The notes beneath the pieces are model-generated. The model saw only the letters and a program-made list of their open reading frames with translations. It was not told the DNA's origin and searched no databases. This document shows, one piece after another, positions 1 through 64,000 of a stretch of DNA of 64,000 bases (position 1 is its first letter; the number at the start of each line of letters is the position of its first letter). The stretch is from Bacteroidetes bacterium RIFCSPLOWO2_12_FULL_35_15 (lineage in GTDB: Bacteria > Bacteroidota > Bacteroidia > 2-12-FULL-35-15): positions 40,089-104,088 of the forward strand of contig MEPB01000056.1 of NCBI GenBank assembly GCA_001769385.1, given 5' to 3'. Position numbers and translations under genes: made by a program.

Positions 1-1012
1 GCTCAAGGCTTCCCCGTGTATCAAGACGGCTGACAATTGGGTATGGATTGGGCTGATACATCCCTAAGCTATCTTTTGGTCCGGATGTCATCCAATCAGT
101 TTCCAGGTGCCAGGCACCTGTATTTCCATTCCCTCCCAGCAAACCTTGTGTATCATAAAATCCATCCGCTTTTTTTATTAATCTGATGGTAGGTCCGAAA
201 GCAAATTCCCAACCTGATTTCCCCCATCTGAATCCATTCAAAAAAGAAATGGATGGAATAAACCGGCCACTTTCCAAGCCTCCAATCAAACCAACAAATT
301 CAATCAATGCCTGAAAGTCTCCGGCTGCCAGATAACGAACTTCTTGTTGATAACCAACCTGAAATGTTACCGGATACATTTCAAAACCTCCTTCACTTTT
401 GGGTGCCTGTAGCCGGTCTCCGGCATCTCCAGTAGTAAAAGAGGCACCCATTCGCGGACCATTTAAACGCAAGGTTGTTTTTGGACTTGCAACAGGTACT
501 TCATAATTTATTAATTGATTTGTTAATGCCTGATTGGGAGGGAGGTTAAATAATTTTTTTACAGAAACTTCTATCATTCTTTGTAATTCGGGCTGTAAGT
601 TCAAATATTCTGTCGCATCACTTTTTTCAATCGTTTCGGTTTTTACATCGATCAATCGCAGCGTAATAATTATTTTTTCGCCAAACCGTTCGATGTCACC
701 CGTAAGCATTTTATCTGCATTAAGTAATTTACCCGCATTAACAAGGCATGATTTACTAAAACAACTATCCATCTTAAAATGCGATTTTTTAAAAATATCA
801 TTCATTTCATATTTATCAATTACATTATATACCGCTGTTTTATCAACCTCCAATCGGGTAATATAACCAACCGATTGCGCATCATATATAATTCCTTTTG
901 AATCAATATTCATTATGCCGATGCTTACTTTAGATTTGTCCTGTGCAATGCAAAATGAAGTATAATAAATCAATAACAAGGAGGTGATAAATACTTTTTT
1001 TGAAGTTTTCAT
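1..1012 (-). CDS. Secreted protein with CsgG/TolB-like domain and probable outer-membrane barrel (3' end cut by window)
   Basis: An open frame runs from an ATG at 1012 to the window edge, giving 337 visible codons. A signal peptide ends about residue 24 (...SFCIAQ). Residues ~28-145 look like the alpha/beta domain of CsgG/TolB/LpoB-type proteins: 'VSIGIMNID', a stretch predicting a regulated-variable output ('YNVIDKYEMNDIF'), then 'LNADKMLTGDIERFGEKI'. From ~185 onward the protein is rich in Gly and aromatics with alternating strands ('FEMYPVTFQVGYQQEV', 'WEFAFGPTIRL'), as in small beta-barrels. I cannot name a function; envelope location is the firm part. A tandem FNR-like box pair lies 48-83 bp upstream, so it probably belongs to the same regulon as its neighbours, although its -7 box is poor. 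Confidence 0.7.
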   Translation of the reverse strand, partial: MKTSKKVFITSLLLIYYTSFCIAQDKSKVSIGIMNIDSKGIIYDAQSVGYITRLEVDKTAVYNVIDKYEMNDIFKKSHFKMDSCFSKSCLVNAGKLLNADKMLTGDIERFGEKIIITLRLIDVKTETIEKSDATEYLNLQPELQRMIEVSVKKLFNLPPNQALTNQLINYEVPVASPKTTLRLNGPRMGASFTTGDAGDRLQAPKSEGGFEMYPVTFQVGYQQEVRYLAAGDFQALIEFVGLIGGLESGRFIPSISFLNGFRWGKSGWEFAFGPTIRLIKKADGFYDTQGLLGGNGNTGAWHLETDWMTSGPKDSLGMYQPNPYPIVSRLDTRGSLE

Positions 1013-1059
1013 GAAGAGTAATTTTTAAGTAAAATAACGTTGTATTTCAAAAGAACTAA

Positions 1060-1095
1060 ATGATGCCTATCAAAAGAATTATTGATAAAAATTAT
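1060..1095 (-). promoter_or_regulatory. Tandem FNR-like boxes upstream of the partial gene 1-1012
   Basis: Boxes ATGAT-GCCT-ATCAA (1060-1073) and TTGAT-AAAA-ATTAT (1082-1095) start 22 bp apart, the same geometry as 14 other pairs in the window. The expected -7 position (about 1030-1037) is only a weak match to TAnnTTTG, so this is one of the weaker promoters of the set. Confidence 0.5.
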
Positions 1096-1100
1096 TAGGC

Positions 1101-1280
1101 TTTATATAAGTTAAAATGGTATAAAATATTATTTTTTTTATTAAAAAAGAACAAACGGAACGCCATTGGGAGTCATGAAGCAATCTTCCATCTTTTATTA
1201 TTTAAGATTGCTTCGACTGAAAAAGTTTCTATTATGCCCCAGGTATGCATTCAATTATTTTTAATAAATTAAATGTATAA
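1101..1280. repeat. Dispersed intergenic hairpin repeat, copy 1
   Basis: This stretch matches 13753-13919 over its whole length, from 'ctttatataag' to 'taaattaaatgtataa'. It contains inverted arms around 'gaagcaatctt' and 'aagattgcttcgactga'. The copy is decayed: the outer arms that pair well in the second copy are mismatched here. With the terminator at 1296-1327 and the boxes at 1060-1095 it accounts for most of the gap 1013-1345. Confidence 0.75.
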
Positions 1281-1295
1281 TTCTATTAATCATAA

Positions 1296-1327
1296 TAAAA
1301 AAGCATCCTGTTTTCAACAGGATGCTC
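1296..1327 (-). terminator. Rho-independent terminator of the SprB-repeat gene 1346-5047
   Basis: A 9-bp perfect stem AGCATCCTG/CAGGATGCT with a 7-nt loop is followed on the minus strand by a U-run (A-run at 1297-1301). It sits 19 nt beyond the stop codon. Confidence 0.85.
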
Positions 1328-1345
1328 CTTTTAATAAATCAATTA

Positions 1346-4300
1346 TTATTTAATAATTTTTAATTTTTTTGTTACAATTGTATTCTCAGTATAGATCTGC
1401 ACAAAATATGCACCTTGTTCAAATGCAGATATATTTATCTCAAACTTTGAATTTTGAGGCTCTGCTTCAAATACATTCTGGCCGAGTACATTCATCACTT
1501 TTAGCTTTTGAATTATTAAGCCATTGTTTTCGATCATCACTTTCTCATTTGCAGGATTTGGGAAGATCAAAATTTTCTCGCTCAGATTACTGAAATTATC
1601 AATACCTAATGAACTGTTTACTGTAAACACATTGGAAACTGAACAACCATTTCCATCTGTTGTAGTGATCGTATATGTTCCTGCAGCCAGATTTGATAAA
1701 TCGGCTGTTGTTGCAGAATTTGACCAGGTATAACTGTAAGGCGGAGTACCACCACCAACAGTAATATCAAGAGCTCCATCTGTTGCAGTTGGTGAAGTTG
1801 CAGGAGTAATCACTCCATTAACACTTAGCGGAAGCGATGGTTCAGCAATAGTATATGAACTTGTTTTTGCACAACCATTTGCATCTATTACTATTACAGA
1901 ATAAACACCTGCATAAAGATTGAAAACATCTTCTGTTACATTTCCTGAAGACCATTCATAACTATATCCTGAAACGCCACCTGTTACAGAAAGATCTATC
2001 ACGCCATTGTTTCCACCATGACATGCAACTTCTGACACGTTTGAATTAATAGTTATTGCTGCAGGTTCAATAATTGTTACCGTTTTTGTTTTTACACAGT
2101 TGTTTGCATCTTTAACGTAAACTGTATATGCTCCCCCGTTTAGACCGATAAATACATTTGAGGTTTGGTAGGTAGATCCATCAATACTATATTGATATGC
2201 TCCTGTTCCTCCATCTGCAATGATAGAAAATTCACCATCATTTGCTCCGGAACAACTTACATGCAACACTCCTGCAAATACATTTAATGCCAGAGGTTCA
2301 GTTACTGCAAAAACCTTACTTCCCATGCAACTAGCTGCATCACGAACAATAACAGTATATATTCCTGCATTTAAATTAGTGAAATTTGGACTGGATTGGA
2401 ATGTAAATCCACCATTTATACTGTACGCCATTGTTCCTGTACCACCGGCAGCAGAAATAGTTGCGGCTCCTCCGGCACTTCCATTACATTGAACATTACT
2501 TACTGCCGTGTTTATTGCAAATGCGTTAGGTTCTGTTAAAGTAATAACTTCTGTTCCTGCGCAACCATTTGCATCCCTAACGGTAACAGTATATGTTCCG
2601 GCATATAAACCGTTAAATGAGCTGGAAGTTGACCAGTTTTCGCCATTAAGACTATATTCCAATGTTCCTGTTCCGCCAGTTACTGCATTGATTGTAATTG
2701 AACCATCATTTATACCGTTACATGCAACATTTGTATGACTGGTGCTTGTTAAAACCGGTCCATTGGAATCATTGATAGTTGCTGAAGCAATACTTTGACA
2801 TCCTGTTCCGTCCATTAGATAGATGTAATATGTTCCTGCCGATTTTCCGGTAAATGAACCGGTAGAATTATATGTTTGTCCATCTAGACTGTACTGATAA
2901 CCAGCTCCTGAACCGCCTGAAGCGGAAACAAGTATCGTTCCATTGCTATTTCCACAGGTAGCATTTCCTGTAACAGAAGTTACTGCAATGACGGCAGGCT
3001 GATTTAACGTTACAAATGTTACATATGGGCAAGCAAAAGCATCTTCTATAGTAATTTTATATGTTCCTGCTTCAAGATTGTTAAATATTCCGGTAGGTTG
3101 AAATTCAAAATCATTGATACTATATTTATACTTACCTGAACCTCCGGTTGCGACAACAGCAATACTTCCATCGTTAGAAAGATTACATGTCTCGTTCATT
3201 GTTGTTACCGTTGCCGATACGGCTGTAGGTTGAGTCACATCAATAGTTGTAGTATCAGTACAGGAAGCAGCATCTTTTGCGTAAACAATATAGGTTCCGG
3301 CTAATAAACCATCAAAATGCGGATCAGACTGATAGTTGATACCATTAAGACTATACGTAAATGTTCCAATGCCACCAGTTACCGAAGCAACATCTATTAC
3401 ACCATTTTTTCCTCCATTACAGTTAACAGCACTTGATGTTGCTACAAGCTCAATCATAGGAGGCTGAGAAATTGTTAAACGTCTTCCATTTTTACAACCT
3501 GCAGCATCTTTAACCAAAAGAGAATAATTTCCGGCCATCAAAGCAGGAAAAGTTCCACTTGTTTGATAAATTTGTCCTCCGTTGACACTGTATTGTAATG
3601 TACCTGAACCACCGGTTGCAAGAAGAACCACACTTCCGTCATTGGTACCATTACAGCTAACATTAGTTGTGCTTAAAACACTAAGAACAGGAGCTCCCTG
3701 ATCGTTTACATTAAGCGGGGTAAAATTTGTACACGAATTAATATCTTTAATAGTCACAACATGTGACCCGGAAGTTACATTAGAAAAAGCACCACTACTT
3801 TGAAAGGATCCTGAATTCAATTGATATTGTAAGGCACCGGTTCCACCGGTAGCAACAACCAGAATTGAACCATCATTATTTCCGCAACTTGAATTAGTTG
3901 ATGATGACGTTAAAAAAAGAATTGCAGGCGGTTCTGAAATTGTAAAAGGGGTAGTTTTAGTGCATCCTAATGCATCTTTTATATGTAATGTATAATTATC
4001 AATTGGTAAACTGCTCATTACAGGATTCGATTGAAAATTGAAATCGTCCAGGCTGTATAAAAAAGGTGGTGCACCACCAGTTCCAACAGCTATTATACTT
4101 CCATCATTTCCACCATTACAAGTTACATTTACAATTGATGATGCGCTAACTCCAAGTCCAACAGAAATATTCATTGTATGTACATCAGTACAAGCGCTAT
4201 TCCATCCATCCAATGTTGCTGTTAAACTCACAGTATAAACTCCCGGTGTTGAATAAGAGTGTGAAGGATTTTGCAAATAAGACACAGGAGAACCATCACC

Positions 4301-5047
4301 AAAATTCCAGGTATAATAATTATTTGTACCGGAGTAATTCGCCATTCCAATTGTATTAAACATACTATCTTTATTCATTAAGGTACTATTCGTAAATGCA
4401 ACAGCTGCAGAAGGAATAACACATTTAGAACTGGCATTAAAATTAGAAGTAATAAAATTAGTCAGTTGCGGTACAAGATAAAAATCACCTTCCTTCGCAA
4501 AAGTATCCATTGCACTCGTCCAGTTAAATCCTGTAGAAGTTCCGGCAAGAGAAGGTAAGTCTTCTAAACGTCCTTCTCCATCACCTGTATATTTTAATTG
4601 GAAAGAATCACCAAATGGAAAAGATGTACTTCGAAGTTCAATCACCACCGCAAAATTACTTGTAACTGAAACTCCGCCATCACCAAAAGTTGCCGTAATG
4701 AAACCGGCTAAATTATCCTTGGTCATAAAGGGCTTATCTACTGAACGTAAAGCAGATGTTGGTCTGCCATTCACGTCAACATTATAGATAGAAATACGTA
4801 ACACAACGCCTCCTTTTGCTCCCGGATATTGACCATAAACTCTGACTTGGCCGACTTTGCCAGGCCCGCTATAATGATAAGTTTGAGCAGCAAATTCCTC
4901 ATACCCTTTTATTAATGTATAATATCCTGTTACTCCTTGATTTTTTGAGTTGACGTAACCATTCAAGTCTATGCAACTGGTTTGCGCCTTTAATCCCAAA
5001 AGGCTTAAAAAGAAAGCCATAGCGATAAGTGTATTTTTAATTTTCAT
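1346..5047 (-). CDS. SprB-repeat surface protein with type A T9SS sorting domain
   Basis: A 1233-residue exported protein. Signal peptide residues 1-21 (ends 'GLKAQ'). Residues ~200-295 contain a PKD-type domain ('YTWNFGDGSP' ... 'HSYSTPGVYTVSLTA'). About eleven SprB-type repeats of ~78 residues follow from ~300 to ~1130, each with the pattern 'V.C.G..DG.I.. ..GG.G...YS.', as in the Flavobacterium gliding adhesin SprB. The last ~75 residues form a type A T9SS sorting domain ('IFPNPANEKVMI' ... 'GAYFVQIY' ... 'KKLKIIK'), so the protein should be secreted through T9SS and attached to the cell surface. It stands alone between a promoter with tandem FNR-like boxes and a strong terminator. Adhesion or matrix function is inferred from the family. 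Confidence 0.85.
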   Translation of the reverse strand: MKIKNTLIAMAFFLSLLGLKAQTSCIDLNGYVNSKNQGVTGYYTLIKGYEEFAAQTYHYSGPGKVGQVRVYGQYPGAKGGVVLRISIYNVDVNGRPTSALRSVDKPFMTKDNLAGFITATFGDGGVSVTSNFAVVIELRSTSFPFGDSFQLKYTGDGEGRLEDLPSLAGTSTGFNWTSAMDTFAKEGDFYLVPQLTNFITSNFNASSKCVIPSAAVAFTNSTLMNKDSMFNTIGMANYSGTNNYYTWNFGDGSPVSYLQNPSHSYSTPGVYTVSLTATLDGWNSACTDVHTMNISVGLGVSASSIVNVTCNGGNDGSIIAVGTGGAPPFLYSLDDFNFQSNPVMSSLPIDNYTLHIKDALGCTKTTPFTISEPPAILFLTSSSTNSSCGNNDGSILVVATGGTGALQYQLNSGSFQSSGAFSNVTSGSHVVTIKDINSCTNFTPLNVNDQGAPVLSVLSTTNVSCNGTNDGSVVLLATGGSGTLQYSVNGGQIYQTSGTFPALMAGNYSLLVKDAAGCKNGRRLTISQPPMIELVATSSAVNCNGGKNGVIDVASVTGGIGTFTYSLNGINYQSDPHFDGLLAGTYIVYAKDAASCTDTTTIDVTQPTAVSATVTTMNETCNLSNDGSIAVVATGGSGKYKYSINDFEFQPTGIFNNLEAGTYKITIEDAFACPYVTFVTLNQPAVIAVTSVTGNATCGNSNGTILVSASGGSGAGYQYSLDGQTYNSTGSFTGKSAGTYYIYLMDGTGCQSIASATINDSNGPVLTSTSHTNVACNGINDGSITINAVTGGTGTLEYSLNGENWSTSSSFNGLYAGTYTVTVRDANGCAGTEVITLTEPNAFAINTAVSNVQCNGSAGGAATISAAGGTGTMAYSINGGFTFQSSPNFTNLNAGIYTVIVRDAASCMGSKVFAVTEPLALNVFAGVLHVSCSGANDGEFSIIADGGTGAYQYSIDGSTYQTSNVFIGLNGGAYTVYVKDANNCVKTKTVTIIEPAAITINSNVSEVACHGGNNGVIDLSVTGGVSGYSYEWSSGNVTEDVFNLYAGVYSVIVIDANGCAKTSSYTIAEPSLPLSVNGVITPATSPTATDGALDITVGGGTPPYSYTWSNSATTADLSNLAAGTYTITTTDGNGCSVSNVFTVNSSLGIDNFSNLSEKILIFPNPANEKVMIENNGLIIQKLKVMNVLGQNVFEAEPQNSKFEINISAFEQGAYFVQIYTENTIVTKKLKIIK

Positions 5048-5089
5048 GATTTTGTTTTTTATATGAATATTTATTTAAAATTTATTGGA

Positions 5090-5155
5090 CAAAACTATTG
5101 CAGAAATAAAATTGAATGAATGAACTTAATCATTGAAGGGTTTGATTCTAATCAA
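5090..5155 (-). promoter_or_regulatory. Regulon promoter of the SprB-repeat gene 1346-5047
   Basis: Boxes ATGAA-CTTA-ATCAT (5120-5133) and the perfect TTGAT-TCTA-ATCAA (5142-5155) start 22 bp apart. The minus-strand -7 box TAGTTTTG at 5090-5097 begins 22 bp from the nearer box. The predicted start is near 5085, putting the boxes at about -41.5 and -63.5. Confidence 0.75.
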
Positions 5156-5217
5156 AATATTTTTTTGACTTAAAAAATTATACCAATCCTTTCGAAATTG
5201 GAATGACCACGTTCAAT

Positions 5218-5249
5218 AAAAAAGCCTGATGAAATGAATCATCAGGCTT
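5218..5249 (-). terminator. Terminator after the BON-domain gene
   Basis: Stem GCCTGAT/ATCAGGC (5224-5230 with 5241-5247) has a minus-strand U-run from the A-run at 5218-5223, 22 nt beyond the stop codon of 5271-5939. Confidence 0.8.
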
Positions 5250-5270
5250 CCAATTTTCCAAATCAATATT

Positions 5271-5939
5271 TTAATAGGCAAATACTTCCGTATCAATTAT
5301 CAATTTATTTTCCACTGAACTAACACCGGGTGCAGCCCATGCAGCATTTTCAGCATCTTTTTTCTCAGCCCAGGAACGTACTTTTCCTGTTAAAATAATT
5401 TTATTCCCAATTGATTCGATATTTATTTTTTCAGAATCAATAGTAGCACTTCGGTGAAATGCAAAATTAATTTTTTGTTTAATTTCTTTCGAGCTCAATT
5501 TTGGTGTGACTTTAATCAGATTGGTAATTCCCACAACACCGGAAAGATTTTCAACCATGGTGCGGGCAGCAATACGTTGAAAGTCCCATTCTACGTCACC
5601 TTCAAGTGTAACCCAACCATCTTCTACCTTTACTTTGATTTTATTTTCCTGCATTGCACTGTGCCATTTAAGGGCATTTATAACAGTTTGAGCAATTTCA
5701 GTGTCATTCTTTTTTCCAAAAGTAGTAAGCTTCACTTCAATATCTTCAGCCACAGCTTTAACACCTGCAACTCTTTTTGCGGCTCTTTCAGCAGCAACTT
5801 TTTTTGCATAAGTATCCACAGTTCCTGAAAGAGTAACAATTTCATTTTTAACTGCTACACCAATTTCAGTAGCAGTAAGGATTGGCTCATATTTAAGCTC
5901 ATCCATCACATCTTTTTGAATTTCTAAATCTGTTTTCAT
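5271..5939 (-). CDS. BON-domain protein with three BON repeats
   Basis: 222 residues from the ATG at 5939. The frame is open upstream to 6014, but the extension would overlap the promoter boxes, and '[19 protein letters not shown]' is a typical N-terminus of this family. Three BON domains follow at about residues 4-68, 77-145 and 150-215, each with the 'I...V..G.VTL.G.V' core and glycine turn. BON proteins of this kind bind membranes or envelope components and are induced by osmotic and other stress; the exact role is unknown. No signal peptide or lipobox is visible, so the location is uncertain. It is divergent from the DUF2267/universal-stress operon and shares its box pair. Confidence 0.88.
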
Positions 5940-5970
5940 AAGTATATTTTTAGGATTAATAATTTTTTTA

Positions 5971-6066
5971 CAAAGGAAAACACATACTTCTCTGCCTGAT
6001 ATGATATTAATCAAAAACTATTTTGATGCTAATCATTACTATAAAATAAAAAATAAAATATTTTTG
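5971..6066. promoter_or_regulatory. Divergent regulon promoters for the BON gene and the DUF2267-USP operon
   Basis: Boxes ATGAT-ATTA-ATCAA (6001-6014) and TTGAT-GCTA-ATCAT (6023-6036) start 22 bp apart. Rightward, -7 box TATTTTTG (6059-6066) begins 22 bp after the second box. Leftward, a weaker -7 box TTCCTTTG (5971-5978, complement) lies 22 bp from the first box. Each gene therefore has one box near -41.5 and the other near -63.5. Confidence 0.75.
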
Positions 6067-6087
6067 GCTAACCTAAAATCTAAAACA

Positions 6088-6558
6088 ATGAACTTCAATA
6101 AACACGCGCAAAAAGGAAATGATTTCTTAAAGGAATTAGCAACAGAACTTGGTGATTCGTCAGATATAAATAAAGCTGGAAGAATACTCAGAGCCGTATT
6201 TCATGCATTAAGAATGCAAATTCCTCCGGAAGAAAGTTTTCAGTTGATATCACAATTACCAATGATGCTAAAAGCTATTTATGTTGACGGCTGGATTCCA
6301 CAAAAACAAAAAAGTACTACCAGAAAAAAAGATCATTTCATTGAAGAGGTAATGAGAGATGATTGGTTTGCTTTAAGAAACGACTTTTTGCAAATGGAGG
6401 ATGGAATGAAAGTTACTAAAGCGGTTTTCAAAGTATTAAAAAAACATGTGTCGGAAGGAGAGTTCAAAGACATTGAGGCCACGTTACCGAAAGAATTAAA
6501 AGACCTTCTTAAAACCAGGTTGGAATATAAAAAAATAAAAGTAAATATGACAACCTAA
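6088..6558 (+). CDS. DUF2267 family protein
   Basis: 156 residues from the ATG at 6088; the upstream in-frame ATG at 6001 lies inside the operator and before the predicted transcription start, so it is rejected. The sequence is mostly helical, with 'INKAGRILRAVFHALRMQIPPEESFQLISQLPMMLKAIYVDGW' as a DUF2267 signature. The second half (~80-150) repeats the pattern in weaker form ('VTKAVFKVLKKHVSEGEFKDIEATLP'). DUF2267 genes often lie beside universal stress and BON genes; the molecular function is not established. First gene of an operon with two universal stress genes (52-nt gap, then an overlap). Confidence 0.85.
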   Translation: MNFNKHAQKGNDFLKELATELGDSSDINKAGRILRAVFHALRMQIPPEESFQLISQLPMMLKAIYVDGWIPQKQKSTTRKKDHFIEEVMRDDWFALRNDFLQMEDGMKVTKAVFKVLKKHVSEGEFKDIEATLPKELKDLLKTRLEYKKIKVNMTT

Positions 6559-6610
6559 ATTTCCATCATGCATAAACAGGGAATAAATGAAAGCGCCAAA
6601 AGAATGAAAA

Positions 6611-7528
6611 ATGAAAAGTGAAAAAAATCTAATATTAACAGCTTTAGATTTCTCAAAATGTTCAGACAATGCGCTGAATTATGCTTTAAAAAGTTATAAC
6701 GATTACAATGCAAAAATTATTTTTCTGCATGCGATTCAAAGTGGTTATATAGAAACGAATATCGAAAAACTTGTGGATAAAGATCCAAAAATTACCAAAC
6801 ACAACATAGAAAATAAACTGCAAACGATCATTTCGAAGAAAATAAAAAAATATAAATCGAAATGTGATTATGAAATAATTACAGAATTTTCACTTCCATT
6901 AGATCTGATATTAAAAACGCTCCATAAAGTAAAACCTTTTTTTATCCTATTGGGTTCAAAAAAAACAATCAGTTTTGTTCAAAATTTTTTTAAGAATGAT
7001 ACGATCAAAATAATTGAACAGGCAAAATGTCCTGTAATAGTAATTCCGGAAGGAGTCCACTATAAAAAGATTCAAAGAATAACATTTGCAACCAATTATA
7101 ATGGCAGTGATATTATCTCCATCCAGAATTTAGCTGAACAAGCGAATCGTTTTAAGGTTGAACTACTTGTTTTACATATATCTGATGGTGAACTAACCAT
7201 CGATTTCGAACTGGCTATGCTTAATGACTTTAAGAATAAGGTTAGTAAAGTAACATCCTACAAAAATATCGCTTACAAACTAATTGAAGGAAGTGATTTT
7301 GACGATATCATTAAACAAGAGTTAATTCCGAAAAAAACCGATCTCTTTGCATTATCAGCCAGTCTTCATCATACCTGGTTCTCCAATCTGATTGAAAACA
7401 GGATAACGAAAATACTCCAGCAAAGCAAAGTCCCTGTAATGGCTTATCACTATAAGGGAGAAAAAGATAATTTATATTTAACTAAATTAAAAGATGAAAG
7501 AACATTACAATATTCTATTAGCAACTGA
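6611..7528 (+). CDS. Universal stress protein, two UspA domains
   Basis: 305 residues with two UspA folds, about 1-150 and 155-290. Each begins with a 'LTALDFSKCSDNAL' or 'ITFATNYNGSD' strand-helix and ends with 'CPVIVIPEG' or 'VPVMAYHYKG'. The ATP-loop glycines of the G-2X-G-9X-G(S/T) motif are largely lost ('LLGSKKTISFVQNFFKNDTIK'), so this copy may not bind ATP. Cytoplasmic. Its last 35 nt overlap the start of the next gene, implying translational coupling. In other bacteria such proteins support survival in growth arrest or low oxygen. Confidence 0.9.
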   Translation: MKSEKNLILTALDFSKCSDNALNYALKSYNDYNAKIIFLHAIQSGYIETNIEKLVDKDPKITKHNIENKLQTIISKKIKKYKSKCDYEIITEFSLPLDLILKTLHKVKPFFILLGSKKTISFVQNFFKNDTIKIIEQAKCPVIVIPEGVHYKKIQRITFATNYNGSDIISIQNLAEQANRFKVELLVLHISDGELTIDFELAMLNDFKNKVSKVTSYKNIAYKLIEGSDFDDIIKQELIPKKTDLFALSASLHHTWFSNLIENRITKILQQSKVPVMAYHYKGEKDNLYLTKLKDERTLQYSISN

Positions 7529-8420
7529 TTATTCGGAAGCGGTGATGAATGCAGAGCGTTATGCTGTTCAATTCGCATTAAATACAGCAGCCAATTTAAC
7601 CTTGTTAAATGTATATGATGAACCTTTTGTTTCCTTATTCGGGGAAACAGATGTTGCAGGTCAATTATTAAAATATAAAAAGAACCAGTTAAAAAAATTA
7701 AAAACCCATCGCGATGAACTTTTTAAAACATTGAAAATAAAAAAGCAAGATCTAAATTGTGATTGTATCGTAAAGAGTGGTATTGCAGGAACACAAATAT
7801 TATCTGAAGCAAAAAAAATATATTATGATTTTATTATTGTAGGAACACATGGTGCAAGTGGGTTCCGGGAAACTTTTTTTGGAACACATGCCTGGTCTGT
7901 AATTAAAAATGCCCAAATACCTGTTCTTGCCATTCCGCAAGATGCACTCTTTAAAGGAATAAAAAAAATGGTGTTTGCCACAGAATTCCGCGAAGGCGAA
8001 ATCCCTATTATACAATTCTTATCACACCTTTCAAAACAATACAATGCCGAATTAACTATTCTCAATGTAATAAATTACTCTGTTTCTAAAAGTTTTGAAA
8101 AGCAATTAACCAATGAATTTTTGAATGAAGTAAAAAGCCAAACCAATAATAGTGCATTATCAATTCAAATAATAAAAAACGAAAATCTTACAGAGGGATT
8201 AAATAATTATTGCATCAGCAACCAGGTTGATTGGTTGATTATGTCGCCTGAAAAGAAATTTCTTTTTGAAAAAATATTCAAGCCCGGATCCAGCTCAGTG
8301 AAAAAAATGACCTTTCAAACTCAAATCCCGCTTTTCATTGTTCCTGATTTTTACAATCCAAAGTTTGCTAAATTTCTGGATATTATAGATGTTAACACCT
8401 ATATGAGTGAGGAGTTTTAA
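7494..8420 (+). CDS. Universal stress protein, two UspA domains (ATP-loop intact in the first)
   Basis: 308 residues, tandem UspA domains at about 1-150 and 155-290. The first domain keeps the ATP-binding glycine motif ('IIVGTHGASGFRETFFGTHA'), unlike the upstream paralogue. The second domain is divergent ('LIMSPEKKFLFEKIFKPGSS'). The ATG at 7494 lies inside the 3' end of the preceding gene, so the two are coupled. The gene ends convergent with the M50 protease gene, with 32 nt between them and no clear terminator. Confidence 0.9.
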   Translation: MKEHYNILLATDYSEAVMNAERYAVQFALNTAANLTLLNVYDEPFVSLFGETDVAGQLLKYKKNQLKKLKTHRDELFKTLKIKKQDLNCDCIVKSGIAGTQILSEAKKIYYDFIIVGTHGASGFRETFFGTHAWSVIKNAQIPVLAIPQDALFKGIKKMVFATEFREGEIPIIQFLSHLSKQYNAELTILNVINYSVSKSFEKQLTNEFLNEVKSQTNNSALSIQIIKNENLTEGLNNYCISNQVDWLIMSPEKKFLFEKIFKPGSSSVKKMTFQTQIPLFIVPDFYNPKFAKFLDIIDVNTYMSEEF

Positions 8421-8452
8421 ACAAAATATTTTAAAACCGAAAATTAAATTTT

Positions 8453-9574
8453 TTATGTTTTAACAGAATTTATTTTTTTTGTAAAAAGGCCAGGCAACTT
8501 TTTTTTCGCACTCTTTAACACAATAAATTCATCCATCATACTTACATTTATTATACCCACTAATAAATCATTTTCAATTACCGGAAAAATAGCATTTTCA
8601 GAAAAATATTGTTCCGAATAAATTTTATCCATAGGAGTATCAGAGCTTAAAAACCTGACTTTATCATTCATATATGATCTGACAGTTGAATCAACTCCTC
8701 CTGTATTTAATGCTTTTAAAATTTGTTTTTTATTAATTGTACCGATTACCGTATTATTTTCAAGAATAAGAAAATGATCGGCATTTTTTTCAAGTACAGA
8801 TTTCATTGCATCAGAAATTGTATCATTCGGACTCAGGGAATTGACGTCCTTTGACATAATATCCCGCACTGCATAATTGCTCAAAATATATTTTGCTCTG
8901 ACCGCATCATTTTCTGTTTGTGCAAACAGGAAAATAAAAATGCTAATAACAGTGAGTATGGGATTATAGAAAATTCCAACAATAAAAAACAGTGTCGCCA
9001 TAACCTGCCCGGTCTTAACGGCAACATTGGTAGCAGTCAAACGATCCATAAAAAAAGACAAGCCGGCTCTGAAAATCCGCCCTCCATCCATTGGGAATGC
9101 GGGTAGCAAATTAAAAAGAGCCAAGCCAATATTAACAATGTACAAAGTGAATAAAAAATTTTCCCCCGTTACAAACATCGTTGTAAATAAACTTGGCACA
9201 TCAGAAAACCAGTGCATCAAAGGATATATAATAGCAGCAATTAAAAGATTTATCACAGGACCTGCAATTGAAACCAATAGCTCTTCTTTGGGCTTTTCCG
9301 GAAGTTCATCCATACGTGCCATTCCACCGATTGGTAAAAGTGTAATATCCTTTGTTTTATAGTGAAAATATTGAGCTACAAGAGCATGCCCGATTTCATG
9401 CAGGATAATACAGGCAAATACAGATAATATAAATAAAACCGAAATTAATACCTGTTTAATATCTTTACTCATAGAATAATTCATGAAGGAAATCCAGCCA
9501 ATTAGTAGTAAAAATGTCCAATGGATAAAAATCTTGATTCCAGATAGTTTTCCAATATATAAAGACCATTTCAT
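8453..9574 (-). CDS. Site-2-protease-type M50 metalloprotease with CBS pair
   Basis: 373 residues. The N-terminal half is a polytopic membrane protease of the SpoIVFB/Rv2625c type: zinc motif H59-E-I-G-H63 in 'IILHEIGHALVAQYF', and the second metal motif 'NLLPAFPMDGG' at about 155-165. Residues ~235-355 hold two CBS domains ('AVRDIMSKDVNSLSPNDTISDAM' and 'SYMNDKVRFLSSDTPMDKIY'), which in this family bind adenine nucleotides and gate the protease. Substrate unknown; such enzymes cut membrane-bound anti-sigma factors or regulators. It lies 89 nt downstream of 9664-10281 on the same strand and has no box pair of its own, so it is probably co-transcribed with it. Confidence 0.9.
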   Translation of the reverse strand: MKWSLYIGKLSGIKIFIHWTFLLLIGWISFMNYSMSKDIKQVLISVLFILSVFACIILHEIGHALVAQYFHYKTKDITLLPIGGMARMDELPEKPKEELLVSIAGPVINLLIAAIIYPLMHWFSDVPSLFTTMFVTGENFLFTLYIVNIGLALFNLLPAFPMDGGRIFRAGLSFFMDRLTATNVAVKTGQVMATLFFIVGIFYNPILTVISIFIFLFAQTENDAVRAKYILSNYAVRDIMSKDVNSLSPNDTISDAMKSVLEKNADHFLILENNTVIGTINKKQILKALNTGGVDSTVRSYMNDKVRFLSSDTPMDKIYSEQYFSENAIFPVIENDLLVGIINVSMMDEFIVLKSAKKKLPGLFTKKINSVKT

Positions 9575-9663
9575 GCTTTTAGTTGATTTATTGATAAAGT
9601 TTTGGCCAATCTGGGATCAAAAGAAAGTTTAAATTCACATCCGAATTTATCCGGATCATCCAC

Positions 9664-10281
9664 TTATTTAATAGAAATATCAGAGCCCACAACATTCCCC
9701 TCTGTTCGATTACTCATCTTTTTAACCCGTTTATCAAATTTGTGTTGATGCTCTTCAATGATATCGTCTAAATTGCCATAATTACTTTGAGGTTCAGCTT
9801 CATCGCTATTTTGGTAATCAGATATTGGTTCTGATGAAAAAAGCGGATCAATACCTACCTCTTTAAAGTAAGTTTTGTTTTTTATAATTTCAATTTTGGC
9901 AAGTTTATTTTTTAATTTTTTGATTATAGCTTTTTCTTTTTTGTTTTTTCCTCTATACGAAGAAGCTATTTCCTCCACTACATGAATACTAACTTTTTTC
10001 ATTCGTTCATCAAATGCTGTGTGGTGTTCAGTTACAAAATCAATAAATGAATTAAACGCTGATTCTGAATCTAAAATCTGATTGTCAGTAATATCAAATT
10101 CCATTTCAGAATAATAAGCTGCATCAGTACCAAACTCATCCGTATGTTTTTCAAAAGGAACAAGTTCATTTCTGACAATTTTTTGTAATTCTGTTTTTTC
10201 CTGTTGAGTAATCACTTTATCAACATCTGCAACCGCATATAGCAATTTGCCGAGCTCTGAGTAAAATTCTTTGTAAAGCAT
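9664..10281 (-). CDS. Cytoplasmic helical protein, possibly TerB-like
   Basis: 205 residues, no signal peptide. The N-terminal ~130 residues resemble TerB/DjlA-type helical domains ('FYSELGKLLYAVADVDKVITQQEKTELQKIV', then 'AFNSFIDFVTEHH'), though the acidic metal-site pattern is not clear to me. The C-terminal part is charged and low complexity. I do not recognise a specific family. The promoter carries a tandem box pair and the M50 protease gene follows on the same strand, so a stress role is inferred from context only. Confidence 0.7.
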   Translation of the reverse strand: MLYKEFYSELGKLLYAVADVDKVITQQEKTELQKIVRNELVPFEKHTDEFGTDAAYYSEMEFDITDNQILDSESAFNSFIDFVTEHHTAFDERMKKVSIHVVEEIASSYRGKNKKEKAIIKKLKNKLAKIEIIKNKTYFKEVGIDPLFSSEPISDYQNSDEAEPQSNYGNLDDIIEEHQHKFDKRVKKMSNRTEGNVVGSDISIK

Positions 10282-10354
10282 AATTATATATATTAAAATT
10301 TATATTATTTTGGATGAAATGGTTCTTAACATCCGATCAAAAAATATTTCGCAT

Positions 10355-10420
10355 CTAAGCTATTTAAAGAAAAAATAATTGTACTTGATAAAAATCATAC
10401 TTCAAAATGATATGTGTCAA
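10355..10420 (-). promoter_or_regulatory. Regulon promoter of the 9664-10281 / M50 protease unit
   Basis: Boxes TTGAT-AAAA-ATCAT (10385-10398) and ATGAT-ATGT-GTCAA (10407-10420) start 22 bp apart. On the minus strand TAGCTTAG (10355-10362, one mismatch to TAnnTTTG) lies 22 bp from the nearer box; predicted start near 10350. Confidence 0.68.
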
Positions 10421-10520
10421 AAAAAGATACAAAACTACTAATGCTTAACCCGAACAGATTCTAACAATATAAATTGAGAACAGAAGGTCATTAATGATTA
10501 AAATATAGTAAACAAATTTT

Positions 10521-12281
10521 TTATGAAATGACATTGAATGAAATTTTTGCTTTTGAGGATTTAAATTTTTCTATCTCTGTCCATGGTTTTGTATTTAAAA
10601 TATTATCTTTTGTGCACCACGCTCTTCGGGCAATATCGACTCCAAGTTTCATATAATTAAAATCTTTCAAAGAATGACTATCTGTATTTATAACAAGCTT
10701 AACTCCTGTATCAATAGCAAATTTTGCAAATGCATCATTTAAATCCATCCGATCAGGCTGAGCATTAATTTCTAAAGAAGTTTTTGTGAATTTAGCTGTC
10801 TCAACAATTCTTTCAATATCAATTTTATAAGGCTCACGTTTACCTATTAATCTGCCCGTTGGGTGAGCAATACAATTAACATAAGGATTCTCACAGGCGC
10901 TAATAATACGATCCGTATTATCGATGTTAAAATTGCTGTGAATTGCTGCTGTTACCCGATCAAGCCGGGCAAGTAGTTCATCTGAAAAATCGAGTTTGCC
11001 ATCAGCCAGAATATCGACTTCAATTCCTGATCTGACAAATATTTTTCCTAATTTTTTATTTATGAAATCAATTTCTTTTAACTGTTTGAAAAGCTCTTTT
11101 TCATCCATTCCATTTGCAATCCTGGATGATTTAGAATGATCGGTAATAACAATATAATCATACTGATAATTTTTCTTTATATGTTGAACAATATCCGCAA
11201 TGGAACTTAAGCCATCACTGTATAAACTATGCATTTGCATATCGCCGGCAATATCTTTTAGTTGGATAAGCTCAGGTATCTTATTCTTTTTACTTAATTC
11301 AATCTCCCCCTTATCTTCTCTCATTTCCGGAGGAATAAACTGAAACCCAAGAGTCGAATATATTTCTTCTTCGGTTTTACTTACAATTCGCTTTTTATTT
11401 TCAATTTTAAAAACACCATATTCCGAAATTTTATACCCTTTCTCTTTAGCTATTGTGCGAAGATGAATATTATGTTCCTTAGATCCTGTAAAATATACTA
11501 AAGCGGAACCCCATTCATCCTCATTAACTATTCTTAAATCTGCTTGTCTTTCACTTTCATTAAGAATAATGCTTGCTTTAGTATCACCTTTCGCCAAAAT
11601 TTGTTTTGCCAAAAATGGATCGGTAAAAGTTTTCATAATTTTTTTTCGAAATTTTTCATCACATGAAACCAGAATATCAATATCTCCAATGGTTTCTTTC
11701 CTGCGTCTTAAGCTGCCTGCAAGTTCAATATTTTTTACTTCCGGCATTTCCTTTAATCGCAGTAAAATTTTTTCACCGATCTCTAAAGCATCCCAAAGCA
11801 AAATCCTATCTTCCACTGTTTTGTGAATTTTTAAGCCTTGTAACATTTTTTTCACTTTCGTTTCACCAAAGCCTTTTAGTTTTGCTATTTCGCCATTTTG
11901 TAGTGCCGCAATAACTTTTTCCTTTGTTTTTATATTTAATTCCTCATGAATCCTATTAAGTGATTGTGGACCAAACCCGGTTATTTCCATCATATCCAAT
12001 AATTCATATGGGACATCTTTTTTTAACCTTTCGAATTTCATGATCCTGCCGCTCGTAATATACTCTTCAATTTTTTCAGCGATGCCTTCTCCGATACCAT
12101 TTATTTCGTTTAAGGAATGATTTTTAGAATAAAATAAAATATCTTTTGGTAAAGCACTTATAACTTTTGATGCTTTTTGATAAGCTAAAAAACGGAAACG
12201 TTCAGCAGCACCTTTGTATTTATAAATAGTGGACATTTCATAAAATATCCGTGCTAGTTTTTTATTTTTTTCAAAACTCAT
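10521..12281 (-). CDS. polX: DNA polymerase X family protein with PHP domain (PolX)
   Basis: 586 residues, close to the usual ~570 of bacterial PolX. Residues 1-80 form the 8-kDa HhH domain, followed by more helix-hairpin-helix segments ('INGIGEGIAEKIEEYI', 'ITGFGPQSLNRI', 'LKGFGETKVKKML'). The nucleotidyltransferase motif is present ('AGSLRRRKETIGDIDILV', about 185-202). The C-terminal ~240 residues are a PHP metallo-phosphoesterase/exonuclease domain ('DMQMHSLYSDGLSSIADIV', 'IVITDHS', 'INTDSH'). Family members fill short gaps and process ends in base-excision repair. Divergent from the ferritin-like gene with a shared box pair, so it looks stress-induced here. Confidence 0.93.
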   Translation of the reverse strand: MSFEKNKKLARIFYEMSTIYKYKGAAERFRFLAYQKASKVISALPKDILFYSKNHSLNEINGIGEGIAEKIEEYITSGRIMKFERLKKDVPYELLDMMEITGFGPQSLNRIHEELNIKTKEKVIAALQNGEIAKLKGFGETKVKKMLQGLKIHKTVEDRILLWDALEIGEKILLRLKEMPEVKNIELAGSLRRRKETIGDIDILVSCDEKFRKKIMKTFTDPFLAKQILAKGDTKASIILNESERQADLRIVNEDEWGSALVYFTGSKEHNIHLRTIAKEKGYKISEYGVFKIENKKRIVSKTEEEIYSTLGFQFIPPEMREDKGEIELSKKNKIPELIQLKDIAGDMQMHSLYSDGLSSIADIVQHIKKNYQYDYIVITDHSKSSRIANGMDEKELFKQLKEIDFINKKLGKIFVRSGIEVDILADGKLDFSDELLARLDRVTAAIHSNFNIDNTDRIISACENPYVNCIAHPTGRLIGKREPYKIDIERIVETAKFTKTSLEINAQPDRMDLNDAFAKFAIDTGVKLVINTDSHSLKDFNYMKLGVDIARRAWCTKDNILNTKPWTEIEKFKSSKAKISFNVIS

Positions 12282-12349
12282 CTTTACTAATTACAAAATA
12301 TTTTAGTTTTTGCGATCGCAGAATAAACATTAATGACTCTTAAGGCTAA

Positions 12350-12445
12350 CAAAGCTAAAATGAAAAAAAGCAGTGTCTGCTGATTTCTATCAACTTCAAA
12401 ATTGACTCTCATCATTAAAACTAAAGGTAATCCAACCTAAATTTG
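12350..12445. promoter_or_regulatory. Divergent regulon promoters for polX and the DUF892 gene
   Basis: Boxes CTGAT-TTCT-ATCAA (12380-12393) and TTGAC-TCTC-ATCAT (12402-12415) start 22 bp apart. The leftward -7 box TAGCTTTG (12350-12357, complement) and the rightward -7 box TAAATTTG (12438-12445) both match TAnnTTTG exactly, and each is 22 bp from its nearer box. This is the cleanest symmetric example in the window. Confidence 0.82.
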
Positions 12446-12467
12446 TAAGTAATAAAAATAAATTAAG

Positions 12468-12980
12468 ATGAAAAAATTATATGATTTATCAGGACTTTTT
12501 TTGGAGTATTTAAAAGATATGTATAGTGCCGAGAAACAACAAATTGAATATCTTCCAAAATTTCTTCCAAAATTAGAAAACAACTATTTAAAGAAATTAG
12601 TAGAACAAAATCTGAATGACACTAAAAATCATGAAAAAAGAATCGAAACTATATTTACACTGTTAAAAGACGGTTATCATTTAAGAGAAGATCTGGTAAT
12701 GGAAGAGTTGCTTGGCAGAATAGACAGTCTTTTAAAATACAGTGATAATTGTGAAATTTTAGACGCCAGTTTTATTTCCTCCATGCAAAACATTGTTCAT
12801 TACGAAATTGCTACTTATGGGACTCTAAGATCACTTGCCGCTACATTAAACTATAAAACAGACATTATTGATTTGTTAAAAAAATCATTGGAAGAAGAAA
12901 AATGGTTCGATATTGAATTAACAAAGCTGGCAAGGGAAAATATAAATTTAAAAGCTAAAGGTTTTTTTCTGGAAACATAA
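12468..12980 (+). CDS. DUF892 (YciE/YciF-like) ferritin-like protein
   Basis: 170 residues, four-helix bundle of the DUF892 family. It opens 'LSGLFLEYLKDMYSAEKQQIEYLPKF' and keeps ferritin-type carboxylate/His positions in the helices (E in 'YSAEKQQIEYL', 'TKNHEKRIETIF', 'HYEIATYGTLRSLA', 'LEEEKWFDIELTKLA'). Members of this family bind di-iron centres or are linked to stress responses; catalytic activity is unproven. Cytoplasmic. It is a single gene behind a regulon promoter, with no obvious terminator before the Hsp20 promoter. Confidence 0.88.
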   Translation: MKKLYDLSGLFLEYLKDMYSAEKQQIEYLPKFLPKLENNYLKKLVEQNLNDTKNHEKRIETIFTLLKDGYHLREDLVMEELLGRIDSLLKYSDNCEILDASFISSMQNIVHYEIATYGTLRSLAATLNYKTDIIDLLKKSLEEEKWFDIELTKLARENINLKAKGFFLET

Positions 12981-13082
12981 TATCTTCTTATCCCGCCAAT
13001 TACTTGAAATTATTAGAATTTTTCAATCATTTTTAATTTTTAATAATACATTTTATTGATAGTAAAAGATGATTGATATATC

Positions 13083-13148
13083 TTGAAAAAGATCACTAAA
13101 TTAATTGATTAATATCATTACTGAAATTTAGTGATCAGCATACATTTG
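13083..13148 (+). promoter_or_regulatory. Regulon promoter of the Hsp20 gene
   Basis: Boxes TTGAA-AAAG-ATCAC (13083-13096) and TTGAT-TAAT-ATCAT (13105-13118) start 22 bp apart. The -7 box TACATTTG (13141-13148) begins 22 bp after the second; predicted start near 13153. A separate perfect 12-bp inverted repeat GATCACTAAATT/AATTTAGTGATC (13091-13102 with 13125-13136) surrounds the second box. Confidence 0.8.
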
Positions 13149-13194
13149 ACTCACAAATATTATTTAATTTATTAACAATTAAAAAAATAAAACT

Positions 13195-13653
13195 ATGACA
13201 CTAGCATTAAGAAAAAACAGAAGTATGATTCCATCAGTTATGAGTGACTTATTGGATACAGGTAGATTTTTTACTCCGGATGTATTTGATCTTGACACAG
13301 ATCTATTGAATCTGACGAGTGGTTCAGTTCCATCCGTAAACATTATTGAAAACCCAAGTGATTTTAAAGTGGAACTTGCAGCACCGGGGATGGATAGAAA
13401 AGATTTCAAAATTGAAATTGACAATAACAGCTTAACAATAAGTGGTGAGAAAAAAGAGGAGAGAAAAGAAGATAAAGAAAATTATAGAAGAAGAGAATTT
13501 AGCTATAATGCTTTCAATCGTTCTTTTGATTTGCCGGAAAATGTGATTGCCGACAAAATTGACGCAAAATATGAAAATGGTATTTTACATTTGTCCCTTC
13601 CTAAAAAAGAAGTGACCGTACTTAAACCAAAAAAAGAAATAAAAATTGCATAA
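13195..13653 (+). CDS. Small heat-shock protein, Hsp20 family
   Basis: 152 residues. Alpha-crystallin domain at about 42-140 ('VPSVNIIENPSDFKVELAAPGMDRKDFKIEIDNNSLTISGEK', 'YNAFNRSFDLPENVIADKIDAKYENGILHLSLPK' with the A-x-x-x-N-G-I-L signature). ATP-independent holdase that protects unfolding proteins. The N-terminal arm is short, as in class A bacterial sHsps. Monocistronic, between a strong regulon promoter and a terminator at 13672. Confidence 0.95.
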   Translation: MTLALRKNRSMIPSVMSDLLDTGRFFTPDVFDLDTDLLNLTSGSVPSVNIIENPSDFKVELAAPGMDRKDFKIEIDNNSLTISGEKKEERKEDKENYRRREFSYNAFNRSFDLPENVIADKIDAKYENGILHLSLPKKEVTVLKPKKEIKIA

Positions 13654-13671
13654 ATTAGCTTGCTACTTCGT

Positions 13672-13708
13672 AAAAAATCCCTTTCCAGATCGAGAGGGAT
13701 TTTTTTTT
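13672..13708 (+). terminator. Terminator of the Hsp20 gene
   Basis: Stem ATCCCT/AGGGAT (13677-13682 with 13695-13700) is followed by eight T, 19 nt after the stop codon. Confidence 0.85.
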
Positions 13709-13752
13709 AAATAACTTTAAACTGATATACTCTATTTCTTTTTAATAAATAG

Positions 13753-13919
13753 ACTTTATATAAGGTATAAAACAGTATTTTTTCTAAAAAAAGGTTCATC
13801 CAGAACGTCATTGGGAAGCAATCTCACACCTATCATTGTTTGAGATTGCTTCGACTGAAAAAGTCTCGCAATGACGTTCCAAATAGGCATTCAATTATTT
13901 TAATAAATTAAATGTATAA
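13753..13919. repeat. Dispersed intergenic hairpin repeat, copy 2
   Basis: Well-preserved copy of the 1101-1280 repeat. GAACGTCATTG (13803-13813) pairs with CAATGACGTTC (13869-13879), and GAAGCAATCTCA (13815-13826) pairs with TGAGATTGCTTC (13841-13852), giving a long two-step hairpin. Hairpins reading 'gcaatgacg ... cgtcattg' are common dispersed repeats of Bacteroidota genomes. Confidence 0.8.
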
Positions 13920-13924
13920 AGTTT

Positions 13925-14137
13925 AGAGCCTGTTTAAATTTAATTTTTAATAATTTATAGCACTCCTAAATGGGTTTTTGATGTTCTTTTTTTGTCTTTA
14001 CTATCAATATATAGCTCCTAACGGAGCAAAAATAGTCCCGAGGTACCAGAAATTGGTAGAAAATCAGATTCGTATTACGTTATAGTCCCGTATGGGACGA
14101 CATATAATATATTTTGAAACAAATTTAAACAGGCTCT
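13925..14137. mobile_element. MITE-like element with 17-bp terminal inverted repeats
   Basis: Perfect 17-bp ends AGAGCCTGTTTAAATTT (13925-13941) and its complement (14121-14137) bound a 213-bp non-coding segment. It contains smaller palindromes such as GTCCCGTATGGGAC (14086-14099) and the phrase 'gctcctaacggagc'. No transposase is encoded and I see no clear target duplication. It could be a non-autonomous transposable element or a fold-back repeat. Confidence 0.6.
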
Positions 14138-14168
14138 TAATAATTCAAAATAAATATATAAGTTCATT

Positions 14169-14235
14169 TTGACAAATATCAAACATGTATTTGATTCTAA
14201 TCATTTATTAGAAATAGCTCATCTCAATATATTTG
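14169..14235 (+). promoter_or_regulatory. Regulon promoter of the glycosyltransferase-like gene
   Basis: Boxes TTGAC-AAAT-ATCAA (14169-14182) and TTGAT-TCTA-ATCAT (14191-14204) start 22 bp apart; -7 box TATATTTG (14228-14235) begins 23 bp after the second. Predicted start near 14240. Confidence 0.78.
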
Positions 14236-14310
14236 AGGAAAATATTTACTCTTTAAAAAGTAAAAACAAATACTCATTAACTCTAACATATATTTTTAAA
14301 ACCATTTCCA

Positions 14311-16065
14311 ATGACTGAAAAAAAAGAAATATTATTTGTTACTCCTTTTACTCCGCGGGGCGGGAAAGTGGCTCAATATAGTCAGGAGTTAATTCAAACG
14401 ATGAGAGAAACTTTTGAGGATTCGTTTTCGATAAATGTTTGTGCTCTTGAAAGTGGTAAAATAAGTTATAATTATTCTGATCTGGTAAAATGCAAAATGC
14501 AAACCGGAGAACACAAACAGTATGTACTTACAGCGGAAGACATCAATAAGAACGACCGGATCAATTTAGTTTGTATTCAACATGATTTCAATCTGTTTGG
14601 TGGGGAGTATGGTGAAAATATTCTTTATTTTCTATACACCTTAACAAAACCAATTATTATAACTTTTCATACCGTGTTAGAAAGACCAAAGGTGATTTGC
14701 AAGCAACTTGTTAAAGGAATCGCAACCGTTTCAGAAAAAATAATAGTAATGAATAAATATGATGCAGAAATATTAAAACGAGAATATGAGATACCATCCG
14801 AAAAGATTGCTGTAATACCATTTACAGATCGCTTAGACATCTTTTCAGATAGCAAATCCAACTTAACTTTTTATCAAAACAACCATTTTAATGAAATGCA
14901 AAATTCTGCAATTGCATATGCTAATATGTTTAAAAAAACGTTAAAAGATAAGTTACCATTAAAATATAATTTGAATGAAATTTCTCTGGCGCATATCAAA
15001 AGAATAACCAACAATGCTGGTATATTAAGACATTCGAACTGGTCGCAACCGGATATTAATTCGGGCTATTCTATTGATGATAATGCCCATGCACTTATTG
15101 CATTAACACTTCATTTTGAACTAACAAAAGAAAAAAGTGATCTTACACTTATCAAGATCTATTTAAAATTCATCGAATCCAACCAACGGTCAAATGGAAG
15201 CTTTATAACTAATTTAGATAAATTTGGAAATTCAGTTCCTGATGATTCAGGTGAAGATTATCAAGTATCCACTGCAAGAACAATATGGGCTTTGGGGGAA
15301 TTTATTTCAAGAGGTAATTCATTTAGTTCCGACCTGATAAAAACTGCCGAAAGAGTTATGGAAAAAACGTTTTCCTATATCGAAGATTTTGATTCTCCAA
15401 AAGCAATTGCGTTTTCAATAAAAGGTTTATATCATTACAATCTGACCAGGAAAAGTCCGGAAATAAAACAAATCATTGTTTCACTTGCAAATCATTTGAT
15501 TTCAAAATATCATAAACTAGACAATGTTGATTTTGAATGGTTTGAAGATTCTCTTTCATTTGAAAATTGCGTCCTCCCTGAATCGCTATTGTATGCGTAC
15601 TTAGAGACAGGGAATGAAATATATAAAACAGTTGCAAAAATTTCATTTGACTATTTGTTGTCCATCACAATTGATGAAAATAAAATACAGATCATTTCAA
15701 ATAAATATTTTTATAAAAATGAAAACAATCAACTTATTTTTCATGAATACCCAATAGATGTTTCCTATACAATTTTAGCACTTGATTTGTTTTATGAGGT
15801 ATTTAGTGAAGAAGAATATTGGGAAAAACTGGAAATAGCATTTAGTTGGTTCAATGGAAATAATTACTTATTTAAGGTAATGTACAACCATAATACCGGA
15901 GGCTGCTATGATGAATTAGGAGAAGAGTCGGTAAACCCGGATGAAAGTGCCGAATCAACAGTTACCTATTTAATTGCACGGTTAATTATAGAAAAATACA
16001 TTGGTATTCCGGAAGAAAAAGAAGCTGAAGAATTAGAATTTGAACCTGCTATTTCAGAATATTAA
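14311..16065 (+). CDS. GT4-like glycosyltransferase N-domain fused to a helical-toroid-like domain
   Basis: 584 residues, cytoplasmic. Residues 1-190 match the N-terminal Rossmann half of GT-B/GT4 glycosyltransferases ('ILFVTPFTPRGGKVAQYSQEL', 'VCIQHDFNLFGGEYGENIL', 'PIIITFHTV', 'IIVMNKYDAEIL', 'KIAVIPF'). The nucleotide-sugar-binding C-terminal Rossmann half with its E-x7-E motif is missing. From ~205 to 560 the protein is instead a series of paired helices ('SIDDNAHALIALTLHFEL', 'STARTIWALGEFI', 'SYTILALDLFYEVF') like an (alpha/alpha)6 barrel. It may be a remodelled glycan enzyme or a carbohydrate-binding protein; activity is not established. The DUF4136 lipoprotein gene follows 58 nt later. 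Confidence 0.78.
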   Translation: MTEKKEILFVTPFTPRGGKVAQYSQELIQTMRETFEDSFSINVCALESGKISYNYSDLVKCKMQTGEHKQYVLTAEDINKNDRINLVCIQHDFNLFGGEYGENILYFLYTLTKPIIITFHTVLERPKVICKQLVKGIATVSEKIIVMNKYDAEILKREYEIPSEKIAVIPFTDRLDIFSDSKSNLTFYQNNHFNEMQNSAIAYANMFKKTLKDKLPLKYNLNEISLAHIKRITNNAGILRHSNWSQPDINSGYSIDDNAHALIALTLHFELTKEKSDLTLIKIYLKFIESNQRSNGSFITNLDKFGNSVPDDSGEDYQVSTARTIWALGEFISRGNSFSSDLIKTAERVMEKTFSYIEDFDSPKAIAFSIKGLYHYNLTRKSPEIKQIIVSLANHLISKYHKLDNVDFEWFEDSLSFENCVLPESLLYAYLETGNEIYKTVAKISFDYLLSITIDENKIQIISNKYFYKNENNQLIFHEYPIDVSYTILALDLFYEVFSEEEYWEKLEIAFSWFNGNNYLFKVMYNHNTGGCYDELGEESVNPDESAESTVTYLIARLIIEKYIGIPEEKEAEELEFEPAISEY

Positions 16066-16123
16066 AAGAGAAATTTATTAGCAAATGAAATTATTGAAAT
16101 GGCATTGCTTATTATAATACGTT

Positions 16124-16741
16124 ATGAAAAAAATATTATTATTCTTACTACTGATTATAGTGATTGCATGGGGGTGCAAGATTTCCAATAAAACCTATTC
16201 CGACTCCGACCATGAGATCATTTTTTTACATTATAAAACATTTGCCTGGTTGCCTGATCAAGACACATCAGTAAACAGATATCCGAATAAAATTATTTTA
16301 AATAGCACAAGAAATTATTTCACCTACTGCATGGCTGAAAGAGGCTACAAAGGGGATATTGAGAAACCTGATATTTTTTTAGATATTATAATAACAAAAT
16401 CTACAAAACAAAAAATTGCTACTATAAAAATGTGCAGCAAAACTTCCTGTAATTATTTTTATCTGAACCCCTATTATTATCCTTATCCCAACCCATATTA
16501 TTACGATAAGCCCTGCAATTATGATTACGGAACAGATTACAGCTATGTTTCTAAGGGAAAAGAGTATCCTGAAGGTGCAATTACTCTAAATATTATTGAT
16601 AGAAAAAAAAATAAATTAGTTTGGACCGGGACAACCTGGGGTGACCTATATGATATAAATTATCTTAAAAGCAACCTTCATCCTTCGGTATATCGAATCC
16701 TTGAAAAATTTCCGGTAATGGCAAAAAAGGAAAAAAACTAA
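16124..16741 (+). CDS. DUF4136-type lipoprotein
   Basis: 205 residues with a lipoprotein signal: 'MKKILLFLLLIIVIAWGCKIS', lipid-modified Cys at 18. The body fits DUF4136 envelope lipoproteins: 'KTFAWLPDQD' near the start, 'IEKPDIFLDIIITKS' in the middle and 'EGAITLNIIDRKKNKLVWTGTTWGDLYD' near the end. A Tyr/Pro-rich stretch (about 120-140) is an unusual insertion. Function unknown. It follows the glycosyltransferase-like gene closely without its own box pair, so probably the same transcript, and converges with 16749-17339. Confidence 0.82.
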   Translation: MKKILLFLLLIIVIAWGCKISNKTYSDSDHEIIFLHYKTFAWLPDQDTSVNRYPNKIILNSTRNYFTYCMAERGYKGDIEKPDIFLDIIITKSTKQKIATIKMCSKTSCNYFYLNPYYYPYPNPYYYDKPCNYDYGTDYSYVSKGKEYPEGAITLNIIDRKKNKLVWTGTTWGDLYDINYLKSNLHPSVYRILEKFPVMAKKEKN

Positions 16742-16748
16742 ATTGAAA

Positions 16749-17339
16749 TTAATTACTTACAAAAACGATCTTACTCTTTGCCATTTTTATAAACAGATCA
16801 AGTTCGGATCTTTGAATTCTCAGAGATTTTCTCAGATCATCCAGACCTGTCCAAAGAATGAACCATCCTGCAGGTTCAAGAATAACCAGAATGGTATGCA
16901 TTAAAAAATTTTCGGATTTAAGGAGAGAAATATAACTCGCACCAATCATTAAGACAACACCTGCAAAGACAGATAAAAAACCATTTCTCTTTTGTATCAT
17001 CAGGAGTTCCCGAAAATCATGATAGTTTTTTTTAAGATGAGTGTGTAATCGTTTGATTATTAGATTTTCATTTACATCGCTCCTGGATTTATCAGGAATC
17101 AAAAGGTTTAGATTATTGATCGGAGATTTATTTTCTTTACAAACCTTTTTTAATTCGTAAAGAAAATCATCTGAAATATTTCTTTCTGAATAAGGTCTTG
17201 GATCAAAATCTGAAAAAATATCATCATAACTATCCAGCCAGATACTAATATCACGAAAGTTTTGATTTTTTGTATCCTCCTGAAATTTTTTTGCTTCCGC
17301 ATTCAATTCTGAAATAGTTTCAGCAATGTTATTTTTCAT
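16749..17339 (-). CDS. Membrane protein of unknown function, two transmembrane helices
   Basis: 196 residues from the ATG at 17339; the frame is open to 17534 but that would overlap the upstream gene by about 185 nt. A soluble acidic N-terminal region (~1-125) is followed by a helical hairpin ('FLSVFAGVVLMIGASYISLL' and 'HTILVILEPAGWFILWTGL') and a cytosolic tail with 'DDLRKSLRIQRSELDLFIKMAKSKI'. I do not recognise the family. It starts 10 nt after the esterase-like gene, so the two form an operon. Confidence 0.75.
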   Translation of the reverse strand: MKNNIAETISELNAEAKKFQEDTKNQNFRDISIWLDSYDDIFSDFDPRPYSERNISDDFLYELKKVCKENKSPINNLNLLIPDKSRSDVNENLIIKRLHTHLKKNYHDFRELLMIQKRNGFLSVFAGVVLMIGASYISLLKSENFLMHTILVILEPAGWFILWTGLDDLRKSLRIQRSELDLFIKMAKSKIVFVSN

Positions 17340-17349
17340 AAAAATAAAA

Positions 17350-18687
17350 TTAAAAACCAAAAGGATAGGTTTCGGGTATTTGCTTTCCATCCGGGGTAAT
17401 GTGAAGAGGATGCAAGGCTTTTGTTTCATCAATAAAAAGAAATGCATCGTAACGCATTGGTAAAATACTTGGTACATAATTGCCGTATTTTTCTCTTTCC
17501 GGGTGATAAACAACACCAATAGCCCTATGACCAATATGAGTCCCTAATTGTTCTATATTTTTTAATTTATCAAGCAGCAATAGTTTATCTTTTCCACCAC
17601 CGGCCATATGCATAATATGTTCCCAGCTTCCTTCCGATGCAGGAGGAACTTTCATTTTTAACATCGCTTCCCCCCACTCTGTGCTAGCCAAAACCGTACC
17701 TTTATAAGATCCAAAGCCAACTAAAACAACTCCATCGTCAGCATGCTCCTCGGTTGTTAATTGTCCAACGTTCACCATTCCTTCATTTACCATATCTGTC
17801 GCGCGGGCATCACCAATATTAGTATTGTGTTCCCAAACAATTACTTTTGAATTTTTTCCATGAAAATTCATTAGCCGGTCCAAAGTCTCGACCATGTGTT
17901 TGTCCCGGATATTCCATGATTTAGGCCCTCCACGCATCATTGATCGGTAATATTTCTCCGCATTAACAGCGACCAATGCATTTTGTTCTGTACTAAATGC
18001 ATTTTCAGGATCGGAATCGTAGTGTTTCATTTTAGAACGAATTTCGCTTAAAAGTGATACAACTTCTTTGGTACAAGGTTCCGGTACAATGCAGGATGCT
18101 CTTGCATACGATTGTCCTTCATCCTGTCCATATTGATCAAAACAATTCATCGCTTTCAAAGCAGTTGCCATAGCTTCAGGATCCTCCTTTTTCAAATATT
18201 TAACTATCGCATTCATTGATTCCCATAAGCTATACACATCAAGGCCATAAAACCCTATCTTTTGATTTAATGGCAATTTTTCATTATAATATTTTAGCCA
18301 TTCGGTAAACGCAATCATTTCCCAATTGGCCCACATCCAGGTTGGCCAACGATTAAAAGTATCAAGTATCTCTCTTGGATTTTTCCCTGAAACACAATAT
18401 CCTTTTATATACCGGTTTACTTTATAGCAATCCGGCCAATCACCCTCAACAGCAATAAATGAAAAACCTTTTTCTTCGATAAGTCTCTTGGTGATCTTCA
18501 TGCGCCAGGTATAATATTCATGGGTACCATGAGAAGCTTCTCCTAGTAATACATATCGCGCATCCCCAATATAATTCATCAATGGATTAAGATCATGTGC
18601 ATCTTCGAGTGGCGTAGTTAAATTACCCACAATTTTTGCCAGTTCTTTTTCTTCATAAATTATATTTTCTAAATAATTGCGCTGCAT
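17350..18687 (-). CDS. Erythromycin-esterase-like protein
   Basis: 445 residues, full-length member of the erythromycin esterase (EreA/SuccH-like) superfamily. Conserved pieces are 'YVLLGEASHGTHEYYTWRMKITKRLIEEKGFSFIAVEGDWPD' (about 45-88), 'WPTWMWANWEMIAFTEWL' and 'KVIVWEHNTNIGDARATDM' (~290-308), including the paired His and Glu residues of the active site. Many members are not macrolide-resistance enzymes; in mycobacteria one is fused to a phosphoribosyltransferase in the DosR regulon (Rv2030c). A phosphoribosyltransferase is encoded nearby at 19922. Real substrate unknown. Confidence 0.9.
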   Translation of the reverse strand: MQRNYLENIIYEEKELAKIVGNLTTPLEDAHDLNPLMNYIGDARYVLLGEASHGTHEYYTWRMKITKRLIEEKGFSFIAVEGDWPDCYKVNRYIKGYCVSGKNPREILDTFNRWPTWMWANWEMIAFTEWLKYYNEKLPLNQKIGFYGLDVYSLWESMNAIVKYLKKEDPEAMATALKAMNCFDQYGQDEGQSYARASCIVPEPCTKEVVSLLSEIRSKMKHYDSDPENAFSTEQNALVAVNAEKYYRSMMRGGPKSWNIRDKHMVETLDRLMNFHGKNSKVIVWEHNTNIGDARATDMVNEGMVNVGQLTTEEHADDGVVLVGFGSYKGTVLASTEWGEAMLKMKVPPASEGSWEHIMHMAGGGKDKLLLLDKLKNIEQLGTHIGHRAIGVVYHPEREKYGNYVPSILPMRYDAFLFIDETKALHPLHITPDGKQIPETYPFGF

Positions 18688-18713
18688 GAATTAAAAAGAT
18701 TTAGTTTTCATTG

Positions 18714-18810
18714 CAAAATAAATCAATCTGTTTGAAAATATTAATGACGACTATCAACCTTGCTTTTGATGATTATCATTAAATTTAAGAAGGAGGTTGA
18801 GATACATTTG
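18714..18810. promoter_or_regulatory. Divergent regulon promoters for the esterase-like and 18838-20566 operons
   Basis: Boxes ATGAC-GACT-ATCAA (18744-18757) and TTGAT-GATT-ATCAT (18766-18779) start 22 bp apart. The leftward -7 box is TTATTTTG (18714-18721, complement, one mismatch), 22 bp away. The rightward -7 box TACATTTG (18803-18810) is 23 bp away; predicted rightward start near 18815. Confidence 0.75.
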
Positions 18811-18837
18811 TTCTGTATTAATTGAAAATCAGAAATT

Positions 18838-19242
18838 TTGAGAACAGTTGTTATTTTAAGTGTTTTATTACTTTTTGCAATAATGAATTTATTGCTGTTG
18901 AATAAGCCTCAAGTACCCATCGGTCCACATGGTGGTAAAGTAAAAAAAGCAGAAAATTTTAATATTGAAAAAATTCAATCTCCTGAAAATCTATATGCTT
19001 TCCTGCTGGATACTAATTACAAACCTATTAGTAATAAAGGTGTTATCGGAGAGGTGCGGTTTTATTATCTGGATGAGACTACATCTGATATTCCATTACT
19101 ACCTTTTGAAACGGAAGGATTTGTAGTTAAAATGCAAGAAAACCAGTATCATTCCTGCAGAATTACATTTATTATTTCAGGGAAATCTATTTCAGCAAAA
19201 TTTGAAAATGAAAGTTTAATTGTAAGTAAAAAAATAAATTAA
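18838..19242 (+). CDS. Small membrane-anchored periplasmic protein with PHGG motif
   Basis: 134 residues if translation starts at the TTG at 18838; this start gives a complete N-terminal membrane helix ('TVVILSVLLLFAIMNLLLL') and lies 23 nt after the predicted transcription start, whereas the ATG at 18883 would cut the helix. The exported part begins 'KPQVPIGPHGGKVKKAENFNIEKI' and is beta-rich. The 'GPHGG' beginning resembles periplasmic segments found in metal-efflux adaptor proteins, but I cannot assign a family. First gene of an operon with the hydrolase (1-nt gap) and phosphoribosyltransferase. Confidence 0.65.
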   Translation: MRTVVILSVLLLFAIMNLLLLNKPQVPIGPHGGKVKKAENFNIEKIQSPENLYAFLLDTNYKPISNKGVIGEVRFYYLDETTSDIPLLPFETEGFVVKMQENQYHSCRITFIISGKSISAKFENESLIVSKKIN

Positions 19243-19243
19243 A

Positions 19244-19909
19244 ATGATAGTCAATCAATACAACAAATTGGTAAACATTTCCATAGAGGATGTTAATCTG
19301 GAAGGACAACTGACCATACCTGAACATGCCGAATCACTCGTGATTTTTTCGCATGGAAGTGGGAGTAGTCGTTTTAGTCCAAGAAATAATTTTGTAGCTA
19401 ACATATTACACGAAAATGGCATTGGCACATTTTTGCTGGATCTGCTAACAAAAGAAGAAGATGAAATATATTCTAACAGATTTAATATTGATCTACTTTC
19501 TGAAAGGCTGGTAATTGCAACCAAGTACCTTTCAACTATTAAGCAGGCATCTGTACTAGACTTTGGTTATTTCGGGGCAAGTACCGGAGCCGCTTCAGCA
19601 TTAAAAGCAGCAGCCGAATTACATACGCTCATTCACTCAGTAGTTTCAAGGGGAGGAAGACCCGATCTGGCAATGGATGTGCTTCCCTTGGTAAAATCCC
19701 CAACTTTACTGATCGTTGGAGAACTGGATACAACTGTATTAGAACTGAACAAAAAAGCTTTTGATAAACTTCAATGTACTAAAAAATTGAAGGTGATAAA
19801 AGGTGCAACTCATTTATTTGAAGAGCCGGGAACCTTGGAAATGGTAGCAAAAATAGCTACTGAGTGGTTTAATAAAACACTCGAACCGGTAAGAATGCAA
19901 ATCCACTAA
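19244..19909 (+). CDS. Alpha/beta hydrolase, dienelactone-hydrolase type
   Basis: 221 residues, cytoplasmic. The nucleophile elbow is 'GYFGASTGAASAL' (G-A-S-T-G), the acid is in 'LIVGELDTTV', and the histidine is in 'KGATHLFEEPGTL', so the triad is complete. The oxyanion region is 'IFSHGSGSSRFSPRN'. Proteins of this subfamily are frequently encoded next to, or fused with, a phosphoribosyltransferase domain, as here (12 nt downstream). Substrate unknown. Part of the 18838-20566 regulon operon. Confidence 0.9.
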   Translation: MIVNQYNKLVNISIEDVNLEGQLTIPEHAESLVIFSHGSGSSRFSPRNNFVANILHENGIGTFLLDLLTKEEDEIYSNRFNIDLLSERLVIATKYLSTIKQASVLDFGYFGASTGAASALKAAAELHTLIHSVVSRGGRPDLAMDVLPLVKSPTLLIVGELDTTVLELNKKAFDKLQCTKKLKVIKGATHLFEEPGTLEMVAKIATEWFNKTLEPVRMQIH

Positions 19910-19921
19910 ATTTGAGAAATT

Positions 19922-20566
19922 ATGTTCGAAAACAGACTAGATGCAGCAAGCAAACTTGCTGAAAAATTAAGCAGATATAAAAACACAGATGCAGTTGTAC
20001 TAGCTATTCCACGTGGCGGAGTAACAATAGGAAAAAAAATTGCAGATGAACTAAATATTCCGCTTGAAATAATTTTATCAAAAAAAATTGGACACCCAAG
20101 AAATCCTGAGTTTGCCATAGGCTCAGTTTCTGAGTTGGGAATGGTTGTTAATGATGACTTAATGAACATTTCAACGGACTATATACAAAATGAAGCTGCA
20201 CGCCTCCAGCTACAATTAAAAGAAAGGTATAAATTATTTATGGGGGATAGAAAACCAAGCGATCTGAAAAACAAAATTGTTATTCTGGTAGATGATGGTA
20301 TTGCAACAGGGAACACCATACTTGCCACTATCAATATGATTAAAAAAAAATTTCCAAAAAAATTGGTCGTTGCTGTTCCCGTTGCTCCACCGGATACTGC
20401 CCGTAAAATAAATAAAGAAGTGGATGAACTTATTTGCTTACTTACCCCGGGGGATTTTTATGCAGTAGGACAATTTTATGAAGACTTTTCTCAGGTGACC
20501 GATGAAGAAGTTATCAAAATGCTGGGAACGGACCTGAAATCTGAAAAAAGGAACCTGGCTTTCTAA
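19922..20566 (+). CDS. Phosphoribosyltransferase-domain protein
   Basis: 214 residues. The PRPP-binding loop is clear ('KIVILVDDGIATGNTILATI', about 117-137), preceded by 'AIPRGGVTIGKKIADEL' and 'IILSKKIGHPRNPEFAIGSV'. The closest known relatives are stand-alone or fused phosphoribosyltransferases of stress islands (mycobacterial Rv2030c/Rv0571c type), whose substrate is not known. Last gene of the operon; a 370-nt spacer and a bidirectional terminator follow. Confidence 0.9.
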   Translation: MFENRLDAASKLAEKLSRYKNTDAVVLAIPRGGVTIGKKIADELNIPLEIILSKKIGHPRNPEFAIGSVSELGMVVNDDLMNISTDYIQNEAARLQLQLKERYKLFMGDRKPSDLKNKIVILVDDGIATGNTILATINMIKKKFPKKLVVAVPVAPPDTARKINKEVDELICLLTPGDFYAVGQFYEDFSQVTDEEVIKMLGTDLKSEKRNLAF

Positions 20567-20937
20567 ATGCTCTCTGCATTCTGTGCAGCACTTTTGTTAA
20601 TACCGATTACAAATATATTTTGGTCCAACAATTTCCTGCGCACAGTCTTCGACAAACTCTGACGGACTTCACACATTGGACCATTTTATAAATATAGTTA
20701 ATACAAAGCCTTTGATCAGTTCGTTTTTCGCGATGTTATATCGATAATATTTGCAGGAAAAAACTATCTCAAGAAATGTTCTCGATACGTTTCTTTTGCT
20801 ACCGCTTCAGAAACACTCGAACTGACCATTGCGCAGCATTTTGAGCATAATGTGTTGAAACGGATATGAAAAAACGAATGCTGGGCAAAATATATTCAGA
20901 GCAATTTATATTAACAATTTCATTAAAAGACTTTAGC
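20567..20937. other. Intergenic spacer with a REP-like hairpin
   Basis: No credible gene. Positions ~20778-20827 resemble dispersed 'tctcgatacg ... cactcgaactgac' repeats and contain the arms GTTTCT/AGAAAC (about 20789 and 20809). The rest shows nothing I recognise; it may include decayed coding sequence. Confidence 0.45.
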
Positions 20938-20976
20938 AAAAAAGACTTGAAGCAAATTTTGCTTCAAGTCTTTTCT
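20938..20976. terminator. Bidirectional terminator between the phosphoribosyltransferase and the response-regulator gene
   Basis: Long near-perfect stem AAAGACTTGAAGCAA/TTGCTTCAAGTCTTT with A-run and T-run on opposite sides, between convergent genes ending at 20566 and 21009. Confidence 0.88.
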
Positions 20977-21008
20977 TTATTCTTTTGATACTATTTATTC
21001 CAACAAAA

Positions 21009-22073
21009 TTAATTTTTCAAATTTCTAAGTTTTTTGAAATTCAAAATTTTAATAATTCCGTTATCAATTTCAATCAATTTATCTTCCTTAAAATCTGTTA
21101 AGTTGCGACTAACCGATTCCGGTGAAATGCCTGCTAATGCGGATATATTTTCGCGTGCCACCGGAAAATATTCGTTCTCCCTGTCTTCTGGAAAGTATCT
21201 GCTATAAATGAATAGCAAAGCTTCTGCAACTCTTTTTCGAGCAGAATTATACGCTAATTTCAATAAATTTTCCTCGGCTTCAATAAGATTATTGGATATA
21301 AGTTTAATGAATTTTAAAGAGATCTCATTATTAGAGAAAAGCAATTGAAAGAAATCATTTTTTGGAATAGGCGACACCTCTGAATCTTCTATTGCTACGG
21401 CAGACTCTTTATGATTGGAATGATCAAGTAATGCGTGATAACCAAAAAAGTCTCCTTCTTTATAAATTTCTGTAATGAACTCTTTTCCTAATTCATTTGT
21501 TTTAAAAGTTTTTATTTTTCCTTTGACAATAAAATACAGGAAATTCGGAGTATCAATTTCCATATAAATATGTTCCTTTTTTTGAACTTTTTTAATGGTA
21601 CGATGTTCCGAAAAAATACCAATCTCCTTGTTCGTTTTTACCTCATTAATAAGACCTTCCAGATCTTCAAAATTTTTATTGAATTTTTCTTTCAGTAGTT
21701 GATTTTTCTTAATTCTTGCACTCACAACTCTTAACAGGTCATTCCCCGTAAAAGGTTTGGTCAGATAATCATCTGCCCCGAGATCCATTCCTCTTCGAAA
21801 GTCTTTTGCTTCAGATTTTGCAGTTATAAAAACAAACGGAACCCCTGCCATATCGGGAGTGTTTTCAATAGCACGTAAAACGCCATAACCATCTAATTCA
21901 GGCATCATAATATCACATAGGATCAAATCAAGTTTGTTTTTTCTTGCGATCTCTAAACCTTCTTTACCATCATTTGCAGTAAGAACATTATAATTTGCTA
22001 ATTCAAGTATTTCTGATGTATTCTCACGAACATCTCTGTTGTCTTCTATAATAAGTATTGTATTGTTCATCAA
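21009..22073 (-). CDS. Response regulator fused to a CRP/FNR-family DNA-binding module
   Basis: 354 residues. Residues 3-120 are a receiver domain: acidic pocket E10/D11, phospho-acceptor D54 ('LILCDIMMPELDGYG'), conserved T/A switch ('VFITAKSEAKD') and Lys in 'DDYLTKPF'. A linker helix (~125-160) leads to a cyclic-nucleotide-binding-type beta barrel (~165-265) and a C-terminal winged helix (~275-345). The recognition helix reads 'GISPESVSRNL', with E319, S322 and R323 at the positions by which E. coli FNR (E209, S212, R213) reads TTGAT. There is no cysteine cluster, so no Fe-S oxygen sensing; input should be phosphorylation by a kinase not present here. It is the best candidate to bind the tandem TTGAT boxes across this window. 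Confidence 0.93.
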   Translation of the reverse strand: MMNNTILIIEDNRDVRENTSEILELANYNVLTANDGKEGLEIARKNKLDLILCDIMMPELDGYGVLRAIENTPDMAGVPFVFITAKSEAKDFRRGMDLGADDYLTKPFTGNDLLRVVSARIKKNQLLKEKFNKNFEDLEGLINEVKTNKEIGIFSEHRTIKKVQKKEHIYMEIDTPNFLYFIVKGKIKTFKTNELGKEFITEIYKEGDFFGYHALLDHSNHKESAVAIEDSEVSPIPKNDFFQLLFSNNEISLKFIKLISNNLIEAEENLLKLAYNSARKRVAEALLFIYSRYFPEDRENEYFPVARENISALAGISPESVSRNLTDFKEDKLIEIDNGIIKILNFKKLRNLKN

Positions 22074-22124
22074 TTGGAAGTATAAATGTTTTAGATTAAT
22101 TTTTTAAATATTTCGGCCTTCTAA

Positions 22125-22155
22125 CAAATTTAAATCAATTCTACGTAAAATTGAT
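22125..22155 (-). promoter_or_regulatory. Promoter of the response-regulator gene with a 22-bp palindrome
   Basis: The minus-strand -7 box TAAATTTG (22125-22132) predicts a start near 22120. Immediately upstream is ATCAATT-C-TACGTA-A-AATTGAT (22134-22155), palindromic except for one pair. It would cover about -14 to -35, a position typical of repression. There is no tandem 22-bp box pair here, unlike the other regulon promoters. Confidence 0.55.
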
Positions 22156-22170
22156 AAAAAATGTTATTTA

Positions 22171-22992
22171 CTATTCGTGAATTGATAATAAAGGAACGTG
22201 TGTATGAAAAGCCATTTTCTTAATATTTGTCCGTTGAAACATGTGCGCAAACAAATTATGTTTTTTAGGTATCATTACTAACATGTCCACATTATGTTCG
22301 TCCACAAATTCGTTGATTCCCACAACCATATCTTCACTTTCAGGAAAGTAAAGGGAATGGTCAAAATTTTCAAATATATTTTCAATTTTAACACCAGAAA
22401 CAGCATGGGCGTATTCAGGCTCTTTTTTAGGATCAACAATATTAAATATCATTAATTTGGCATTAAATAACTGAAGGAATGTTTTCAATTTTTTTATTGC
22501 AGGCGAATTAGTCACTGATTCATAATCGCATGCAAAAGCAATATTCTCAATTTTTTTATATTTGGCATGCTGCGGAATTATTAATGTCGGGCAATCAATA
22601 TTTTTTATAACACCGGTTGCATTGCTTCCAATAATTTCTGTAATACGCCCCTCTCCGGTAATTCCCATTACTATCAGATCAATTTTTTTTTCTTTAACAA
22701 TATCCCGTATTTCGTCTATTACAAAACCCGGCTTAACTATTTTTTCAATTACAACTTGTTTACCATGTTTTACATGTAACTCCTTTTCGTAACTAGTAAG
22801 TCTTTTCATACTATTATTCTCTAACTCATCGAGTGAAGGAATTACAATAGGAATGTCACTGGCAACAAGAGGAATATGATAAACATTTAATAAGATTACA
22901 GTTGCTTTAGAAAGTTTTGCAATTTCAATGGCATAATCGGCTGCATTATTTGCAGTCTTCGAAAAATCGGTAGGAATTAATATCGTTTTCAT
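22171..22992 (-). CDS. Universal stress protein, two UspA domains
   Basis: 273 residues, tandem UspA folds at ~1-145 and 148-270. The first domain has an intact nucleotide loop ('LIVMGITGEGRITEIIGSNAT'), so ATP binding is likely. The second is divergent ('MLVMIPKKHNLFAHMFQRTNIK'). Cytoplasmic. It starts 22 nt after the hemerythrin-like gene and has no promoter boxes of its own, so the two form an operon under the promoter at 23558-23623. Confidence 0.92.
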   Translation of the reverse strand: MKTILIPTDFSKTANNAADYAIEIAKLSKATVILLNVYHIPLVASDIPIVIPSLDELENNSMKRLTSYEKELHVKHGKQVVIEKIVKPGFVIDEIRDIVKEKKIDLIVMGITGEGRITEIIGSNATGVIKNIDCPTLIIPQHAKYKKIENIAFACDYESVTNSPAIKKLKTFLQLFNAKLMIFNIVDPKKEPEYAHAVSGVKIENIFENFDHSLYFPESEDMVVGINEFVDEHNVDMLVMIPKKHNLFAHMFQRTNIKKMAFHTHVPLLSIHE

Positions 22993-23014
22993 AGTCAGTT
23001 TTTTATATTTTCTT

Positions 23015-23545
23015 TCAAAATTTTTCGTTAATGATCAGTTTGAGTAATAAGTGTTTTTTCTCCATAATAAAATATTTTTCACAATTCAGATCCAGCATTT
23101 TCAAATCCCAAAAGCACTGTTTCAATGATTGTGACACATTATCAGCAGGGTTATAATTATTTGTCAATTGCTTTATTTGTTTTAACAAAGAAGAAAGTTT
23201 ATTTATTTCATTCCATATTTTACGGTATATATTTTTTAATTCAGCTGCTTTAAAATCCAACTCTTTCTCTTCCTCCAGACTTAATTTTTGTAAAACCGGA
23301 AAAAGAATATATTTTTCCTCTGCAATATGTGCTTCTAACAATTCTTTGAACTCAACAAAATGTTTATTGATCAACTCTAAATTTTTTACAGCTTTTTTGT
23401 CAAAGCGCATTGCTGAATTAAGAATTGTTGATATTATAGGTAAATTATATTTAAAATAATCATGATGCTCAGTCATAATTTTATCAATTATCATTGGGGC
23501 CGAATCACTCTGAACATCATTTTTTATAATTGTTTCCATCATCAT
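23015..23545 (-). CDS. Hemerythrin-like protein
   Basis: 176 residues. A four-helix bundle with metal-ligand-type His/Glu residues: 'TEHHDYFKYNLP' (helix 1), 'HFVEFKELLEAHIAEEKYILFPVL' (H-x3-E at the end of helix 2, the strongest hemerythrin signature) and 'EKYFIMEKKHLLLKL' (helix 4). Some canonical ligands are hard to place, so di-iron binding is likely but not certain. Related proteins carry oxygen or NO, or repair Fe-S centres (RIC/YtfE type). ATGs at 23545, 23542 and 23539 are all possible starts; the first is used here. First gene of an operon with the universal stress gene downstream. Confidence 0.82.
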   Translation of the reverse strand: MMMETIIKNDVQSDSAPMIIDKIMTEHHDYFKYNLPIISTILNSAMRFDKKAVKNLELINKHFVEFKELLEAHIAEEKYILFPVLQKLSLEEEKELDFKAAELKNIYRKIWNEINKLSSLLKQIKQLTNNYNPADNVSQSLKQCFWDLKMLDLNCEKYFIMEKKHLLLKLIINEKF

Positions 23546-23557
23546 TTACTTTTTTTT

Positions 23558-23623
23558 CAAAAATACATCCAATTAAATATCCTCATTTTGATTAAAATCA
23601 ATTCTGATAGTGATCAAAATCAC
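23558..23623 (-). promoter_or_regulatory. Regulon promoter of the hemerythrin-USP operon
   Basis: Perfect box TTGAT-TAAA-ATCAA (23588-23601) and GTGAT-CAAA-ATCAC (23610-23623) start 22 bp apart. The minus-strand -7 box TATTTTTG (23558-23565) lies 22 bp from the nearer box; predicted start near 23553. A third overlapping box-like sequence (CTGAT-AGTG-ATCAA, 23604-23617) is out of phase. Confidence 0.83.
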
Positions 23624-23718
23624 TGGATTAAGAAATCATTGATTCCAACTATAAATCCAGCGTTTAAATACCGGATTTTTACAACAATAAAAGAGTCGCT
23701 AAATTTATCTTCATTTTT

Positions 23719-25686
23719 TTAATTACTGATCTTTGTAACCTTAAATTCTGTCCTTCTGTTTTTCTGATGCTCTTCATCAGTACATTCTACTCCATTTGAG
23801 CAACCATTAACATGTTTTGTTTCTCCATAACCTTTCCATTTCATACGATTTGCATCGATTCCTTTTGTTATCATATATTCTACTGCCGCTTTCGCTCGTT
23901 TATCGGAAAGGACAAGGTTATATTCATCCGAACCACGTGAATCGCAATGTGAACTTAACTCAATACTGATTTTAGGATTATCTTTTAATATGGTTACTAA
24001 TTTATCAAGCTCTAATCCGGCATCGGGCCTAATGAACCATTTATCAAAGTCGTAATAAATATTTTCCATCACTATTGGCTTTTCAATCACTAACTTATCA
24101 AGCACAAAATTGGCGGTAAAAGTTTCTGATTTCTTTTTCCCTTTTGTGGTGGTGTTTACCGGATTGGACAATGTAAAATAGCCTTCTTTCAATGACCTTG
24201 TTTTGTATTCACTATCAGTTGTCAGGTGAAGCGTATATTTCCCGTCTTTTCCTGAGGTCGTTCTATCAATCATATTTGTTTCGGCATTAACATGCTCAAT
24301 TATGGCATTTTCAATGGGAGTATTATCTGCTTTTAAAGTGACGGTACCGGTAAGAATAAATGTTGGATCATTTTTGATCACATCATACATTTTATCTTCC
24401 CCTGTACGATTAGAGCTAACAAAACCTGTTTTATTGTCTTCATTCAGGTTATAGCCAAAGTCATCTTTTGATGAATTTAATGGATAACCTAAATTTTCGG
24501 GAGCTAAACATTTGGTTGCACTGCATGTTGTTGCAAAAACATCAAGTCCTCCCAGATTATTATTTGCATCAGATGAAAAATAAATGGTGCCATCTGCAGC
24601 AATGCTTGGAAACATTTCGTTACCAATTGTATTAACAGCAGGACCAAGATTTTCTGGTTTTGACCAGGTCGAATTACTATAAATTTTCTCCGCCATAGTT
24701 TCACTAGCCGGACCACTTTGTACAAGAGGAGGAATATCTGTTCCACCCATTAATGTTGTCTTGTATATATCTGTTCCGCCTAACCCACCAGGCATATCTG
24801 ATATAAAATAGAGGCTTTTTTCATCAGCAGACAAGGTTGGGTGTCCGCAGGAATAGTCATCGCTATTAAAAGGTAATTCCTCTAAATTTGTCCATTTCCC
24901 ATTAACCAATTCAGCTCTGAAAACTTTTAAATTACTTTCATTTTTACTTGTTTTAGCTAATTTATGTTTCGTAAAATAATTGCTACGTGTAAAATATACA
25001 ACATCACCTGCTTTATTAAAAGTAGCTGCTCCTTCGTGATACTCTCCGTTTATTTCACCTTTTAACACTTGCGGGCTTTCCCAATTTCCATCGCTTCCTT
25101 TTTTCGAATAATATAGATCATAATAAGAACGACCTGTCCATCCGCTTTTTTTGGTAGCATTTTTTATTTCTTTGTCCGCTGTAAAAACAATACCATCCCC
25201 GTATTTTGTCCCACCAAAAGCAGTTGAAACATCAGGGATATGCACTTCCTTTAGGGTAAATAAAGTAGTATCTTCCTTCAACTTATTTACATTATTACAA
25301 GAAACAAGTAACATTTCAGCAGCAAAATCATCATTTTTGACTTTTAAATATTTAGTCAACCAGATTTTTGCCTCATCGTATCTCCCTTGATTCATCAATA
25401 CTTTTGCGTAGTTAAACATTTCAACATGTTCAGCTTCCGGAAAAGTAACAACTTCAGCGTATAAAATTTCCGCATTTTTATAATCATTACTCAATCGATA
25501 TGAATTAGCTAATTTTATTTTCACTTCATTCGATGATTTTTTTGTCAGGTACTTTTCATAATTAGTAATTGCACTTTTGTATGCAGCAGCATCATAAGCT
25601 CTGTTTCCGTTTAGTAAACATTGCTTAGCGCAAGAGGAGAATCCAATGATTCCAACTATTAGCAGAGATATTATCTTGGTTTTCAT
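23719..25686 (-). CDS. PorE-like OmpA-family lipoprotein (TPR, propeller, CRD, OmpA)
   Basis: 655 residues. Lipoprotein signal with Cys19 ('IIGFSSCAKQ'). TPR-like helices at ~25-130 ('AYKSAITNYEKYLTKKSSNEVKIKLANSYRLSNDYKNAEILYAEVV'); PD40/WD40-like propeller ~150-400 ('SLYFISDMPGGLGGTDIY', 'GTIYFSSDANNNLGGLDVF'); carboxypeptidase-regulatory-like domain ~440-530; peptidoglycan-binding OmpA domain ~545-655 ('IELSSHCDSRGSDEYNLVLSDKRAKAAVEYM'). This is the architecture of the T9SS protein PorE. It is the last gene of the SprB-PorP-PorE-like operon and would link the surface complex to peptidoglycan. Confidence 0.9.
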   Translation of the reverse strand: MKTKIISLLIVGIIGFSSCAKQCLLNGNRAYDAAAYKSAITNYEKYLTKKSSNEVKIKLANSYRLSNDYKNAEILYAEVVTFPEAEHVEMFNYAKVLMNQGRYDEAKIWLTKYLKVKNDDFAAEMLLVSCNNVNKLKEDTTLFTLKEVHIPDVSTAFGGTKYGDGIVFTADKEIKNATKKSGWTGRSYYDLYYSKKGSDGNWESPQVLKGEINGEYHEGAATFNKAGDVVYFTRSNYFTKHKLAKTSKNESNLKVFRAELVNGKWTNLEELPFNSDDYSCGHPTLSADEKSLYFISDMPGGLGGTDIYKTTLMGGTDIPPLVQSGPASETMAEKIYSNSTWSKPENLGPAVNTIGNEMFPSIAADGTIYFSSDANNNLGGLDVFATTCSATKCLAPENLGYPLNSSKDDFGYNLNEDNKTGFVSSNRTGEDKMYDVIKNDPTFILTGTVTLKADNTPIENAIIEHVNAETNMIDRTTSGKDGKYTLHLTTDSEYKTRSLKEGYFTLSNPVNTTTKGKKKSETFTANFVLDKLVIEKPIVMENIYYDFDKWFIRPDAGLELDKLVTILKDNPKISIELSSHCDSRGSDEYNLVLSDKRAKAAVEYMITKGIDANRMKWKGYGETKHVNGCSNGVECTDEEHQKNRRTEFKVTKISN

Positions 25687-25697
25687 AATCGTTATGT

Positions 25698-26618
25698 TTA
25701 AAAGAATCGTGGTGTTTTAACTTTAATCAGATCTTTTCCAAAGTCGTATCCGATCAATATTTCATGTGAACCTGATGAATAATTTCGTATTCGTGAAGTG
25801 GTAAAGTCGTATGCATAACCTACCCTGAACCGATAGTTGGTTTGATATTCGATCAATAAAGTTACAGCATCCATTGTCCGGTAAGAAGCACCAAACCAGA
25901 ACTGATCGTTATAGAGCAGATTTACATTTATATCTGCCTGGAGCGGTGCAGCTGGTGTATATTTTAAAAGCAAGGAAGGTTTTAGTTTTAATAATTTGTT
26001 TAATTCAAAAACATAACCACCTGTTAAAAAATAATGTCGTCTGACATCACTCGATTTTTCTACATCTAAACTAAAATCCTTATCAGCATCATAGGCAACA
26101 AGTGTTGGAATTGAAAGTCCGGCATACCATTTATCGGCATAATAATAGGTTCCAAAACCAAACTTTGGTAACCATTTTGTGGTAAGATTGGAGCTAAATA
26201 CTTCATCCTCTTGATCCCAATAAGTAAGCTGGTCATATTTCGAATAATATCTTGAAACACCTGCTTTTATTCCGAAAGCTAATTTCCCTTTTCCCAAAGG
26301 AAGGTGATAGGAATAATTTCCAAAAATATCTGTTTGATCGGTAACACCGATATGATCGTTCGAAACGATCAAACCAACACCCATTGTTTGATTTAATAAT
26401 GGTCCGTCAACCGAGATCATAGAGCTTTGTGGGGCTCCTGTAAAACCAACCCATTGGCTGCGGTGCAGCAAACTGGATGAAAAATATTTATGGCTTCCGG
26501 CATAAGCGGGGTTCAGAAACAATCCATTGAACATGTATTGACTAACCATTACATCTTGTTGAGCTTTTGCAATTATGCCTATCAAAATTGCTGCTATCAT
26601 TAAAAGTATCCTTTTCAT
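25698..26618 (-). CDS. PorP/SprF family outer-membrane protein
   Basis: 306 residues with signal peptide (ends 'GIIAKAQ', about 19) and the family's opening 'QDVMVSQYMFNGLFLNPAYAGSHKYFSSSLLHRSQWVGFTGAP'. The rest alternates as membrane beta strands up to 'HEILIGYDFGKDLIKVKTPRFF'. PorP/SprF proteins assist secretion or surface attachment of type B sorting-domain partners, and sprF is co-transcribed with sprB in Flavobacterium. Here it follows the type B giant protein by 23 nt and precedes the PorE-like gene by 11 nt. Confidence 0.93.
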   Translation of the reverse strand: MKRILLMIAAILIGIIAKAQQDVMVSQYMFNGLFLNPAYAGSHKYFSSSLLHRSQWVGFTGAPQSSMISVDGPLLNQTMGVGLIVSNDHIGVTDQTDIFGNYSYHLPLGKGKLAFGIKAGVSRYYSKYDQLTYWDQEDEVFSSNLTTKWLPKFGFGTYYYADKWYAGLSIPTLVAYDADKDFSLDVEKSSDVRRHYFLTGGYVFELNKLLKLKPSLLLKYTPAAPLQADINVNLLYNDQFWFGASYRTMDAVTLLIEYQTNYRFRVGYAYDFTTSRIRNYSSGSHEILIGYDFGKDLIKVKTPRFF

Positions 26619-26641
26619 ATTATTTTGATTTTAGAATATTA

Positions 26642-29600
26642 TTATCTCTTCATTTCAACATATCCTTTTAGAACAATCTTGCCATCATTAATTTCAAGTA
26701 TCACAAAATACGTCCCCTCCGGTAGTTCATCACCATTAGTATTTGTACCGTTCCACTCATTAAAATATTTTTTCTTTTGATAAACAATATTGCCCCAACG
26801 ATTATAAATTGTAATTTCATTATCCGGATATGCTTCAACACCATGCACCACAAAGAAGTCATTATTACCATCTGCATTTGGTGTATAACCTGTTGGCATT
26901 TCGAGGTCAAGTGGTTGGTCGAGTCGAACAAATCCGCTTGCCGGACATTTGTTACTATCTGTTACAAGTACCGTGTATTCACCGGCAGGTAAACCTTTCG
27001 GGTTTGGATCTGTTGAATTGCAGGACCACAAGCAGGAATAAGGTGCAACGCCACCACTAATATTTAGATCTATCGAACCATTGCTTCCCAGGTAGGTAGA
27101 GATATTATGCCCATTATCATATACATAAGGAGAAAGAGAAACAACAAGCGAATCAGGTTCCAAAATTTCAATGGTATCTATTCTGCTGCAACCCTGAATA
27201 TCAGTGATTGTTACATAATACATTCCCGGGGACAAACTATCCACATTTTGAGTGCTTGCACCATTCGACCAGGAGAATGAATATGGTTTTACTCCACCTG
27301 AAATACTCAGGTCGATTGAACCGTCATTATAACCGAAACAACTTACATCCTCTTTAGTAATCTCGCTTGACAAAATGTTAGGTTCTGTTAATAGAATATT
27401 TGCAGAATCAATACATCCATTCAGATCGGTAAAAATTACCTGGTAACCTCCAACACCCAGATTGGCTATATCCTCTGAAACTGCTCCGATATTCCAGTCA
27501 TAAGAGTATGGATTTACCCCTCCATAAACAGTCAGATCAATTGAACCGTTTGAAGCACCGTTACATCCCGGATTCACATGGGTATAAGATGATGTTAATG
27601 GTTCCGGTTCTGTAATCAGTGTATCCGTTTCCAGCAAACAACCATTGGCATCCACTAAGGTTATGGCATATAATCCTGCACCCAGATTTGAAATATCTTC
27701 GGTAATATCCCCATTGTTCCACAGGTAATAATAAGGAAGCACCCCTCCACCAGGAGAAATATTTATATATCCATTTGTTGATTGGTTACAACTTACTCCA
27801 TATCCATTATAATTTGATGTACTATCAACTATAATAGTCAATTGATTTGGCTGTGTAAGCCCTACCAATAATGTATCCTTGCAATTATTAGCATCCGTCA
27901 CATATAAGGTATAGCTTCCGGAAGATAAATTAAGGAGATCCTGTGTATTCGCGCCATTCGACCAGGTATATTGATAGATTGGAGAACCACCGCTTATTCC
28001 GATATCAATACTTCCATTTGATAAGCCAAAACAACTGATACCATAACCATTATAATTGGAGGTTGAATTTACCTGTGTATTTAAAACATCCGGCTGAGAT
28101 AATGTAGCTGTAGCATTGGCAGTACAACCATTTTGATCGGTTACCACCACAGAATAAGTACCTGCTCCAATATTTATTAGATCTTCGATTGTTGCACCAT
28201 TTGTCCAGTTATAATCATATGGGCCAACACCACCATTTATAGTTAAATTAATTAATCCATCGGTTAAACCATTACAGCTTATATTGTAATTACCATACAT
28301 ACTTGTTGCGGCTGCATTTGCTGTTAACACCGGTGGTTGTGATAAAGAAACGGTTGCAGAAGAAGCACAGTTATTTATATCACTAACACTTACCGTGTAG
28401 GTACTTGCACCCAAGGAAAATACAGTATCATTTGTTTGAACAGGTACTGTTGACCAGGTATAGCTGAAAGGGGCTGTACCACCGCTAACAATTACATTCG
28501 CAATACCATCATTTGCTCCATTACAACTAATGTTCTGACCATTGTAATTAGAAATAACAGTCGCTGATGCACTTATTTGTGTCGGTTGAGTCAAGGTAAC
28601 TGTTGCTGTTGTTAAGCAACCATTCATATCCGTTACTGTTACCGTGTAAGTGCTTGCCCCTAAATTATTAGCCGTAGCCGTATTTTGAATTGGACTAGTT
28701 GACCAGCTGTATGAATAAGGTGGAGTTCCACCAAGTGGTGCAACAGTCGCAGCACCATTATTGGCATTGAAACAACTGATCTGCTGTCCATTATAATTTG
28801 ATGAAACACTTGCACCGGAAGTTAATGAAGATGGCTGTGTAAGCGTGATGCTTGTTGTTGCAGTACATCCATTCGCATCTGTTACAATTACATTATAGGT
28901 TCCTGCTGCCAGTGCAGTAAGGTTTTGAAATGTTGATGTAAACCCACCAGGGCCGGTCCATGCATATGTATAAGCACTTGTACCGCCACTTACAGATAAA
29001 TTAATTGAACCGTTTGTTGTTCCATTACAAGTTATGTTATATCCACCGGCTACGGTAGGACTAATTGCAATTGCTCCTAAATCAATAGGTTGTGTTAAAG
29101 CGGCACCTGTGGTTGCGGTACAGCTATTTGCATCCGTAACAATTACATTATACGTGCCTGCATCCAGTCCCGTAAGGTTTTGAGAAGTTGATACATATCC
29201 GCTCGGGCCTGTCCATGAGTAAGAATAAGGAGCAGCACCACCTGTTATAGTTAAATTTATTGCGCCATTCATGGCACCATTACAGGTGATATTATATCCT
29301 CCGACAACAGTCGGGCTAAGTGCATTTGCTCCTAAACCACCAGGCTGCGTCAAAGTTATACTTGTAGTAGCTGTACATCCATTTGCATCTGTTACCGTAA
29401 CATTATACGTACCCGGTCCTAGGTTTGCAGGATTTTGTGAGATCGAATAAAATGTTCCCGGCCCTGTCCATGCATATGAATAAGGAGCTGTTCCACCGCT
29501 TACTGTTAAATTAATTGAACCATCCAATGTACCGCTGCAAGTCATATTATAACCACCGGCTACAGTCGGACTCGTTGCTGTTGCAGACAATACAGCAGGT

Positions 29601-32600
29601 TGTGTTAATGTTATGACTTTTGTGATGGTACATCCGTTGGCATCGGTAATGGTTACAGTATATGTTCCGGCTGAAAGTCCGGTAGGGTTTTGCGATGTTG
29701 AAGTAAATCCACCCGGGCCGGTCCATGCATAAGTATAAGAGCTTGTTCCGCCACTCACAGTTAAATTTATTGAACCATTCGTTGCACCATTACAGGTGAT
29801 ATTATATCCACCGGCTACGGTCGGACTCGTAAGTGTTGCATTCAATACAGCCGGTATCACAATTGTTGTTACAACTGATTGACAGCCTCGTCCATCTTTT
29901 ATAATGATATTATAAGTTGTTCCAACATTCAATGTAAAACTCATTGTTCCTGCTGTTTGCCACGTTGTACCATTATCATACGATACACTATATGGTCCGT
30001 TATCACCGCCACTTGCATTAACTGTAACAAGTGTTGTTGTGGTTCCTACAGGGAAACATTTACTAAACGTAACACCTGATATGATCACTAAAGGTTTTAC
30101 AACAATGGTATCATCCACTATGGAAGAACAGGCCTTATTATCTTTTAAAACAATATAATAGGTAGCACCATTTGGAAGATAGGTATCATAATCGCCTGCC
30201 GGTAAAAAGGTTGATCCATTGTCAAAAGAAACCTGGTACGTTCCCGGGTTTCCACCTGAAGGGACCACCGTAACCAGCGTTGTTGCCGCACCAGGTATTG
30301 GGCACGCAACAGTATAAGATGCAAGCTCTAACGAATCCGGTTGATCAACAGAGAAAAATACAGGCGAATTATTTAGAGTACATGAATTGGCATCAGTTAC
30401 AATAACTGAATATCCCCCTGCTTGAATTACATTTAAATCCTGAGTGGTTGCTGAATTGGACCAGGCATAAAAATACGGTGCTGTTCCTCCGGTAACGGTT
30501 ATATCAATTGCACCATTAGATTCATAAATACAATTAGGATAAGTTACAATAGATGTCAAAGACATAGAAGTTGGTTCAACTATTTGAGCCGAACTAGTTG
30601 CAGTACATCCATTTTTATCCGTAATTGTCACAGAATAGGTTCCCGGTCCAAGATTAATAAGATCTTCTGTGGTTGCGCCATTGCTCCAGTTAAATACATA
30701 TGGGAAGGTTCCTCCTGCTATTACCAGGTCAATTGTTCCGTTATGTGCCCCATTGCAAATTACCGGGTTATACGAATTGCTCACACTCAATAATGGGGCC
30801 TCCGTTATTGTAAAATTTTTAAACTGTGCACAATTTATTGCATCTATAATAGTAACACTATAATTACCTGCAGAAAGCCCGGTTGCCACAAAACCTGTCT
30901 GACCATTGCTCCATAAAATAGTAAATGGTGGATTTGCATTTGAAACGCTTGCTGTAGCCGAACCTGTGTTCCCTCCATAACAAGCAACATTGGTAGCCAT
31001 AACATTCAGAGTAAGGTCGGTACATGGAGGTTCATTTACATAGATACTATCAACAATACTACAACCATTTGCATCAGTTATTGTTACGCTATACCCTCCT
31101 GCATATAAATTGGTAATAGTTTGTGTTGTACCACCGGTGCTCCACAAATAAGAATAAGGAGAAGTACCACCAAACGGGTTTGCCGTAGCAGTACCATTAT
31201 TTGCACCAACAATTGTATTGTCAGTTTGAGTCATGGTATTGATCAAATTCTCCGGTTGAGTAATTGAAACATTAGCAGTTTGCGTACAGTTTACTGAATC
31301 CAGAACTGTAATGGTATATGCACCCGGAGGTAAATTAAATGCTGTATCATTTGCCTGTGATAAAGGATCGTTCCATATATAGGTATAAGGTAAAGTTCCT
31401 CCCGAAGCTATGGCAACCCCCATTCCATTGCTGGCACCATAACACAGTATGTTAGTTGAAGTGGCAGTAACATTAAGTCCTAAGCATGGTGGTTCACTTA
31501 TAACGATACTTCCTGAAATTATACAGCCATTTGCATCCGTTATTGTTACCGTATAGGCACCATAAACCAGTGAATCAATTGTGGCTGAAGTTTCAGAAGT
31601 TGACCAGAGATACGTATATGGAGGCGTTCCTCCTCCCGGAATAACCGTTGCCGAACCATCATTGCCTCCATTCAAAGTTACATCTATGGATGTAAAGCCA
31701 ATTGTTAATGCAGGTGGTGATACAATATTTATTGTACTTGTTCCCCTACAACCAAGTGAATCTGTAATTGATAGCGTATAATTTCCTTGTCCTACTGTAA
31801 TTGATGTAGTGTTTGCACCCGTATTCCAGGCATAGGTTAAAGGAGCGGTACCGCCTGTTATTGTTGAAGAAATTAACGTTGTAGATCCATTACCACCGCA
31901 ATTTATCGGAGGAGCAGATAGATTTACTTTAATACTATCAGAAAAATATATCGTTACCTGATCCGTTTTATTGACACAACTTCCTCCTGAACCTATGGAA
32001 GTTAAGGTTAAGGTAACTGAACCTGAAACTATTTCAGCTGACGTTGCTGTATAATTTGTATTTAAAAAAGTGTTTCCGGGATTAAAAATTCCGCTTCCGC
32101 CACTCCAAACTCCACCCGTTGCATTTTGAACAGCACCGCTTATTGATACTGTAGGACTCGTTGCACATACTTTTTGATCAGCACCTGCACTTACGATTGG
32201 TTCACTTCCTTTAACTACTGCGATAGTTTTCGAAAAAGAAGGGCATGATGCTGAGTTAAATAAAGCATCTTTTATTTCTACCGTATAATTGCCGGCTTGT
32301 GTTGCAAAATAAGTACTACCTGTACCAACAATAACATTTGCACTATTTCTCCATATATAAGTATATGGCGGTAAACCTCCACTACCTGTTGCAGTAAGCA
32401 AAACGCCACTACCGGGACCTAAGTCACAAAAAGTAGGACTTAGAGGACTAACGGAAACAGATAATGCAGGAAGATTATAAATGCGAACAGTATCACAAAC
32501 TATAACATTGAAACCACACTCAGATGCCTGAGGAAAACCGCAAACCTGGTATTCGACATAAGGAGGTGAAGAACTCAATGGGGTATAGATAGGACTGGCA

Positions 32601-33178
32601 CAATTGGTACAACTTAAAAGTGAATTATAGGCCCCTTGGGCTCCCGGATAAATAGAGGTCCAATTTGTTTGATTATCAACAACTCCTAATGATGAAAGTT
32701 GCGTGGTACAACCAACTCTCACGGTATCATCAAAAGGGAAAAGTGGTTTTGAAATAGAAGTTACAATATAAATATTGGCATTGGAACCCGGTTTACAAAA
32801 AGTAATGTGTTGCAAACCACCACCGGTGATACATTTAATAGTACCACCCGGATAATTTCCGGTACAGTTAATCTGATAGAATAAAGAACCCGAAGGATCA
32901 GCCCCTACCATATCAATTTGAATACCTGCTGCATCATCATCTAATAAAATATCAAGTGCGATACATTGATCAGGACCTGTAACTCCACAACAATGTCCAT
33001 TTCTGGAATCATTTGGAGTTGACCAGACACCCGCTGAATTACCCGTAAAATCATGTGCATAATAGGTTACACCGGGATCACAATCAACATTGCTTGTTGG
33101 ATACTGAGCGAAAGCTATGGAACTTATTCCGAAAAAAAAGCTGACAAAAACTTTTTTTAATTGGGAGAACTTTTTCAT
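26642..33178 (-). CDS. Giant SprB-repeat adhesin with type B T9SS (gliding-type) C-terminal domain
   Basis: 2178 residues from the ATG at 33178; the frame is open to 33244, but the predicted transcription start (~33201) and the signal peptide ('MKKFSQLKKVFVSFFFGISSIAFAQ') fix this start. A Cys-rich N-terminal region (~25-400) precedes about nineteen recognisable SprB-type repeats ('C.G...G.I.L...GG..PY.Y.WS.G'). Four of them (encoded about 28,830-29,850) are nearly identical, each starting 'SPTVAGGYN' or close to it. The last ~85 residues are a gliding-motility-associated (type B) sorting domain: 'MPTGYTPNADGNNDFFVVHG', 'ITIYNRWGNIVYQ', 'LPEGTYFVILE', 'LKGYVEMKR'. First gene of the operon with PorP/SprF-like and PorE-like partners. 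Expected at the cell surface as an adhesin. Confidence 0.92.
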   Translation of the reverse strand: MKKFSQLKKVFVSFFFGISSIAFAQYPTSNVDCDPGVTYYAHDFTGNSAGVWSTPNDSRNGHCCGVTGPDQCIALDILLDDDAAGIQIDMVGADPSGSLFYQINCTGNYPGGTIKCITGGGLQHITFCKPGSNANIYIVTSISKPLFPFDDTVRVGCTTQLSSLGVVDNQTNWTSIYPGAQGAYNSLLSCTNCASPIYTPLSSSPPYVEYQVCGFPQASECGFNVIVCDTVRIYNLPALSVSVSPLSPTFCDLGPGSGVLLTATGSGGLPPYTYIWRNSANVIVGTGSTYFATQAGNYTVEIKDALFNSASCPSFSKTIAVVKGSEPIVSAGADQKVCATSPTVSISGAVQNATGGVWSGGSGIFNPGNTFLNTNYTATSAEIVSGSVTLTLTSIGSGGSCVNKTDQVTIYFSDSIKVNLSAPPINCGGNGSTTLISSTITGGTAPLTYAWNTGANTTSITVGQGNYTLSITDSLGCRGTSTINIVSPPALTIGFTSIDVTLNGGNDGSATVIPGGGTPPYTYLWSTSETSATIDSLVYGAYTVTITDANGCIISGSIVISEPPCLGLNVTATSTNILCYGASNGMGVAIASGGTLPYTYIWNDPLSQANDTAFNLPPGAYTITVLDSVNCTQTANVSITQPENLINTMTQTDNTIVGANNGTATANPFGGTSPYSYLWSTGGTTQTITNLYAGGYSVTITDANGCSIVDSIYVNEPPCTDLTLNVMATNVACYGGNTGSATASVSNANPPFTILWSNGQTGFVATGLSAGNYSVTIIDAINCAQFKNFTITEAPLLSVSNSYNPVICNGAHNGTIDLVIAGGTFPYVFNWSNGATTEDLINLGPGTYSVTITDKNGCTATSSAQIVEPTSMSLTSIVTYPNCIYESNGAIDITVTGGTAPYFYAWSNSATTQDLNVIQAGGYSVIVTDANSCTLNNSPVFFSVDQPDSLELASYTVACPIPGAATTLVTVVPSGGNPGTYQVSFDNGSTFLPAGDYDTYLPNGATYYIVLKDNKACSSIVDDTIVVKPLVIISGVTFSKCFPVGTTTTLVTVNASGGDNGPYSVSYDNGTTWQTAGTMSFTLNVGTTYNIIIKDGRGCQSVVTTIVIPAVLNATLTSPTVAGGYNITCNGATNGSINLTVSGGTSSYTYAWTGPGGFTSTSQNPTGLSAGTYTVTITDANGCTITKVITLTQPAVLSATATSPTVAGGYNMTCSGTLDGSINLTVSGGTAPYSYAWTGPGTFYSISQNPANLGPGTYNVTVTDANGCTATTSITLTQPGGLGANALSPTVVGGYNITCNGAMNGAINLTITGGAAPYSYSWTGPSGYVSTSQNLTGLDAGTYNVIVTDANSCTATTGAALTQPIDLGAIAISPTVAGGYNITCNGTTNGSINLSVSGGTSAYTYAWTGPGGFTSTFQNLTALAAGTYNVIVTDANGCTATTSITLTQPSSLTSGASVSSNYNGQQISCFNANNGAATVAPLGGTPPYSYSWSTSPIQNTATANNLGASTYTVTVTDMNGCLTTATVTLTQPTQISASATVISNYNGQNISCNGANDGIANVIVSGGTAPFSYTWSTVPVQTNDTVFSLGASTYTVSVSDINNCASSATVSLSQPPVLTANAAATSMYGNYNISCNGLTDGLINLTINGGVGPYDYNWTNGATIEDLINIGAGTYSVVVTDQNGCTANATATLSQPDVLNTQVNSTSNYNGYGISCFGLSNGSIDIGISGGSPIYQYTWSNGANTQDLLNLSSGSYTLYVTDANNCKDTLLVGLTQPNQLTIIVDSTSNYNGYGVSCNQSTNGYINISPGGGVLPYYYLWNNGDITEDISNLGAGLYAITLVDANGCLLETDTLITEPEPLTSSYTHVNPGCNGASNGSIDLTVYGGVNPYSYDWNIGAVSEDIANLGVGGYQVIFTDLNGCIDSANILLTEPNILSSEITKEDVSCFGYNDGSIDLSISGGVKPYSFSWSNGASTQNVDSLSPGMYYVTITDIQGCSRIDTIEILEPDSLVVSLSPYVYDNGHNISTYLGSNGSIDLNISGGVAPYSCLWSCNSTDPNPKGLPAGEYTVLVTDSNKCPASGFVRLDQPLDLEMPTGYTPNADGNNDFFVVHGVEAYPDNEITIYNRWGNIVYQKKKYFNEWNGTNTNGDELPEGTYFVILEINDGKIVLKGYVEMKR

Positions 33179-33205
33179 AAACGTAGGTTTAAAATATTTA
33201 CGGGA

Positions 33206-33271
33206 CAAAACTATTTTATTAAACCAATGATCGAAATGACTCAAATCAAAAGGTCATTTGATAATTATCAC
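33206..33271 (-). promoter_or_regulatory. Regulon promoter of the giant SprB-PorP-PorE-like operon
   Basis: Boxes ATGAC-TCAA-ATCAA (33236-33249) and TTGAT-AATT-ATCAC (33258-33271) start 22 bp apart. The minus-strand -7 box TAGTTTTG (33206-33213) lies 22 bp from the nearer box; predicted start near 33201, 23 nt before the ATG. The remaining spacer to 33488 shows nothing else. Confidence 0.78.
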
Positions 33272-33488
33272 AAGAAAAATGTTTATTTATTGAAGACTAT
33301 TTAAATTTTTAAAAATTAGGATAACCGCAATAACAAAGTTATTTCAACCAATCGTCTTTTCTCTGTGTAAACTCCACGAAGGAATTAATTATTTACCTGA
33401 TCTGTAAAGAGTAAAAAAATCTCCGCTTCTGTCGAAAGGATCATTAAATTTTTTAAAATAATTTTAATTCAGTTGATTCTGAAGTTTT

Positions 33489-35660
33489 TTATTCATTAAT
33501 TTTCAAAACCCTAAACTCTGTCCTTCTGTTTTGCTGATGTTGTTCTTCTGTACATTTTATGCCATTTCCGCAAGGATTAAGGAGTTTTGTTTCGCCATAA
33601 CCTTTTGATGCTAAGCGCTTAGAATTAACGCCTTTTAAGATCAGATAATCAACAACTGATTTTGCACGTTTTTGAGAAAGTGTCATATTGAACTGATCAT
33701 TCGCACGGGAATCAGTATGAGAACTTACTTCAACATTTATCTTTGGATTTTGATTTAAAAAAGTTACAAATCTATCCAGCTCTTTTGCAGCATTAGGCTT
33801 GATATTCCATTTTCCCAGATCGTAATAGATATTTTCCAGCACAAAAGCTTTTTCCATTTCAATTTTATCAAGCATGAAATCAGCAGTAAGTAGTTCGTTT
33901 TTCTTTCCCCCTTTAGAAGAAATGGATATGGGTGCAGTTACCGTAAAATAACCCTCTTTAAACGCTCTGACGATGTAATTTTTCTTTGGTTCTAATTTCA
34001 TTTTATATTTTCCATCTATACCACTTGTCAAAATTTCTTTCTTTTTTGTTTCCTTATTAACTAGTTCAATCGTAGCATCATCGATTAATTCGTTACTCTT
34101 TTTTAAAAATATTTTTCCGGAAAGCATAGCTGTTGGAGCATCATCCAACATAAAATCAGCAATAAACATTTCCGTTTTTTTCTTTCCTACAGTAATTATA
34201 TTAATTGCTGCGGTTTCTGTAATAAAGCCGTCTTTTGAGGAAGTTACCCGGTATTTACTTCCGGGTTGTAACTTAATAATGTAATCTCCGTTGCCGGATG
34301 TTTTCACTATCTCCTTTGTTTTTGTTTCAGTATTTAATAGTTCGATTATTGCATCTGCAACAGCAGCATTATTTTCTTTTAAATAAACTCTTCCCTGCAA
34401 TGTAAAAGATGGTTCCATTTTTTTTACTTCATAAATAGCATCTAAACTATCCCGGTTGGATGAAAGGAAGCCTGATTTTTTATCATCATTAAATGTGATT
34501 GCAAAATCATCTTTGGTGGTATTGATAGGATAATTCATGTTTTCAGAAGTTAAACAGGTTGTTCTGCTACATGTAGTTTCAAATACATCAAGACCTCCCA
34601 TATTATCACGTGAATCGGAAGAAAAATATAAGGTTCCATCAGAATGAACAAAGGGGAACATTTCGTTACCCGGTGTATTCACTTCGGGGCCAAGATTTAT
34701 TGGTGTGGAATATTGGCTTGAATCAACTGTAATCCTGTAAATATCTGTACCACCCAATCCTCCCGGCATGTCAGAAATAAAATACAATACTCTTCCATCA
34801 GCTGATAATGCAGGATGTCCGCATGAATACTCATCGCTGTTGAAAGGCAACATTTCCAAATTCGTCCATTTATCATTAATAAGTTCAGACCTGAAAATTT
34901 TTAAATTATTCTCATTCATGCTGCTCTTTTTCAGCTTATGTTTTTTACTGTAGTTGCTACGGGTAAAATAAACCACATTTTGTGTTTTATTAAATGTTGC
35001 AGGTCCCTCGTGAAAGGCTCCATTAATTTCTCCTTTTAACGGTTGAGGATTTGCCCAATTTCCACTTGTATCTTTTTTTGAATAGTATAGGTCCAGATAA
35101 GATCTTCCGGTCCATCCACTTTCATTTGCAGAATTTTTAATTGTCTTGTCGGCAGAAAAAACAATCCCCTCGCCATATTTTACTTGTCCGAATGCAGAGT
35201 TTACTTCCGGCATCTTTGCCTTTACAATTGCATAAGCCAACGTATCCTGTTTAAACTTATCTATCGATTTACAGGAAGATAGCATACATTCGGCTACAAA
35301 ATCATCTTTTTCAACAGTTAAATATTTCTCAAACCAATTTACTGCATCTTTATATTTCCCAACGCTCATGAGAATTTTACCATAATAGAACATGTTTATT
35401 GGTTTGCTTTCTTGAAAAGTAACAACCTCACTATATAATTTTTCTGCAACCGTTAAATTATTAGTCAGTCGGTACGAATTCGCTAATTTAATTTTTACAT
35501 CATTAGATGATTTTTTACTTAAATACTTTTCATAATAAGTAATTGCATTTTGGTAAGCCATTGCCTCGTAGGTCTTATCACCTTTCCGTACATAATAATT
35601 TGAACAGGAAGTGAATATCAGAGTTGCCAAAACTAACGGATAAATAGTATATTTTTTCAT
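33489..35660 (-). CDS. PorE-like OmpA-family lipoprotein, second paralogue with duplicated CRD module
   Basis: 723 residues, lipoprotein signal with Cys19 ('ATLIFTSCSNYY'). It has the same order as the protein at 23719: TPR, propeller ('VLYFISDMPGGLGGTDIYRI', 'GTLYFSSDSRDNMGGLDVF'), carboxypeptidase-regulatory-like part, OmpA ('VEVSSHTDSRANDQFNMTLSQKRAKSVV'). It is ~68 residues longer because the regulatory-like module occurs twice in tandem ('AVADAIIELLNTETKTKEI' and 'LIDDATIELVNKETKKKEI'). The two paralogues are highly similar through the TPR and propeller. Single gene with its own box pair. Confidence 0.88.
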   Translation of the reverse strand: MKKYTIYPLVLATLIFTSCSNYYVRKGDKTYEAMAYQNAITYYEKYLSKKSSNDVKIKLANSYRLTNNLTVAEKLYSEVVTFQESKPINMFYYGKILMSVGKYKDAVNWFEKYLTVEKDDFVAECMLSSCKSIDKFKQDTLAYAIVKAKMPEVNSAFGQVKYGEGIVFSADKTIKNSANESGWTGRSYLDLYYSKKDTSGNWANPQPLKGEINGAFHEGPATFNKTQNVVYFTRSNYSKKHKLKKSSMNENNLKIFRSELINDKWTNLEMLPFNSDEYSCGHPALSADGRVLYFISDMPGGLGGTDIYRITVDSSQYSTPINLGPEVNTPGNEMFPFVHSDGTLYFSSDSRDNMGGLDVFETTCSRTTCLTSENMNYPINTTKDDFAITFNDDKKSGFLSSNRDSLDAIYEVKKMEPSFTLQGRVYLKENNAAVADAIIELLNTETKTKEIVKTSGNGDYIIKLQPGSKYRVTSSKDGFITETAAINIITVGKKKTEMFIADFMLDDAPTAMLSGKIFLKKSNELIDDATIELVNKETKKKEILTSGIDGKYKMKLEPKKNYIVRAFKEGYFTVTAPISISSKGGKKNELLTADFMLDKIEMEKAFVLENIYYDLGKWNIKPNAAKELDRFVTFLNQNPKINVEVSSHTDSRANDQFNMTLSQKRAKSVVDYLILKGVNSKRLASKGYGETKLLNPCGNGIKCTEEQHQQNRRTEFRVLKINE

Positions 35661-35773
35661 GATAAAATATTTTTAATTTTTGTTTTTATTAGCTAATCTT
35701 CATAGCCTTTTATCTTTTTCTGTGATTAATTTCTAATTCAATTTATTATTTTTCGATTGAATTTTTTCTATTG

Positions 35774-35839
35774 CAAACTTCCATATAGCTGTACTTATTT
35801 TCAAAGCAATAGATCAAACACATCGTTGATTTACATCAT
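35774..35839 (-). promoter_or_regulatory. Regulon promoter of the second PorE-like gene
   Basis: The strong box TTGAT-TTAC-ATCAT (35826-35839) has a half-box partner AAGCA-ATAG-ATCAA (35804-35817) 22 bp away. The -7 candidate GAAGTTTG (35774-35781, complement, one mismatch) lies at the standard 22 bp. The leader would be ~109 nt. From 35840 to 36209 I see no gene or clear signal. Confidence 0.55.
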
Positions 35840-36209
35840 TAGAAAAAATATTTAAAGAAGATTTTCAGGAATATTTAAGGCAAGAAATCTGCACAAAATG
35901 CTTGAACAGATAATAAACATTCGTATTGCAGTAGGCATAACGTGTTTCATACCGAATTAAATTCAGAAACAGAATGTTGTGAAAAAGTTCAAAATTATCT
36001 ACAGCGCAAAATTAAATATTCTCCTGCCTATCCTCATTTTCGACTTTATAAAAAGGAAAGATGCCATATGATCTGTAAACAAAATTATAAACAGGCTTAT
36101 CAAAAACTTTAACATTATTTTGAGATACATTTTAAAAATACATTTGAACAATTTTTATGAAATATTCCTTAACTAAAAACTGAAAAGACTTAAACAAATA
36201 ATAGGCAAA

Positions 36210-36275
36210 TTGATCTTAATCAAAATGTCAATTGATTTTTGTCATTTCCAAATTTTTTAGTGGGAACTAATATTG
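36210..36275 (+). promoter_or_regulatory. Regulon promoter of the PEP synthase-Mla operon
   Basis: Perfect box TTGAT-CTTA-ATCAA (36210-36223) and TTGAT-TTTT-GTCAT (36232-36245) start 22 bp apart. -7 box TAATATTG (36268-36275, one mismatch) begins 22 bp after the second; predicted start near 36280. Confidence 0.78.
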
Positions 36276-36297
36276 TTGTTTATAAAACAGATATACA

Positions 36298-38754
36298 ATG
36301 GAAGCTCATAAAACCTCTTCAGATATAAAATTTATTAAATATTTTAATGAAATTCATCTCAGCGATACCAACATAGTTGGTGGAAAAAATGCTTCGATCG
36401 GTGAAATGAATAATTTGCTTTCATCATTAGGCATAAAAGTTCCTATCGGTTTTGCAATAACCATAGAAGCTTATTGGGAATTTATATATTTCAATAAACT
36501 CAAGGAACCAATTACTGAATTACTCAAGGAGCTGGATAAAAAAAACTATGCTAACCTTAAAGAAATTGGAGAAAAGATCAGAACACTTATGTTAAGTGGT
36601 ATTTTACCTTCTAACATTTCCAAACAAATTATTGACGCATATCGCGATTTACAAACAAAATATAAAATAAATGATGTAGCCGTAAGAAGTAGCGCTACAG
36701 CGGAAGATCTTCCTTCTGCAAGCTTTGCCGGGCAACATGATTCCTTTCTTAATATTTTCGGAGAAGAACTTTTACTTATTGCAGTGCATCATTGTTTTGT
36801 TTCTCTTTTCACCGATAGAGCCATAAAATACAGAGAAGACAACGAATTTAATCACATGCAGGTTGCCATGTCGATTGGTATTCAAAAAATGGTACGTTCA
36901 GATCTTTCCTGCTCAGGTACAGCATTTACCATTGAACCGGAATCAGGTTTTAAGGACATTATTCATATTGCTGGGTGCTGGGGACTTGGCGATAATATTG
37001 TTCAGGGAGCAATAATTCCGGATGAATTTTATGTTTTCAAACCAACATTCAAAGAAGGTAAAAATGCAATCGTTTCTAAAAAGCTTGGATCCAAATTAAA
37101 AACATTGATCTATTCTGCCAATACTGATCACGATCCTGAAATTACGGTGGTAAACCATGATACACCGGTAGAAAAAACCAAACAATTTGTAATAAACAAT
37201 AAAGAAATTAATAAAATAGCCGAATGGGCTCTTGCCATTGAAAAACATTATGGCAGACCAATGGATATTGAATGGGCAAAAGATGGAATTACTGCTGAAA
37301 TATTTATTGTTCAGGCAAGACCGGAAACCGGCCATACTAAAACAGATTGGTTCGAAATAAATGAATACAAATTGAAAGAAAAAGGAAAAATTCTTACCAG
37401 TGGAAGTGCTATCGGAGATAAAATCACAAGTGGCATTGCACGGATACTTAATTCGCCTAAAGAATCTGCAAAATTAAATAAAAATGAAATAGTTGTTACT
37501 GAAATTACAAATCCTGACTGGGATCCGATCATGAAAAAAGCTGGCGCCATTATCACAAATAGCGGAGGCCGGACAAGCCATGCTTCAATTGTAGCGCGGG
37601 AACTTGGATTGCCCGCAATTGTGGGAACTGACAACGGAACAGAAAAAATAAAGGATGGGGAAATGATCACCGTAAGTTGTGCTGAAGGTGAAATTGGAAA
37701 TGTATATGAAGGAAAATTGGATTGGGAAAAGAAAGGAATAGACCGTAAAAATATTGTCATGCCAAAAACACAGGTAATGATGATCCTTGGTGATCCTAAA
37801 AAAGCATTCAAACTTTCATTTTATCCAAATAACGGAATTGGATTATTGAGAATAGAATTTATTATTAATAATTCAATTAAAGTTCATCCAATGGCTTTAG
37901 TAAAATTCAATGTCTTAAAAGATCAGGAAGCAAAAAAAGAAATTGAAAAACTAAGCCATCTCTATACAGATAAGAAAGAATATTTTATTGATAAGCTTGC
38001 ACAATCAGTTGCAACCATTGCTTGCGCATTTTATCCCAAAGAAGTGATCGTTAGAATGAGTGATTTTAAAACCAATGAATATGCGAACTTAATCGGAGGA
38101 AAAGAATTTGAAACTCATGAGCAAAATCCAATGATCGGTTTTAGAGGTGCTTCCAGATATTACAGCGAAAAATACAAAGAAGCTTTTCGCCTTGAATGTG
38201 CAGCAATGAAAAAAGTAAGAGATGAAATGGGATTAAGCAATGTTAAATTAATGATCCCATTTTGCAGAACCATTGAGGAAGGTAAAAAAGTTGTGAAACT
38301 GATGGAAGAAAATGGATTAAAACGTGGTGTAAATGGATTAGAAATATATGTAATGGTAGAAATACCAAGTAATGTAATTCTTGTAGATGAATTTGCAGAA
38401 ATATTTGACGGCTTTTCAATTGGCTCGAATGACCTGACACAGCTCACTCTTGGAATCGATCGTGATTCAGGAATGGTAAGTGGAATTTTTAATGAAGAAA
38501 ATCAAGCAGTAAAAAAACTGATCGTATGGATCATTGCAGCTGCAAAACGAAATAAAAAGAAAATCGGACTGTGCGGACAAGCACCTAGCGATCATCCCGA
38601 ATTTGCACGTTTCCTGGTAAAACAAAATATTGATAGTATTGCTTTTGTTCCTGATGCTCTTATAAAAGGAATTGAAAATATCAACAAAGCGGAAGCAGAA
38701 GAAACAGAAAAAAACAGCAAACAAATCGGATTTGTTCTAACAGGTCTGCTTTAG
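36298..38754 (+). CDS. ppsA: Phosphoenolpyruvate synthase
   Basis: 818 residues (E. coli PpsA has 792). The N-terminal nucleotide-binding domain (~20-350) starts 'VGGKNASIGEM' and contains 'AVRSSATAEDLPSASFAGQHDSFLN'. The swivelling phosphohistidine domain holds His428 in 'GGRTSHASIVARELGLPAIVGT'. The C-terminal PEP/pyruvate barrel has 'RMSDFKTNEYANLIGG', 'FRGASRYYSEKYKEAF' and the catalytic-Cys segment 'IGLCGQAPSDHPEFARFLV'. It makes PEP from pyruvate and ATP, releasing AMP and phosphate, a gluconeogenic step. First gene of an operon with three lipid-transport genes, 21 nt downstream, under a strong regulon promoter. Confidence 0.95.
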   Translation: MEAHKTSSDIKFIKYFNEIHLSDTNIVGGKNASIGEMNNLLSSLGIKVPIGFAITIEAYWEFIYFNKLKEPITELLKELDKKNYANLKEIGEKIRTLMLSGILPSNISKQIIDAYRDLQTKYKINDVAVRSSATAEDLPSASFAGQHDSFLNIFGEELLLIAVHHCFVSLFTDRAIKYREDNEFNHMQVAMSIGIQKMVRSDLSCSGTAFTIEPESGFKDIIHIAGCWGLGDNIVQGAIIPDEFYVFKPTFKEGKNAIVSKKLGSKLKTLIYSANTDHDPEITVVNHDTPVEKTKQFVINNKEINKIAEWALAIEKHYGRPMDIEWAKDGITAEIFIVQARPETGHTKTDWFEINEYKLKEKGKILTSGSAIGDKITSGIARILNSPKESAKLNKNEIVVTEITNPDWDPIMKKAGAIITNSGGRTSHASIVARELGLPAIVGTDNGTEKIKDGEMITVSCAEGEIGNVYEGKLDWEKKGIDRKNIVMPKTQVMMILGDPKKAFKLSFYPNNGIGLLRIEFIINNSIKVHPMALVKFNVLKDQEAKKEIEKLSHLYTDKKEYFIDKLAQSVATIACAFYPKEVIVRMSDFKTNEYANLIGGKEFETHEQNPMIGFRGASRYYSEKYKEAFRLECAAMKKVRDEMGLSNVKLMIPFCRTIEEGKKVVKLMEENGLKRGVNGLEIYVMVEIPSNVILVDEFAEIFDGFSIGSNDLTQLTLGIDRDSGMVSGIFNEENQAVKKLIVWIIAAAKRNKKKIGLCGQAPSDHPEFARFLVKQNIDSIAFVPDALIKGIENINKAEAEETEKNSKQIGFVLTGLL

Positions 38755-38775
38755 CAAAAAATTATCAAACTGTTT

Positions 38776-39543
38776 ATGAAAACAACTGTTATAACAACTT
38801 TCCTTTCGGAAACAGGGAAGATCTCAAGATTTGCAGGCAGATTTTTTGTGGAAGTTTTCAGACCACGATATGAAGTAAAAGAATTCCTTCGGCAATGTTT
38901 TTACATTGGGAACAAATCTTTACCTCTGGTTGCGATCACCGCTTTTATAATGGGATTGGTAATTACTATTCAATCACGTCCTACGCTGGCTGAATTTGGT
39001 GCCGAATCCTGGTTGCCAAAAATGGTAGCCGTTTCATTAGTAAGAGAAATTGCACCTGTAATCTCTGCACTGATTTGTGCGGGTAAAATCGGTTCAGGTA
39101 TTGGAGCCGAATTAGGCTCCATGAAAGTAACCGAACAAATTGATGCTATGGATGTATCCGGTGCAAACCCTTTTAAATTTTTAGTGGTAACACGGGTACT
39201 TGCTACTACCTTAATGATACCTGTTCTGGCAATATTAGCAAATGCAGTTTCATTGTATGGCGGATATCTTGGTGCCAATATACATGGAGTTGTAAGCTGG
39301 CAATTATATTGGAACCAGGTTTTTGATACACTTGCTTATGGTGACATAGGACCATCTATTATAAAAACATTTTTCTTTGGTTTCGCGATTGGAATAATCG
39401 GTTGTTACAAAGGATACTTCTCAAACAAAGGAACAGAAGGTGTTGGACGATCAGCAAACTCTGCTGTGGTAATTTCATCTTTATTAGTTTTTATTATTGA
39501 CTTGATCGCTGTGCAAATCAGCGACTTATTAAAATTGACTTAA
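38776..39543 (+). CDS. mlaE: MlaE-type ABC transporter permease
   Basis: 255 residues, about five membrane segments. It has the MlaE-family N-terminal amphipathic segment and the core 'LVREIAPVISALICAGKIGSGIGAELGSMKVTEQIDAMDVSGANPFKFLVVTRVLATTLMIP'. With the ATPase and MCE protein downstream it forms an inner-membrane lipid transporter moving phospholipids between membranes. Gene order permease-ATPase-MCE, next gene 1 nt away. The periplasmic MlaC and lipoprotein MlaA partners are not in this window. Confidence 0.92.
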   Translation: MKTTVITTFLSETGKISRFAGRFFVEVFRPRYEVKEFLRQCFYIGNKSLPLVAITAFIMGLVITIQSRPTLAEFGAESWLPKMVAVSLVREIAPVISALICAGKIGSGIGAELGSMKVTEQIDAMDVSGANPFKFLVVTRVLATTLMIPVLAILANAVSLYGGYLGANIHGVVSWQLYWNQVFDTLAYGDIGPSIIKTFFFGFAIGIIGCYKGYFSNKGTEGVGRSANSAVVISSLLVFIIDLIAVQISDLLKLT

Positions 39544-39544
39544 A

Positions 39545-40321
39545 ATGCTTGCTGAAATTGATACTGAAAAACAAAAAATAATTCCGAATACAGATACTTC
39601 TGTTATTCAGATAAAAAATGTTTTTAAATCTTTTGGTGAAAACAATGTTCTTAAAGATTTTTCATTTGATCTCCGGAAAGGCGAAAATGCCGTAGTATTG
39701 GGAAAATCAGGATCAGGAAAATCTGTTTTAATAAAATGTATTATTGGATTAATGAAACCTGATTCAGGAACAATAAATGTTTTAGGAGAAAATATTCCTG
39801 AGCTTGATGTGGCAAAATTAGATAAAATAAGAATGAAGGTTGGTTTCCTGTTTCAAAGCAATGCCCTTTATGATTCAATGACAGTAAGAGAAAATTTAGA
39901 GTTCCCACTGAAAAGGCATGGATTGAAATTAACAAAAGAAGAAATTGACAGGTTAGTTATGGAAGCACTTACAAATGTCGGACTTGCAGAAACAGTAGAT
40001 ATGATGCCTGCTGAACTCTCCGGAGGAATGCGAAAACGTATAGCACTTGCCCGAACTTTGATCCTGAAACCTGAAATCATTTTATACGATGAACCTACCA
40101 CAGGGCTTGATCCTATTACAGGAAAAGAGATCGGGAATTTAATGCTTGAAATACAAAAAAAATACAATACCTCCTCTATAATTATTTCACACGACATCTA
40201 TTGTGTAAAGCTGGTTGCAAACAGAATAATTATGTTGATAGAAGGAAAATGTTACGCAATAGGAACCTATGAGGAATTAGAAAACTCTACTGATAAAAAA
40301 ATAAAACAATTTTTTGAATAA
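39545..40321 (+). CDS. mlaF: MlaF-type ABC transporter ATPase
   Basis: 258 residues. Walker A 'LGKSGSGKSVLIKCIIGL', Q-loop 'GFLFQSNALYDSMTVRENL', signature 'LSGGMRKRIALARTL', Walker B 'IILYDEPTTGLDP' and switch His in 'SIIISHDI' are all intact. Energises the MlaE-MlaD complex. The N-terminal ~20 residues before 'IQIKNVFKSFGE' are a short extension. Confidence 0.94.
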   Translation: MLAEIDTEKQKIIPNTDTSVIQIKNVFKSFGENNVLKDFSFDLRKGENAVVLGKSGSGKSVLIKCIIGLMKPDSGTINVLGENIPELDVAKLDKIRMKVGFLFQSNALYDSMTVRENLEFPLKRHGLKLTKEEIDRLVMEALTNVGLAETVDMMPAELSGGMRKRIALARTLILKPEIILYDEPTTGLDPITGKEIGNLMLEIQKKYNTSSIIISHDIYCVKLVANRIIMLIEGKCYAIGTYEELENSTDKKIKQFFE

Positions 40322-40325
40322 ACCC

Positions 40326-41297
40326 ATGGCAAAAGAAATTTCAAGAAATATAAGATTAGGAGCATTAGTAATCGCAAGTATGTGTTTGATCATAGTCGCC
40401 TTATATCTTATCGGCATAAAACAAAACCTATTTGGGTCAACATTTAGAATCACAGCAAAATTTCATAACGTAAATGGATTGATGTCGGGGAACAATGTCA
40501 GGTTTTCGGGAATAAATGTTGGAACAGTTGAATCGGTTGAAATAGTAGATGATTCCTCCGTAAATGTAACAATGATCATTGAAGAAAATATCAGGATCTT
40601 TATTAAGAAAAATTCGCTAGCCAGCGTGGGAACAGACGGATTGATGGGCAACAAACTGGTAAATATTAATTCATCTAAAAATCATTCGCAGAGTGTTGTA
40701 GATGGAGATGTATTGAAAACAGTAAGCCCCATCGAAACCGAAGAAATGTTCAGAACACTGAATGCCACTAATGATAATTTAAAATACATTACAGGAGATC
40801 TTAAAAACATTACAAATAAAATTAACAGCCCAAACACACTCTGGAGTTTATTAATGGATACTGTTGTTGCAGAAAATGTAAAACAGGCAATCGTAAATAT
40901 TAAACTGACAGGACACCGTACAGCAATAATTACAGGAGATTTAAGTAAAATAGTTCAGGATATAAAATCAGGAAAAGGAACTATCGGTGCACTATTAACA
41001 GATACAATTTTTTCAACCAAACTCAACCAAACAATCGTTGATATAAAAGTAATTACCGACTCAATGGCTTTGGTATCAGGAGACTTAAGGAGTATCACTC
41101 AAAAAATAAAAAATGGAGAGGGAGCTATCGGCACGTTGATAATGGACACAACCTTTGTAAATAACTTAAACAAAAGTATGGAAAATATAAAAAATGGAAC
41201 AGCCGGTTTCGATGAAAATATGGAGGCATTAAAACATAATTTGTTACTCCGTAAATATTTCAAAAAGAAAGAAAAGGAAAATATTCCGAAGGAATAA
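40326..41297 (+). CDS. mlaD: MlaD-type MCE-domain protein
   Basis: 323 residues from the ATG at 40326; a TTG at 40314 overlapping the upstream stop is less likely. One N-terminal membrane anchor ('LGALVIASMCLIIVALYLIGI') and an MCE domain at ~38-120 ('TAKFHNVNGLMSGNNVRFSGINVGTVESVEI', 'LASVGTDGLMGNKLVNI'). The C-terminal ~180 residues are helical with three similar segments ('TGDLKNITNKI', 'TGDLSKIVQDIKSGKGTIGALLTDTIF', 'SGDLRSITQKIKNGEGAIGTLIMDTTF'), the usual coil repeat of Bacteroidota MCE proteins. It binds lipid in the periplasm. Confidence 0.92.
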   Translation: MAKEISRNIRLGALVIASMCLIIVALYLIGIKQNLFGSTFRITAKFHNVNGLMSGNNVRFSGINVGTVESVEIVDDSSVNVTMIIEENIRIFIKKNSLASVGTDGLMGNKLVNINSSKNHSQSVVDGDVLKTVSPIETEEMFRTLNATNDNLKYITGDLKNITNKINSPNTLWSLLMDTVVAENVKQAIVNIKLTGHRTAIITGDLSKIVQDIKSGKGTIGALLTDTIFSTKLNQTIVDIKVITDSMALVSGDLRSITQKIKNGEGAIGTLIMDTTFVNNLNKSMENIKNGTAGFDENMEALKHNLLLRKYFKKKEKENIPKE

Positions 41298-41347
41298 ATT
41301 AATTCAGAACACATTTTGTGCCTGATAGCTCCAAAGTGATTGATCTA

Positions 41348-42316
41348 TTATCGAATTACATTTAATTTTCCTGTATTTACAATAGTTTCATTTACAGTCA
41401 ATTTATAAATATATAATCCCGACTTTAATGAAACAACACATACCTCTGTAAGATCATTTGAAATGTCCAGTTTTTCAGAAAGCACAAGTTTTCCTCTTAG
41501 ATCATAAACCATTAATATTCCTGTTTGTCCTTGTTCCAGAGATATGCCTATATTAATTTTATCATTTGCAGGGTTAGGGTAAATTTTTAACACTCCATTG
41601 TCCATTTGCAAATAGCTAATACCGGTATAATAATAATCACAAGAACTGCTTATGTTTGTAGAATAAAATCCGAAAGCATCATCCGAATAGCACCTTAAGC
41701 CGCCATGATTTCCCTCATCCGGACTGCCAGTGCAAGGGGAATAAAAAAGATCGTCATATCTATACCCAAATCGTTCACTTATTGTATCAATTGTAGAAAA
41801 CCCTCCATAGGGAAAAGGACCCGTTGCAACCTGCAACCATTTTAAACTAAAGCCATTTAAAGTTTTTGTACCACTATTTAATACTTCCATAAAATAAACG
41901 GAATCGGCACAGGTAGTATCTATTAATGGGAATCTCCATTTATCTCCAATTTGAGCATTAATATTAAATAATGTATCAAATTTATTATTTCCAAATTTGT
42001 TATTGTATAGATAAGCAACCCCATTTTGAGAATAGGTATAATATGGTTGCAGATATCCACTACTATGCACAGACATGAAATCTGATCCTTCATAGTAATG
42101 GGTAATCTTTTTACAAGTGATGCTATTTATTATTGTATCATTCGAATATACAAGTTTGGAATAACCATCCCAATATGCCGACACGTCAGTGTAATGCTAT
42201 GTAGCTCCTGTCGGGCACCAAGTTTGGGAATAAACATTTGTTGCAAAAGCAAAACTTATTAATATAATGTAATTTGCATTCATTAATTTTTTGTACTTGA
42301 AATTTATCTTTAGCAT
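41348..42316 (-). pseudogene. T9SS type A cargo protein interrupted by an in-frame amber codon
   Basis: Reading from ATG 42316 gives a signal peptide ('NANYIILISFAFATNVYSQ'), mature start 'TWCPTGAT', then TAG at 42197-42199 (codon 40), and the same frame continues without interruption to the type A T9SS sorting domain ('IYPNPANDKINIGI' ... 'SGLYIYKLTVNETIVNTGKLNVI'). A Trp codon (TGG) at the stop would restore one ~322-codon protein. The rest could start at GTG 42184, but it would lack a signal peptide and be useless for T9SS export. A sequencing error is possible. No box pair upstream. Confidence 0.72.
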
Positions 42317-42413
42317 ATTGTTTTTTTAAATGCATATTTTTTTCGGTAATTATTTTTTTCGGTAAAATTCGTGACAACAAGAAACTGAAAAATATTGATT
42401 AATCATAAATCGT

Positions 42414-42448
42414 AAAAAAGCCCTACCGAATATTAATCCGGTAGGGCT
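42414..42448 (-). terminator. Second terminator downstream of the baeRF gene
   Basis: Stem GCCCTACCG/CGGTAGGGC (42420-42428 with 42439-42447) with an A-run at 42414-42419 (U-run on the minus strand). Confidence 0.8.
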
Positions 42449-42457
42449 GCAATTTAT

Positions 42458-42495
42458 AAAAAAAACATCTTGTTAAATAAACAAGATGTTTTTTT
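42458..42495. terminator. Terminator directly after the baeRF gene
   Basis: Perfect stem ACATCTTGT/ACAAGATGT with A-run before and T-run after, 15 nt beyond the stop codon of 42511-43611. Works in either direction. Confidence 0.88.
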
Positions 42496-42510
42496 GTTAA
42501 TGACAATTGT

Positions 42511-43611
42511 CTAAAAATAGGTAATCAGCGCAATGCGGTTATGATCCATAAGTTTACCATCCTCCACAAATACAACATCTCCGCCAAATTTTAATACTAC
42601 TTCAATAAGATCATCAACGGCATCTTTTAAAGTGTACATGGAATCTTTATCAATATCTTTTGTTACTAATGTATATTTCGTTTTACCGTATTTTCCGGGA
42701 CAGGAATAATTTTTCTCAACAAGCAATATTCGTCCGCGTTGTTCCATGGCCACTCTCCAAACTTCATTTATCCCGGAAGCAAAATTATCCTTACCTATGG
42801 CATCATCTAATAAATTCAGGTATTCTTCCTGTTCTCTTGCATTTTTTTTATCAAACACAACAGCAACTTTAGCTAAGATTTCAGGAATTGTAGCATGTTC
42901 GAAATTACCGGTAACATAATCCAAAATAGACTTCTGATTTTTTGTAATACTCTTATATTTAGATATGATCTGTTCAGCACTACAGATTACAACAGGAAAA
43001 TTTAATGTTTTCAATTCAGCTGAAAGACTCTTATCGATATCACGCAAGTATTTTTCAAGTGTTTCCTCTTTCACATCTTCCGCATCCGTGAAATTCCCAA
43101 CCTTTGAAGGCAGGTCAATTTTCCATTCTTTTACATCCTTGGGAGCATCAATTAATCTGATTTCTTCTAATGAACGATCAAATCCTTTGAGCAATTTATT
43201 CCCATTACTACTGATCAAAAGCACCAGATAATCTTGAGTATGCTTTGTTGCATAGAGAAGATCCCTGATCTCAAATGATTTATCGATAATAATTTTCTCA
43301 ACAACAGAAAATGGCAAATGAAATATTTTTTCCTGCTCACGAGAAACATAAATAGCTAAACCTTTTGAAAGGTGTGTAAAATCAATCTCCTGATAAACCT
43401 TAGACAATTTTGATACTAAGGGATCGGCAATGGAAGGCGGAAACTCATCGAGAATTTTTTCTTCCACTTTATTCATTACCAATTTCAGCTTTTCTTCATC
43501 ATGCTTAAAATGAGGGTATTTAGTGTTTGTTGGGATGATAATAGAAATTGACGGAAAAGTTTTTTTTTCTTTTATCAATTGTTCTGCTTCTAGTAATTGT
43601 TCTGTTTCCAT
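42511..43611 (-). CDS. baeRF family protein (bacterial eRF1/Pelota-like)
   Basis: 366 residues. It matches bacterial homologues of archaeo-eukaryotic release factor 1: 'FPSISIIIPTNTKYPHFKHDEEKLKLVMNKVEEKI' at the N-terminus, 'GLAIYVSREQEKIFHLPFSVVEKIIIDKSFEIRDLLYA', and an L7Ae/eRF1-domain-3-like end ('GRILLVEKNYSCPG', 'LKFGGDVVFVEDGKLMDHNRIALITYF'). No GGQ motif is visible. Relatives include the ribosome-hibernation factor Balon and DosR-regulated mycobacterial Rv2629, so a role in protecting idle ribosomes is a reasonable inference. Single gene with box pair upstream and strong terminators. Confidence 0.82.
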   Translation of the reverse strand: METEQLLEAEQLIKEKKTFPSISIIIPTNTKYPHFKHDEEKLKLVMNKVEEKILDEFPPSIADPLVSKLSKVYQEIDFTHLSKGLAIYVSREQEKIFHLPFSVVEKIIIDKSFEIRDLLYATKHTQDYLVLLISSNGNKLLKGFDRSLEEIRLIDAPKDVKEWKIDLPSKVGNFTDAEDVKEETLEKYLRDIDKSLSAELKTLNFPVVICSAEQIISKYKSITKNQKSILDYVTGNFEHATIPEILAKVAVVFDKKNAREQEEYLNLLDDAIGKDNFASGINEVWRVAMEQRGRILLVEKNYSCPGKYGKTKYTLVTKDIDKDSMYTLKDAVDDLIEVVLKFGGDVVFVEDGKLMDHNRIALITYF

Positions 43612-43626
43612 AATTATATTTTTTTG

Positions 43627-43721
43627 TAAATATATTCAGGAAACAATTTTTCCCTGATGATAACTATCAACTGAAAAATTGATACTCGTCAAATGGAAAA
43701 CATTACTAAATTCCAATCTTG
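43627..43721. promoter_or_regulatory. Regulon promoter of the baeRF gene, possibly divergent
   Basis: Boxes ATGAT-AACT-ATCAA (43657-43670) and TTGAT-ACTC-GTCAA (43679-43692) start 22 bp apart. The leftward -7 is TATATTTA (43627-43634, complement, one mismatch). At the mirror position rightward is CAATCTTG (43714-43721, two mismatches), which would start near 43727, 20 nt before the small membrane-protein gene. Confidence 0.65.
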
Positions 43722-43746
43722 CTCTATCGTAAAAATTCATAAATAA

Positions 43747-43884
43747 ATGAGCAATCGTATCAAAAATATAATTATAATTTTTTTAATTATTATTATCATT
43801 ATACTGACCTGGCTTCTTATCATTAAAGATTATGGAAGATATTGCAAGCCGGTCATAAAAGAAAAAACAAATCAAATGGAGTGA
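43747..43884 (+). CDS. Small single-span membrane protein, 45 residues
   Basis: ATG at 43747 to TGA at 43882. Residues 1-7 are basic (MSNRIKN), 8-26 are an unbroken Ile/Leu/Phe-rich membrane helix ending in 'TWLLII', and the tail 'KDYGRYCKPVIKEKTNQME' is charged. Nothing of this size is recognisable by family. Support is indirect: the start lies 20 nt after the start site predicted from the shared box pair, and the composition is that of a real membrane peptide. AT-rich chance coding is the alternative. Confidence 0.45.
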   Translation: MSNRIKNIIIIFLIIIIIILTWLLIIKDYGRYCKPVIKEKTNQME

Positions 43885-43915
43885 ATTTTTTAATTGAGAT
43901 GGTTTTTTTTTCATC

Positions 43916-43981
43916 TTGACGAAGATCAAGGGTTCCAGTGACAAAGGTCATGGTAGTAATTTAATGATGATTGTAATTTTG
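43916..43981 (+). promoter_or_regulatory. Regulon promoter of the candidate small RNA
   Basis: Boxes TTGAC-GAAG-ATCAA (43916-43929) and GTGAC-AAAG-GTCAT (43938-43951) start 22 bp apart. -7 box TAATTTTG (43974-43981) is an exact TAnnTTTG match 22 bp after the second box. Predicted start about 43986. Confidence 0.78.
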
Positions 43982-43985
43982 CATC

Positions 43986-44180
43986 ATTAAATATATATTT
44001 AGTTTAAGCACGCAGACAGATTTTAATACTAATTAGGTCACGGAACTGTAAAAGTGAGTACTCAGCAAAATAATTGCAAGGCATTTAAGCTGAATATTAT
44101 TTTAATGGAGTATGGAAGATAGAACCTCATATGCTTCTATCTCAAAACAGAGGAGATGAAAATCTACCTCTGTTTTTTTT
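43986..44180 (+). ncRNA. Candidate regulon-controlled small RNA, ~190 nt
   Basis: A complete transcription unit without a plausible gene: promoter at 43916-43981, predicted 5' end near 43986, and a strong intrinsic terminator at 44144-44180. Inside is a hairpin AGATAGAA/TTCTATCT (44117-44124 with 44135-44142) directly before the terminator, leaving ~130 nt of AU-rich 5' sequence that could act as a target-binding region. The only ATG frames inside are 5 codons long or run through the terminator. It is followed by a separate regulon promoter for the phasin-like gene. It could alternatively encode a very short peptide, or be a 6S-like RNA by size. Confidence 0.55.
44144..44180 (+). terminator. 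Terminator of the candidate small RNA
   Basis: Stem AAACAGAGG-AGAT, GAAA tetraloop, ATCT-(A)-CCTCTGTTT, followed by a run of U (44173-44180). A GNRA loop and eight T make this one of the best terminators in the window. Confidence 0.9.
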
Positions 44181-44207
44181 ATCAATATATATTAGAAAAA
44201 CACAGGT

Positions 44208-44273
44208 GTGACGAAGATCACTCCACCCAGTGACGACAATCATTTAAAAAAGAGGCAAATCAAATGACTTTTG
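44208..44273 (+). promoter_or_regulatory. Regulon promoter of the PHB operon
   Basis: Boxes GTGAC-GAAG-ATCAC (44208-44221) and GTGAC-GACA-ATCAT (44230-44243) start 22 bp apart. -7 candidate GACTTTTG (44266-44273, one mismatch) begins 22 bp after the second; predicted start near 44278. Confidence 0.72.
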
Positions 44274-44313
44274 TCCACTTAAAATAAGTTCTCAATTAAT
44301 CCATCTATACACT

Positions 44314-45054
44314 ATGAAAACAGAAAAAAACACTAATCCGACAGGAAAAATTAATGAATGGGAAAACAATGCCATGAAATGGTTCACAGATAACACTTTA
44401 AAAATGACAGAAATGTATTCCAAACAAATTAACCAATCAGTAGAAGCATATAATAAGTTTTTCAATGCCTCGTTTCCTATTGGGAAAACCGGATGGAACC
44501 CAAATGAAACAATATCGGATGTAATGAAAAAAAACACTGAATTGTTTTTACATAATCTCAAAATGTTTTCAGAAAAATCGCAAGAAACTATAGACAATAC
44601 AATTTCAACATTCTCTGATTTTAATAAGAAACACGACATTTCGGAAGGCACCATTAAAAACATTGTGACTACTTACGAAAATCAAATTTTGCAAATGATT
44701 GATTATAATAAACAGTTATTTGGGACTTTAGAGAAAGAATTACATTCAAAACATTTTGATGTGGATGACCTGATCGAAAAATCAGCGAATAAAATGAAAC
44801 ATGATTTCGAAACTTCCAGAGACGCTGTAAAAAAGTTTATTGAAACATATAGCACCAAAACAGATTTTTCGCTTAATGCAAATAAAAAATTAATAGAGGA
44901 TATAAATAAACAAATTGAAAAATTGGTTGAAAGCAACAAAGAATTCTGGACCAAAACAATTAAATATTTTGAGGAAAATAAAGCAGAAAAGGAAACAGAA
45001 AAAAAGTCCGGAAAACAGCCACTAAAAAGAGCACAGTTAACAAAAACCAAATAA
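44314..45054 (+). CDS. Phasin-like PHB granule protein (1)
   Basis: 246 residues, all helical, no signal peptide, Lys/Glu/Asn-rich, with a Lys-rich tail. Repeated amphipathic phrases ('QINQSVEAYNKFFNA', 'TFSDFNKKHD', 'FIETYSTKTDFSLNANKKLIEDI') have the heptad pattern of phasins, which coat polyhydroxyalkanoate granules. The assignment rests on this composition and on the position directly upstream of a second similar gene and phaC. First gene of the 44314-48329 operon. Confidence 0.78.
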   Translation: MKTEKNTNPTGKINEWENNAMKWFTDNTLKMTEMYSKQINQSVEAYNKFFNASFPIGKTGWNPNETISDVMKKNTELFLHNLKMFSEKSQETIDNTISTFSDFNKKHDISEGTIKNIVTTYENQILQMIDYNKQLFGTLEKELHSKHFDVDDLIEKSANKMKHDFETSRDAVKKFIETYSTKTDFSLNANKKLIEDINKQIEKLVESNKEFWTKTIKYFEENKAEKETEKKSGKQPLKRAQLTKTK

Positions 45055-45072
45055 TAAATAAAAAAAAAGGCC

Positions 45073-45681
45073 ATGAATAGAAAATCTAACACAAAAGCAG
45101 AAACTCTCAGAGCTGCAATTGACAATACTTCCAGGAATTATAAGGAAGCCGTGCATGCAATAGTTGAATCAAATACAGGATACTTAAAAGTTGCACTTGA
45201 TTCAAATAAACACATCATTGATTCCATTCAGGAACAATTCAATAATAAAAATATTGATGGTTCTGTTATCGAAGGTGTAAAAAAAGCTTTGGGGAATTCT
45301 GTTGAAATGGCAGAAAACACCATTGATACAGTTATTGAGGCTTACAACAAACAGGTTGGTACTTCCTTAGAATTCAACAGTAAATTAATTGATATGGTAA
45401 AAGATCTGGATCTGAAGTATCCTGAAGAAAGTGAAAAACTATTGAATGCAATACAGGAAAATCTTGAGTCATCAATTAAATTATCAACTGATGAAATGAA
45501 AAAAATCGTAGATGCATATAATCGAAATACCAATTTTGCTTTGAACTTTAATAAAACATTCGGTCAAAGTTTTAATTCTCAGATCGAAGCTATTCATAAG
45601 ATCCAAAACAGCAATATAAATGTTCTTACACATTGGGCTTCCGAATTTGTAAAAAACAGTACGGAAGAAGCGAGGATTTAA
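45073..45681 (+). CDS. Phasin-like PHB granule protein (2)
   Basis: 202 residues, helical, 18 nt after its paralogue. It shares the repeated motif ('VIEAYNKQVGTSLEFNSKLIDMV', 'IVDAYNRNTNFALNFNKTF') with the first protein, so the pair probably arose by duplication. Expected on the PHB granule surface or as a PhaC partner. phaC follows 40 nt downstream. Confidence 0.78.
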   Translation: MNRKSNTKAETLRAAIDNTSRNYKEAVHAIVESNTGYLKVALDSNKHIIDSIQEQFNNKNIDGSVIEGVKKALGNSVEMAENTIDTVIEAYNKQVGTSLEFNSKLIDMVKDLDLKYPEESEKLLNAIQENLESSIKLSTDEMKKIVDAYNRNTNFALNFNKTFGQSFNSQIEAIHKIQNSNINVLTHWASEFVKNSTEEARI

Positions 45682-45721
45682 TCTTCTCAAAAAAATTGTT
45701 TAATCATTAAATAATAATAAT

Positions 45722-47521
45722 ATGCCGGAAACTACAGATTACAATGTTCAGGAATTGATCAATGATGCTACAAAAGCAGGTCAAAAAATAACTCAAAATT
45801 ATTTTGAAAATCTCACAGGATATTTTCATGACGAAAGAGATATTGTGAATACGTATTCAAATTTTATTTCCAAATTAATTGCAAATCCCACTGAAGTAGC
45901 TAAAGTGCAAGGCACTTATTTTGGTTTTTTAAAAAACCAACAAGAGCTATGGCAACAAATTTTAGAACATCAGGCGGATGGCAATAAAGAATACACACCA
46001 ATTATTTCACCGGAAAAAGGAGACAAACGTTTTCTTGCAGCCGAATGGAATGATGCTCCTCATTACTTCGATTTTATTAAACAAAATTATCTTCTCTTTT
46101 CTAAGTTAGCAACCGAGGTTATTGATGGGGTCGAAATTGATGACCGGACAAAAAGAAAATTAAATTTTTATACCAAGCATTACATTGATGCTCTTTCACC
46201 TTCCAATTTTATTGCTACTAACCCAGAGGCAATTAAATTAGCACAGGAAACAAAAGGAGAAAGTTTAAAAGAAGGATTAAAAAATCTACTGAAAGATATT
46301 GAAAAAGGCCGGATAAGTCAAACAAACGAAGAGGCTTTTGAAATTGGAAAAAATATTGCAATAACTCCCGGGTCAGTAATTTATGAAAATGAATTGATTC
46401 AGTTAATTCAATATTCCCCATCCACAAAAAAAGTGAATGAAATACCCGTATTGATCATTCCTCCCTGGATCAATAAATTTTATATACTTGATCTGCAGGA
46501 AAAAAACTCAATGGTAAAATTTTTAGTGGATCAGGGACTCACCGTCTTTATGATATCCTGGAGAAACCCAACACCTTCGATGGGACATTTTAGTTTTGAC
46601 GATTATGTTGAAATGGGTGCCATTAAAGCAATAGAGACAGCTAGAGCTATTACGGGAACAAAAAAAGTGAATACACTTGGTTATTGTCTTGGAGGAACAT
46701 TATTAGGAGTATGTATTTCGGTGCTTTCCGAAAGATATAAAAAGACAGAAAACCCTGTAAATACAGCCACTTTTCTCGCTTCTATGATCGACTTTTCTGA
46801 TGTTGGACCTATGGGAGATGTTATTGATCCCGCCCTGGTAAGAAAACTGGAACGCGGTGAATTATTACACCAGGGTGTGATGCACGGACATGATATGGAA
46901 AGGGCATTTAACCTGATCCGGGCCAATGATCTGATATGGAACTACGTGGTGAATAATTATTTAAAAGGAAATCAGCCAAGCGCATTCGATGCCTTATTTT
47001 GGTCAAACGACAATACCAATCTGCCTGCCACTATGTATGTATATTATTTAAGAAATATGGTTCTGGAAAATAAACTGAGTAGAAAAAATGCTTTACGAAT
47101 TTGCAACACTCCAATTGATATCGGAAAAATTGATATTCCGGTGTATGTTATCGGTTTAAAAGATGATCATATATCTCCCTGTCATACCGCATTTACAACA
47201 ACAGAATTGGTTAGCGGACCGGTAGAATTCATACTGGGAGGATCCGGTCACGTAATGGGTGCTGCGAACCCTCCTTCAAAAAATAAGTATGGATATTTTT
47301 TAAATGGAAAACTAAATAAAGGTTTCGAAGAGTGGGAAAGAACAGCCAAGTTTCATGAAGGAAGCTGGTGGACACCATGGAGCGAAAGCATTTTAAAAAA
47401 TTCCGGCAAGCTGGTTCCTGCTCCAAAAAATGTAGGAAATGTAAAATATAAAATAATAGAACCTGCTCCCGGCAGCTATGTGAAAGAAAAGTGCCTTACT
47501 TGCTATCCTGAGGCAGAATAA
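45722..47521 (+). CDS. phaC: Poly(3-hydroxyalkanoate) synthase
   Basis: 599 residues, the size of class I PhaC. The lipase-like box with catalytic Cys322 is 'TLGYCLGGTLLG' (G-x-C-x-G-G). The catalytic Asp is in 'VIGLKDDHISP' and the His in 'GGSGHVMGAANPPS'. Other family phrases: 'PVLIIPPWINKFYILDL', 'GLTVFMISWRNP', 'EGSWWTPWSESIL'. It polymerises 3-hydroxyacyl-CoA into storage polyester at the granule surface. A ~100-residue helical N-terminal region is typical. phaB follows. Confidence 0.95.
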   Translation: MPETTDYNVQELINDATKAGQKITQNYFENLTGYFHDERDIVNTYSNFISKLIANPTEVAKVQGTYFGFLKNQQELWQQILEHQADGNKEYTPIISPEKGDKRFLAAEWNDAPHYFDFIKQNYLLFSKLATEVIDGVEIDDRTKRKLNFYTKHYIDALSPSNFIATNPEAIKLAQETKGESLKEGLKNLLKDIEKGRISQTNEEAFEIGKNIAITPGSVIYENELIQLIQYSPSTKKVNEIPVLIIPPWINKFYILDLQEKNSMVKFLVDQGLTVFMISWRNPTPSMGHFSFDDYVEMGAIKAIETARAITGTKKVNTLGYCLGGTLLGVCISVLSERYKKTENPVNTATFLASMIDFSDVGPMGDVIDPALVRKLERGELLHQGVMHGHDMERAFNLIRANDLIWNYVVNNYLKGNQPSAFDALFWSNDNTNLPATMYVYYLRNMVLENKLSRKNALRICNTPIDIGKIDIPVYVIGLKDDHISPCHTAFTTTELVSGPVEFILGGSGHVMGAANPPSKNKYGYFLNGKLNKGFEEWERTAKFHEGSWWTPWSESILKNSGKLVPAPKNVGNVKYKIIEPAPGSYVKEKCLTCYPEAE

Positions 47522-47564
47522 ACAAACGTTTCATTTTTATATAAAAAACCATTATTCTTAATTT

Positions 47565-48329
47565 ATGAGAACAAAAAACAATAAAGTTGCATTGGTAACT
47601 GGCGGAACAGGAGGAATTGGAACAGCAATTTGCGAACGATTATATAAAGACGGATTTTCAGTGGTTGCAAATTACAGAGATTTTACAAAGGCCATGAAAT
47701 GGAGAGAAGAAGCAAAACAATGGAGAGATGACCAGTTAAAAATGGGAATCGATGTGAAAGTTGTTGAAGGAGATATTTCAAATTATAAATCTACCTCAAC
47801 AATGATAAAACAAATAACAGACGAAATTGGCGCAATTGATATTCTTGTAAATAATGCCGGAATAACAAGAGATGCACCTCTTCATAAAATGAAACCCGAA
47901 CAATGGAATGAAGTGATAGAAACAAATCTTAACAGTGTTTTTAATTGTTCCCGCTTAGTGATTGAAAGTATGATCGCAAAAAATTATGGAAGGATCATAA
48001 ATATTTCTTCCGTAAACGGAAAAAAAGGTCAATTCGGTCAAACAAATTATGCCAGTGCAAAAGCCGGTATGTATGGCTTTACAAAATCATTAGCTCTTGA
48101 AGTAGCAAAAAAAGGAATTACTGTTAATACAATTTCACCGGGATATACCGCAACTTCAATGGTAATGGCCATCAAAGAAGAGATCAGAGAAAAAATTATT
48201 TCTACCATTCCACTCGGACGGTTGGGAAAAACAGATGAAATTTCTGCCATGGTGTCTTTTTTAGCATCCGATGAGGCGCAATACATCACAGGCGCAGATA
48301 TGGCTGTTAATGGGGGCTTATACATGTAA
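47565..48329 (+). CDS. phaB: Acetoacetyl-CoA reductase
   Basis: 254 residues, short-chain dehydrogenase. Cofactor loop 'VTGGTGGIGTAIC', 'NNAGITRDAPLHKMKPEQWNEVI', catalytic Ser/Tyr/Lys in 'NISSVNGKKGQFGQTNYASAKAGMYG', and C-terminal 'ITGADMAVNGGLYM'. The segment 'RDAPLHKM' followed by 'GQFGQTNY' is the PhaB form. NADPH-dependent reduction of acetoacetyl-CoA to (R)-3-hydroxybutyryl-CoA for PhaC. No phaA thiolase gene lies beside it, so the thiolase must be elsewhere. Last gene of the PHB operon. Confidence 0.93.
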   Translation: MRTKNNKVALVTGGTGGIGTAICERLYKDGFSVVANYRDFTKAMKWREEAKQWRDDQLKMGIDVKVVEGDISNYKSTSTMIKQITDEIGAIDILVNNAGITRDAPLHKMKPEQWNEVIETNLNSVFNCSRLVIESMIAKNYGRIINISSVNGKKGQFGQTNYASAKAGMYGFTKSLALEVAKKGITVNTISPGYTATSMVMAIKEEIREKIISTIPLGRLGKTDEISAMVSFLASDEAQYITGADMAVNGGLYM

Positions 48330-48382
48330 TGCATCAAATTAAATTGGCCGCATTTTATCCGCAAAATAAATAAAAGTTAAGA

Positions 48383-48412
48383 AAAGCATATGGAATATTT
48401 TTCATATGCTTT
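48383..48412 (+). terminator. Possible terminator after phaB
   Basis: Perfect 10-bp stem AAAGCATATG/CATATGCTTT with a 10-nt loop, about 54 nt after the stop codon; only a short T-run follows, so termination may be weak. Confidence 0.55.
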
Positions 48413-48473
48413 ACTTCGTAAAGAATAAATTGAAATCAACACTTCAGAACCTAATATCATCTCGGATCTTTAT

Positions 48474-48588
48474 CCCCTTATACCAGTTGAAATATAAAAC
48501 AGTTCATTTTTAAAACCTCAGCCCAGCCCTCTCTTTGAAAAAAGGAGAGGATGATTGGAGTCCTGTTTCAATTGGTATTATAAGGGCG
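48474..48588. repeat. Imperfect intergenic inverted repeat
   Basis: CCTTATACCAGTTGAAA (48476-48492) pairs imperfectly with TTTCAATTGGTATTATAAGG (48566-48585). Inside is a smaller hairpin CCTCTC/GGAGAGG (about 48528 and 48544). The inner phrase resembles dispersed 'cagccctctc ... gagagg' repeats of Bacteroidota. The rest of the 48330-48788 gap shows nothing I recognise. Confidence 0.6.
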
Positions 48589-48788
48589 CCTGATGAGGAT
48601 CTTGGCATTCGATTGCTGATTAATACTTGTTTAATCTATTAAACACTATTTGAACCTTTGATTTTTTCTAAAGGGCGATCTCTTTCTTTACTCCATTTTT
48701 TTTCATAATTTCACCTTATCATTCAACGTATTGTAAAATATATTCGGATGAAAAAAATATTTTTCTTTACTAAATATTATTCAAAAAA

Positions 48789-49202
48789 ATGAAGCCTGGA
48801 AATATATGTTGGTTTGAGATCCCTGTATTAAATTTAGACAGAGCAATTGATTTTTACTCGACTATTTTATATACAAAAATTGAAAAAATAATTTTCATTG
48901 AAAAAGAATATGGAATCTTTGATAAAAATAAACATTCAATAGGAGGATGTTTAATTGTTAAAGAAAATTATTTACCAGGAAAAAGTACAATTCTTTTTTT
49001 CTCAGTAATTGACTTGTCTGAAGTTCTTATAAATACAATTGAAAAAGGCGGGGCAATAGTAATTCCTAAAACCTTAATGAAACAAGTTACCAGCAAAGGA
49101 GATACGATCATTGCCCAAAACATGATCGATGATAACGTAGGTTATTATGCTGAAATTATTGATAGCGAAGGGAATCACATTGGGCTTTATTCAAATAGCT
49201 GA
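48789..49202 (+). CDS. VOC (glyoxalase/bleomycin-resistance) family protein
   Basis: 137 residues. Two beta-alpha-beta-beta-beta modules: 'ICWFEIPVLNLDRAIDFYSTILYTKI' and 'TILFFSVIDLSEVLINTIEKGGAIVI' ending 'YYAEIIDSEGNHIGLYSN'. A metal Glu in the first module and the terminal 'EGNHIGLY' fit the family. Small VOC proteins act on many substrates, so none is assigned. No regulon boxes upstream; it lies outside the stress island. Confidence 0.88.
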   Translation: MKPGNICWFEIPVLNLDRAIDFYSTILYTKIEKIIFIEKEYGIFDKNKHSIGGCLIVKENYLPGKSTILFFSVIDLSEVLINTIEKGGAIVIPKTLMKQVTSKGDTIIAQNMIDDNVGYYAEIIDSEGNHIGLYSNS

Positions 49203-49260
49203 TCCTTTTTTTTATTTCTTTTCTTAATTATTTATTTTTCTTAGGATATTTTATACGGTG

Positions 49261-49612
49261 AAGAATGTCACTCCGACCGAAGCGGAGGAATGTAAATACT
49301 TTTTTGCAATACTTGAATAATTATAAGATTCCTCGACTTAACGGGGAATGACATTCCCTAAATGTCATTTCGACCAGAGGGAGAAATCTTTCTATTTGTT
49401 ATTAATGCTAACGAGTTAAAATAGTTGATCCTGTTTTTTATTTTTTTCTCAGAACCAGTTTAAATTTTACGAAAAATGTATTATTTGTCATTTTCAATGA
49501 CATTAGGGACTGTCATTTAGAACGCAATGAAATGAAGAGAGAAATCTGTTTACCGAGATGAGATTTCTCCCGGAGTTTATCCTGAGCAAAGTCGAAGGAG
49601 TCGAAATTGACA
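49261..49612. repeat. Mosaic of degenerate REP-like hairpins
   Basis: At least two hairpins. GAATGTCACTCC... with ...GGGGAATGACATTC spans about 49264-49357. TGTCATTT...GAGAAATCT with AGATTTCTC...GTCGAAATTGACA spans 49511-49612, and a second left arm ('aatgtcatttcgac ... gggagaaatct') is at 49361-49391. These are the common Bacteroidota 'gtcatttcgac ... gagaaatct' repeats. No gene is seen between 49203 and 49762. Confidence 0.7.
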
Positions 49613-49762
49613 GAATACTTAAAAATCTTAAAACAGACTGTTTTTTTTACTATTTAAACAGCTATTAATACCTCATCCTCAAATTTCACCTTTCATAAAA
49701 GACATTATTGAATGTCTTTATATTTTCATAATTTCGCCCCGTCTAAAAAACTCAAACTTATT

Positions 49763-51943
49763 ATGAAAAAATTACTTTTCATTGGATTTGCTTTCATACT
49801 GGCAAATACCACCATTGCACAAAAAAAAGATATTACATTAGAAGACATCTGGAAAACAGGAACGTTCCGTGCGAATGGTGTATTCGGATTAGAATCAATG
49901 AATGATGGTTCTCATTATACAACCATCGAAGACGGAGCAATTTTACGTTTCGCATATGCAAAAGAATCCAAGCCGGATACTATTCTAAAACAAAGCAAAC
50001 TATTAGTAAATGGGAAAGAAATAACTATTGATGACTATCAATTTAGTTCGGATGAAAATCAATTATTGATCTCCACCGAAACCGAAAAAATATACCGTCA
50101 CTCCACCCGTGAAAATTATTATGTGTATGATAGAAAAGCAAAATCACTTACAAAAGTCAGTGATGGTGAAAAACAAATGTATGCTACCTTTTCACCTGAC
50201 GGAACTAAAGTAGGTTTTGTTTGCGGAAATAATATTTTTATAAAAGATATTTCATCTGGTAAAGAAACACAGATCACTTTTGATGGCAAACAAAATAACA
50301 TCATAAATGGAGCAACGGATTGGGTACATGAAGAGGAATTTGCTTTTTCTGTTGCTTATTTCTGGAATGCCGACAGCAAAAAAATTGCTTACTATAAATT
50401 TGATGAAAGCAAAGTAAAAGAGTTTTCATTCAATGAATTTAACAGGAACTTATATCCAACCGAGTACAAATTCAAATATCCGAAAGCCGGAGAGGACAAT
50501 TCCGTAGTAACCATTCATGTTTACGATCTGGCAAGCACGTCAGATAAATTAATGGATATCGGCAAAGTAACCGATCAATACATTCCACGAATAAAATGGA
50601 CCCCGGATGCAAATACACTCTCTATTGTTCGCATGAACCGCCATCAAAACAAACTGGACCTGATGATGGCAAATGCAATTACCGGCAGCACTTCTATCGT
50701 TTACACAGAAACAAGTGACACCTATATTGATATCCATGAAGGAGAAGGCGATTATGTTTATTTCACTGCTGACAATAAAAATTTTATCATACTGAGCGAG
50801 CTGGACGGATACAATCATTTGTACCTGTATAATAACAATGGAAAACTGGTAACCCGGATAACAAAAGGGAACTGGGATGTAGTAAATCTTTGCGGAATTG
50901 ATGAAAAAACACAAACTGTTTTTTATATCGCCTCCGAAACTACCGCCACTGAAAAGGATATTTATTCCATAAATTTTGATGGAAACGATAAGAAAAAAAT
51001 ATCTGCAACAAAAGGAACAAATGACGCGCAATTCAGCAATGGAATGAAATATTATATCAATATTTTTTCAGACGCCAATACCCCAAATGTAATTTCTATT
51101 TGCAATTCAAAAGGAAAACAAATCAGAGTACTGGAAGACAATAATTCTTTGAAAAATATAATGGGGAATTACAATCTGAGTAAAAAAGAATTGTTCATAT
51201 TCAAAACTAACGAAGGAGTTGAATTAAACGCATGGATGATAAAACCCAAAAATTTTGATGCTGCAAAAAAATATCCTGTATTTCTTACTTTTTATGGCGG
51301 GCCGGGTAATAATATGGTGAATAACTCATTTGACGGACGCGATTATTTTTGGCACCAGCTGCTTGCCGAAAAAGGATATATTGTAATGTGTGTTGACAAC
51401 CGGGGAACCATGTATCGCGGAAAAGCTTTTAAAAATGTAACATTCAAACAACTTGGCAAATTAGAAGTGGAAGATCAGATAGAAACAGCTAAGTACCTGG
51501 GCACACTTCCCTATATAGACAATAAAAGGATAGGAACTTTTGGCTGGAGCTTTGGAGGGTATTTGAGTTCCTTATGTATTACCAAAGGTGCCGATTATTT
51601 TAAAATGGCTATTGCCGTTGCACCTGTTACCAACTGGCGTTATTACGATAACATTTACACCGAGCGGTTCATGAGCCTGCCACAAGAAAATGCAAGTGGT
51701 TACGATGATAATTCACCAATCAATTATGTAAACAAATTAAAAGGAAAATACCTCTTGATCCATGGTTCTGCTGATGATAATGTACATTTTCAAAATACAA
51801 TGGAAATGGTAAATGCCCTGGTTAATGACAATAAACAATTTGACCTGTTCATATATCCTGATAAAAATCATAGTATTTATGGTGGCAACACTCGCCTTCA
51901 CCTATATACAAAAATGACAAATTTCATATTGAATAATCTATAA
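49763..51943 (+). CDS. Dipeptidyl-peptidase IV family serine peptidase (S9B)
   Basis: 726 residues from the ATG at 49763, chosen because it opens a signal peptide ('MKKLLFIGFAFILANTTIAQ'). An eight-bladed propeller domain (~40-480, 'DWVHEEEFAFSVAYFWNADSKKIAYYKFDE' with the DPP-IV double-Glu motif) precedes the alpha/beta-hydrolase domain: nucleophile Ser596 in 'GTFGWSFGGYLSS', Asp in 'HGSADDNVHFQN', His in 'PDKNHSIYGG'. It removes X-Pro or X-Ala dipeptides from peptides in the periplasm. The POT transporter gene follows 109 nt later, so secreted peptidase and importer look paired. Confidence 0.93.
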   Translation: MKKLLFIGFAFILANTTIAQKKDITLEDIWKTGTFRANGVFGLESMNDGSHYTTIEDGAILRFAYAKESKPDTILKQSKLLVNGKEITIDDYQFSSDENQLLISTETEKIYRHSTRENYYVYDRKAKSLTKVSDGEKQMYATFSPDGTKVGFVCGNNIFIKDISSGKETQITFDGKQNNIINGATDWVHEEEFAFSVAYFWNADSKKIAYYKFDESKVKEFSFNEFNRNLYPTEYKFKYPKAGEDNSVVTIHVYDLASTSDKLMDIGKVTDQYIPRIKWTPDANTLSIVRMNRHQNKLDLMMANAITGSTSIVYTETSDTYIDIHEGEGDYVYFTADNKNFIILSELDGYNHLYLYNNNGKLVTRITKGNWDVVNLCGIDEKTQTVFYIASETTATEKDIYSINFDGNDKKKISATKGTNDAQFSNGMKYYINIFSDANTPNVISICNSKGKQIRVLEDNNSLKNIMGNYNLSKKELFIFKTNEGVELNAWMIKPKNFDAAKKYPVFLTFYGGPGNNMVNNSFDGRDYFWHQLLAEKGYIVMCVDNRGTMYRGKAFKNVTFKQLGKLEVEDQIETAKYLGTLPYIDNKRIGTFGWSFGGYLSSLCITKGADYFKMAIAVAPVTNWRYYDNIYTERFMSLPQENASGYDDNSPINYVNKLKGKYLLIHGSADDNVHFQNTMEMVNALVNDNKQFDLFIYPDKNHSIYGGNTRLHLYTKMTNFILNNL

Positions 51944-52052
51944 AATTAGGCTAATCAGAGGATCAAATTTGTACTTGGTGCTAAATCCTTTGGACTTATA
52001 ACTTATTTATATATATTCGCACCGTTCAATTATAAATATTAAACTATAATTT

Positions 52053-53414
52053 ATGTCAGAAGTAAAAGTAAAACACCCTAAAGCTTTATACCTTTTGTTT
52101 TTCACTGAAATGTGGGAACGTTTCAGTTATTATGGAATGCGTGGTATTTTAGTTTTATACCTTACAAAATCCTTATTAGAAGGAGGTTTAGCGATTGAAA
52201 AACAAACTGCCATGTTAATTTATGGCTTCTTTACCGGTTTTGTTTATTTTACTCCTCTTATTGGTGGATTTTTAGCCGATAAATTTCTGGGGCAGCGAAA
52301 AGCGATTACAATAGGTGGTATTACTATGATGGTGGGGCAATTTGTGTTGTTTGCAATAAATACCCATTTTGGTCTCTATTTAGGATTATTCTTGTTAATT
52401 ATTGGAAATGGATTTTTCAAACCAAACATTTCCACTTTAGTGGGCCGATTATATACCGATAATGATCCAAGAAGAGATTCCGCTTTCTCCATTTTTTATA
52501 TGGGAATAAATCTTGGAGCTTTTTTAGCCCCACTGGTTGTTGGATTTTTCTCAGATAATTTATTTGCCACAAAAGACGCCACAGGAGTAGTTATAACTTA
52601 TGGTTATAAATATGGTTTCCTTGTTGCAAGTATCGGAATGATGTTCGGTCAGGTATTATTTAATATGCTTGCCGCGAAACATTTGGGTGATATTGGTACC
52701 AAACCGGCTAAACTTGAAGTTGGAAGTGATGCAGATATTGAGTCTAAAAAATCTTTAACAAAAGAAGAAAGACAGCGGGTTACTGTTATTTTTATTTTAA
52801 CAGCATTTGTAATATTCTTTTGGGCCGGTTTTGAACAAGCAGGCTCATCGTTAACTTTATATACTGACGAGTTTATTAACAGAAGAGTATTTGGTTTTGA
52901 AATACCAACAGCTTGGTTCCAGTCGGTAAATCCTTTGTTTATTGTTGCCTTTGCTCCATTCTTTGCTTATTTCTGGACAACAGAAACCGGTAAAAAATTC
53001 TCTACTCCTGTTAAAATGGGAATGGGAATGATCTTATTAGGAATTGGATTTTTCTTTATGTTAGGTGCCGTTACAGAACGTGCAAATCATCCCGAAGATT
53101 TATTATATAAAGCAAATATCATGTGGTTAGTAATGACCTACTTTATACATACAATAGGTGAACTTGCTTTATCTCCGGTTGGATTATCAGTTGTAACAAA
53201 ACTAGCACCGGTAAAACTGGCATCTTTGATGATGGGAGTCTGGCTTTTATCTTCTTTCTTAGCTAATATTATTGGTGGATTTGTTGCCGGGTTTGTTGAA
53301 AGTATGGGCGCATTTTCAATATTTGCCTCTATTGCAGGATTTGTAATTGTATTGGGTTTGATAATGATACTTTTGAAAAAACCTATTCTGAAAATGATGC
53401 ATGGTGTGAGATAA
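52053..53414 (+). CDS. POT/PTR family proton-coupled di/tripeptide transporter
   Basis: 453 residues, 12-14 membrane helices. The POT motif E-x-x-E-R-F-x-Y-Y-G is in 'TEMWERFSYYGMRGILVLYL', and the PTR2 signature is 'FSIFYMGINLGAFLAPLVVGF'. A cytoplasmic loop (~225-245) follows helix 6. Imports short peptides with protons. It ends 17 nt before a terminator hairpin at 53431. Confidence 0.94.
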   Translation: MSEVKVKHPKALYLLFFTEMWERFSYYGMRGILVLYLTKSLLEGGLAIEKQTAMLIYGFFTGFVYFTPLIGGFLADKFLGQRKAITIGGITMMVGQFVLFAINTHFGLYLGLFLLIIGNGFFKPNISTLVGRLYTDNDPRRDSAFSIFYMGINLGAFLAPLVVGFFSDNLFATKDATGVVITYGYKYGFLVASIGMMFGQVLFNMLAAKHLGDIGTKPAKLEVGSDADIESKKSLTKEERQRVTVIFILTAFVIFFWAGFEQAGSSLTLYTDEFINRRVFGFEIPTAWFQSVNPLFIVAFAPFFAYFWTTETGKKFSTPVKMGMGMILLGIGFFFMLGAVTERANHPEDLLYKANIMWLVMTYFIHTIGELALSPVGLSVVTKLAPVKLASLMMGVWLLSSFLANIIGGFVAGFVESMGAFSIFASIAGFVIVLGLIMILLKKPILKMMHGVR

Positions 53415-53430
53415 TCACCTTTAAATATCC

Positions 53431-53473
53431 CAAAACAGGTCAGGCAGATTTCAATGTTTGACCTGTTTTTTTT
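53431..53473 (+). terminator. Terminator of the peptide-transporter gene
   Basis: Stem AAAACAGGTCA/TGACCTGTTTT (53432-53442 with 53459-53469) and a T-run. It rules out the upstream ATG at 53454 as start of the thioredoxin-like gene. Confidence 0.88.
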
Positions 53474-53498
53474 ATCAAGAATTTTATATCTTTACAAT

Positions 53499-54065
53499 AT
53501 GATCAAAAAAGTACTTATCGCATTTGGTATTGCCACCATTATTGTTGTTGCACAAAGTTTTATTACTAAGTTTCAGGCTCCCGCCAGCGAATTAACCGGT
53601 CCTGTTCATTGGTACACGTTCAGCGAAGCTGTTGAATTGCAAAAAAAAGTTCCAAAGCCTATCATGGTAGATGTTTACACCAGCTGGTGCGGCCCCTGCA
53701 AAATGATGTCGGCCAATACTTTTGGAAACGAGATAATCGCAAAATATTTAAACGATCATTTTTATCCCGTAAAGTTTAATGCAGAAACCCGGGATAGTGT
53801 TTCCTTTAATGGAACCGTTTTCAGGAATAATAATCCGGACGGGACAGCACGACCTGTTCATGATTTTGCAGCATCCATTTTAGATGGCAAATTAATGTAT
53901 CCTTCCATCGTTTTTTTGAATGAAGAAGTTAAACGAATTCAAATTGTAACCGGCTATTATAAACCGGATCAGTTTGAACCAATTTTAAAGTATTTTGGAA
54001 CCGGAAAATATAAGGATACTCAGTTTGAAGAGTTCCAAAAAATCTTTGTTCCGGAGATAAAATAA
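53499..54065 (+). CDS. Secreted thioredoxin-fold protein
   Basis: 188 residues from the ATG at 53499. An N-terminal signal/anchor ('VLIAFGIATIIVVAQSF') precedes a thioredoxin fold with the active pair C64-G-P-C67 ('DVYTSWCGPCKMM'). An insertion between the first helix and the central strands ('FNAETRDSVSFNGTVFRNNNPDGTARPVHDF') is typical of DUF255/thioredoxin_7-like periplasmic proteins. Expected to reduce or shuffle disulphides in the envelope; partner unknown. Confidence 0.9.
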   Translation: MIKKVLIAFGIATIIVVAQSFITKFQAPASELTGPVHWYTFSEAVELQKKVPKPIMVDVYTSWCGPCKMMSANTFGNEIIAKYLNDHFYPVKFNAETRDSVSFNGTVFRNNNPDGTARPVHDFAASILDGKLMYPSIVFLNEEVKRIQIVTGYYKPDQFEPILKYFGTGKYKDTQFEEFQKIFVPEIK

Positions 54066-54123
54066 ACCTTTTGTTGATTTATTTCGTTAGAATAGTAAAT
54101 TTCGTACTTTAGCCAAAATAATT

Positions 54124-54519
54124 ATGGCAACAACAGTAGCAATAATGAACTTGAAAGAAAAAATATTACAAGTTCTGGAGATGAAAAAGTTTACGTATGC
54201 TGATCTGGCATCCTATTTAAACATCTCTGAATCCGAATTAGATTTTGCTCTTGAAAACAATACCTTGGAAATCAGAACTCTTGAACTGATCTCGAAAGAA
54301 CTACGTATTCCTCTCTACAGCTTTTTCCGTGAAAATTTTGAAGGCTTTAATTTTGAAAAAGAGCCTTATTACAATGTAAATATCTGGTCGAGCGAAGAAT
54401 CAAAATATACACTTGAACTAAAAGCACTTCGCCAGGAACTGGAAATATTAAAAGCAGAAATTCGCCAAAGAGATCTATTGATCGATGCACTTGAAGATCA
54501 AATCACCAAAGGTAAATAA
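54124..54519 (+). CDS. Small helix-turn-helix protein with C-terminal coiled coil
   Basis: 131 residues. Residues ~10-65 look like an XRE-type helix-turn-helix ('ILQVLEMKKFTYADLASYLNISESELDFALENNTLEIRTLELISKELRIPLYSFF'); the last ~45 form a coiled coil ('ELKALRQELEILKAEIRQRDLLIDALEDQI'). A short aromatic linker joins them. Probably a dimeric DNA-binding protein; no target is evident. Confidence 0.78.
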   Translation: MATTVAIMNLKEKILQVLEMKKFTYADLASYLNISESELDFALENNTLEIRTLELISKELRIPLYSFFRENFEGFNFEKEPYYNVNIWSSEESKYTLELKALRQELEILKAEIRQRDLLIDALEDQITKGK

Positions 54520-54573
54520 TCCCTTTTTTGAACTAATGTAAATTCTCAGTATTAAATATTAAACTTTTAATAT

Positions 54574-57048
54574 ATGACAAACGAGGAAAAGATCAACCTC
54601 ATTGGAAAAAAGATTCTTCTACTTTCCAACAACCTCGATAAATACCAAGCCGAACTAAATTTATTAAAGCAGCAGTTAGATGCCCTTCAACAAGGGCAGG
54701 TATATAAACAACAGCCTGTTATACCACCTGTTGTTGTTCAACCGATATTAAAAACACCGGAACCACTAATTGAGATTCCTGAAATAAAAAAAGAAATCAT
54801 AGAAATTAAACCTGAAAATACTCCGGTTACCACTATTCAGGAACCCATTAAACCGGTTCAACAGACTTTTCAAAATCCACCACCGGTTTTAAAACAAAAA
54901 GCGGAATCTAATTTTAATTTCGAAGAGTTTATTGGCGGAAAGCTAATAACCGTTATCGGTATCATCATTTTAGTAATCGGATTAGCCATTGGCGTAAAGT
55001 ATGCCATTGACAATGATATGCTGGGTCCCCTGGCGCGTATTGTTCTGGCTTATGTTGCGGCAGGCATCCTACTTGCTGTCGCGCTGAAATTAAAATCAAA
55101 ATACAAAGCATTTAGTGCCGTATTATTAAGCGGTGGCATGGCATCGCTTTATTTTACAACTTATGTCGCTTATAGCATGTATGAAAATGAATTGGGTTTT
55201 CATCAAATTCCTGCATTTATTATCATGGTCATATTTACCCTGTTCACCGTTTTTGCAGCCACTGTCTATGAATTGGAAATAATAGGAATTATAGGACTTG
55301 TTGGGGCCTATGCGGTTCCTATGTTATTGAGCGATGGCAGAGGAAAAATCGAAATAATGTTTTCTTACATGGTCATCATCAATGCAGGTATTTTAATACT
55401 TTCCTTCAAAAAATACTGGCAAGTGCTTAACCACATTGCTTTTGGTTTTACATGGCTGATTGTTTGTGTATGGTTTGTACCGAAATACAATTATGAAGTA
55501 CATGCCACCATGATGCTGACATTCTCCTTCCTGTTCTTCATTATTTTTTATATCAGTAATATGTCCTATAAAATTCTGAAGCAGGAAAAGTTTGGTGCAA
55601 TCGATATTATCCGCCTCGTTTTAAATAGTTTTATCTTTTTTGCTTTTGGATATGCTGCCCTAAATAACCCTTACTACAAAGATTATCTCGGAGCATTTAC
55701 ACTCTGTAATGCGGTTGTTCACTTAGTATTCAGCTTTATTGTATTCAGGAACAAATTGCTTGATCGAAAATTATTTTATTTACTGATCGCATTGGTATTG
55801 AGTTTTATTACCATAGCAGTTCCTGTTCAATTAGAAAGCAACTGGGTAACACTTTTCTGGGCCACAGAAGCTGTTTTATTATTTGCAATCGGCAGATTCA
55901 AAGCTGTACGTTTTTACGAATGGTTAGCCTATATCATGATCTTACTGGCTTCACTCAGCCTATGGGAAGACTGGAGTAAAATTTATTTTTCTTACAGATT
56001 TGATTTAGGCATCTATAAGTTTATGACTCCTTTTGCAAACATTTATATGCTAACATCCTTATTTGTGGTGGCTTCGCTTGGAACAATAATTTACATTCAT
56101 CACAAAAAAAGTATTACTGAAGCGGAACGAAAAACATTTATGATCTATAAAGTGGCTGAATACATCTTGCCTGTTCTTTTGTTTATCCTAACGTATTATA
56201 CTTTTAGTAACGAACTTATTGCCTATTTCAAATTAAAATACGAGCAATCAATGGTCACGGTCCCTTCAAAGGAAGTTTGGGCAGAGCCGGGTGCTCTTTT
56301 ACAAGTTTATGATGAAAGTATTTTACTGCTTAAAAGCGTTGTACTTATTATTTATAATTTCATTTTCTTTATCCTTTTTACAGTACTTACTATTCGGTTC
56401 TTTAAAACTGCAGAAGCACGTTGGGTCAACCTGGGATTAAATTTACTGACTGCAGTTGTGTTTATTTTTTTCGGATTAAATCAATTGGGGCATTTACGTC
56501 AAAATTATCTTTCAGGAACTAATTCTGAGTATTTTAATCATGGTCCTGTTTACGTTTATAGCCGATACATCTGTTTTGCATTATTTTTTCTATTTCTTTA
56601 TCTCACACATTTATTATGCAAAACAGATACGTTCCAAAAATTTACTTTTTCCAAATTTTATTCGGGGTGCATCATTCATTTTTTCATTATTGTAGTTTTA
56701 AGCAATGAACTGATTCACTTGAATATCATGAATAATTTTTCTGAAAATGAAGATTATTTCTATGGAAGCAAAGCCGCATATAAATTAGGCTTAACTGCTT
56801 TATTTGGTATTTATTCCTTCCTGCTTATTGCATATGGGATGTACCGGAAAAATAAAATCATGCGTGTTTCAGCCATTACTCTTTTTGGAATTACCCTGGT
56901 AAAATTGCTCACCTTCGACACATGGGATCTATCAACCGGATACAAGGTAATTGCATACATGTTATTAGGTGTGATCTTATTGGTAGTTGCATTCCTTTAT
57001 CAAAAATTCAAGGTGCTTATTTTTGGTGATGATAATCAAAATGGATAA
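54574..57048 (+). CDS. DUF2339 polytopic membrane protein
   Basis: 824 residues. An N-terminal coiled coil (~5-45, 'LIGKKILLLSNNLDKYQAELNLLKQQLDALQQ') and a Pro-rich linker (~50-110) lead to 'FEEFIGGKLITVIGIIILVIGLAIGVKYAIDNDMLGPLARI', the DUF2339 signature, then more than 20 membrane helices. Function unknown. DUF2339 genes are often next to DUF3999 genes, as here, so the two products probably form a complex in the inner membrane. Confidence 0.9.
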   Translation: MTNEEKINLIGKKILLLSNNLDKYQAELNLLKQQLDALQQGQVYKQQPVIPPVVVQPILKTPEPLIEIPEIKKEIIEIKPENTPVTTIQEPIKPVQQTFQNPPPVLKQKAESNFNFEEFIGGKLITVIGIIILVIGLAIGVKYAIDNDMLGPLARIVLAYVAAGILLAVALKLKSKYKAFSAVLLSGGMASLYFTTYVAYSMYENELGFHQIPAFIIMVIFTLFTVFAATVYELEIIGIIGLVGAYAVPMLLSDGRGKIEIMFSYMVIINAGILILSFKKYWQVLNHIAFGFTWLIVCVWFVPKYNYEVHATMMLTFSFLFFIIFYISNMSYKILKQEKFGAIDIIRLVLNSFIFFAFGYAALNNPYYKDYLGAFTLCNAVVHLVFSFIVFRNKLLDRKLFYLLIALVLSFITIAVPVQLESNWVTLFWATEAVLLFAIGRFKAVRFYEWLAYIMILLASLSLWEDWSKIYFSYRFDLGIYKFMTPFANIYMLTSLFVVASLGTIIYIHHKKSITEAERKTFMIYKVAEYILPVLLFILTYYTFSNELIAYFKLKYEQSMVTVPSKEVWAEPGALLQVYDESILLLKSVVLIIYNFIFFILFTVLTIRFFKTAEARWVNLGLNLLTAVVFIFFGLNQLGHLRQNYLSGTNSEYFNHGPVYVYSRYICFALFFLFLYLTHLLCKTDTFQKFTFSKFYSGCIIHFFIIVVLSNELIHLNIMNNFSENEDYFYGSKAAYKLGLTALFGIYSFLLIAYGMYRKNKIMRVSAITLFGITLVKLLTFDTWDLSTGYKVIAYMLLGVILLVVAFLYQKFKVLIFGDDNQNG

Positions 57049-57095
57049 ACCATCCTGCACTGAAAGTACAGAGGTTTAAGCAAAGAATGAAATTC

Positions 57096-57169
57096 TTTGT
57101 CATGCTGAATGAAATGAAGCATCTTGCTAATCGTGAAGCAAGATTTTTCGCTGCTCTCAAAATGACAAA
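57096..57169. repeat. REP-like hairpin between the DUF2339 and DUF3999 genes
   Basis: TTTGTCAT...ATGACAAA form the outer arms and ATCTTGCT.../AGCAAGAT the inner arms. Same general class as the repeats at 49.3-49.6 kb. Confidence 0.65.
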
Positions 57170-57269
57170 AAAAATGTTAAAAAAATTATAGAAAAGAACG
57201 TCTTGCACTGAATTGCATAGTTTTGGACTAACTAATGAAACAAAAAAATTATTCGACAAACTTTTTCAA

Positions 57270-58517
57270 ATGAAAATACATTCAAAGTTTACTTACCTCC
57301 TGTTTATATTTTTTTATAGTTACACAGCTTTTTCGCAAATAAATTCTTACACATTTAAACGAAAATTAAATAAAGTTGAAAAGGAAAATTATTACGCTAT
57401 TCCTATATTACCAGAAGTTATTGGGCATTGTAAAAACAGTATAAACGATATCCGTTTATATACTATTAAAGGAACTGACACAACCGAATTGCCTTACATT
57501 TTTGAATGGAGGGGAACAAAAAATGAGCAGGCAACCCTTCCATTTGAGTTGATCAACGATACTTACAACGAAAAATGTTGTTCGTATATAACTCTAAAAT
57601 TCAATAAAAAAGAAACTATCAATCAGATCAAACTGGAGGTATCCGACTTTAATTTTGATAAAAATTTACGGATCGAAGGAAGTAATGATAATAAGAATTG
57701 GTATATTATAAAAGAGCATTTACGTATTGTCCGTTTTCAGAATTCAGAAGACAACTTCTCCTATACGACCCTGAATTATCCTAATTCAGAATACAATTAT
57801 TTCAGATTAAAATTTGATGATGATGCCAGTAATAGAATAAAGGTCACCAATGCATACGCTTATGAAAACAAATCTATCCAAGGGTATTATACCGAATTAC
57901 AGAATTTAAAATGGAAACAAACTACTAATAAAAAAGAAAAAACCTCTGAAATAATAGTTGATCTTCCATCCACTTATCTTATAAATTACATTACATTAAA
58001 AAGCAGGAGCAAAGCTGATTTTTATCGAAACATCAACGTTTATGCCTCGAGCGGAACCTATCATACTCCCAAAGGAGATCTGGAAAATTGGTACCTGGTA
58101 AACACATCTGTATTTTCATCTATTGATTCTAATTCAATTGATTTGAATAACCAAAGGACAAAAAAATTAAAAATCGAAATTATTAACTATGATAATGAAC
58201 CCATAGAACTGAGTGAAATAAAAGCATACGCTGAGCAATGCAGAGTGATCAGCAACTTGCCTGCCTCCGACAATATATATCTTGCTTACGGGAAAGAAAA
58301 TGATGCTTCTCCTACATACGATCTGGTACATTTCACAAAAAAGATCCCTTCTGAATTATCCGAAATAAACTATGGAACAGAGCAAGTAAAATTGCAGGAA
58401 CAAAAAGTTGATAATTCCCTGATCAAAAATAAAAAGTGGCTTTGGGTAATAATGGGAGCAGTTATTTTAATGATCGGATATTTTGCGTTGACTATGTTGA
58501 AAAAGGAGCAGAAATAG
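57270..58517 (+). CDS. DUF3999-type protein
   Basis: 415 residues from the ATG at 57270, which opens a signal peptide ('FTYLLFIFFYSYTAFSQ'); an ATG at 57213 is in frame but adds a non-signal segment. The periplasmic part has two beta-rich, discoidin-like halves ('YAIPILPEVIGHCKNSINDIRLYTIKGTDTTELPYIFEW', then 'YFRLKFDDDASNRIKVTNAYAYEN'), and a C-terminal membrane anchor ('WLWVIMGAVILMIGYFALTML'). Matches DUF3999 in layout and neighbour (DUF2339). Function unknown. A strong terminator follows within 15 nt. Confidence 0.8.
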   Translation: MKIHSKFTYLLFIFFYSYTAFSQINSYTFKRKLNKVEKENYYAIPILPEVIGHCKNSINDIRLYTIKGTDTTELPYIFEWRGTKNEQATLPFELINDTYNEKCCSYITLKFNKKETINQIKLEVSDFNFDKNLRIEGSNDNKNWYIIKEHLRIVRFQNSEDNFSYTTLNYPNSEYNYFRLKFDDDASNRIKVTNAYAYENKSIQGYYTELQNLKWKQTTNKKEKTSEIIVDLPSTYLINYITLKSRSKADFYRNINVYASSGTYHTPKGDLENWYLVNTSVFSSIDSNSIDLNNQRTKKLKIEIINYDNEPIELSEIKAYAEQCRVISNLPASDNIYLAYGKENDASPTYDLVHFTKKIPSELSEINYGTEQVKLQEQKVDNSLIKNKKWLWVIMGAVILMIGYFALTMLKKEQK

Positions 58518-58530
58518 TAGGAGAACTTAT

Positions 58531-58572
58531 AAAAAGAGAAAGCTCAGCAAAATTGTTGAGCTTTCTCTTTTT
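58531..58572 (+). terminator. Terminator of the DUF3999 gene
   Basis: 16-bp stem AAAAAGAGAAAGCTCA/TGAGCTTTCTCTTTTT with a 10-nt loop. Confidence 0.9.
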
Positions 58573-58684
58573 GGTGGGTAATGGGGCTCCCTTCGATGTT
58601 TCGCGAAAAGCGAAACCCTGCGGACAGGCTTCTCGCGAAAAATTATCAAAAAAAAATCTCAGTTTTCGCTGGGACTTTTTTTGG
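58573..58684. repeat. Terminator-linked repeat unit, copy 1
   Basis: A ~72-bp unit ('ggtgggtaatggggctccc', 'ttcgatgtttcgcg', 'cgaaaccctgcggacaggc', 'ttctcgcgaaaaat') lies directly behind the DUF3999 terminator. It is followed at 58648-58683 by a second terminator-like hairpin TCTCAG/CTGGGA flanked by A and T runs. The same unit occurs at 63791-63860 and 63901-63970. The rest of the gap to 58937 shows nothing else recognisable. Confidence 0.75.
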
Positions 58685-58937
58685 TGGCTAGTAAGGATTT
58701 TCAAATAACAGGAGATGTCAAACATCATTTTAAAAATTTCCTATCCTCTTAGATAGCCGTGCATTCAATTAAAAGCATGCGAAAAGTTGAATAAAGCATG
58801 ACGCAAAGCCTTTTCAATTCTGCATTACAAAGGAACGTCTGTTTTATTGAATAAAAAATGAGAGTTATCATTTTTTATCGCTTTTTTAATCTTGAATTTT
58901 ACAAAAAAAATAAAAGTACTACACTAAAAATATAATT

Positions 58938-61900
58938 ATGAAACGTGGTTTAGACATTCTTTTCTCATCAAAAACAACAGTTGTATTGTTGATAATACTT
59001 GCTGTTGCTATGGGAACGGGAACAATTATAGAAGATAGATATGATACAGCAAAGGCCAGGGAACTAATATACAATGCCAAATGGTTTGAACTTTTGTTTT
59101 TATTCCTCGCTTTAAATTTTATTGGACATATCAAAACGTTTAATATGCTTCGGAAAGAGAGAGTCGGTGGAATGATTTTCCATCTTGCTTTTATAATAAT
59201 GATTTTAGGTGCAGGTGTAACCCGTTATTTTAGCCATGAAGGCAGTATGCATATTCGTGAAGGAGAAGCATCCAATATCCTGTATAGTTCCGAACCGTAT
59301 TTGAGAATTTCAATTGCTGATCAAGGAAAAAACATTCAAAAGGATTATCCGGTAACCTTTGGTAAATATTCTGATAACTCGTTTCAAGCCGGAATAAATT
59401 CTGAATCAAAAGGTAAAATAAATATAGAATGCAAAGAGTATATTAAAAATGCAGTAGAAAAAACAGAGGAAAATGTGGCAGGCGGAATCGATTTAATTGA
59501 ACTTATTGTTGCAACAAAAAATGGAAGGGAGAGCGTGTTTGTTGAAAATGGAAAAATAATAAATCTGGAAAAAATTGCGATTGCTTTTAATAATGATGAT
59601 AATAAAGAAGCAATCAGAATACATGAGCATAATGGTACACTGCAAATCACCTCACCTTGGCAAATAATTCAATCAAATATTGAAGAAACGGCAAGTGATA
59701 CAATAAATAAAGATTCCCTGGCTGAATTTAAAAGTAATTATGTCTATACTATTAATGAAACAATGTTCCTGTTTTCCAAATTCTATAAAAGTGCTGTTAA
59801 AAGAATAGTCAGGGCAACTAACGAAGAAACCATAAACGGTTCTGATGCTTTATTGCTTGAAATAACGATTAATGAAAAAAAATATGAAGCTCCAATTTTC
59901 GTTGCTGAAGGACAAGTAGCCAACTATCATGACTTTAATTTTGATGGTTTGGATTTTAAAATTGCATATGGCAAAAAATCAATTGAATTACCATTTTTAC
60001 TTCATCTGAATGATTTTATTTTAGAACGCTATGCAGGTTCAGAAAGTCCGTCCTCCTATGCAAGTGAGGTAACAGTTATTGACAATCGTAACAACTTTAA
60101 AAAAGATCATCGCATATTTATGAATAATATATTGGATTATGATAGTTACCGGTTTTTTCAATCGTCCTATGATCAGGATGAAAAGGGGACAGTCCTTTCT
60201 GTAAACCACGATTTTTGGGGAACGTGGATATCTTATGTGGGATATATTCTGATGACCATTGGTTTCATCATCACTTTATTTAACAAACAAAGTCGTTTCC
60301 TGACTTTGAGAAGACGAATTGTGGACATTCGTACTGAACGGAAAGCAATTATTACAACCATTGCATTGTTAGTTGGACTTAGTACTGTTACTTTTTCTCA
60401 AACTGGTTTTCTTGCTCCGGTTGATGCTGCGCATGCAGATAAATTCGGACATCTAATTACCCAATCCGTGGATGGGCGATTCGAGCCGGTTCATTCATTA
60501 GCTTATGATGTGCTTCATAAAATAACCAGGAAAGATAAATTTACTATCGAAGGAAAGGGTGAGATGGATGCTATGCAGGTTTTCCTTGATATGATGGCAG
60601 AACCTGAGTTTTGGAAGCAGCAAAAAATAGTTTACATCAAAGAACAGTCGGTAAAAGATATTATTGGAATTACTACAAAACAAGCTTCATTTCTGGATTT
60701 CTTTGATAAAGATGGAAAATATAAACTGGAAAAGTTTTCAGAAGAAGCTTTTCGTAAAAAACCTGTTGAGCAAAATAATTTCGATAAAGAAATAATAAAA
60801 GTAGATGAACGACTCAATGTGTTCATGATGCTTTTTCAGGGAAGTATCTTGAAAATGTTTCCTGAACAAGGCTCACCAAATAATAAATGGGTAAGCTGGA
60901 ACGAGCCTGCTTCGAGCATTCCTTTAGCAGGAGTAATAAATGTAATTAATCAGGATTTGCAGTTGCAAACATTGAATTATAGTAATATCATGCAAGCATA
61001 TATGCAAAATGTAATTGATTCTAAAAAATCCGGGAACTATGCAAAATCAGATAAAATACTGGGCTATATTTCAAGTATTCAGCATCAGGGAACTCCCGCA
61101 AACGTATTGCCATCTGAAACAAAAATAAACGCTGAAGTGTTTTATAATAAGGCACAAATTTTTATTGTTCTAAGGAATCTTTTTGGGGTATTAAGTGTGT
61201 TTCTTCTTTTGCTTGCATTTATTGATAACGTGAGAACTAAGAAGAGCAAACTTGTTAATATATTGCTTACCATTTGTATCGTTATTTTGGCTGCAGGATT
61301 TCTTTATCAAACTTTCGGAATGGCCCTTAGGTGTTATTTACTGGGATATGCTCCATGGAGCAATGGTTACGAAGCATTAATTCTGGTTGCATGGGGAACA
61401 TTACTCGCGGGTTTCAGTTTTGTACGTTATTCGAAAATCACTCTGGCAGCAACAGCCTTACTTGCATTTTTTATTCTCATGACTGCAAGTCATAGTAGTT
61501 ACGACCCGCAATTAACTAATTTAACACCCGTATTAAAATCCTATTGGCTTATTATACACGTAGCTGTTCTTACCATTAGCTACGGTTTTTTAGGATTAGG
61601 GTTTATCCTTGGCATTATGAATATGTTTATTTATTTATTCAAAACAAAAGAAAACAACGAACGTCTTGATTTACTGATTTTGGAACTTACTTATATCAAT
61701 GAAATGAATTTGGCCGTTGGACTTTTTTTAGCAACAGTAGGTACATTTTTAGGGGGAGTATGGGCAAACGAATCCTGGGGCAGATACTGGGGATGGGATG
61801 CAAAAGAAACTTGGGCATTAGTGATTGTTATCACCTATACCCTAATACTTCATTTGCGATTTGTTCCAAAATTAGGTGGTAAATATTTTTTTAATGTTGT

Positions 61901-62108
61901 TTCTGTATTCGGTTTTGCCAGTGTGTTAATGACATTTATTGGTGTGAATTATTTTTTATCAAAAGGAATGCACAGCTATGGGGCTGGTGATGCTGCTATT
62001 TTTCCAGTGTGGGCCTGGGTTTTAATATTATCGACCATATTACTCATGATTGCAGCAAAAATCAAGGAAACAATGATTAATAAGTTTTTGGATTCAGTAG
62101 AAAAATAA
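58938..62108 (+). CDS. ccsBA: Fused CcsB-CcsA cytochrome c biogenesis protein (system II)
   Basis: 1056 residues. The N-terminal ResB/CcsB-like part has membrane helices at ~8-30, 50-65 and 76-100, a large periplasmic domain and further helices near ~430-480. The C-terminal ~300 residues are CcsA: the haem-binding WWD motif starts at W947 ('WGRYWGWDAKETWALV'), with flanking periplasmic His in 'AVLTISYGFLGLG' context and 'KGMHSYGAGD'. It exports haem and attaches it to apocytochromes c in the periplasm. Fused forms are usual in Bacteroidota and epsilonproteobacteria. Confidence 0.95.
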   Translation: MKRGLDILFSSKTTVVLLIILAVAMGTGTIIEDRYDTAKARELIYNAKWFELLFLFLALNFIGHIKTFNMLRKERVGGMIFHLAFIIMILGAGVTRYFSHEGSMHIREGEASNILYSSEPYLRISIADQGKNIQKDYPVTFGKYSDNSFQAGINSESKGKINIECKEYIKNAVEKTEENVAGGIDLIELIVATKNGRESVFVENGKIINLEKIAIAFNNDDNKEAIRIHEHNGTLQITSPWQIIQSNIEETASDTINKDSLAEFKSNYVYTINETMFLFSKFYKSAVKRIVRATNEETINGSDALLLEITINEKKYEAPIFVAEGQVANYHDFNFDGLDFKIAYGKKSIELPFLLHLNDFILERYAGSESPSSYASEVTVIDNRNNFKKDHRIFMNNILDYDSYRFFQSSYDQDEKGTVLSVNHDFWGTWISYVGYILMTIGFIITLFNKQSRFLTLRRRIVDIRTERKAIITTIALLVGLSTVTFSQTGFLAPVDAAHADKFGHLITQSVDGRFEPVHSLAYDVLHKITRKDKFTIEGKGEMDAMQVFLDMMAEPEFWKQQKIVYIKEQSVKDIIGITTKQASFLDFFDKDGKYKLEKFSEEAFRKKPVEQNNFDKEIIKVDERLNVFMMLFQGSILKMFPEQGSPNNKWVSWNEPASSIPLAGVINVINQDLQLQTLNYSNIMQAYMQNVIDSKKSGNYAKSDKILGYISSIQHQGTPANVLPSETKINAEVFYNKAQIFIVLRNLFGVLSVFLLLLAFIDNVRTKKSKLVNILLTICIVILAAGFLYQTFGMALRCYLLGYAPWSNGYEALILVAWGTLLAGFSFVRYSKITLAATALLAFFILMTASHSSYDPQLTNLTPVLKSYWLIIHVAVLTISYGFLGLGFILGIMNMFIYLFKTKENNERLDLLILELTYINEMNLAVGLFLATVGTFLGGVWANESWGRYWGWDAKETWALVIVITYTLILHLRFVPKLGGKYFFNVVSVFGFASVLMTFIGVNYFLSKGMHSYGAGDAAIFPVWAWVLILSTILLMIAAKIKETMINKFLDSVEK

Positions 62109-62150
62109 AAGCCTTAACAAAAATCAGTTTATAGTTTTAAAATAAATCAT

Positions 62151-63185
62151 ATGAAAAAGTTAATGTTTATCGCAGCAATTGTTGGATTATTTTCAGCATG
62201 CAAATCGAATGGAAGTTCAGATCAAACCCTTCCGGAAGGAGTACATTCCGTTATTGTAAATGAAGTTTTACAAACAAGCCAATACACCTATCTCCATGTA
62301 AAAGATGGAAATTCGGAGCCCTGGCTTGCGGTAACAAAAATGGACGCAAATGTTGGCGAAACCTATTATTTCAAAGATGGTTTACCAATGAAGGATTTTC
62401 AAAGCAAAGAATTAAACAGAACATTTAGTGAAGTTTTATTCCTTGATAACATTAGCAAAGATCCTAATTTGACATTTAATGCCGTTCCACCTGCTTCAGT
62501 TGCTCTTGCAAATGGCAGCATGGATGCTGCAGAAATGAATCAAGGAGCAAATTCAAATGCAACTGCAACTTCTTCAGATGCACACAAGGTGGTTGCTAAG
62601 GAAGTGCTTCAAACAAGTCAATATACCTATATTCTTGGCAAAGAAGGTGATGCAGATCATTGGTTGGCAGCTAAAAAAATGGATGCTAAAGTAGGAGAAA
62701 CTTATTATTTTACTGGCGGTTTACCGATGACAAAATTTGAAAGCAAAGAATTAAAAAGAACATTTGATGAAGTATTTTTTCTTGATAATATTTCTACAAC
62801 TCCCGTTGCTGCCAATGCACAAGAAGCACCGGTTGTATCGTCAGGTTCAGCAATCCCTCTGGAGAAAAAAGAAGTTACAGTAAAAAAAGATAAAGGAGAA
62901 ATTAGCATCGCGAGTTTATTTGAAAACAAAAAAACATATTCAGGTAAAACAATTAAAATCAAAGGGCAGGTTTCAAAATTCAGCGCTGGAATTATGAAAA
63001 AGAACTGGATACACCTTCAGGATGGAACAGATTTTTCCGGAAAATTTGATTTGACGATTACCACCGATCAGGTAGTAAAAGTTGGCGATAACATTACTCT
63101 TGAAGGTAAAATAACCTTAGACAAAGATTTTGGGTTCGGTTATTTCTATGATGTAATTATGGAAGAAGCAAAACTTATTAAATAA
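62151..63185 (+). CDS. Lipoprotein with duplicated ~75-residue module and OB-fold domain
   Basis: 344 residues. Lipobox 'LFSACKSNG' with Cys17. Two copies of one module, at about 30-105 and 145-220: 'VNEVLQTSQYTYLHVKDGN...WLAVTKMDANVGETYYFKDGLPM' and 'AKEVLQTSQYTYILGKEGD...WLAAKKMDAKVGETYYFTGGLPM', separated by a low-complexity linker. The last ~95 residues look like an OB-fold ('YSGKTIKIKGQVSKFSAGIMKKNWIHLQDGT' ... 'DNITLEGKITLDKDFGFGYFY'), as in NrfJ-like proteins. It follows ccsBA by 42 nt, so a role near cytochrome c maturation or respiration is inferred. Confidence 0.82.
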   Translation: MKKLMFIAAIVGLFSACKSNGSSDQTLPEGVHSVIVNEVLQTSQYTYLHVKDGNSEPWLAVTKMDANVGETYYFKDGLPMKDFQSKELNRTFSEVLFLDNISKDPNLTFNAVPPASVALANGSMDAAEMNQGANSNATATSSDAHKVVAKEVLQTSQYTYILGKEGDADHWLAAKKMDAKVGETYYFTGGLPMTKFESKELKRTFDEVFFLDNISTTPVAANAQEAPVVSSGSAIPLEKKEVTVKKDKGEISIASLFENKKTYSGKTIKIKGQVSKFSAGIMKKNWIHLQDGTDFSGKFDLTITTDQVVKVGDNITLEGKITLDKDFGFGYFYDVIMEEAKLIK

Positions 63186-63203
63186 TTTTTAAATTTTATT
63201 CCC

Positions 63204-63501
63204 ATGACACCTAAATCCTTATTGTCATTATTATTTTTAATTGGCTTGACATTTTTTTTCATGCAATACTACTGAAGAAAAGAAAGAGGTAGCAATGACT
63301 CCACCCGCAACTATTATGGAGGAAGCATCATTGTCACCTTCTGTTGATATTGCTTTAATCGAAAAAAAACTGGAGGCGGATTCGACAAACTACAAACTAA
63401 GAGCAGCTCGATTAATAATTGATTTTAAAAATGGGAGCTGTCTGGAGACCTGTTCTGGTGTTGTTCCTGCTGTATCAGCAATTAATACCATGCACAAATG
63501 A
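63204..63501 (+). pseudogene. Small lipoprotein gene with a frameshift in a poly-T tract
   Basis: From ATG 63204 the frame encodes a signal helix (MTPKSLLSLLFLIGLT), then meets eight T at about 63252-63259 and stops after 24 codons. With one T fewer, the helix would continue into a lipobox 'FFSCNTTEEKKE' and on to the stop at 63499-63501, giving a ~98-residue lipoprotein ('LIEKKLEADSTNYKLRAARLIIDF'). Either a real disruption, slippage-based variation or a sequencing error. The sequence to ~63790 contains further degraded coding-like DNA. Confidence 0.6.
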
Positions 63502-63790
63502 ATATCAGAGAAAAAGTTGCCGAAATTATCTATAAATTACAAGCAACTATCGAAGCTATACGAAGATAACATACAGTATTTAACCGATCTTTACCTATAT
63601 AACAAAATACATATTGAAGATAAGCACGGCTATTTAAAGTCAATTTTTTCGGGGTGTTTAACTGCTACTAATGAGGGTTATCAGACACCTGGTTTCAACA
63701 AACTTGTATCTGCAAATAGCTTATCCCTATTACCATTGTTGTATATTGAAAGTGAAAAGGGACTTTCCTTTTCAGGAAAATACCCCATTC

Positions 63791-64000
63791 GGGTGGCCAA
63801 AGGGGCTCCCTTCGATGTTTCGAAAAAAAACGAAACCCTCAGGACAGGCTTCTCGCGTAATAACTAAATAAAAAAGTCCAGCATAAATGCTGAACTTTTT
63901 GGGTGGCCAATGGGGCTTCCTTCGATGTTTCGCAAAAAAGCGAAACCCTCAGGACAGGCTTCTCGCGAAAAATTTTTCAAAAAAAAATCCCAGCTTTCGC
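63791..64000. repeat. Terminator-linked repeat unit, copies 2 and 3
   Basis: Copy 2 (63791-63860) and copy 3 (63901-63970) repeat the unit at 58573: 'gggtggccaa.ggggct.cc', 'ttcgatgtttcg', 'cgaaaccctcaggacaggc', 'ttctcgcg'. Between them is a perfect-looking terminator hairpin (63871-63900, AGTCCAGCAT/ATGCTGAACT). The window ends inside a third hairpin of the type seen at 58648 ('tcccagctttcgc'). Open frames through these copies are artefacts of the repeat. Confidence 0.75.

Follow-up and report, generated by a model that had tools for sequence, protein, structure and literature searches.

How a large set of stress genes is switched on together in Bacteroidota is the question raised by the locus studied here, a 64,000-nucleotide stretch of contig MEPB01000056.1 (hereafter the window) from Bacteroidetes bacterium RIFCSPLOWO2_12_FULL_35_15. 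To our knowledge, Bacteroidota lack classical stress sigma factors, and the coordination of their general stress response is an open issue. A first-pass annotation proposed that fifteen promoters in the window share two FNR-like boxes 22 bp apart, followed by a -7 box 22–23 bp further. We therefore asked whether this geometry is genuine, what it implies for the promoters that carry it, and which protein is likely to read it.

The paired boxes are genuine. There are 15 pairs in the window (Table 1), and the starts of their two boxes differ by exactly 22 in 15/15. The consensus first put forward, KTGAY-N4-RTCAW, is slightly off, as the first base is barely constrained (information 0.22 and 0.54 bits), which is why A is common there, but its core, TGAY-N4-RTCA, fits. 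Pair 35804 has a poor left box, with 4 mismatches to KTGAY-N4-RTCAW. When the window is searched with the core, allowing a total of ≤1 mismatch, 14 pairs are found at spacing 22 and 0–2 at each of the other spacings between 14 and 60; in 200 first-order shuffles of the window, spacing 22 yields a mean of 0.01 pairs and a maximum of 1. At the same threshold, the whole genome has 53 pairs at spacing 22 versus 5 at 21 and 2 at 24, with 0, 1, and 1 for reversed-pattern controls at these three spacings. Chance, which had been judged an implausible source of the pairs, is ruled out by these window shuffles and genome-wide spacing controls. All 15 pairs are indeed intergenic when read against the reading frames of the window; at 6001 and 33236, the only overlap is with the part of a frame that extends upstream of the gene. 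Intergenic placement also holds for 50/51 pairs at spacing 22 in the genome (51 of the 53 were covered by the intergenic and -7 scoring), the sole intragenic flag, on pair 6001, being an artefact of a stop-to-stop frame. A further pair, beyond the view of the first-pass annotation, lies 2.65 kb upstream of the window. No RNA family reaches its gathering score within the window.

Table 1. Paired boxes and genes of the predicted regulator operon in the window (-7 box scores are letters matching TAnnTTTG)
Feature	Position	Strand	Details
Tandem pair	1060..1095	-	Weak -7 box (4/6) 1029-1036 or 1030-1037; gene start ~1011 (-), runs out of window
Tandem pair	5120..5155	-	-7 box 5090-5097 (6/6); SprB-repeat protein 1346-5047
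Bidirectional pair	6001..6036	.	-7 boxes 6059-6066 (6/6, DUF2267 gene) and 5971-5978 (5/6, BON gene)
Tandem pair	10385..10420	-	-7 box 10355-10362 (5/6); 205-aa protein 9664-10281
Bidirectional pair	12380..12415	.	-7 boxes 12438-12445 (6/6, DUF892) and 12350-12357 (6/6, PolX-type polymerase)
Tandem pair	13083..13118	+	-7 box 13141-13148 (6/6); Hsp20 13195-13653
Tandem pair	14169..14204	+	-7 box 14228-14235 (6/6, offset 23); 584-aa protein 14311-16065
Bidirectional pair	18744..18779	.	-7 boxes 18803-18810 (6/6, offset 23; gene 18838) and 18714-18721 (5/6; erythromycin-esterase-family gene 17350-18687)
REC + cNMP_binding + HTH_Crp_2 response regulator, 354 aa	21009..22073	-	Predicted reader; recognition helix PESVSR
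Universal stress protein	22171..22992	-	Apparent operon with regulator 21009-22073
Hemerythrin-family protein	23015..23545	-	First gene of apparent operon of regulator 21009-22073
Tandem pair	23588..23623	-	-7 box 23558-23565 (6/6); apparent operon hemerythrin, Usp, REC-CRP regulator
Tandem pair	33236..33271	-	-7 box 33206-33213 (6/6); 2200-aa SprB-repeat protein, then PorP/SprF and OmpA genes
Tandem pair, poor left box	35804..35839	-	-7 box 35774-35781 (5/6); OmpA-family gene 33489-35660
Tandem pair	36210..36245	+	-7 box 36268-36275 (5/6); PEP-synthase-like gene 36298-38754, MlaEFD-like genes
Tandem pair	43657..43692	-	-7 box 43627-43634 (5/6); baeRF family 3 gene 42511-43611
Tandem pair	43916..43951	+	-7 box 43974-43981 (6/6); second pair (44208) before next gene start 44314
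Tandem pair	44208..44243	+	-7 box 44266-44273 (5/6); 44314-45054 and PhaC/SDR genes

The link between the pairs and a -7 box is equally tight. As proposed, a box with at least 5/6 TAnnTTTG letters lies at 22–23 bp in 14/15 pairs—1060 has only 4/6—against a background rate of 1.1% per position, and it falls on the gene-start side of the pair, or on both sides, in 14/15. Only pairs 6001, 12380, and 18744 have a -7 box on both flanks, and no other pair is the sole one between two divergent genes. By comparison, none of the 7 perfect boxes outside pairs, one of which (23604) overlaps a pair, has a 5/6 -7 box at 22–23 bp. Across the genome, 43/51 pairs have a -7 box of ≥5/6 at 21–23 bp, and a count by offset over 102 flanks gives 43 at 22, 5 at 23, and 0–6 at each remaining offset between 0 and 44. 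In Flavobacterium psychrophilum, TAnnTTTG occupies -12 to -5, according to an excerpt of the source (PMC9723704). If the same register applies here, arithmetic from the -7 box predicts box centers at -41.5 and -63.5, the fixed distance of 22–23 bp placing the proximal site at -41.5/-42.5 from predicted start sites. We consider it quite probable that the pairs are class II activator sites with these predicted centers, bound by the phosphorylated form of a response regulator encoded at 21009-22073 as two dimers. CRP/FNR proteins are also able to repress, and the pairs could in principle be repressor or road-block sites, or work with both signs, but this is very improbable considering that the proximal box is at the predicted class II distance, that each of the three single divergent pairs is flanked by two -7 boxes, and that the -7 register is fixed (14/15 in the window and 43/51 in the genome), which counts against a repressor because a repressor needs no single register.

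Conservation of the geometry, rather than of the surrounding DNA, is apparent both within this genome and in a sister locus (L104). In 43 oriented promoters of this genome, the 8-bp spacer of the pair is hardly constrained (1.3 bits in total). In the sister locus, the best pair upstream of orthologous first genes is at spacing 22, with 0–1 mismatch, in 8/8 cases, in a test that spanned spacings 14–40 and 300 bp upstream and used sites not preselected by the box/-7 rule; genes inside apparent operons (PRTase and Usp3) have only pairs with 3–4 mismatches. Outside the boxes and -7, 135/322 positions are identical between sister promoters, and box agreement in this letter-by-letter comparison is partly built in because the sister sites were chosen by the same box/-7 rule. 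The unconserved spacers and this limited identity led us to reject, as virtually impossible, the idea that a dispersed repeat or mobile element gave rise to the pairs, which one sampled genome (G299) might evoke, its 109 pairs resembling a dispersed 22-bp-periodic repeat. Together, the spacing controls, genome counts, orthologous promoters, and related loci described below lend good support to the claim of a large regulon with fixed geometry. The 15 promoter regions likely form one stress-gene network. By gene content, predicted targets include BON, Usp, Hsp20, ferritin-like, HtrA, YtxH, DUF892, hemerythrin, PEP synthase, and polyhydroxyalkanoate genes, together with several that have no evident stress role.

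The likely reader of the pairs is the REC-CRP response regulator 21009-22073. It matches Response_reg (E 2.3e-29), cNMP_binding (E 3.1e-19), and HTH_Crp_2 (E 3.8e-13) in Pfam, and its receiver keeps the acceptor Asp and the Thr/Lys (LILCDIMMP, FITAK, and LTKPF). E319/S322/R323 align with the E..SR of Escherichia coli FNR, residues that read TTGAT in FNR, which indicates an FNR-type recognition helix. The N-terminal cysteines that hold a 4Fe-4S cluster are absent from 21009-22073, whose single Cys is inside the receiver. The original description of the boxes as FNR-like is apt as far as the DNA sequence goes. It does not require FNR itself as the reader, the best candidate being a receiver-CRP fusion without Fe-S cysteines. 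The regulator gene is third in an apparent operon behind pair 23588, 1.5 kb away, and autoregulation through this pair is predicted.

Relatives of the regulator tell a similar story. In 80 named Bacteroidota loci around them, spacing 22 occurs in 90 pairs, spacing 23 in 10, and any other spacing in 0–6. The density of pairs is 57 per 100 kb at up to 500 bp from the regulator gene, versus 2–4 at distances over 3 kb. A pair lies directly upstream of the REC-CRP gene in 14/77 loci, with a 5/6 -7 box toward the gene in 12/14. Among relatives with an ESLIR helix, sites are found in 1/11 loci; being almost site-free, these loci imply that not every REC-CRP reads the motif near its own gene. In a 296-genome sample of the class, perfect pairs occur in 95/144 genomes with a REC-CRP and 40/152 without (Fisher p 7e-12, relatedness ignored), and within the family in 25/28 and 1/8, respectively (kinship ignored). 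Family genome G021 (78% complete) has four perfect pairs and no detected REC-CRP. This genome and the 40/152 suggest that another CRP/FNR protein probably uses the geometry there, or that a REC-CRP was missed.

These exceptions also bear on an alternative in which the main reader is another CRP/FNR protein, with which the REC-CRP of the island shares sites or competes for them. This genome encodes 11 CRP/FNR proteins, and besides 21009-22073 at least two of them (L005 and L010) have an E..SR helix. The main reader could be the second REC-CRP (contig C52; helix E..IR) or a Cys-bearing FNR-like putative oxygen sensor such as C26:77728-78441. The FNR-like L005 also has a Cys-rich N terminus and a tandem site just after its gene, and the two REC-CRP loci of this genome (3.2 kb each) have no pair with ≤1 mismatch. 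We nevertheless find this alternative rather unlikely, because pairs concentrate around REC-CRP genes in 77 loci of relatives, and the nine non-REC-CRP CRP/FNR loci of this genome (3.2 kb each) have one pair in all. L005 as sole reader is disfavored by 10 family genomes in which perfect pairs occur although an L005-like protein is missing at E≤1e-30; a REC-CRP is present in 10/10.

With 21009-22073 as the preferred reader, a mechanism can be proposed. A sensor kinase of the type found nearby would phosphorylate the receiver of 21009-22073, which would then bind a pair as two dimers. These would sit on the same face of the DNA, roughly two helical turns from each other, and may bind cooperatively. 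The proximal dimer would contact housekeeping RNA polymerase, the distal dimer would add strength or a threshold, and the regulator would amplify its own expression. The outcome would be a switch-like induction of a stress/survival set without a dedicated sigma factor. Upstream of site 1060, kinase genes are present at distances of 1.8 and 4.1 kb, and in relatives' loci a sensor kinase is encoded within 500 bp of the REC-CRP gene in 50/77. A strict FixL haem motif occurs in 21/50 of these adjoining kinases, whereas the four subfamily members detected in the present genome all lack it; the L175 kinase matches the FixL PAS with E 3e-32. In relatives with a FixL-like kinase, the signal is probably low oxygen. 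It is conceivable, although we would stop slightly short of calling it probable, that many Bacteroidota have a general stress/low-oxygen survival response that needs no stress sigma factor. In it, a phosphorelay would act on a receiver-CRP fusion, equivalent to FixJ and FixK combined in a single molecule, for which 22-bp pairs on housekeeping promoters would be obligatory; the fusion would amplify itself and control divergent genes in both directions.

In the open-access literature that our search covered, we found no description of a REC-CRP regulon or of paired CRP/FNR sites in Bacteroidota. The proposed system would represent a compact signaling design that couples a receiver and a CRP domain to paired sites of exact geometry. 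With it, sequence alone would suffice to predict regulons across a large phylum. The stress-response question becomes directly testable, as there is now a concrete regulator family with a promoter code that can be read, and the regulator occurs in named cultured bacteria (Mucilaginibacter, Pedobacter, and Fulvivirga).

Comparison with known systems highlights important similarities and differences. The FixL-FixJ-FixK oxygen cascade in rhizobia likewise combines a sensor kinase with a regulator that has a receiver and with a CRP/FNR domain acting on a TTGA...TCAA palindrome. However, FixJ and FixK are separate proteins, whereas the counterparts of the FixJ receiver and the FixK DNA-binding domain would be in one chain here, where sites are paired at 22 bp, targets are largely stress genes, and the organism's four kinases have no strict haem motif. 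The FixK/FnrN consensus is TTGANCNNGATCAANG, as given in an excerpt of its source (PMC4999443). In the DevR/DosR dormancy regulon of mycobacteria, a response regulator uses tandem sites, as is predicted for our system together with cooperativity and autoregulation. HspX is an Hsp20-type protein, and Usp genes are DevR targets. Excerpts of two reports describe DevR/DosR as a response regulator with tandem sites, the proximal one over -35, which binds cooperatively, is autoregulated, and has HspX as a target (PMC3029386, PMC4973870). DevR is NarL-type, whereas 21009-22073 has HTH_Crp_2 and unrelated boxes, which makes DevR a parallel and not a relative. With E. coli FNR and class II CRP promoters, the system shares the E..SR helix, half-sites similar to the TTGAT-N4-ATCAA of FNR, and a predicted proximal position of -41.5, but it has a receiver instead of Fe-S cysteines, a second box at a fixed, predicted -63.5, and a Bacteroidota -7 box; tandem FNR sites have reportedly been studied at E. 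coli promoters. Finally, BON, DUF892, Usp, Hsp20, ferritin-like, YtxH, and HtrA genes are types that belong to RpoS/SigB/EcfG-type regulons, and all are among the predicted targets here. Unlike in those responses, no dedicated sigma factor is implied, as the housekeeping TAnnTTTG is kept and the paired sites of the putative activator mark the promoters.

All fifteen tandem pairs listed by the first-pass annotation, each named here by the start of its left box, are present in the window, and all fifteen have their two boxes 22 bp apart. We scored them with the core TGAY-N4-RTCA, which is stricter than the consensus first proposed and was adopted because the outer box bases are weakly constrained, and mismatches were summed over both boxes. 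With at most one mismatch, the window holds 14 pairs at spacing 22 against a mean of 0.01 in 200 first-order shuffles; the remaining spacings between 14 and 60 have 0 to 2 apiece. Applied genome-wide (5.39 Mb in 110 contigs), the same rule returns 53 pairs at spacing 22, 18 of them perfect, together with 5 at spacing 21 and 2 at spacing 24; reversed-pattern controls return 0, 1 and 1 at spacings 22, 21 and 24, respectively. Of the 51 genome pairs examined, 50 were scored as intergenic.

A TAnnTTTG-like box (the -7 box, a Bacteroidota core promoter element scored out of six letters) had been reported 22-23 bp from the nearer box in almost all cases, and 14 of the 15 sites indeed have one that matches in five or all six letters. 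Compared with the reading frames, it falls on the gene-start side of the pair. In a promoter scan covering 51 of the 53 genome pairs, 43 have a -7 box (≥5/6) at 21-23 bp, and among the 102 flanks this box lies at offset 22 in 43 cases and at offset 23 in 5, each remaining offset from 0 to 44 scoring 0-6. The window also contains seven perfect boxes outside pairs (one overlaps a pair), none with a -7 box of at least 5/6 at 22-23 bp, so here promoters go with the pair and not with the single box. A report on Flavobacterium psychrophilum (PMC9723704) places the TAnnTTTG box at -12 to -5, and arithmetic from that position gives predicted box centres of -41.5 and -63.5. Lone pairs between divergent genes are flanked by a -7 box on each side; such a pair would thus be shared by two promoters, the distal box for one promoter being in effect the proximal box for the opposite one.

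Sites and genes discussed in the text (window positions unless a contig or locus is named)
Feature	Coordinates	Observation
Regulator gene	21009-22073 (-)	Receiver domain, cyclic-nucleotide-binding fold and Crp helix-turn-helix
Pair	23588	In front of apparent operon hemerythrin, Usp, regulator (third gene)
Lone pairs	6001, 12380, 18744	Each alone between divergent genes
Pair	35804	Three core mismatches, all in left box; the only one of the fifteen outside the ≤1-mismatch set
Intergenic regions	35.7-36.3 kb, 43.6-44.3 kb	Separate pair for each direction
Tandem promoter of pair 43916	43916-44208	Full promoter, no clear reading frame before next tandem promoter; gene start in -7 box direction only beyond second pair; no Rfam match; product may be a long leader or small RNA
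SprB-repeat unit	26642-33244	2200-aa SprB-repeat protein, PorP/SprF and OmpA genes behind tandem promoter; predicted surface protein set inside stress regulon
Upstream pair	C56:37437 (window -2652)	6/6 -7 box; precedes 133-aa gene; flanked by two histidine kinase genes upstream of island
Second REC-CRP	C52:37690-39996	ETAIR helix; directly behind own PAS kinase
Triple box	L034:5235-5292 (contig C24)	Three consecutive boxes, 22-bp steps, upstream of NuoA-like gene

The paired geometry recurs at orthologous promoters in a sister locus (L104), whose response regulator with receiver and CRP domains (REC-CRP) is 88% identical to that of the window. When the 300 bp upstream of each gene were searched for the best pair at any spacing from 14 to 40, all eight first genes of pair-controlled units with an orthologue there had it at spacing 22 with 0-1 mismatch. 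PRTase and Usp3, inside apparent operons, have best upstream pairs with 3-4 mismatches only, and the L104 regulator gene itself has a pair with 2 mismatches at spacing 22; the comparison leaves out one further gene, Usp2. Letter by letter, seven L104 promoters agree with the window at 105/112 positions in box cores, 42/42 in -7 boxes and 135/322 elsewhere, an agreement partly biased by the choice of these seven with the same box/-7 rule.

The predicted reader of the pairs is the REC-CRP protein of the window, in which E319, S322 and R323 align with E..SR of E. coli FNR, the residues that read TTGAT. Judged by its sequence, which contains only one Cys, it is not an Fe-S FNR. Because its apparent operon sits behind a pair, autoregulation is predicted. 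The genome encodes eleven CRP/FNR proteins, one being a second REC-CRP and another an FNR-like protein that is rich in Cys and has an E..SR helix.

A scan of named genomes yielded 80 loci around regulator relatives, which are the best 80 out of 572 confirmed stretches and come from Mucilaginibacter, Pedobacter, Fulvivirga, Saprospiraceae and other groups. At ≤1 mismatch, their 1.24 Mb hold 90 pairs with spacing 22 and 10 with spacing 23, every remaining spacing from 14 to 60 having 0-6. In the 77 loci with a regulator gene matched at E<1e-60 (three of the 80 were dropped), there are 57 sites per 100 kb up to 500 bp from that gene and 2-4 per 100 kb at distances above 3 kb; 14/77 have a pair directly upstream of it, 12 of these with the -7 box pointing at the gene. 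Two genome comparisons, both uncorrected for relatedness, asked how often perfect pairs accompany REC-CRP. In the family (36 genomes), they occur in 25/28 with REC-CRP and 1/8 without. In the class (296 genomes, up to seven candidates scored per genome), the figures are 95/144 and 40/152 (Fisher p 7e-12), with means of 2.1 and 0.5 perfect pairs per genome, the second mean leaving out G299 (109 copies). Several observations speak against a simple one-to-one link: those 40 class genomes have a perfect pair without a detected REC-CRP, one family genome (G021) has four pairs, only 1/11 loci of ESLIR-helix regulators has a pair, and the two REC-CRP loci of the window's own genome (3.2 kb each) hold none at ≤1 mismatch, while one of its other nine CRP/FNR loci (3.2 kb each) does. 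In several family genomes whose only REC-CRP is of the E..IR type, tandem sites lie near it on the same contig (e.g., G004, G005, G018). In G299 and G315, both of family f55, perfect pairs (109 and 4) lie in a dispersed-looking, 22-bp-periodic palindromic repeat.

In 50/77 loci the regulator gene has a histidine kinase gene no more than 500 bp away, and 21 of these 50 kinases keep the strict FixL haem motif; a relative's kinase (L175) matches the FixL PAS domain with E 3e-32. Four kinases of this subfamily were found in the genome itself: one on contig C52 immediately ahead of the second REC-CRP, a further two upstream of the island that bears the pairs and regulator gene, and one on contig C70, where the nearest of the listed tandem pairs is 2.7 kb away. 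None of the four has the strict motif, so low oxygen is a fair guess as the signal in several relatives only. We infer the following as the most likely mechanism, in binding, phosphorylation, contacts and cooperativity alike. The kinase would phosphorylate the receiver of REC-CRP, which would then bind as two dimers, one per box, on the same helix face and two turns from each other. Of these, the proximal one would touch RNA polymerase, class II style, the paired sites would confer cooperativity and a threshold, and positive autoregulation would make the switch sharper.

Candidate targets in the window are BON, DUF2267, DUF892, Hsp20, PolX, hemerythrin-Usp-regulator, an erythromycin-esterase-family protein (a family name that implies no resistance), PEP synthase-like with Mla genes, baeRF, polyhydroxyalkanoate synthase genes, and two SprB-repeat proteins with PorP/SprF and OmpA. 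Beyond the window and its upstream flank lie another 31 targets. Of the 27 that were scanned for families, four gave no match. The matched ones include two further BON proteins, Usp, a ferritin-like protein, DUF892, an HtrA-like protease, cytochrome c peroxidase, Nramp, YtxH, CBS, HlyD, a NuoA-like subunit, LUD and a CheB/CheR hybrid kinase. Others have no evident stress role (amine oxidase-like, aminotransferase, PRPP synthetase-like, fasciclin, SnoaL, ArsR, DUF480, a receiver protein and a secretion-tail protein). Further candidates come from relatives, namely a PAS kinase, CBS-type proteins and what we take, from its sequence, to be a D-lactate dehydrogenase-like protein.

Searches of an open-access library gave no prior description of such a system, and the receiver-CRP architecture itself may already appear in response-regulator censuses. 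The proposed system would operate in the manner of FixL-FixJ-FixK, but with FixJ and FixK as one chain. DevR/DosR uses tandem sites likewise (PMC3029386, PMC4973870). Because REC-CRP is a single chain where the Fix system has separate proteins, and lacks the NarL-type feature of DevR/DosR, the paired-site system belongs to neither.
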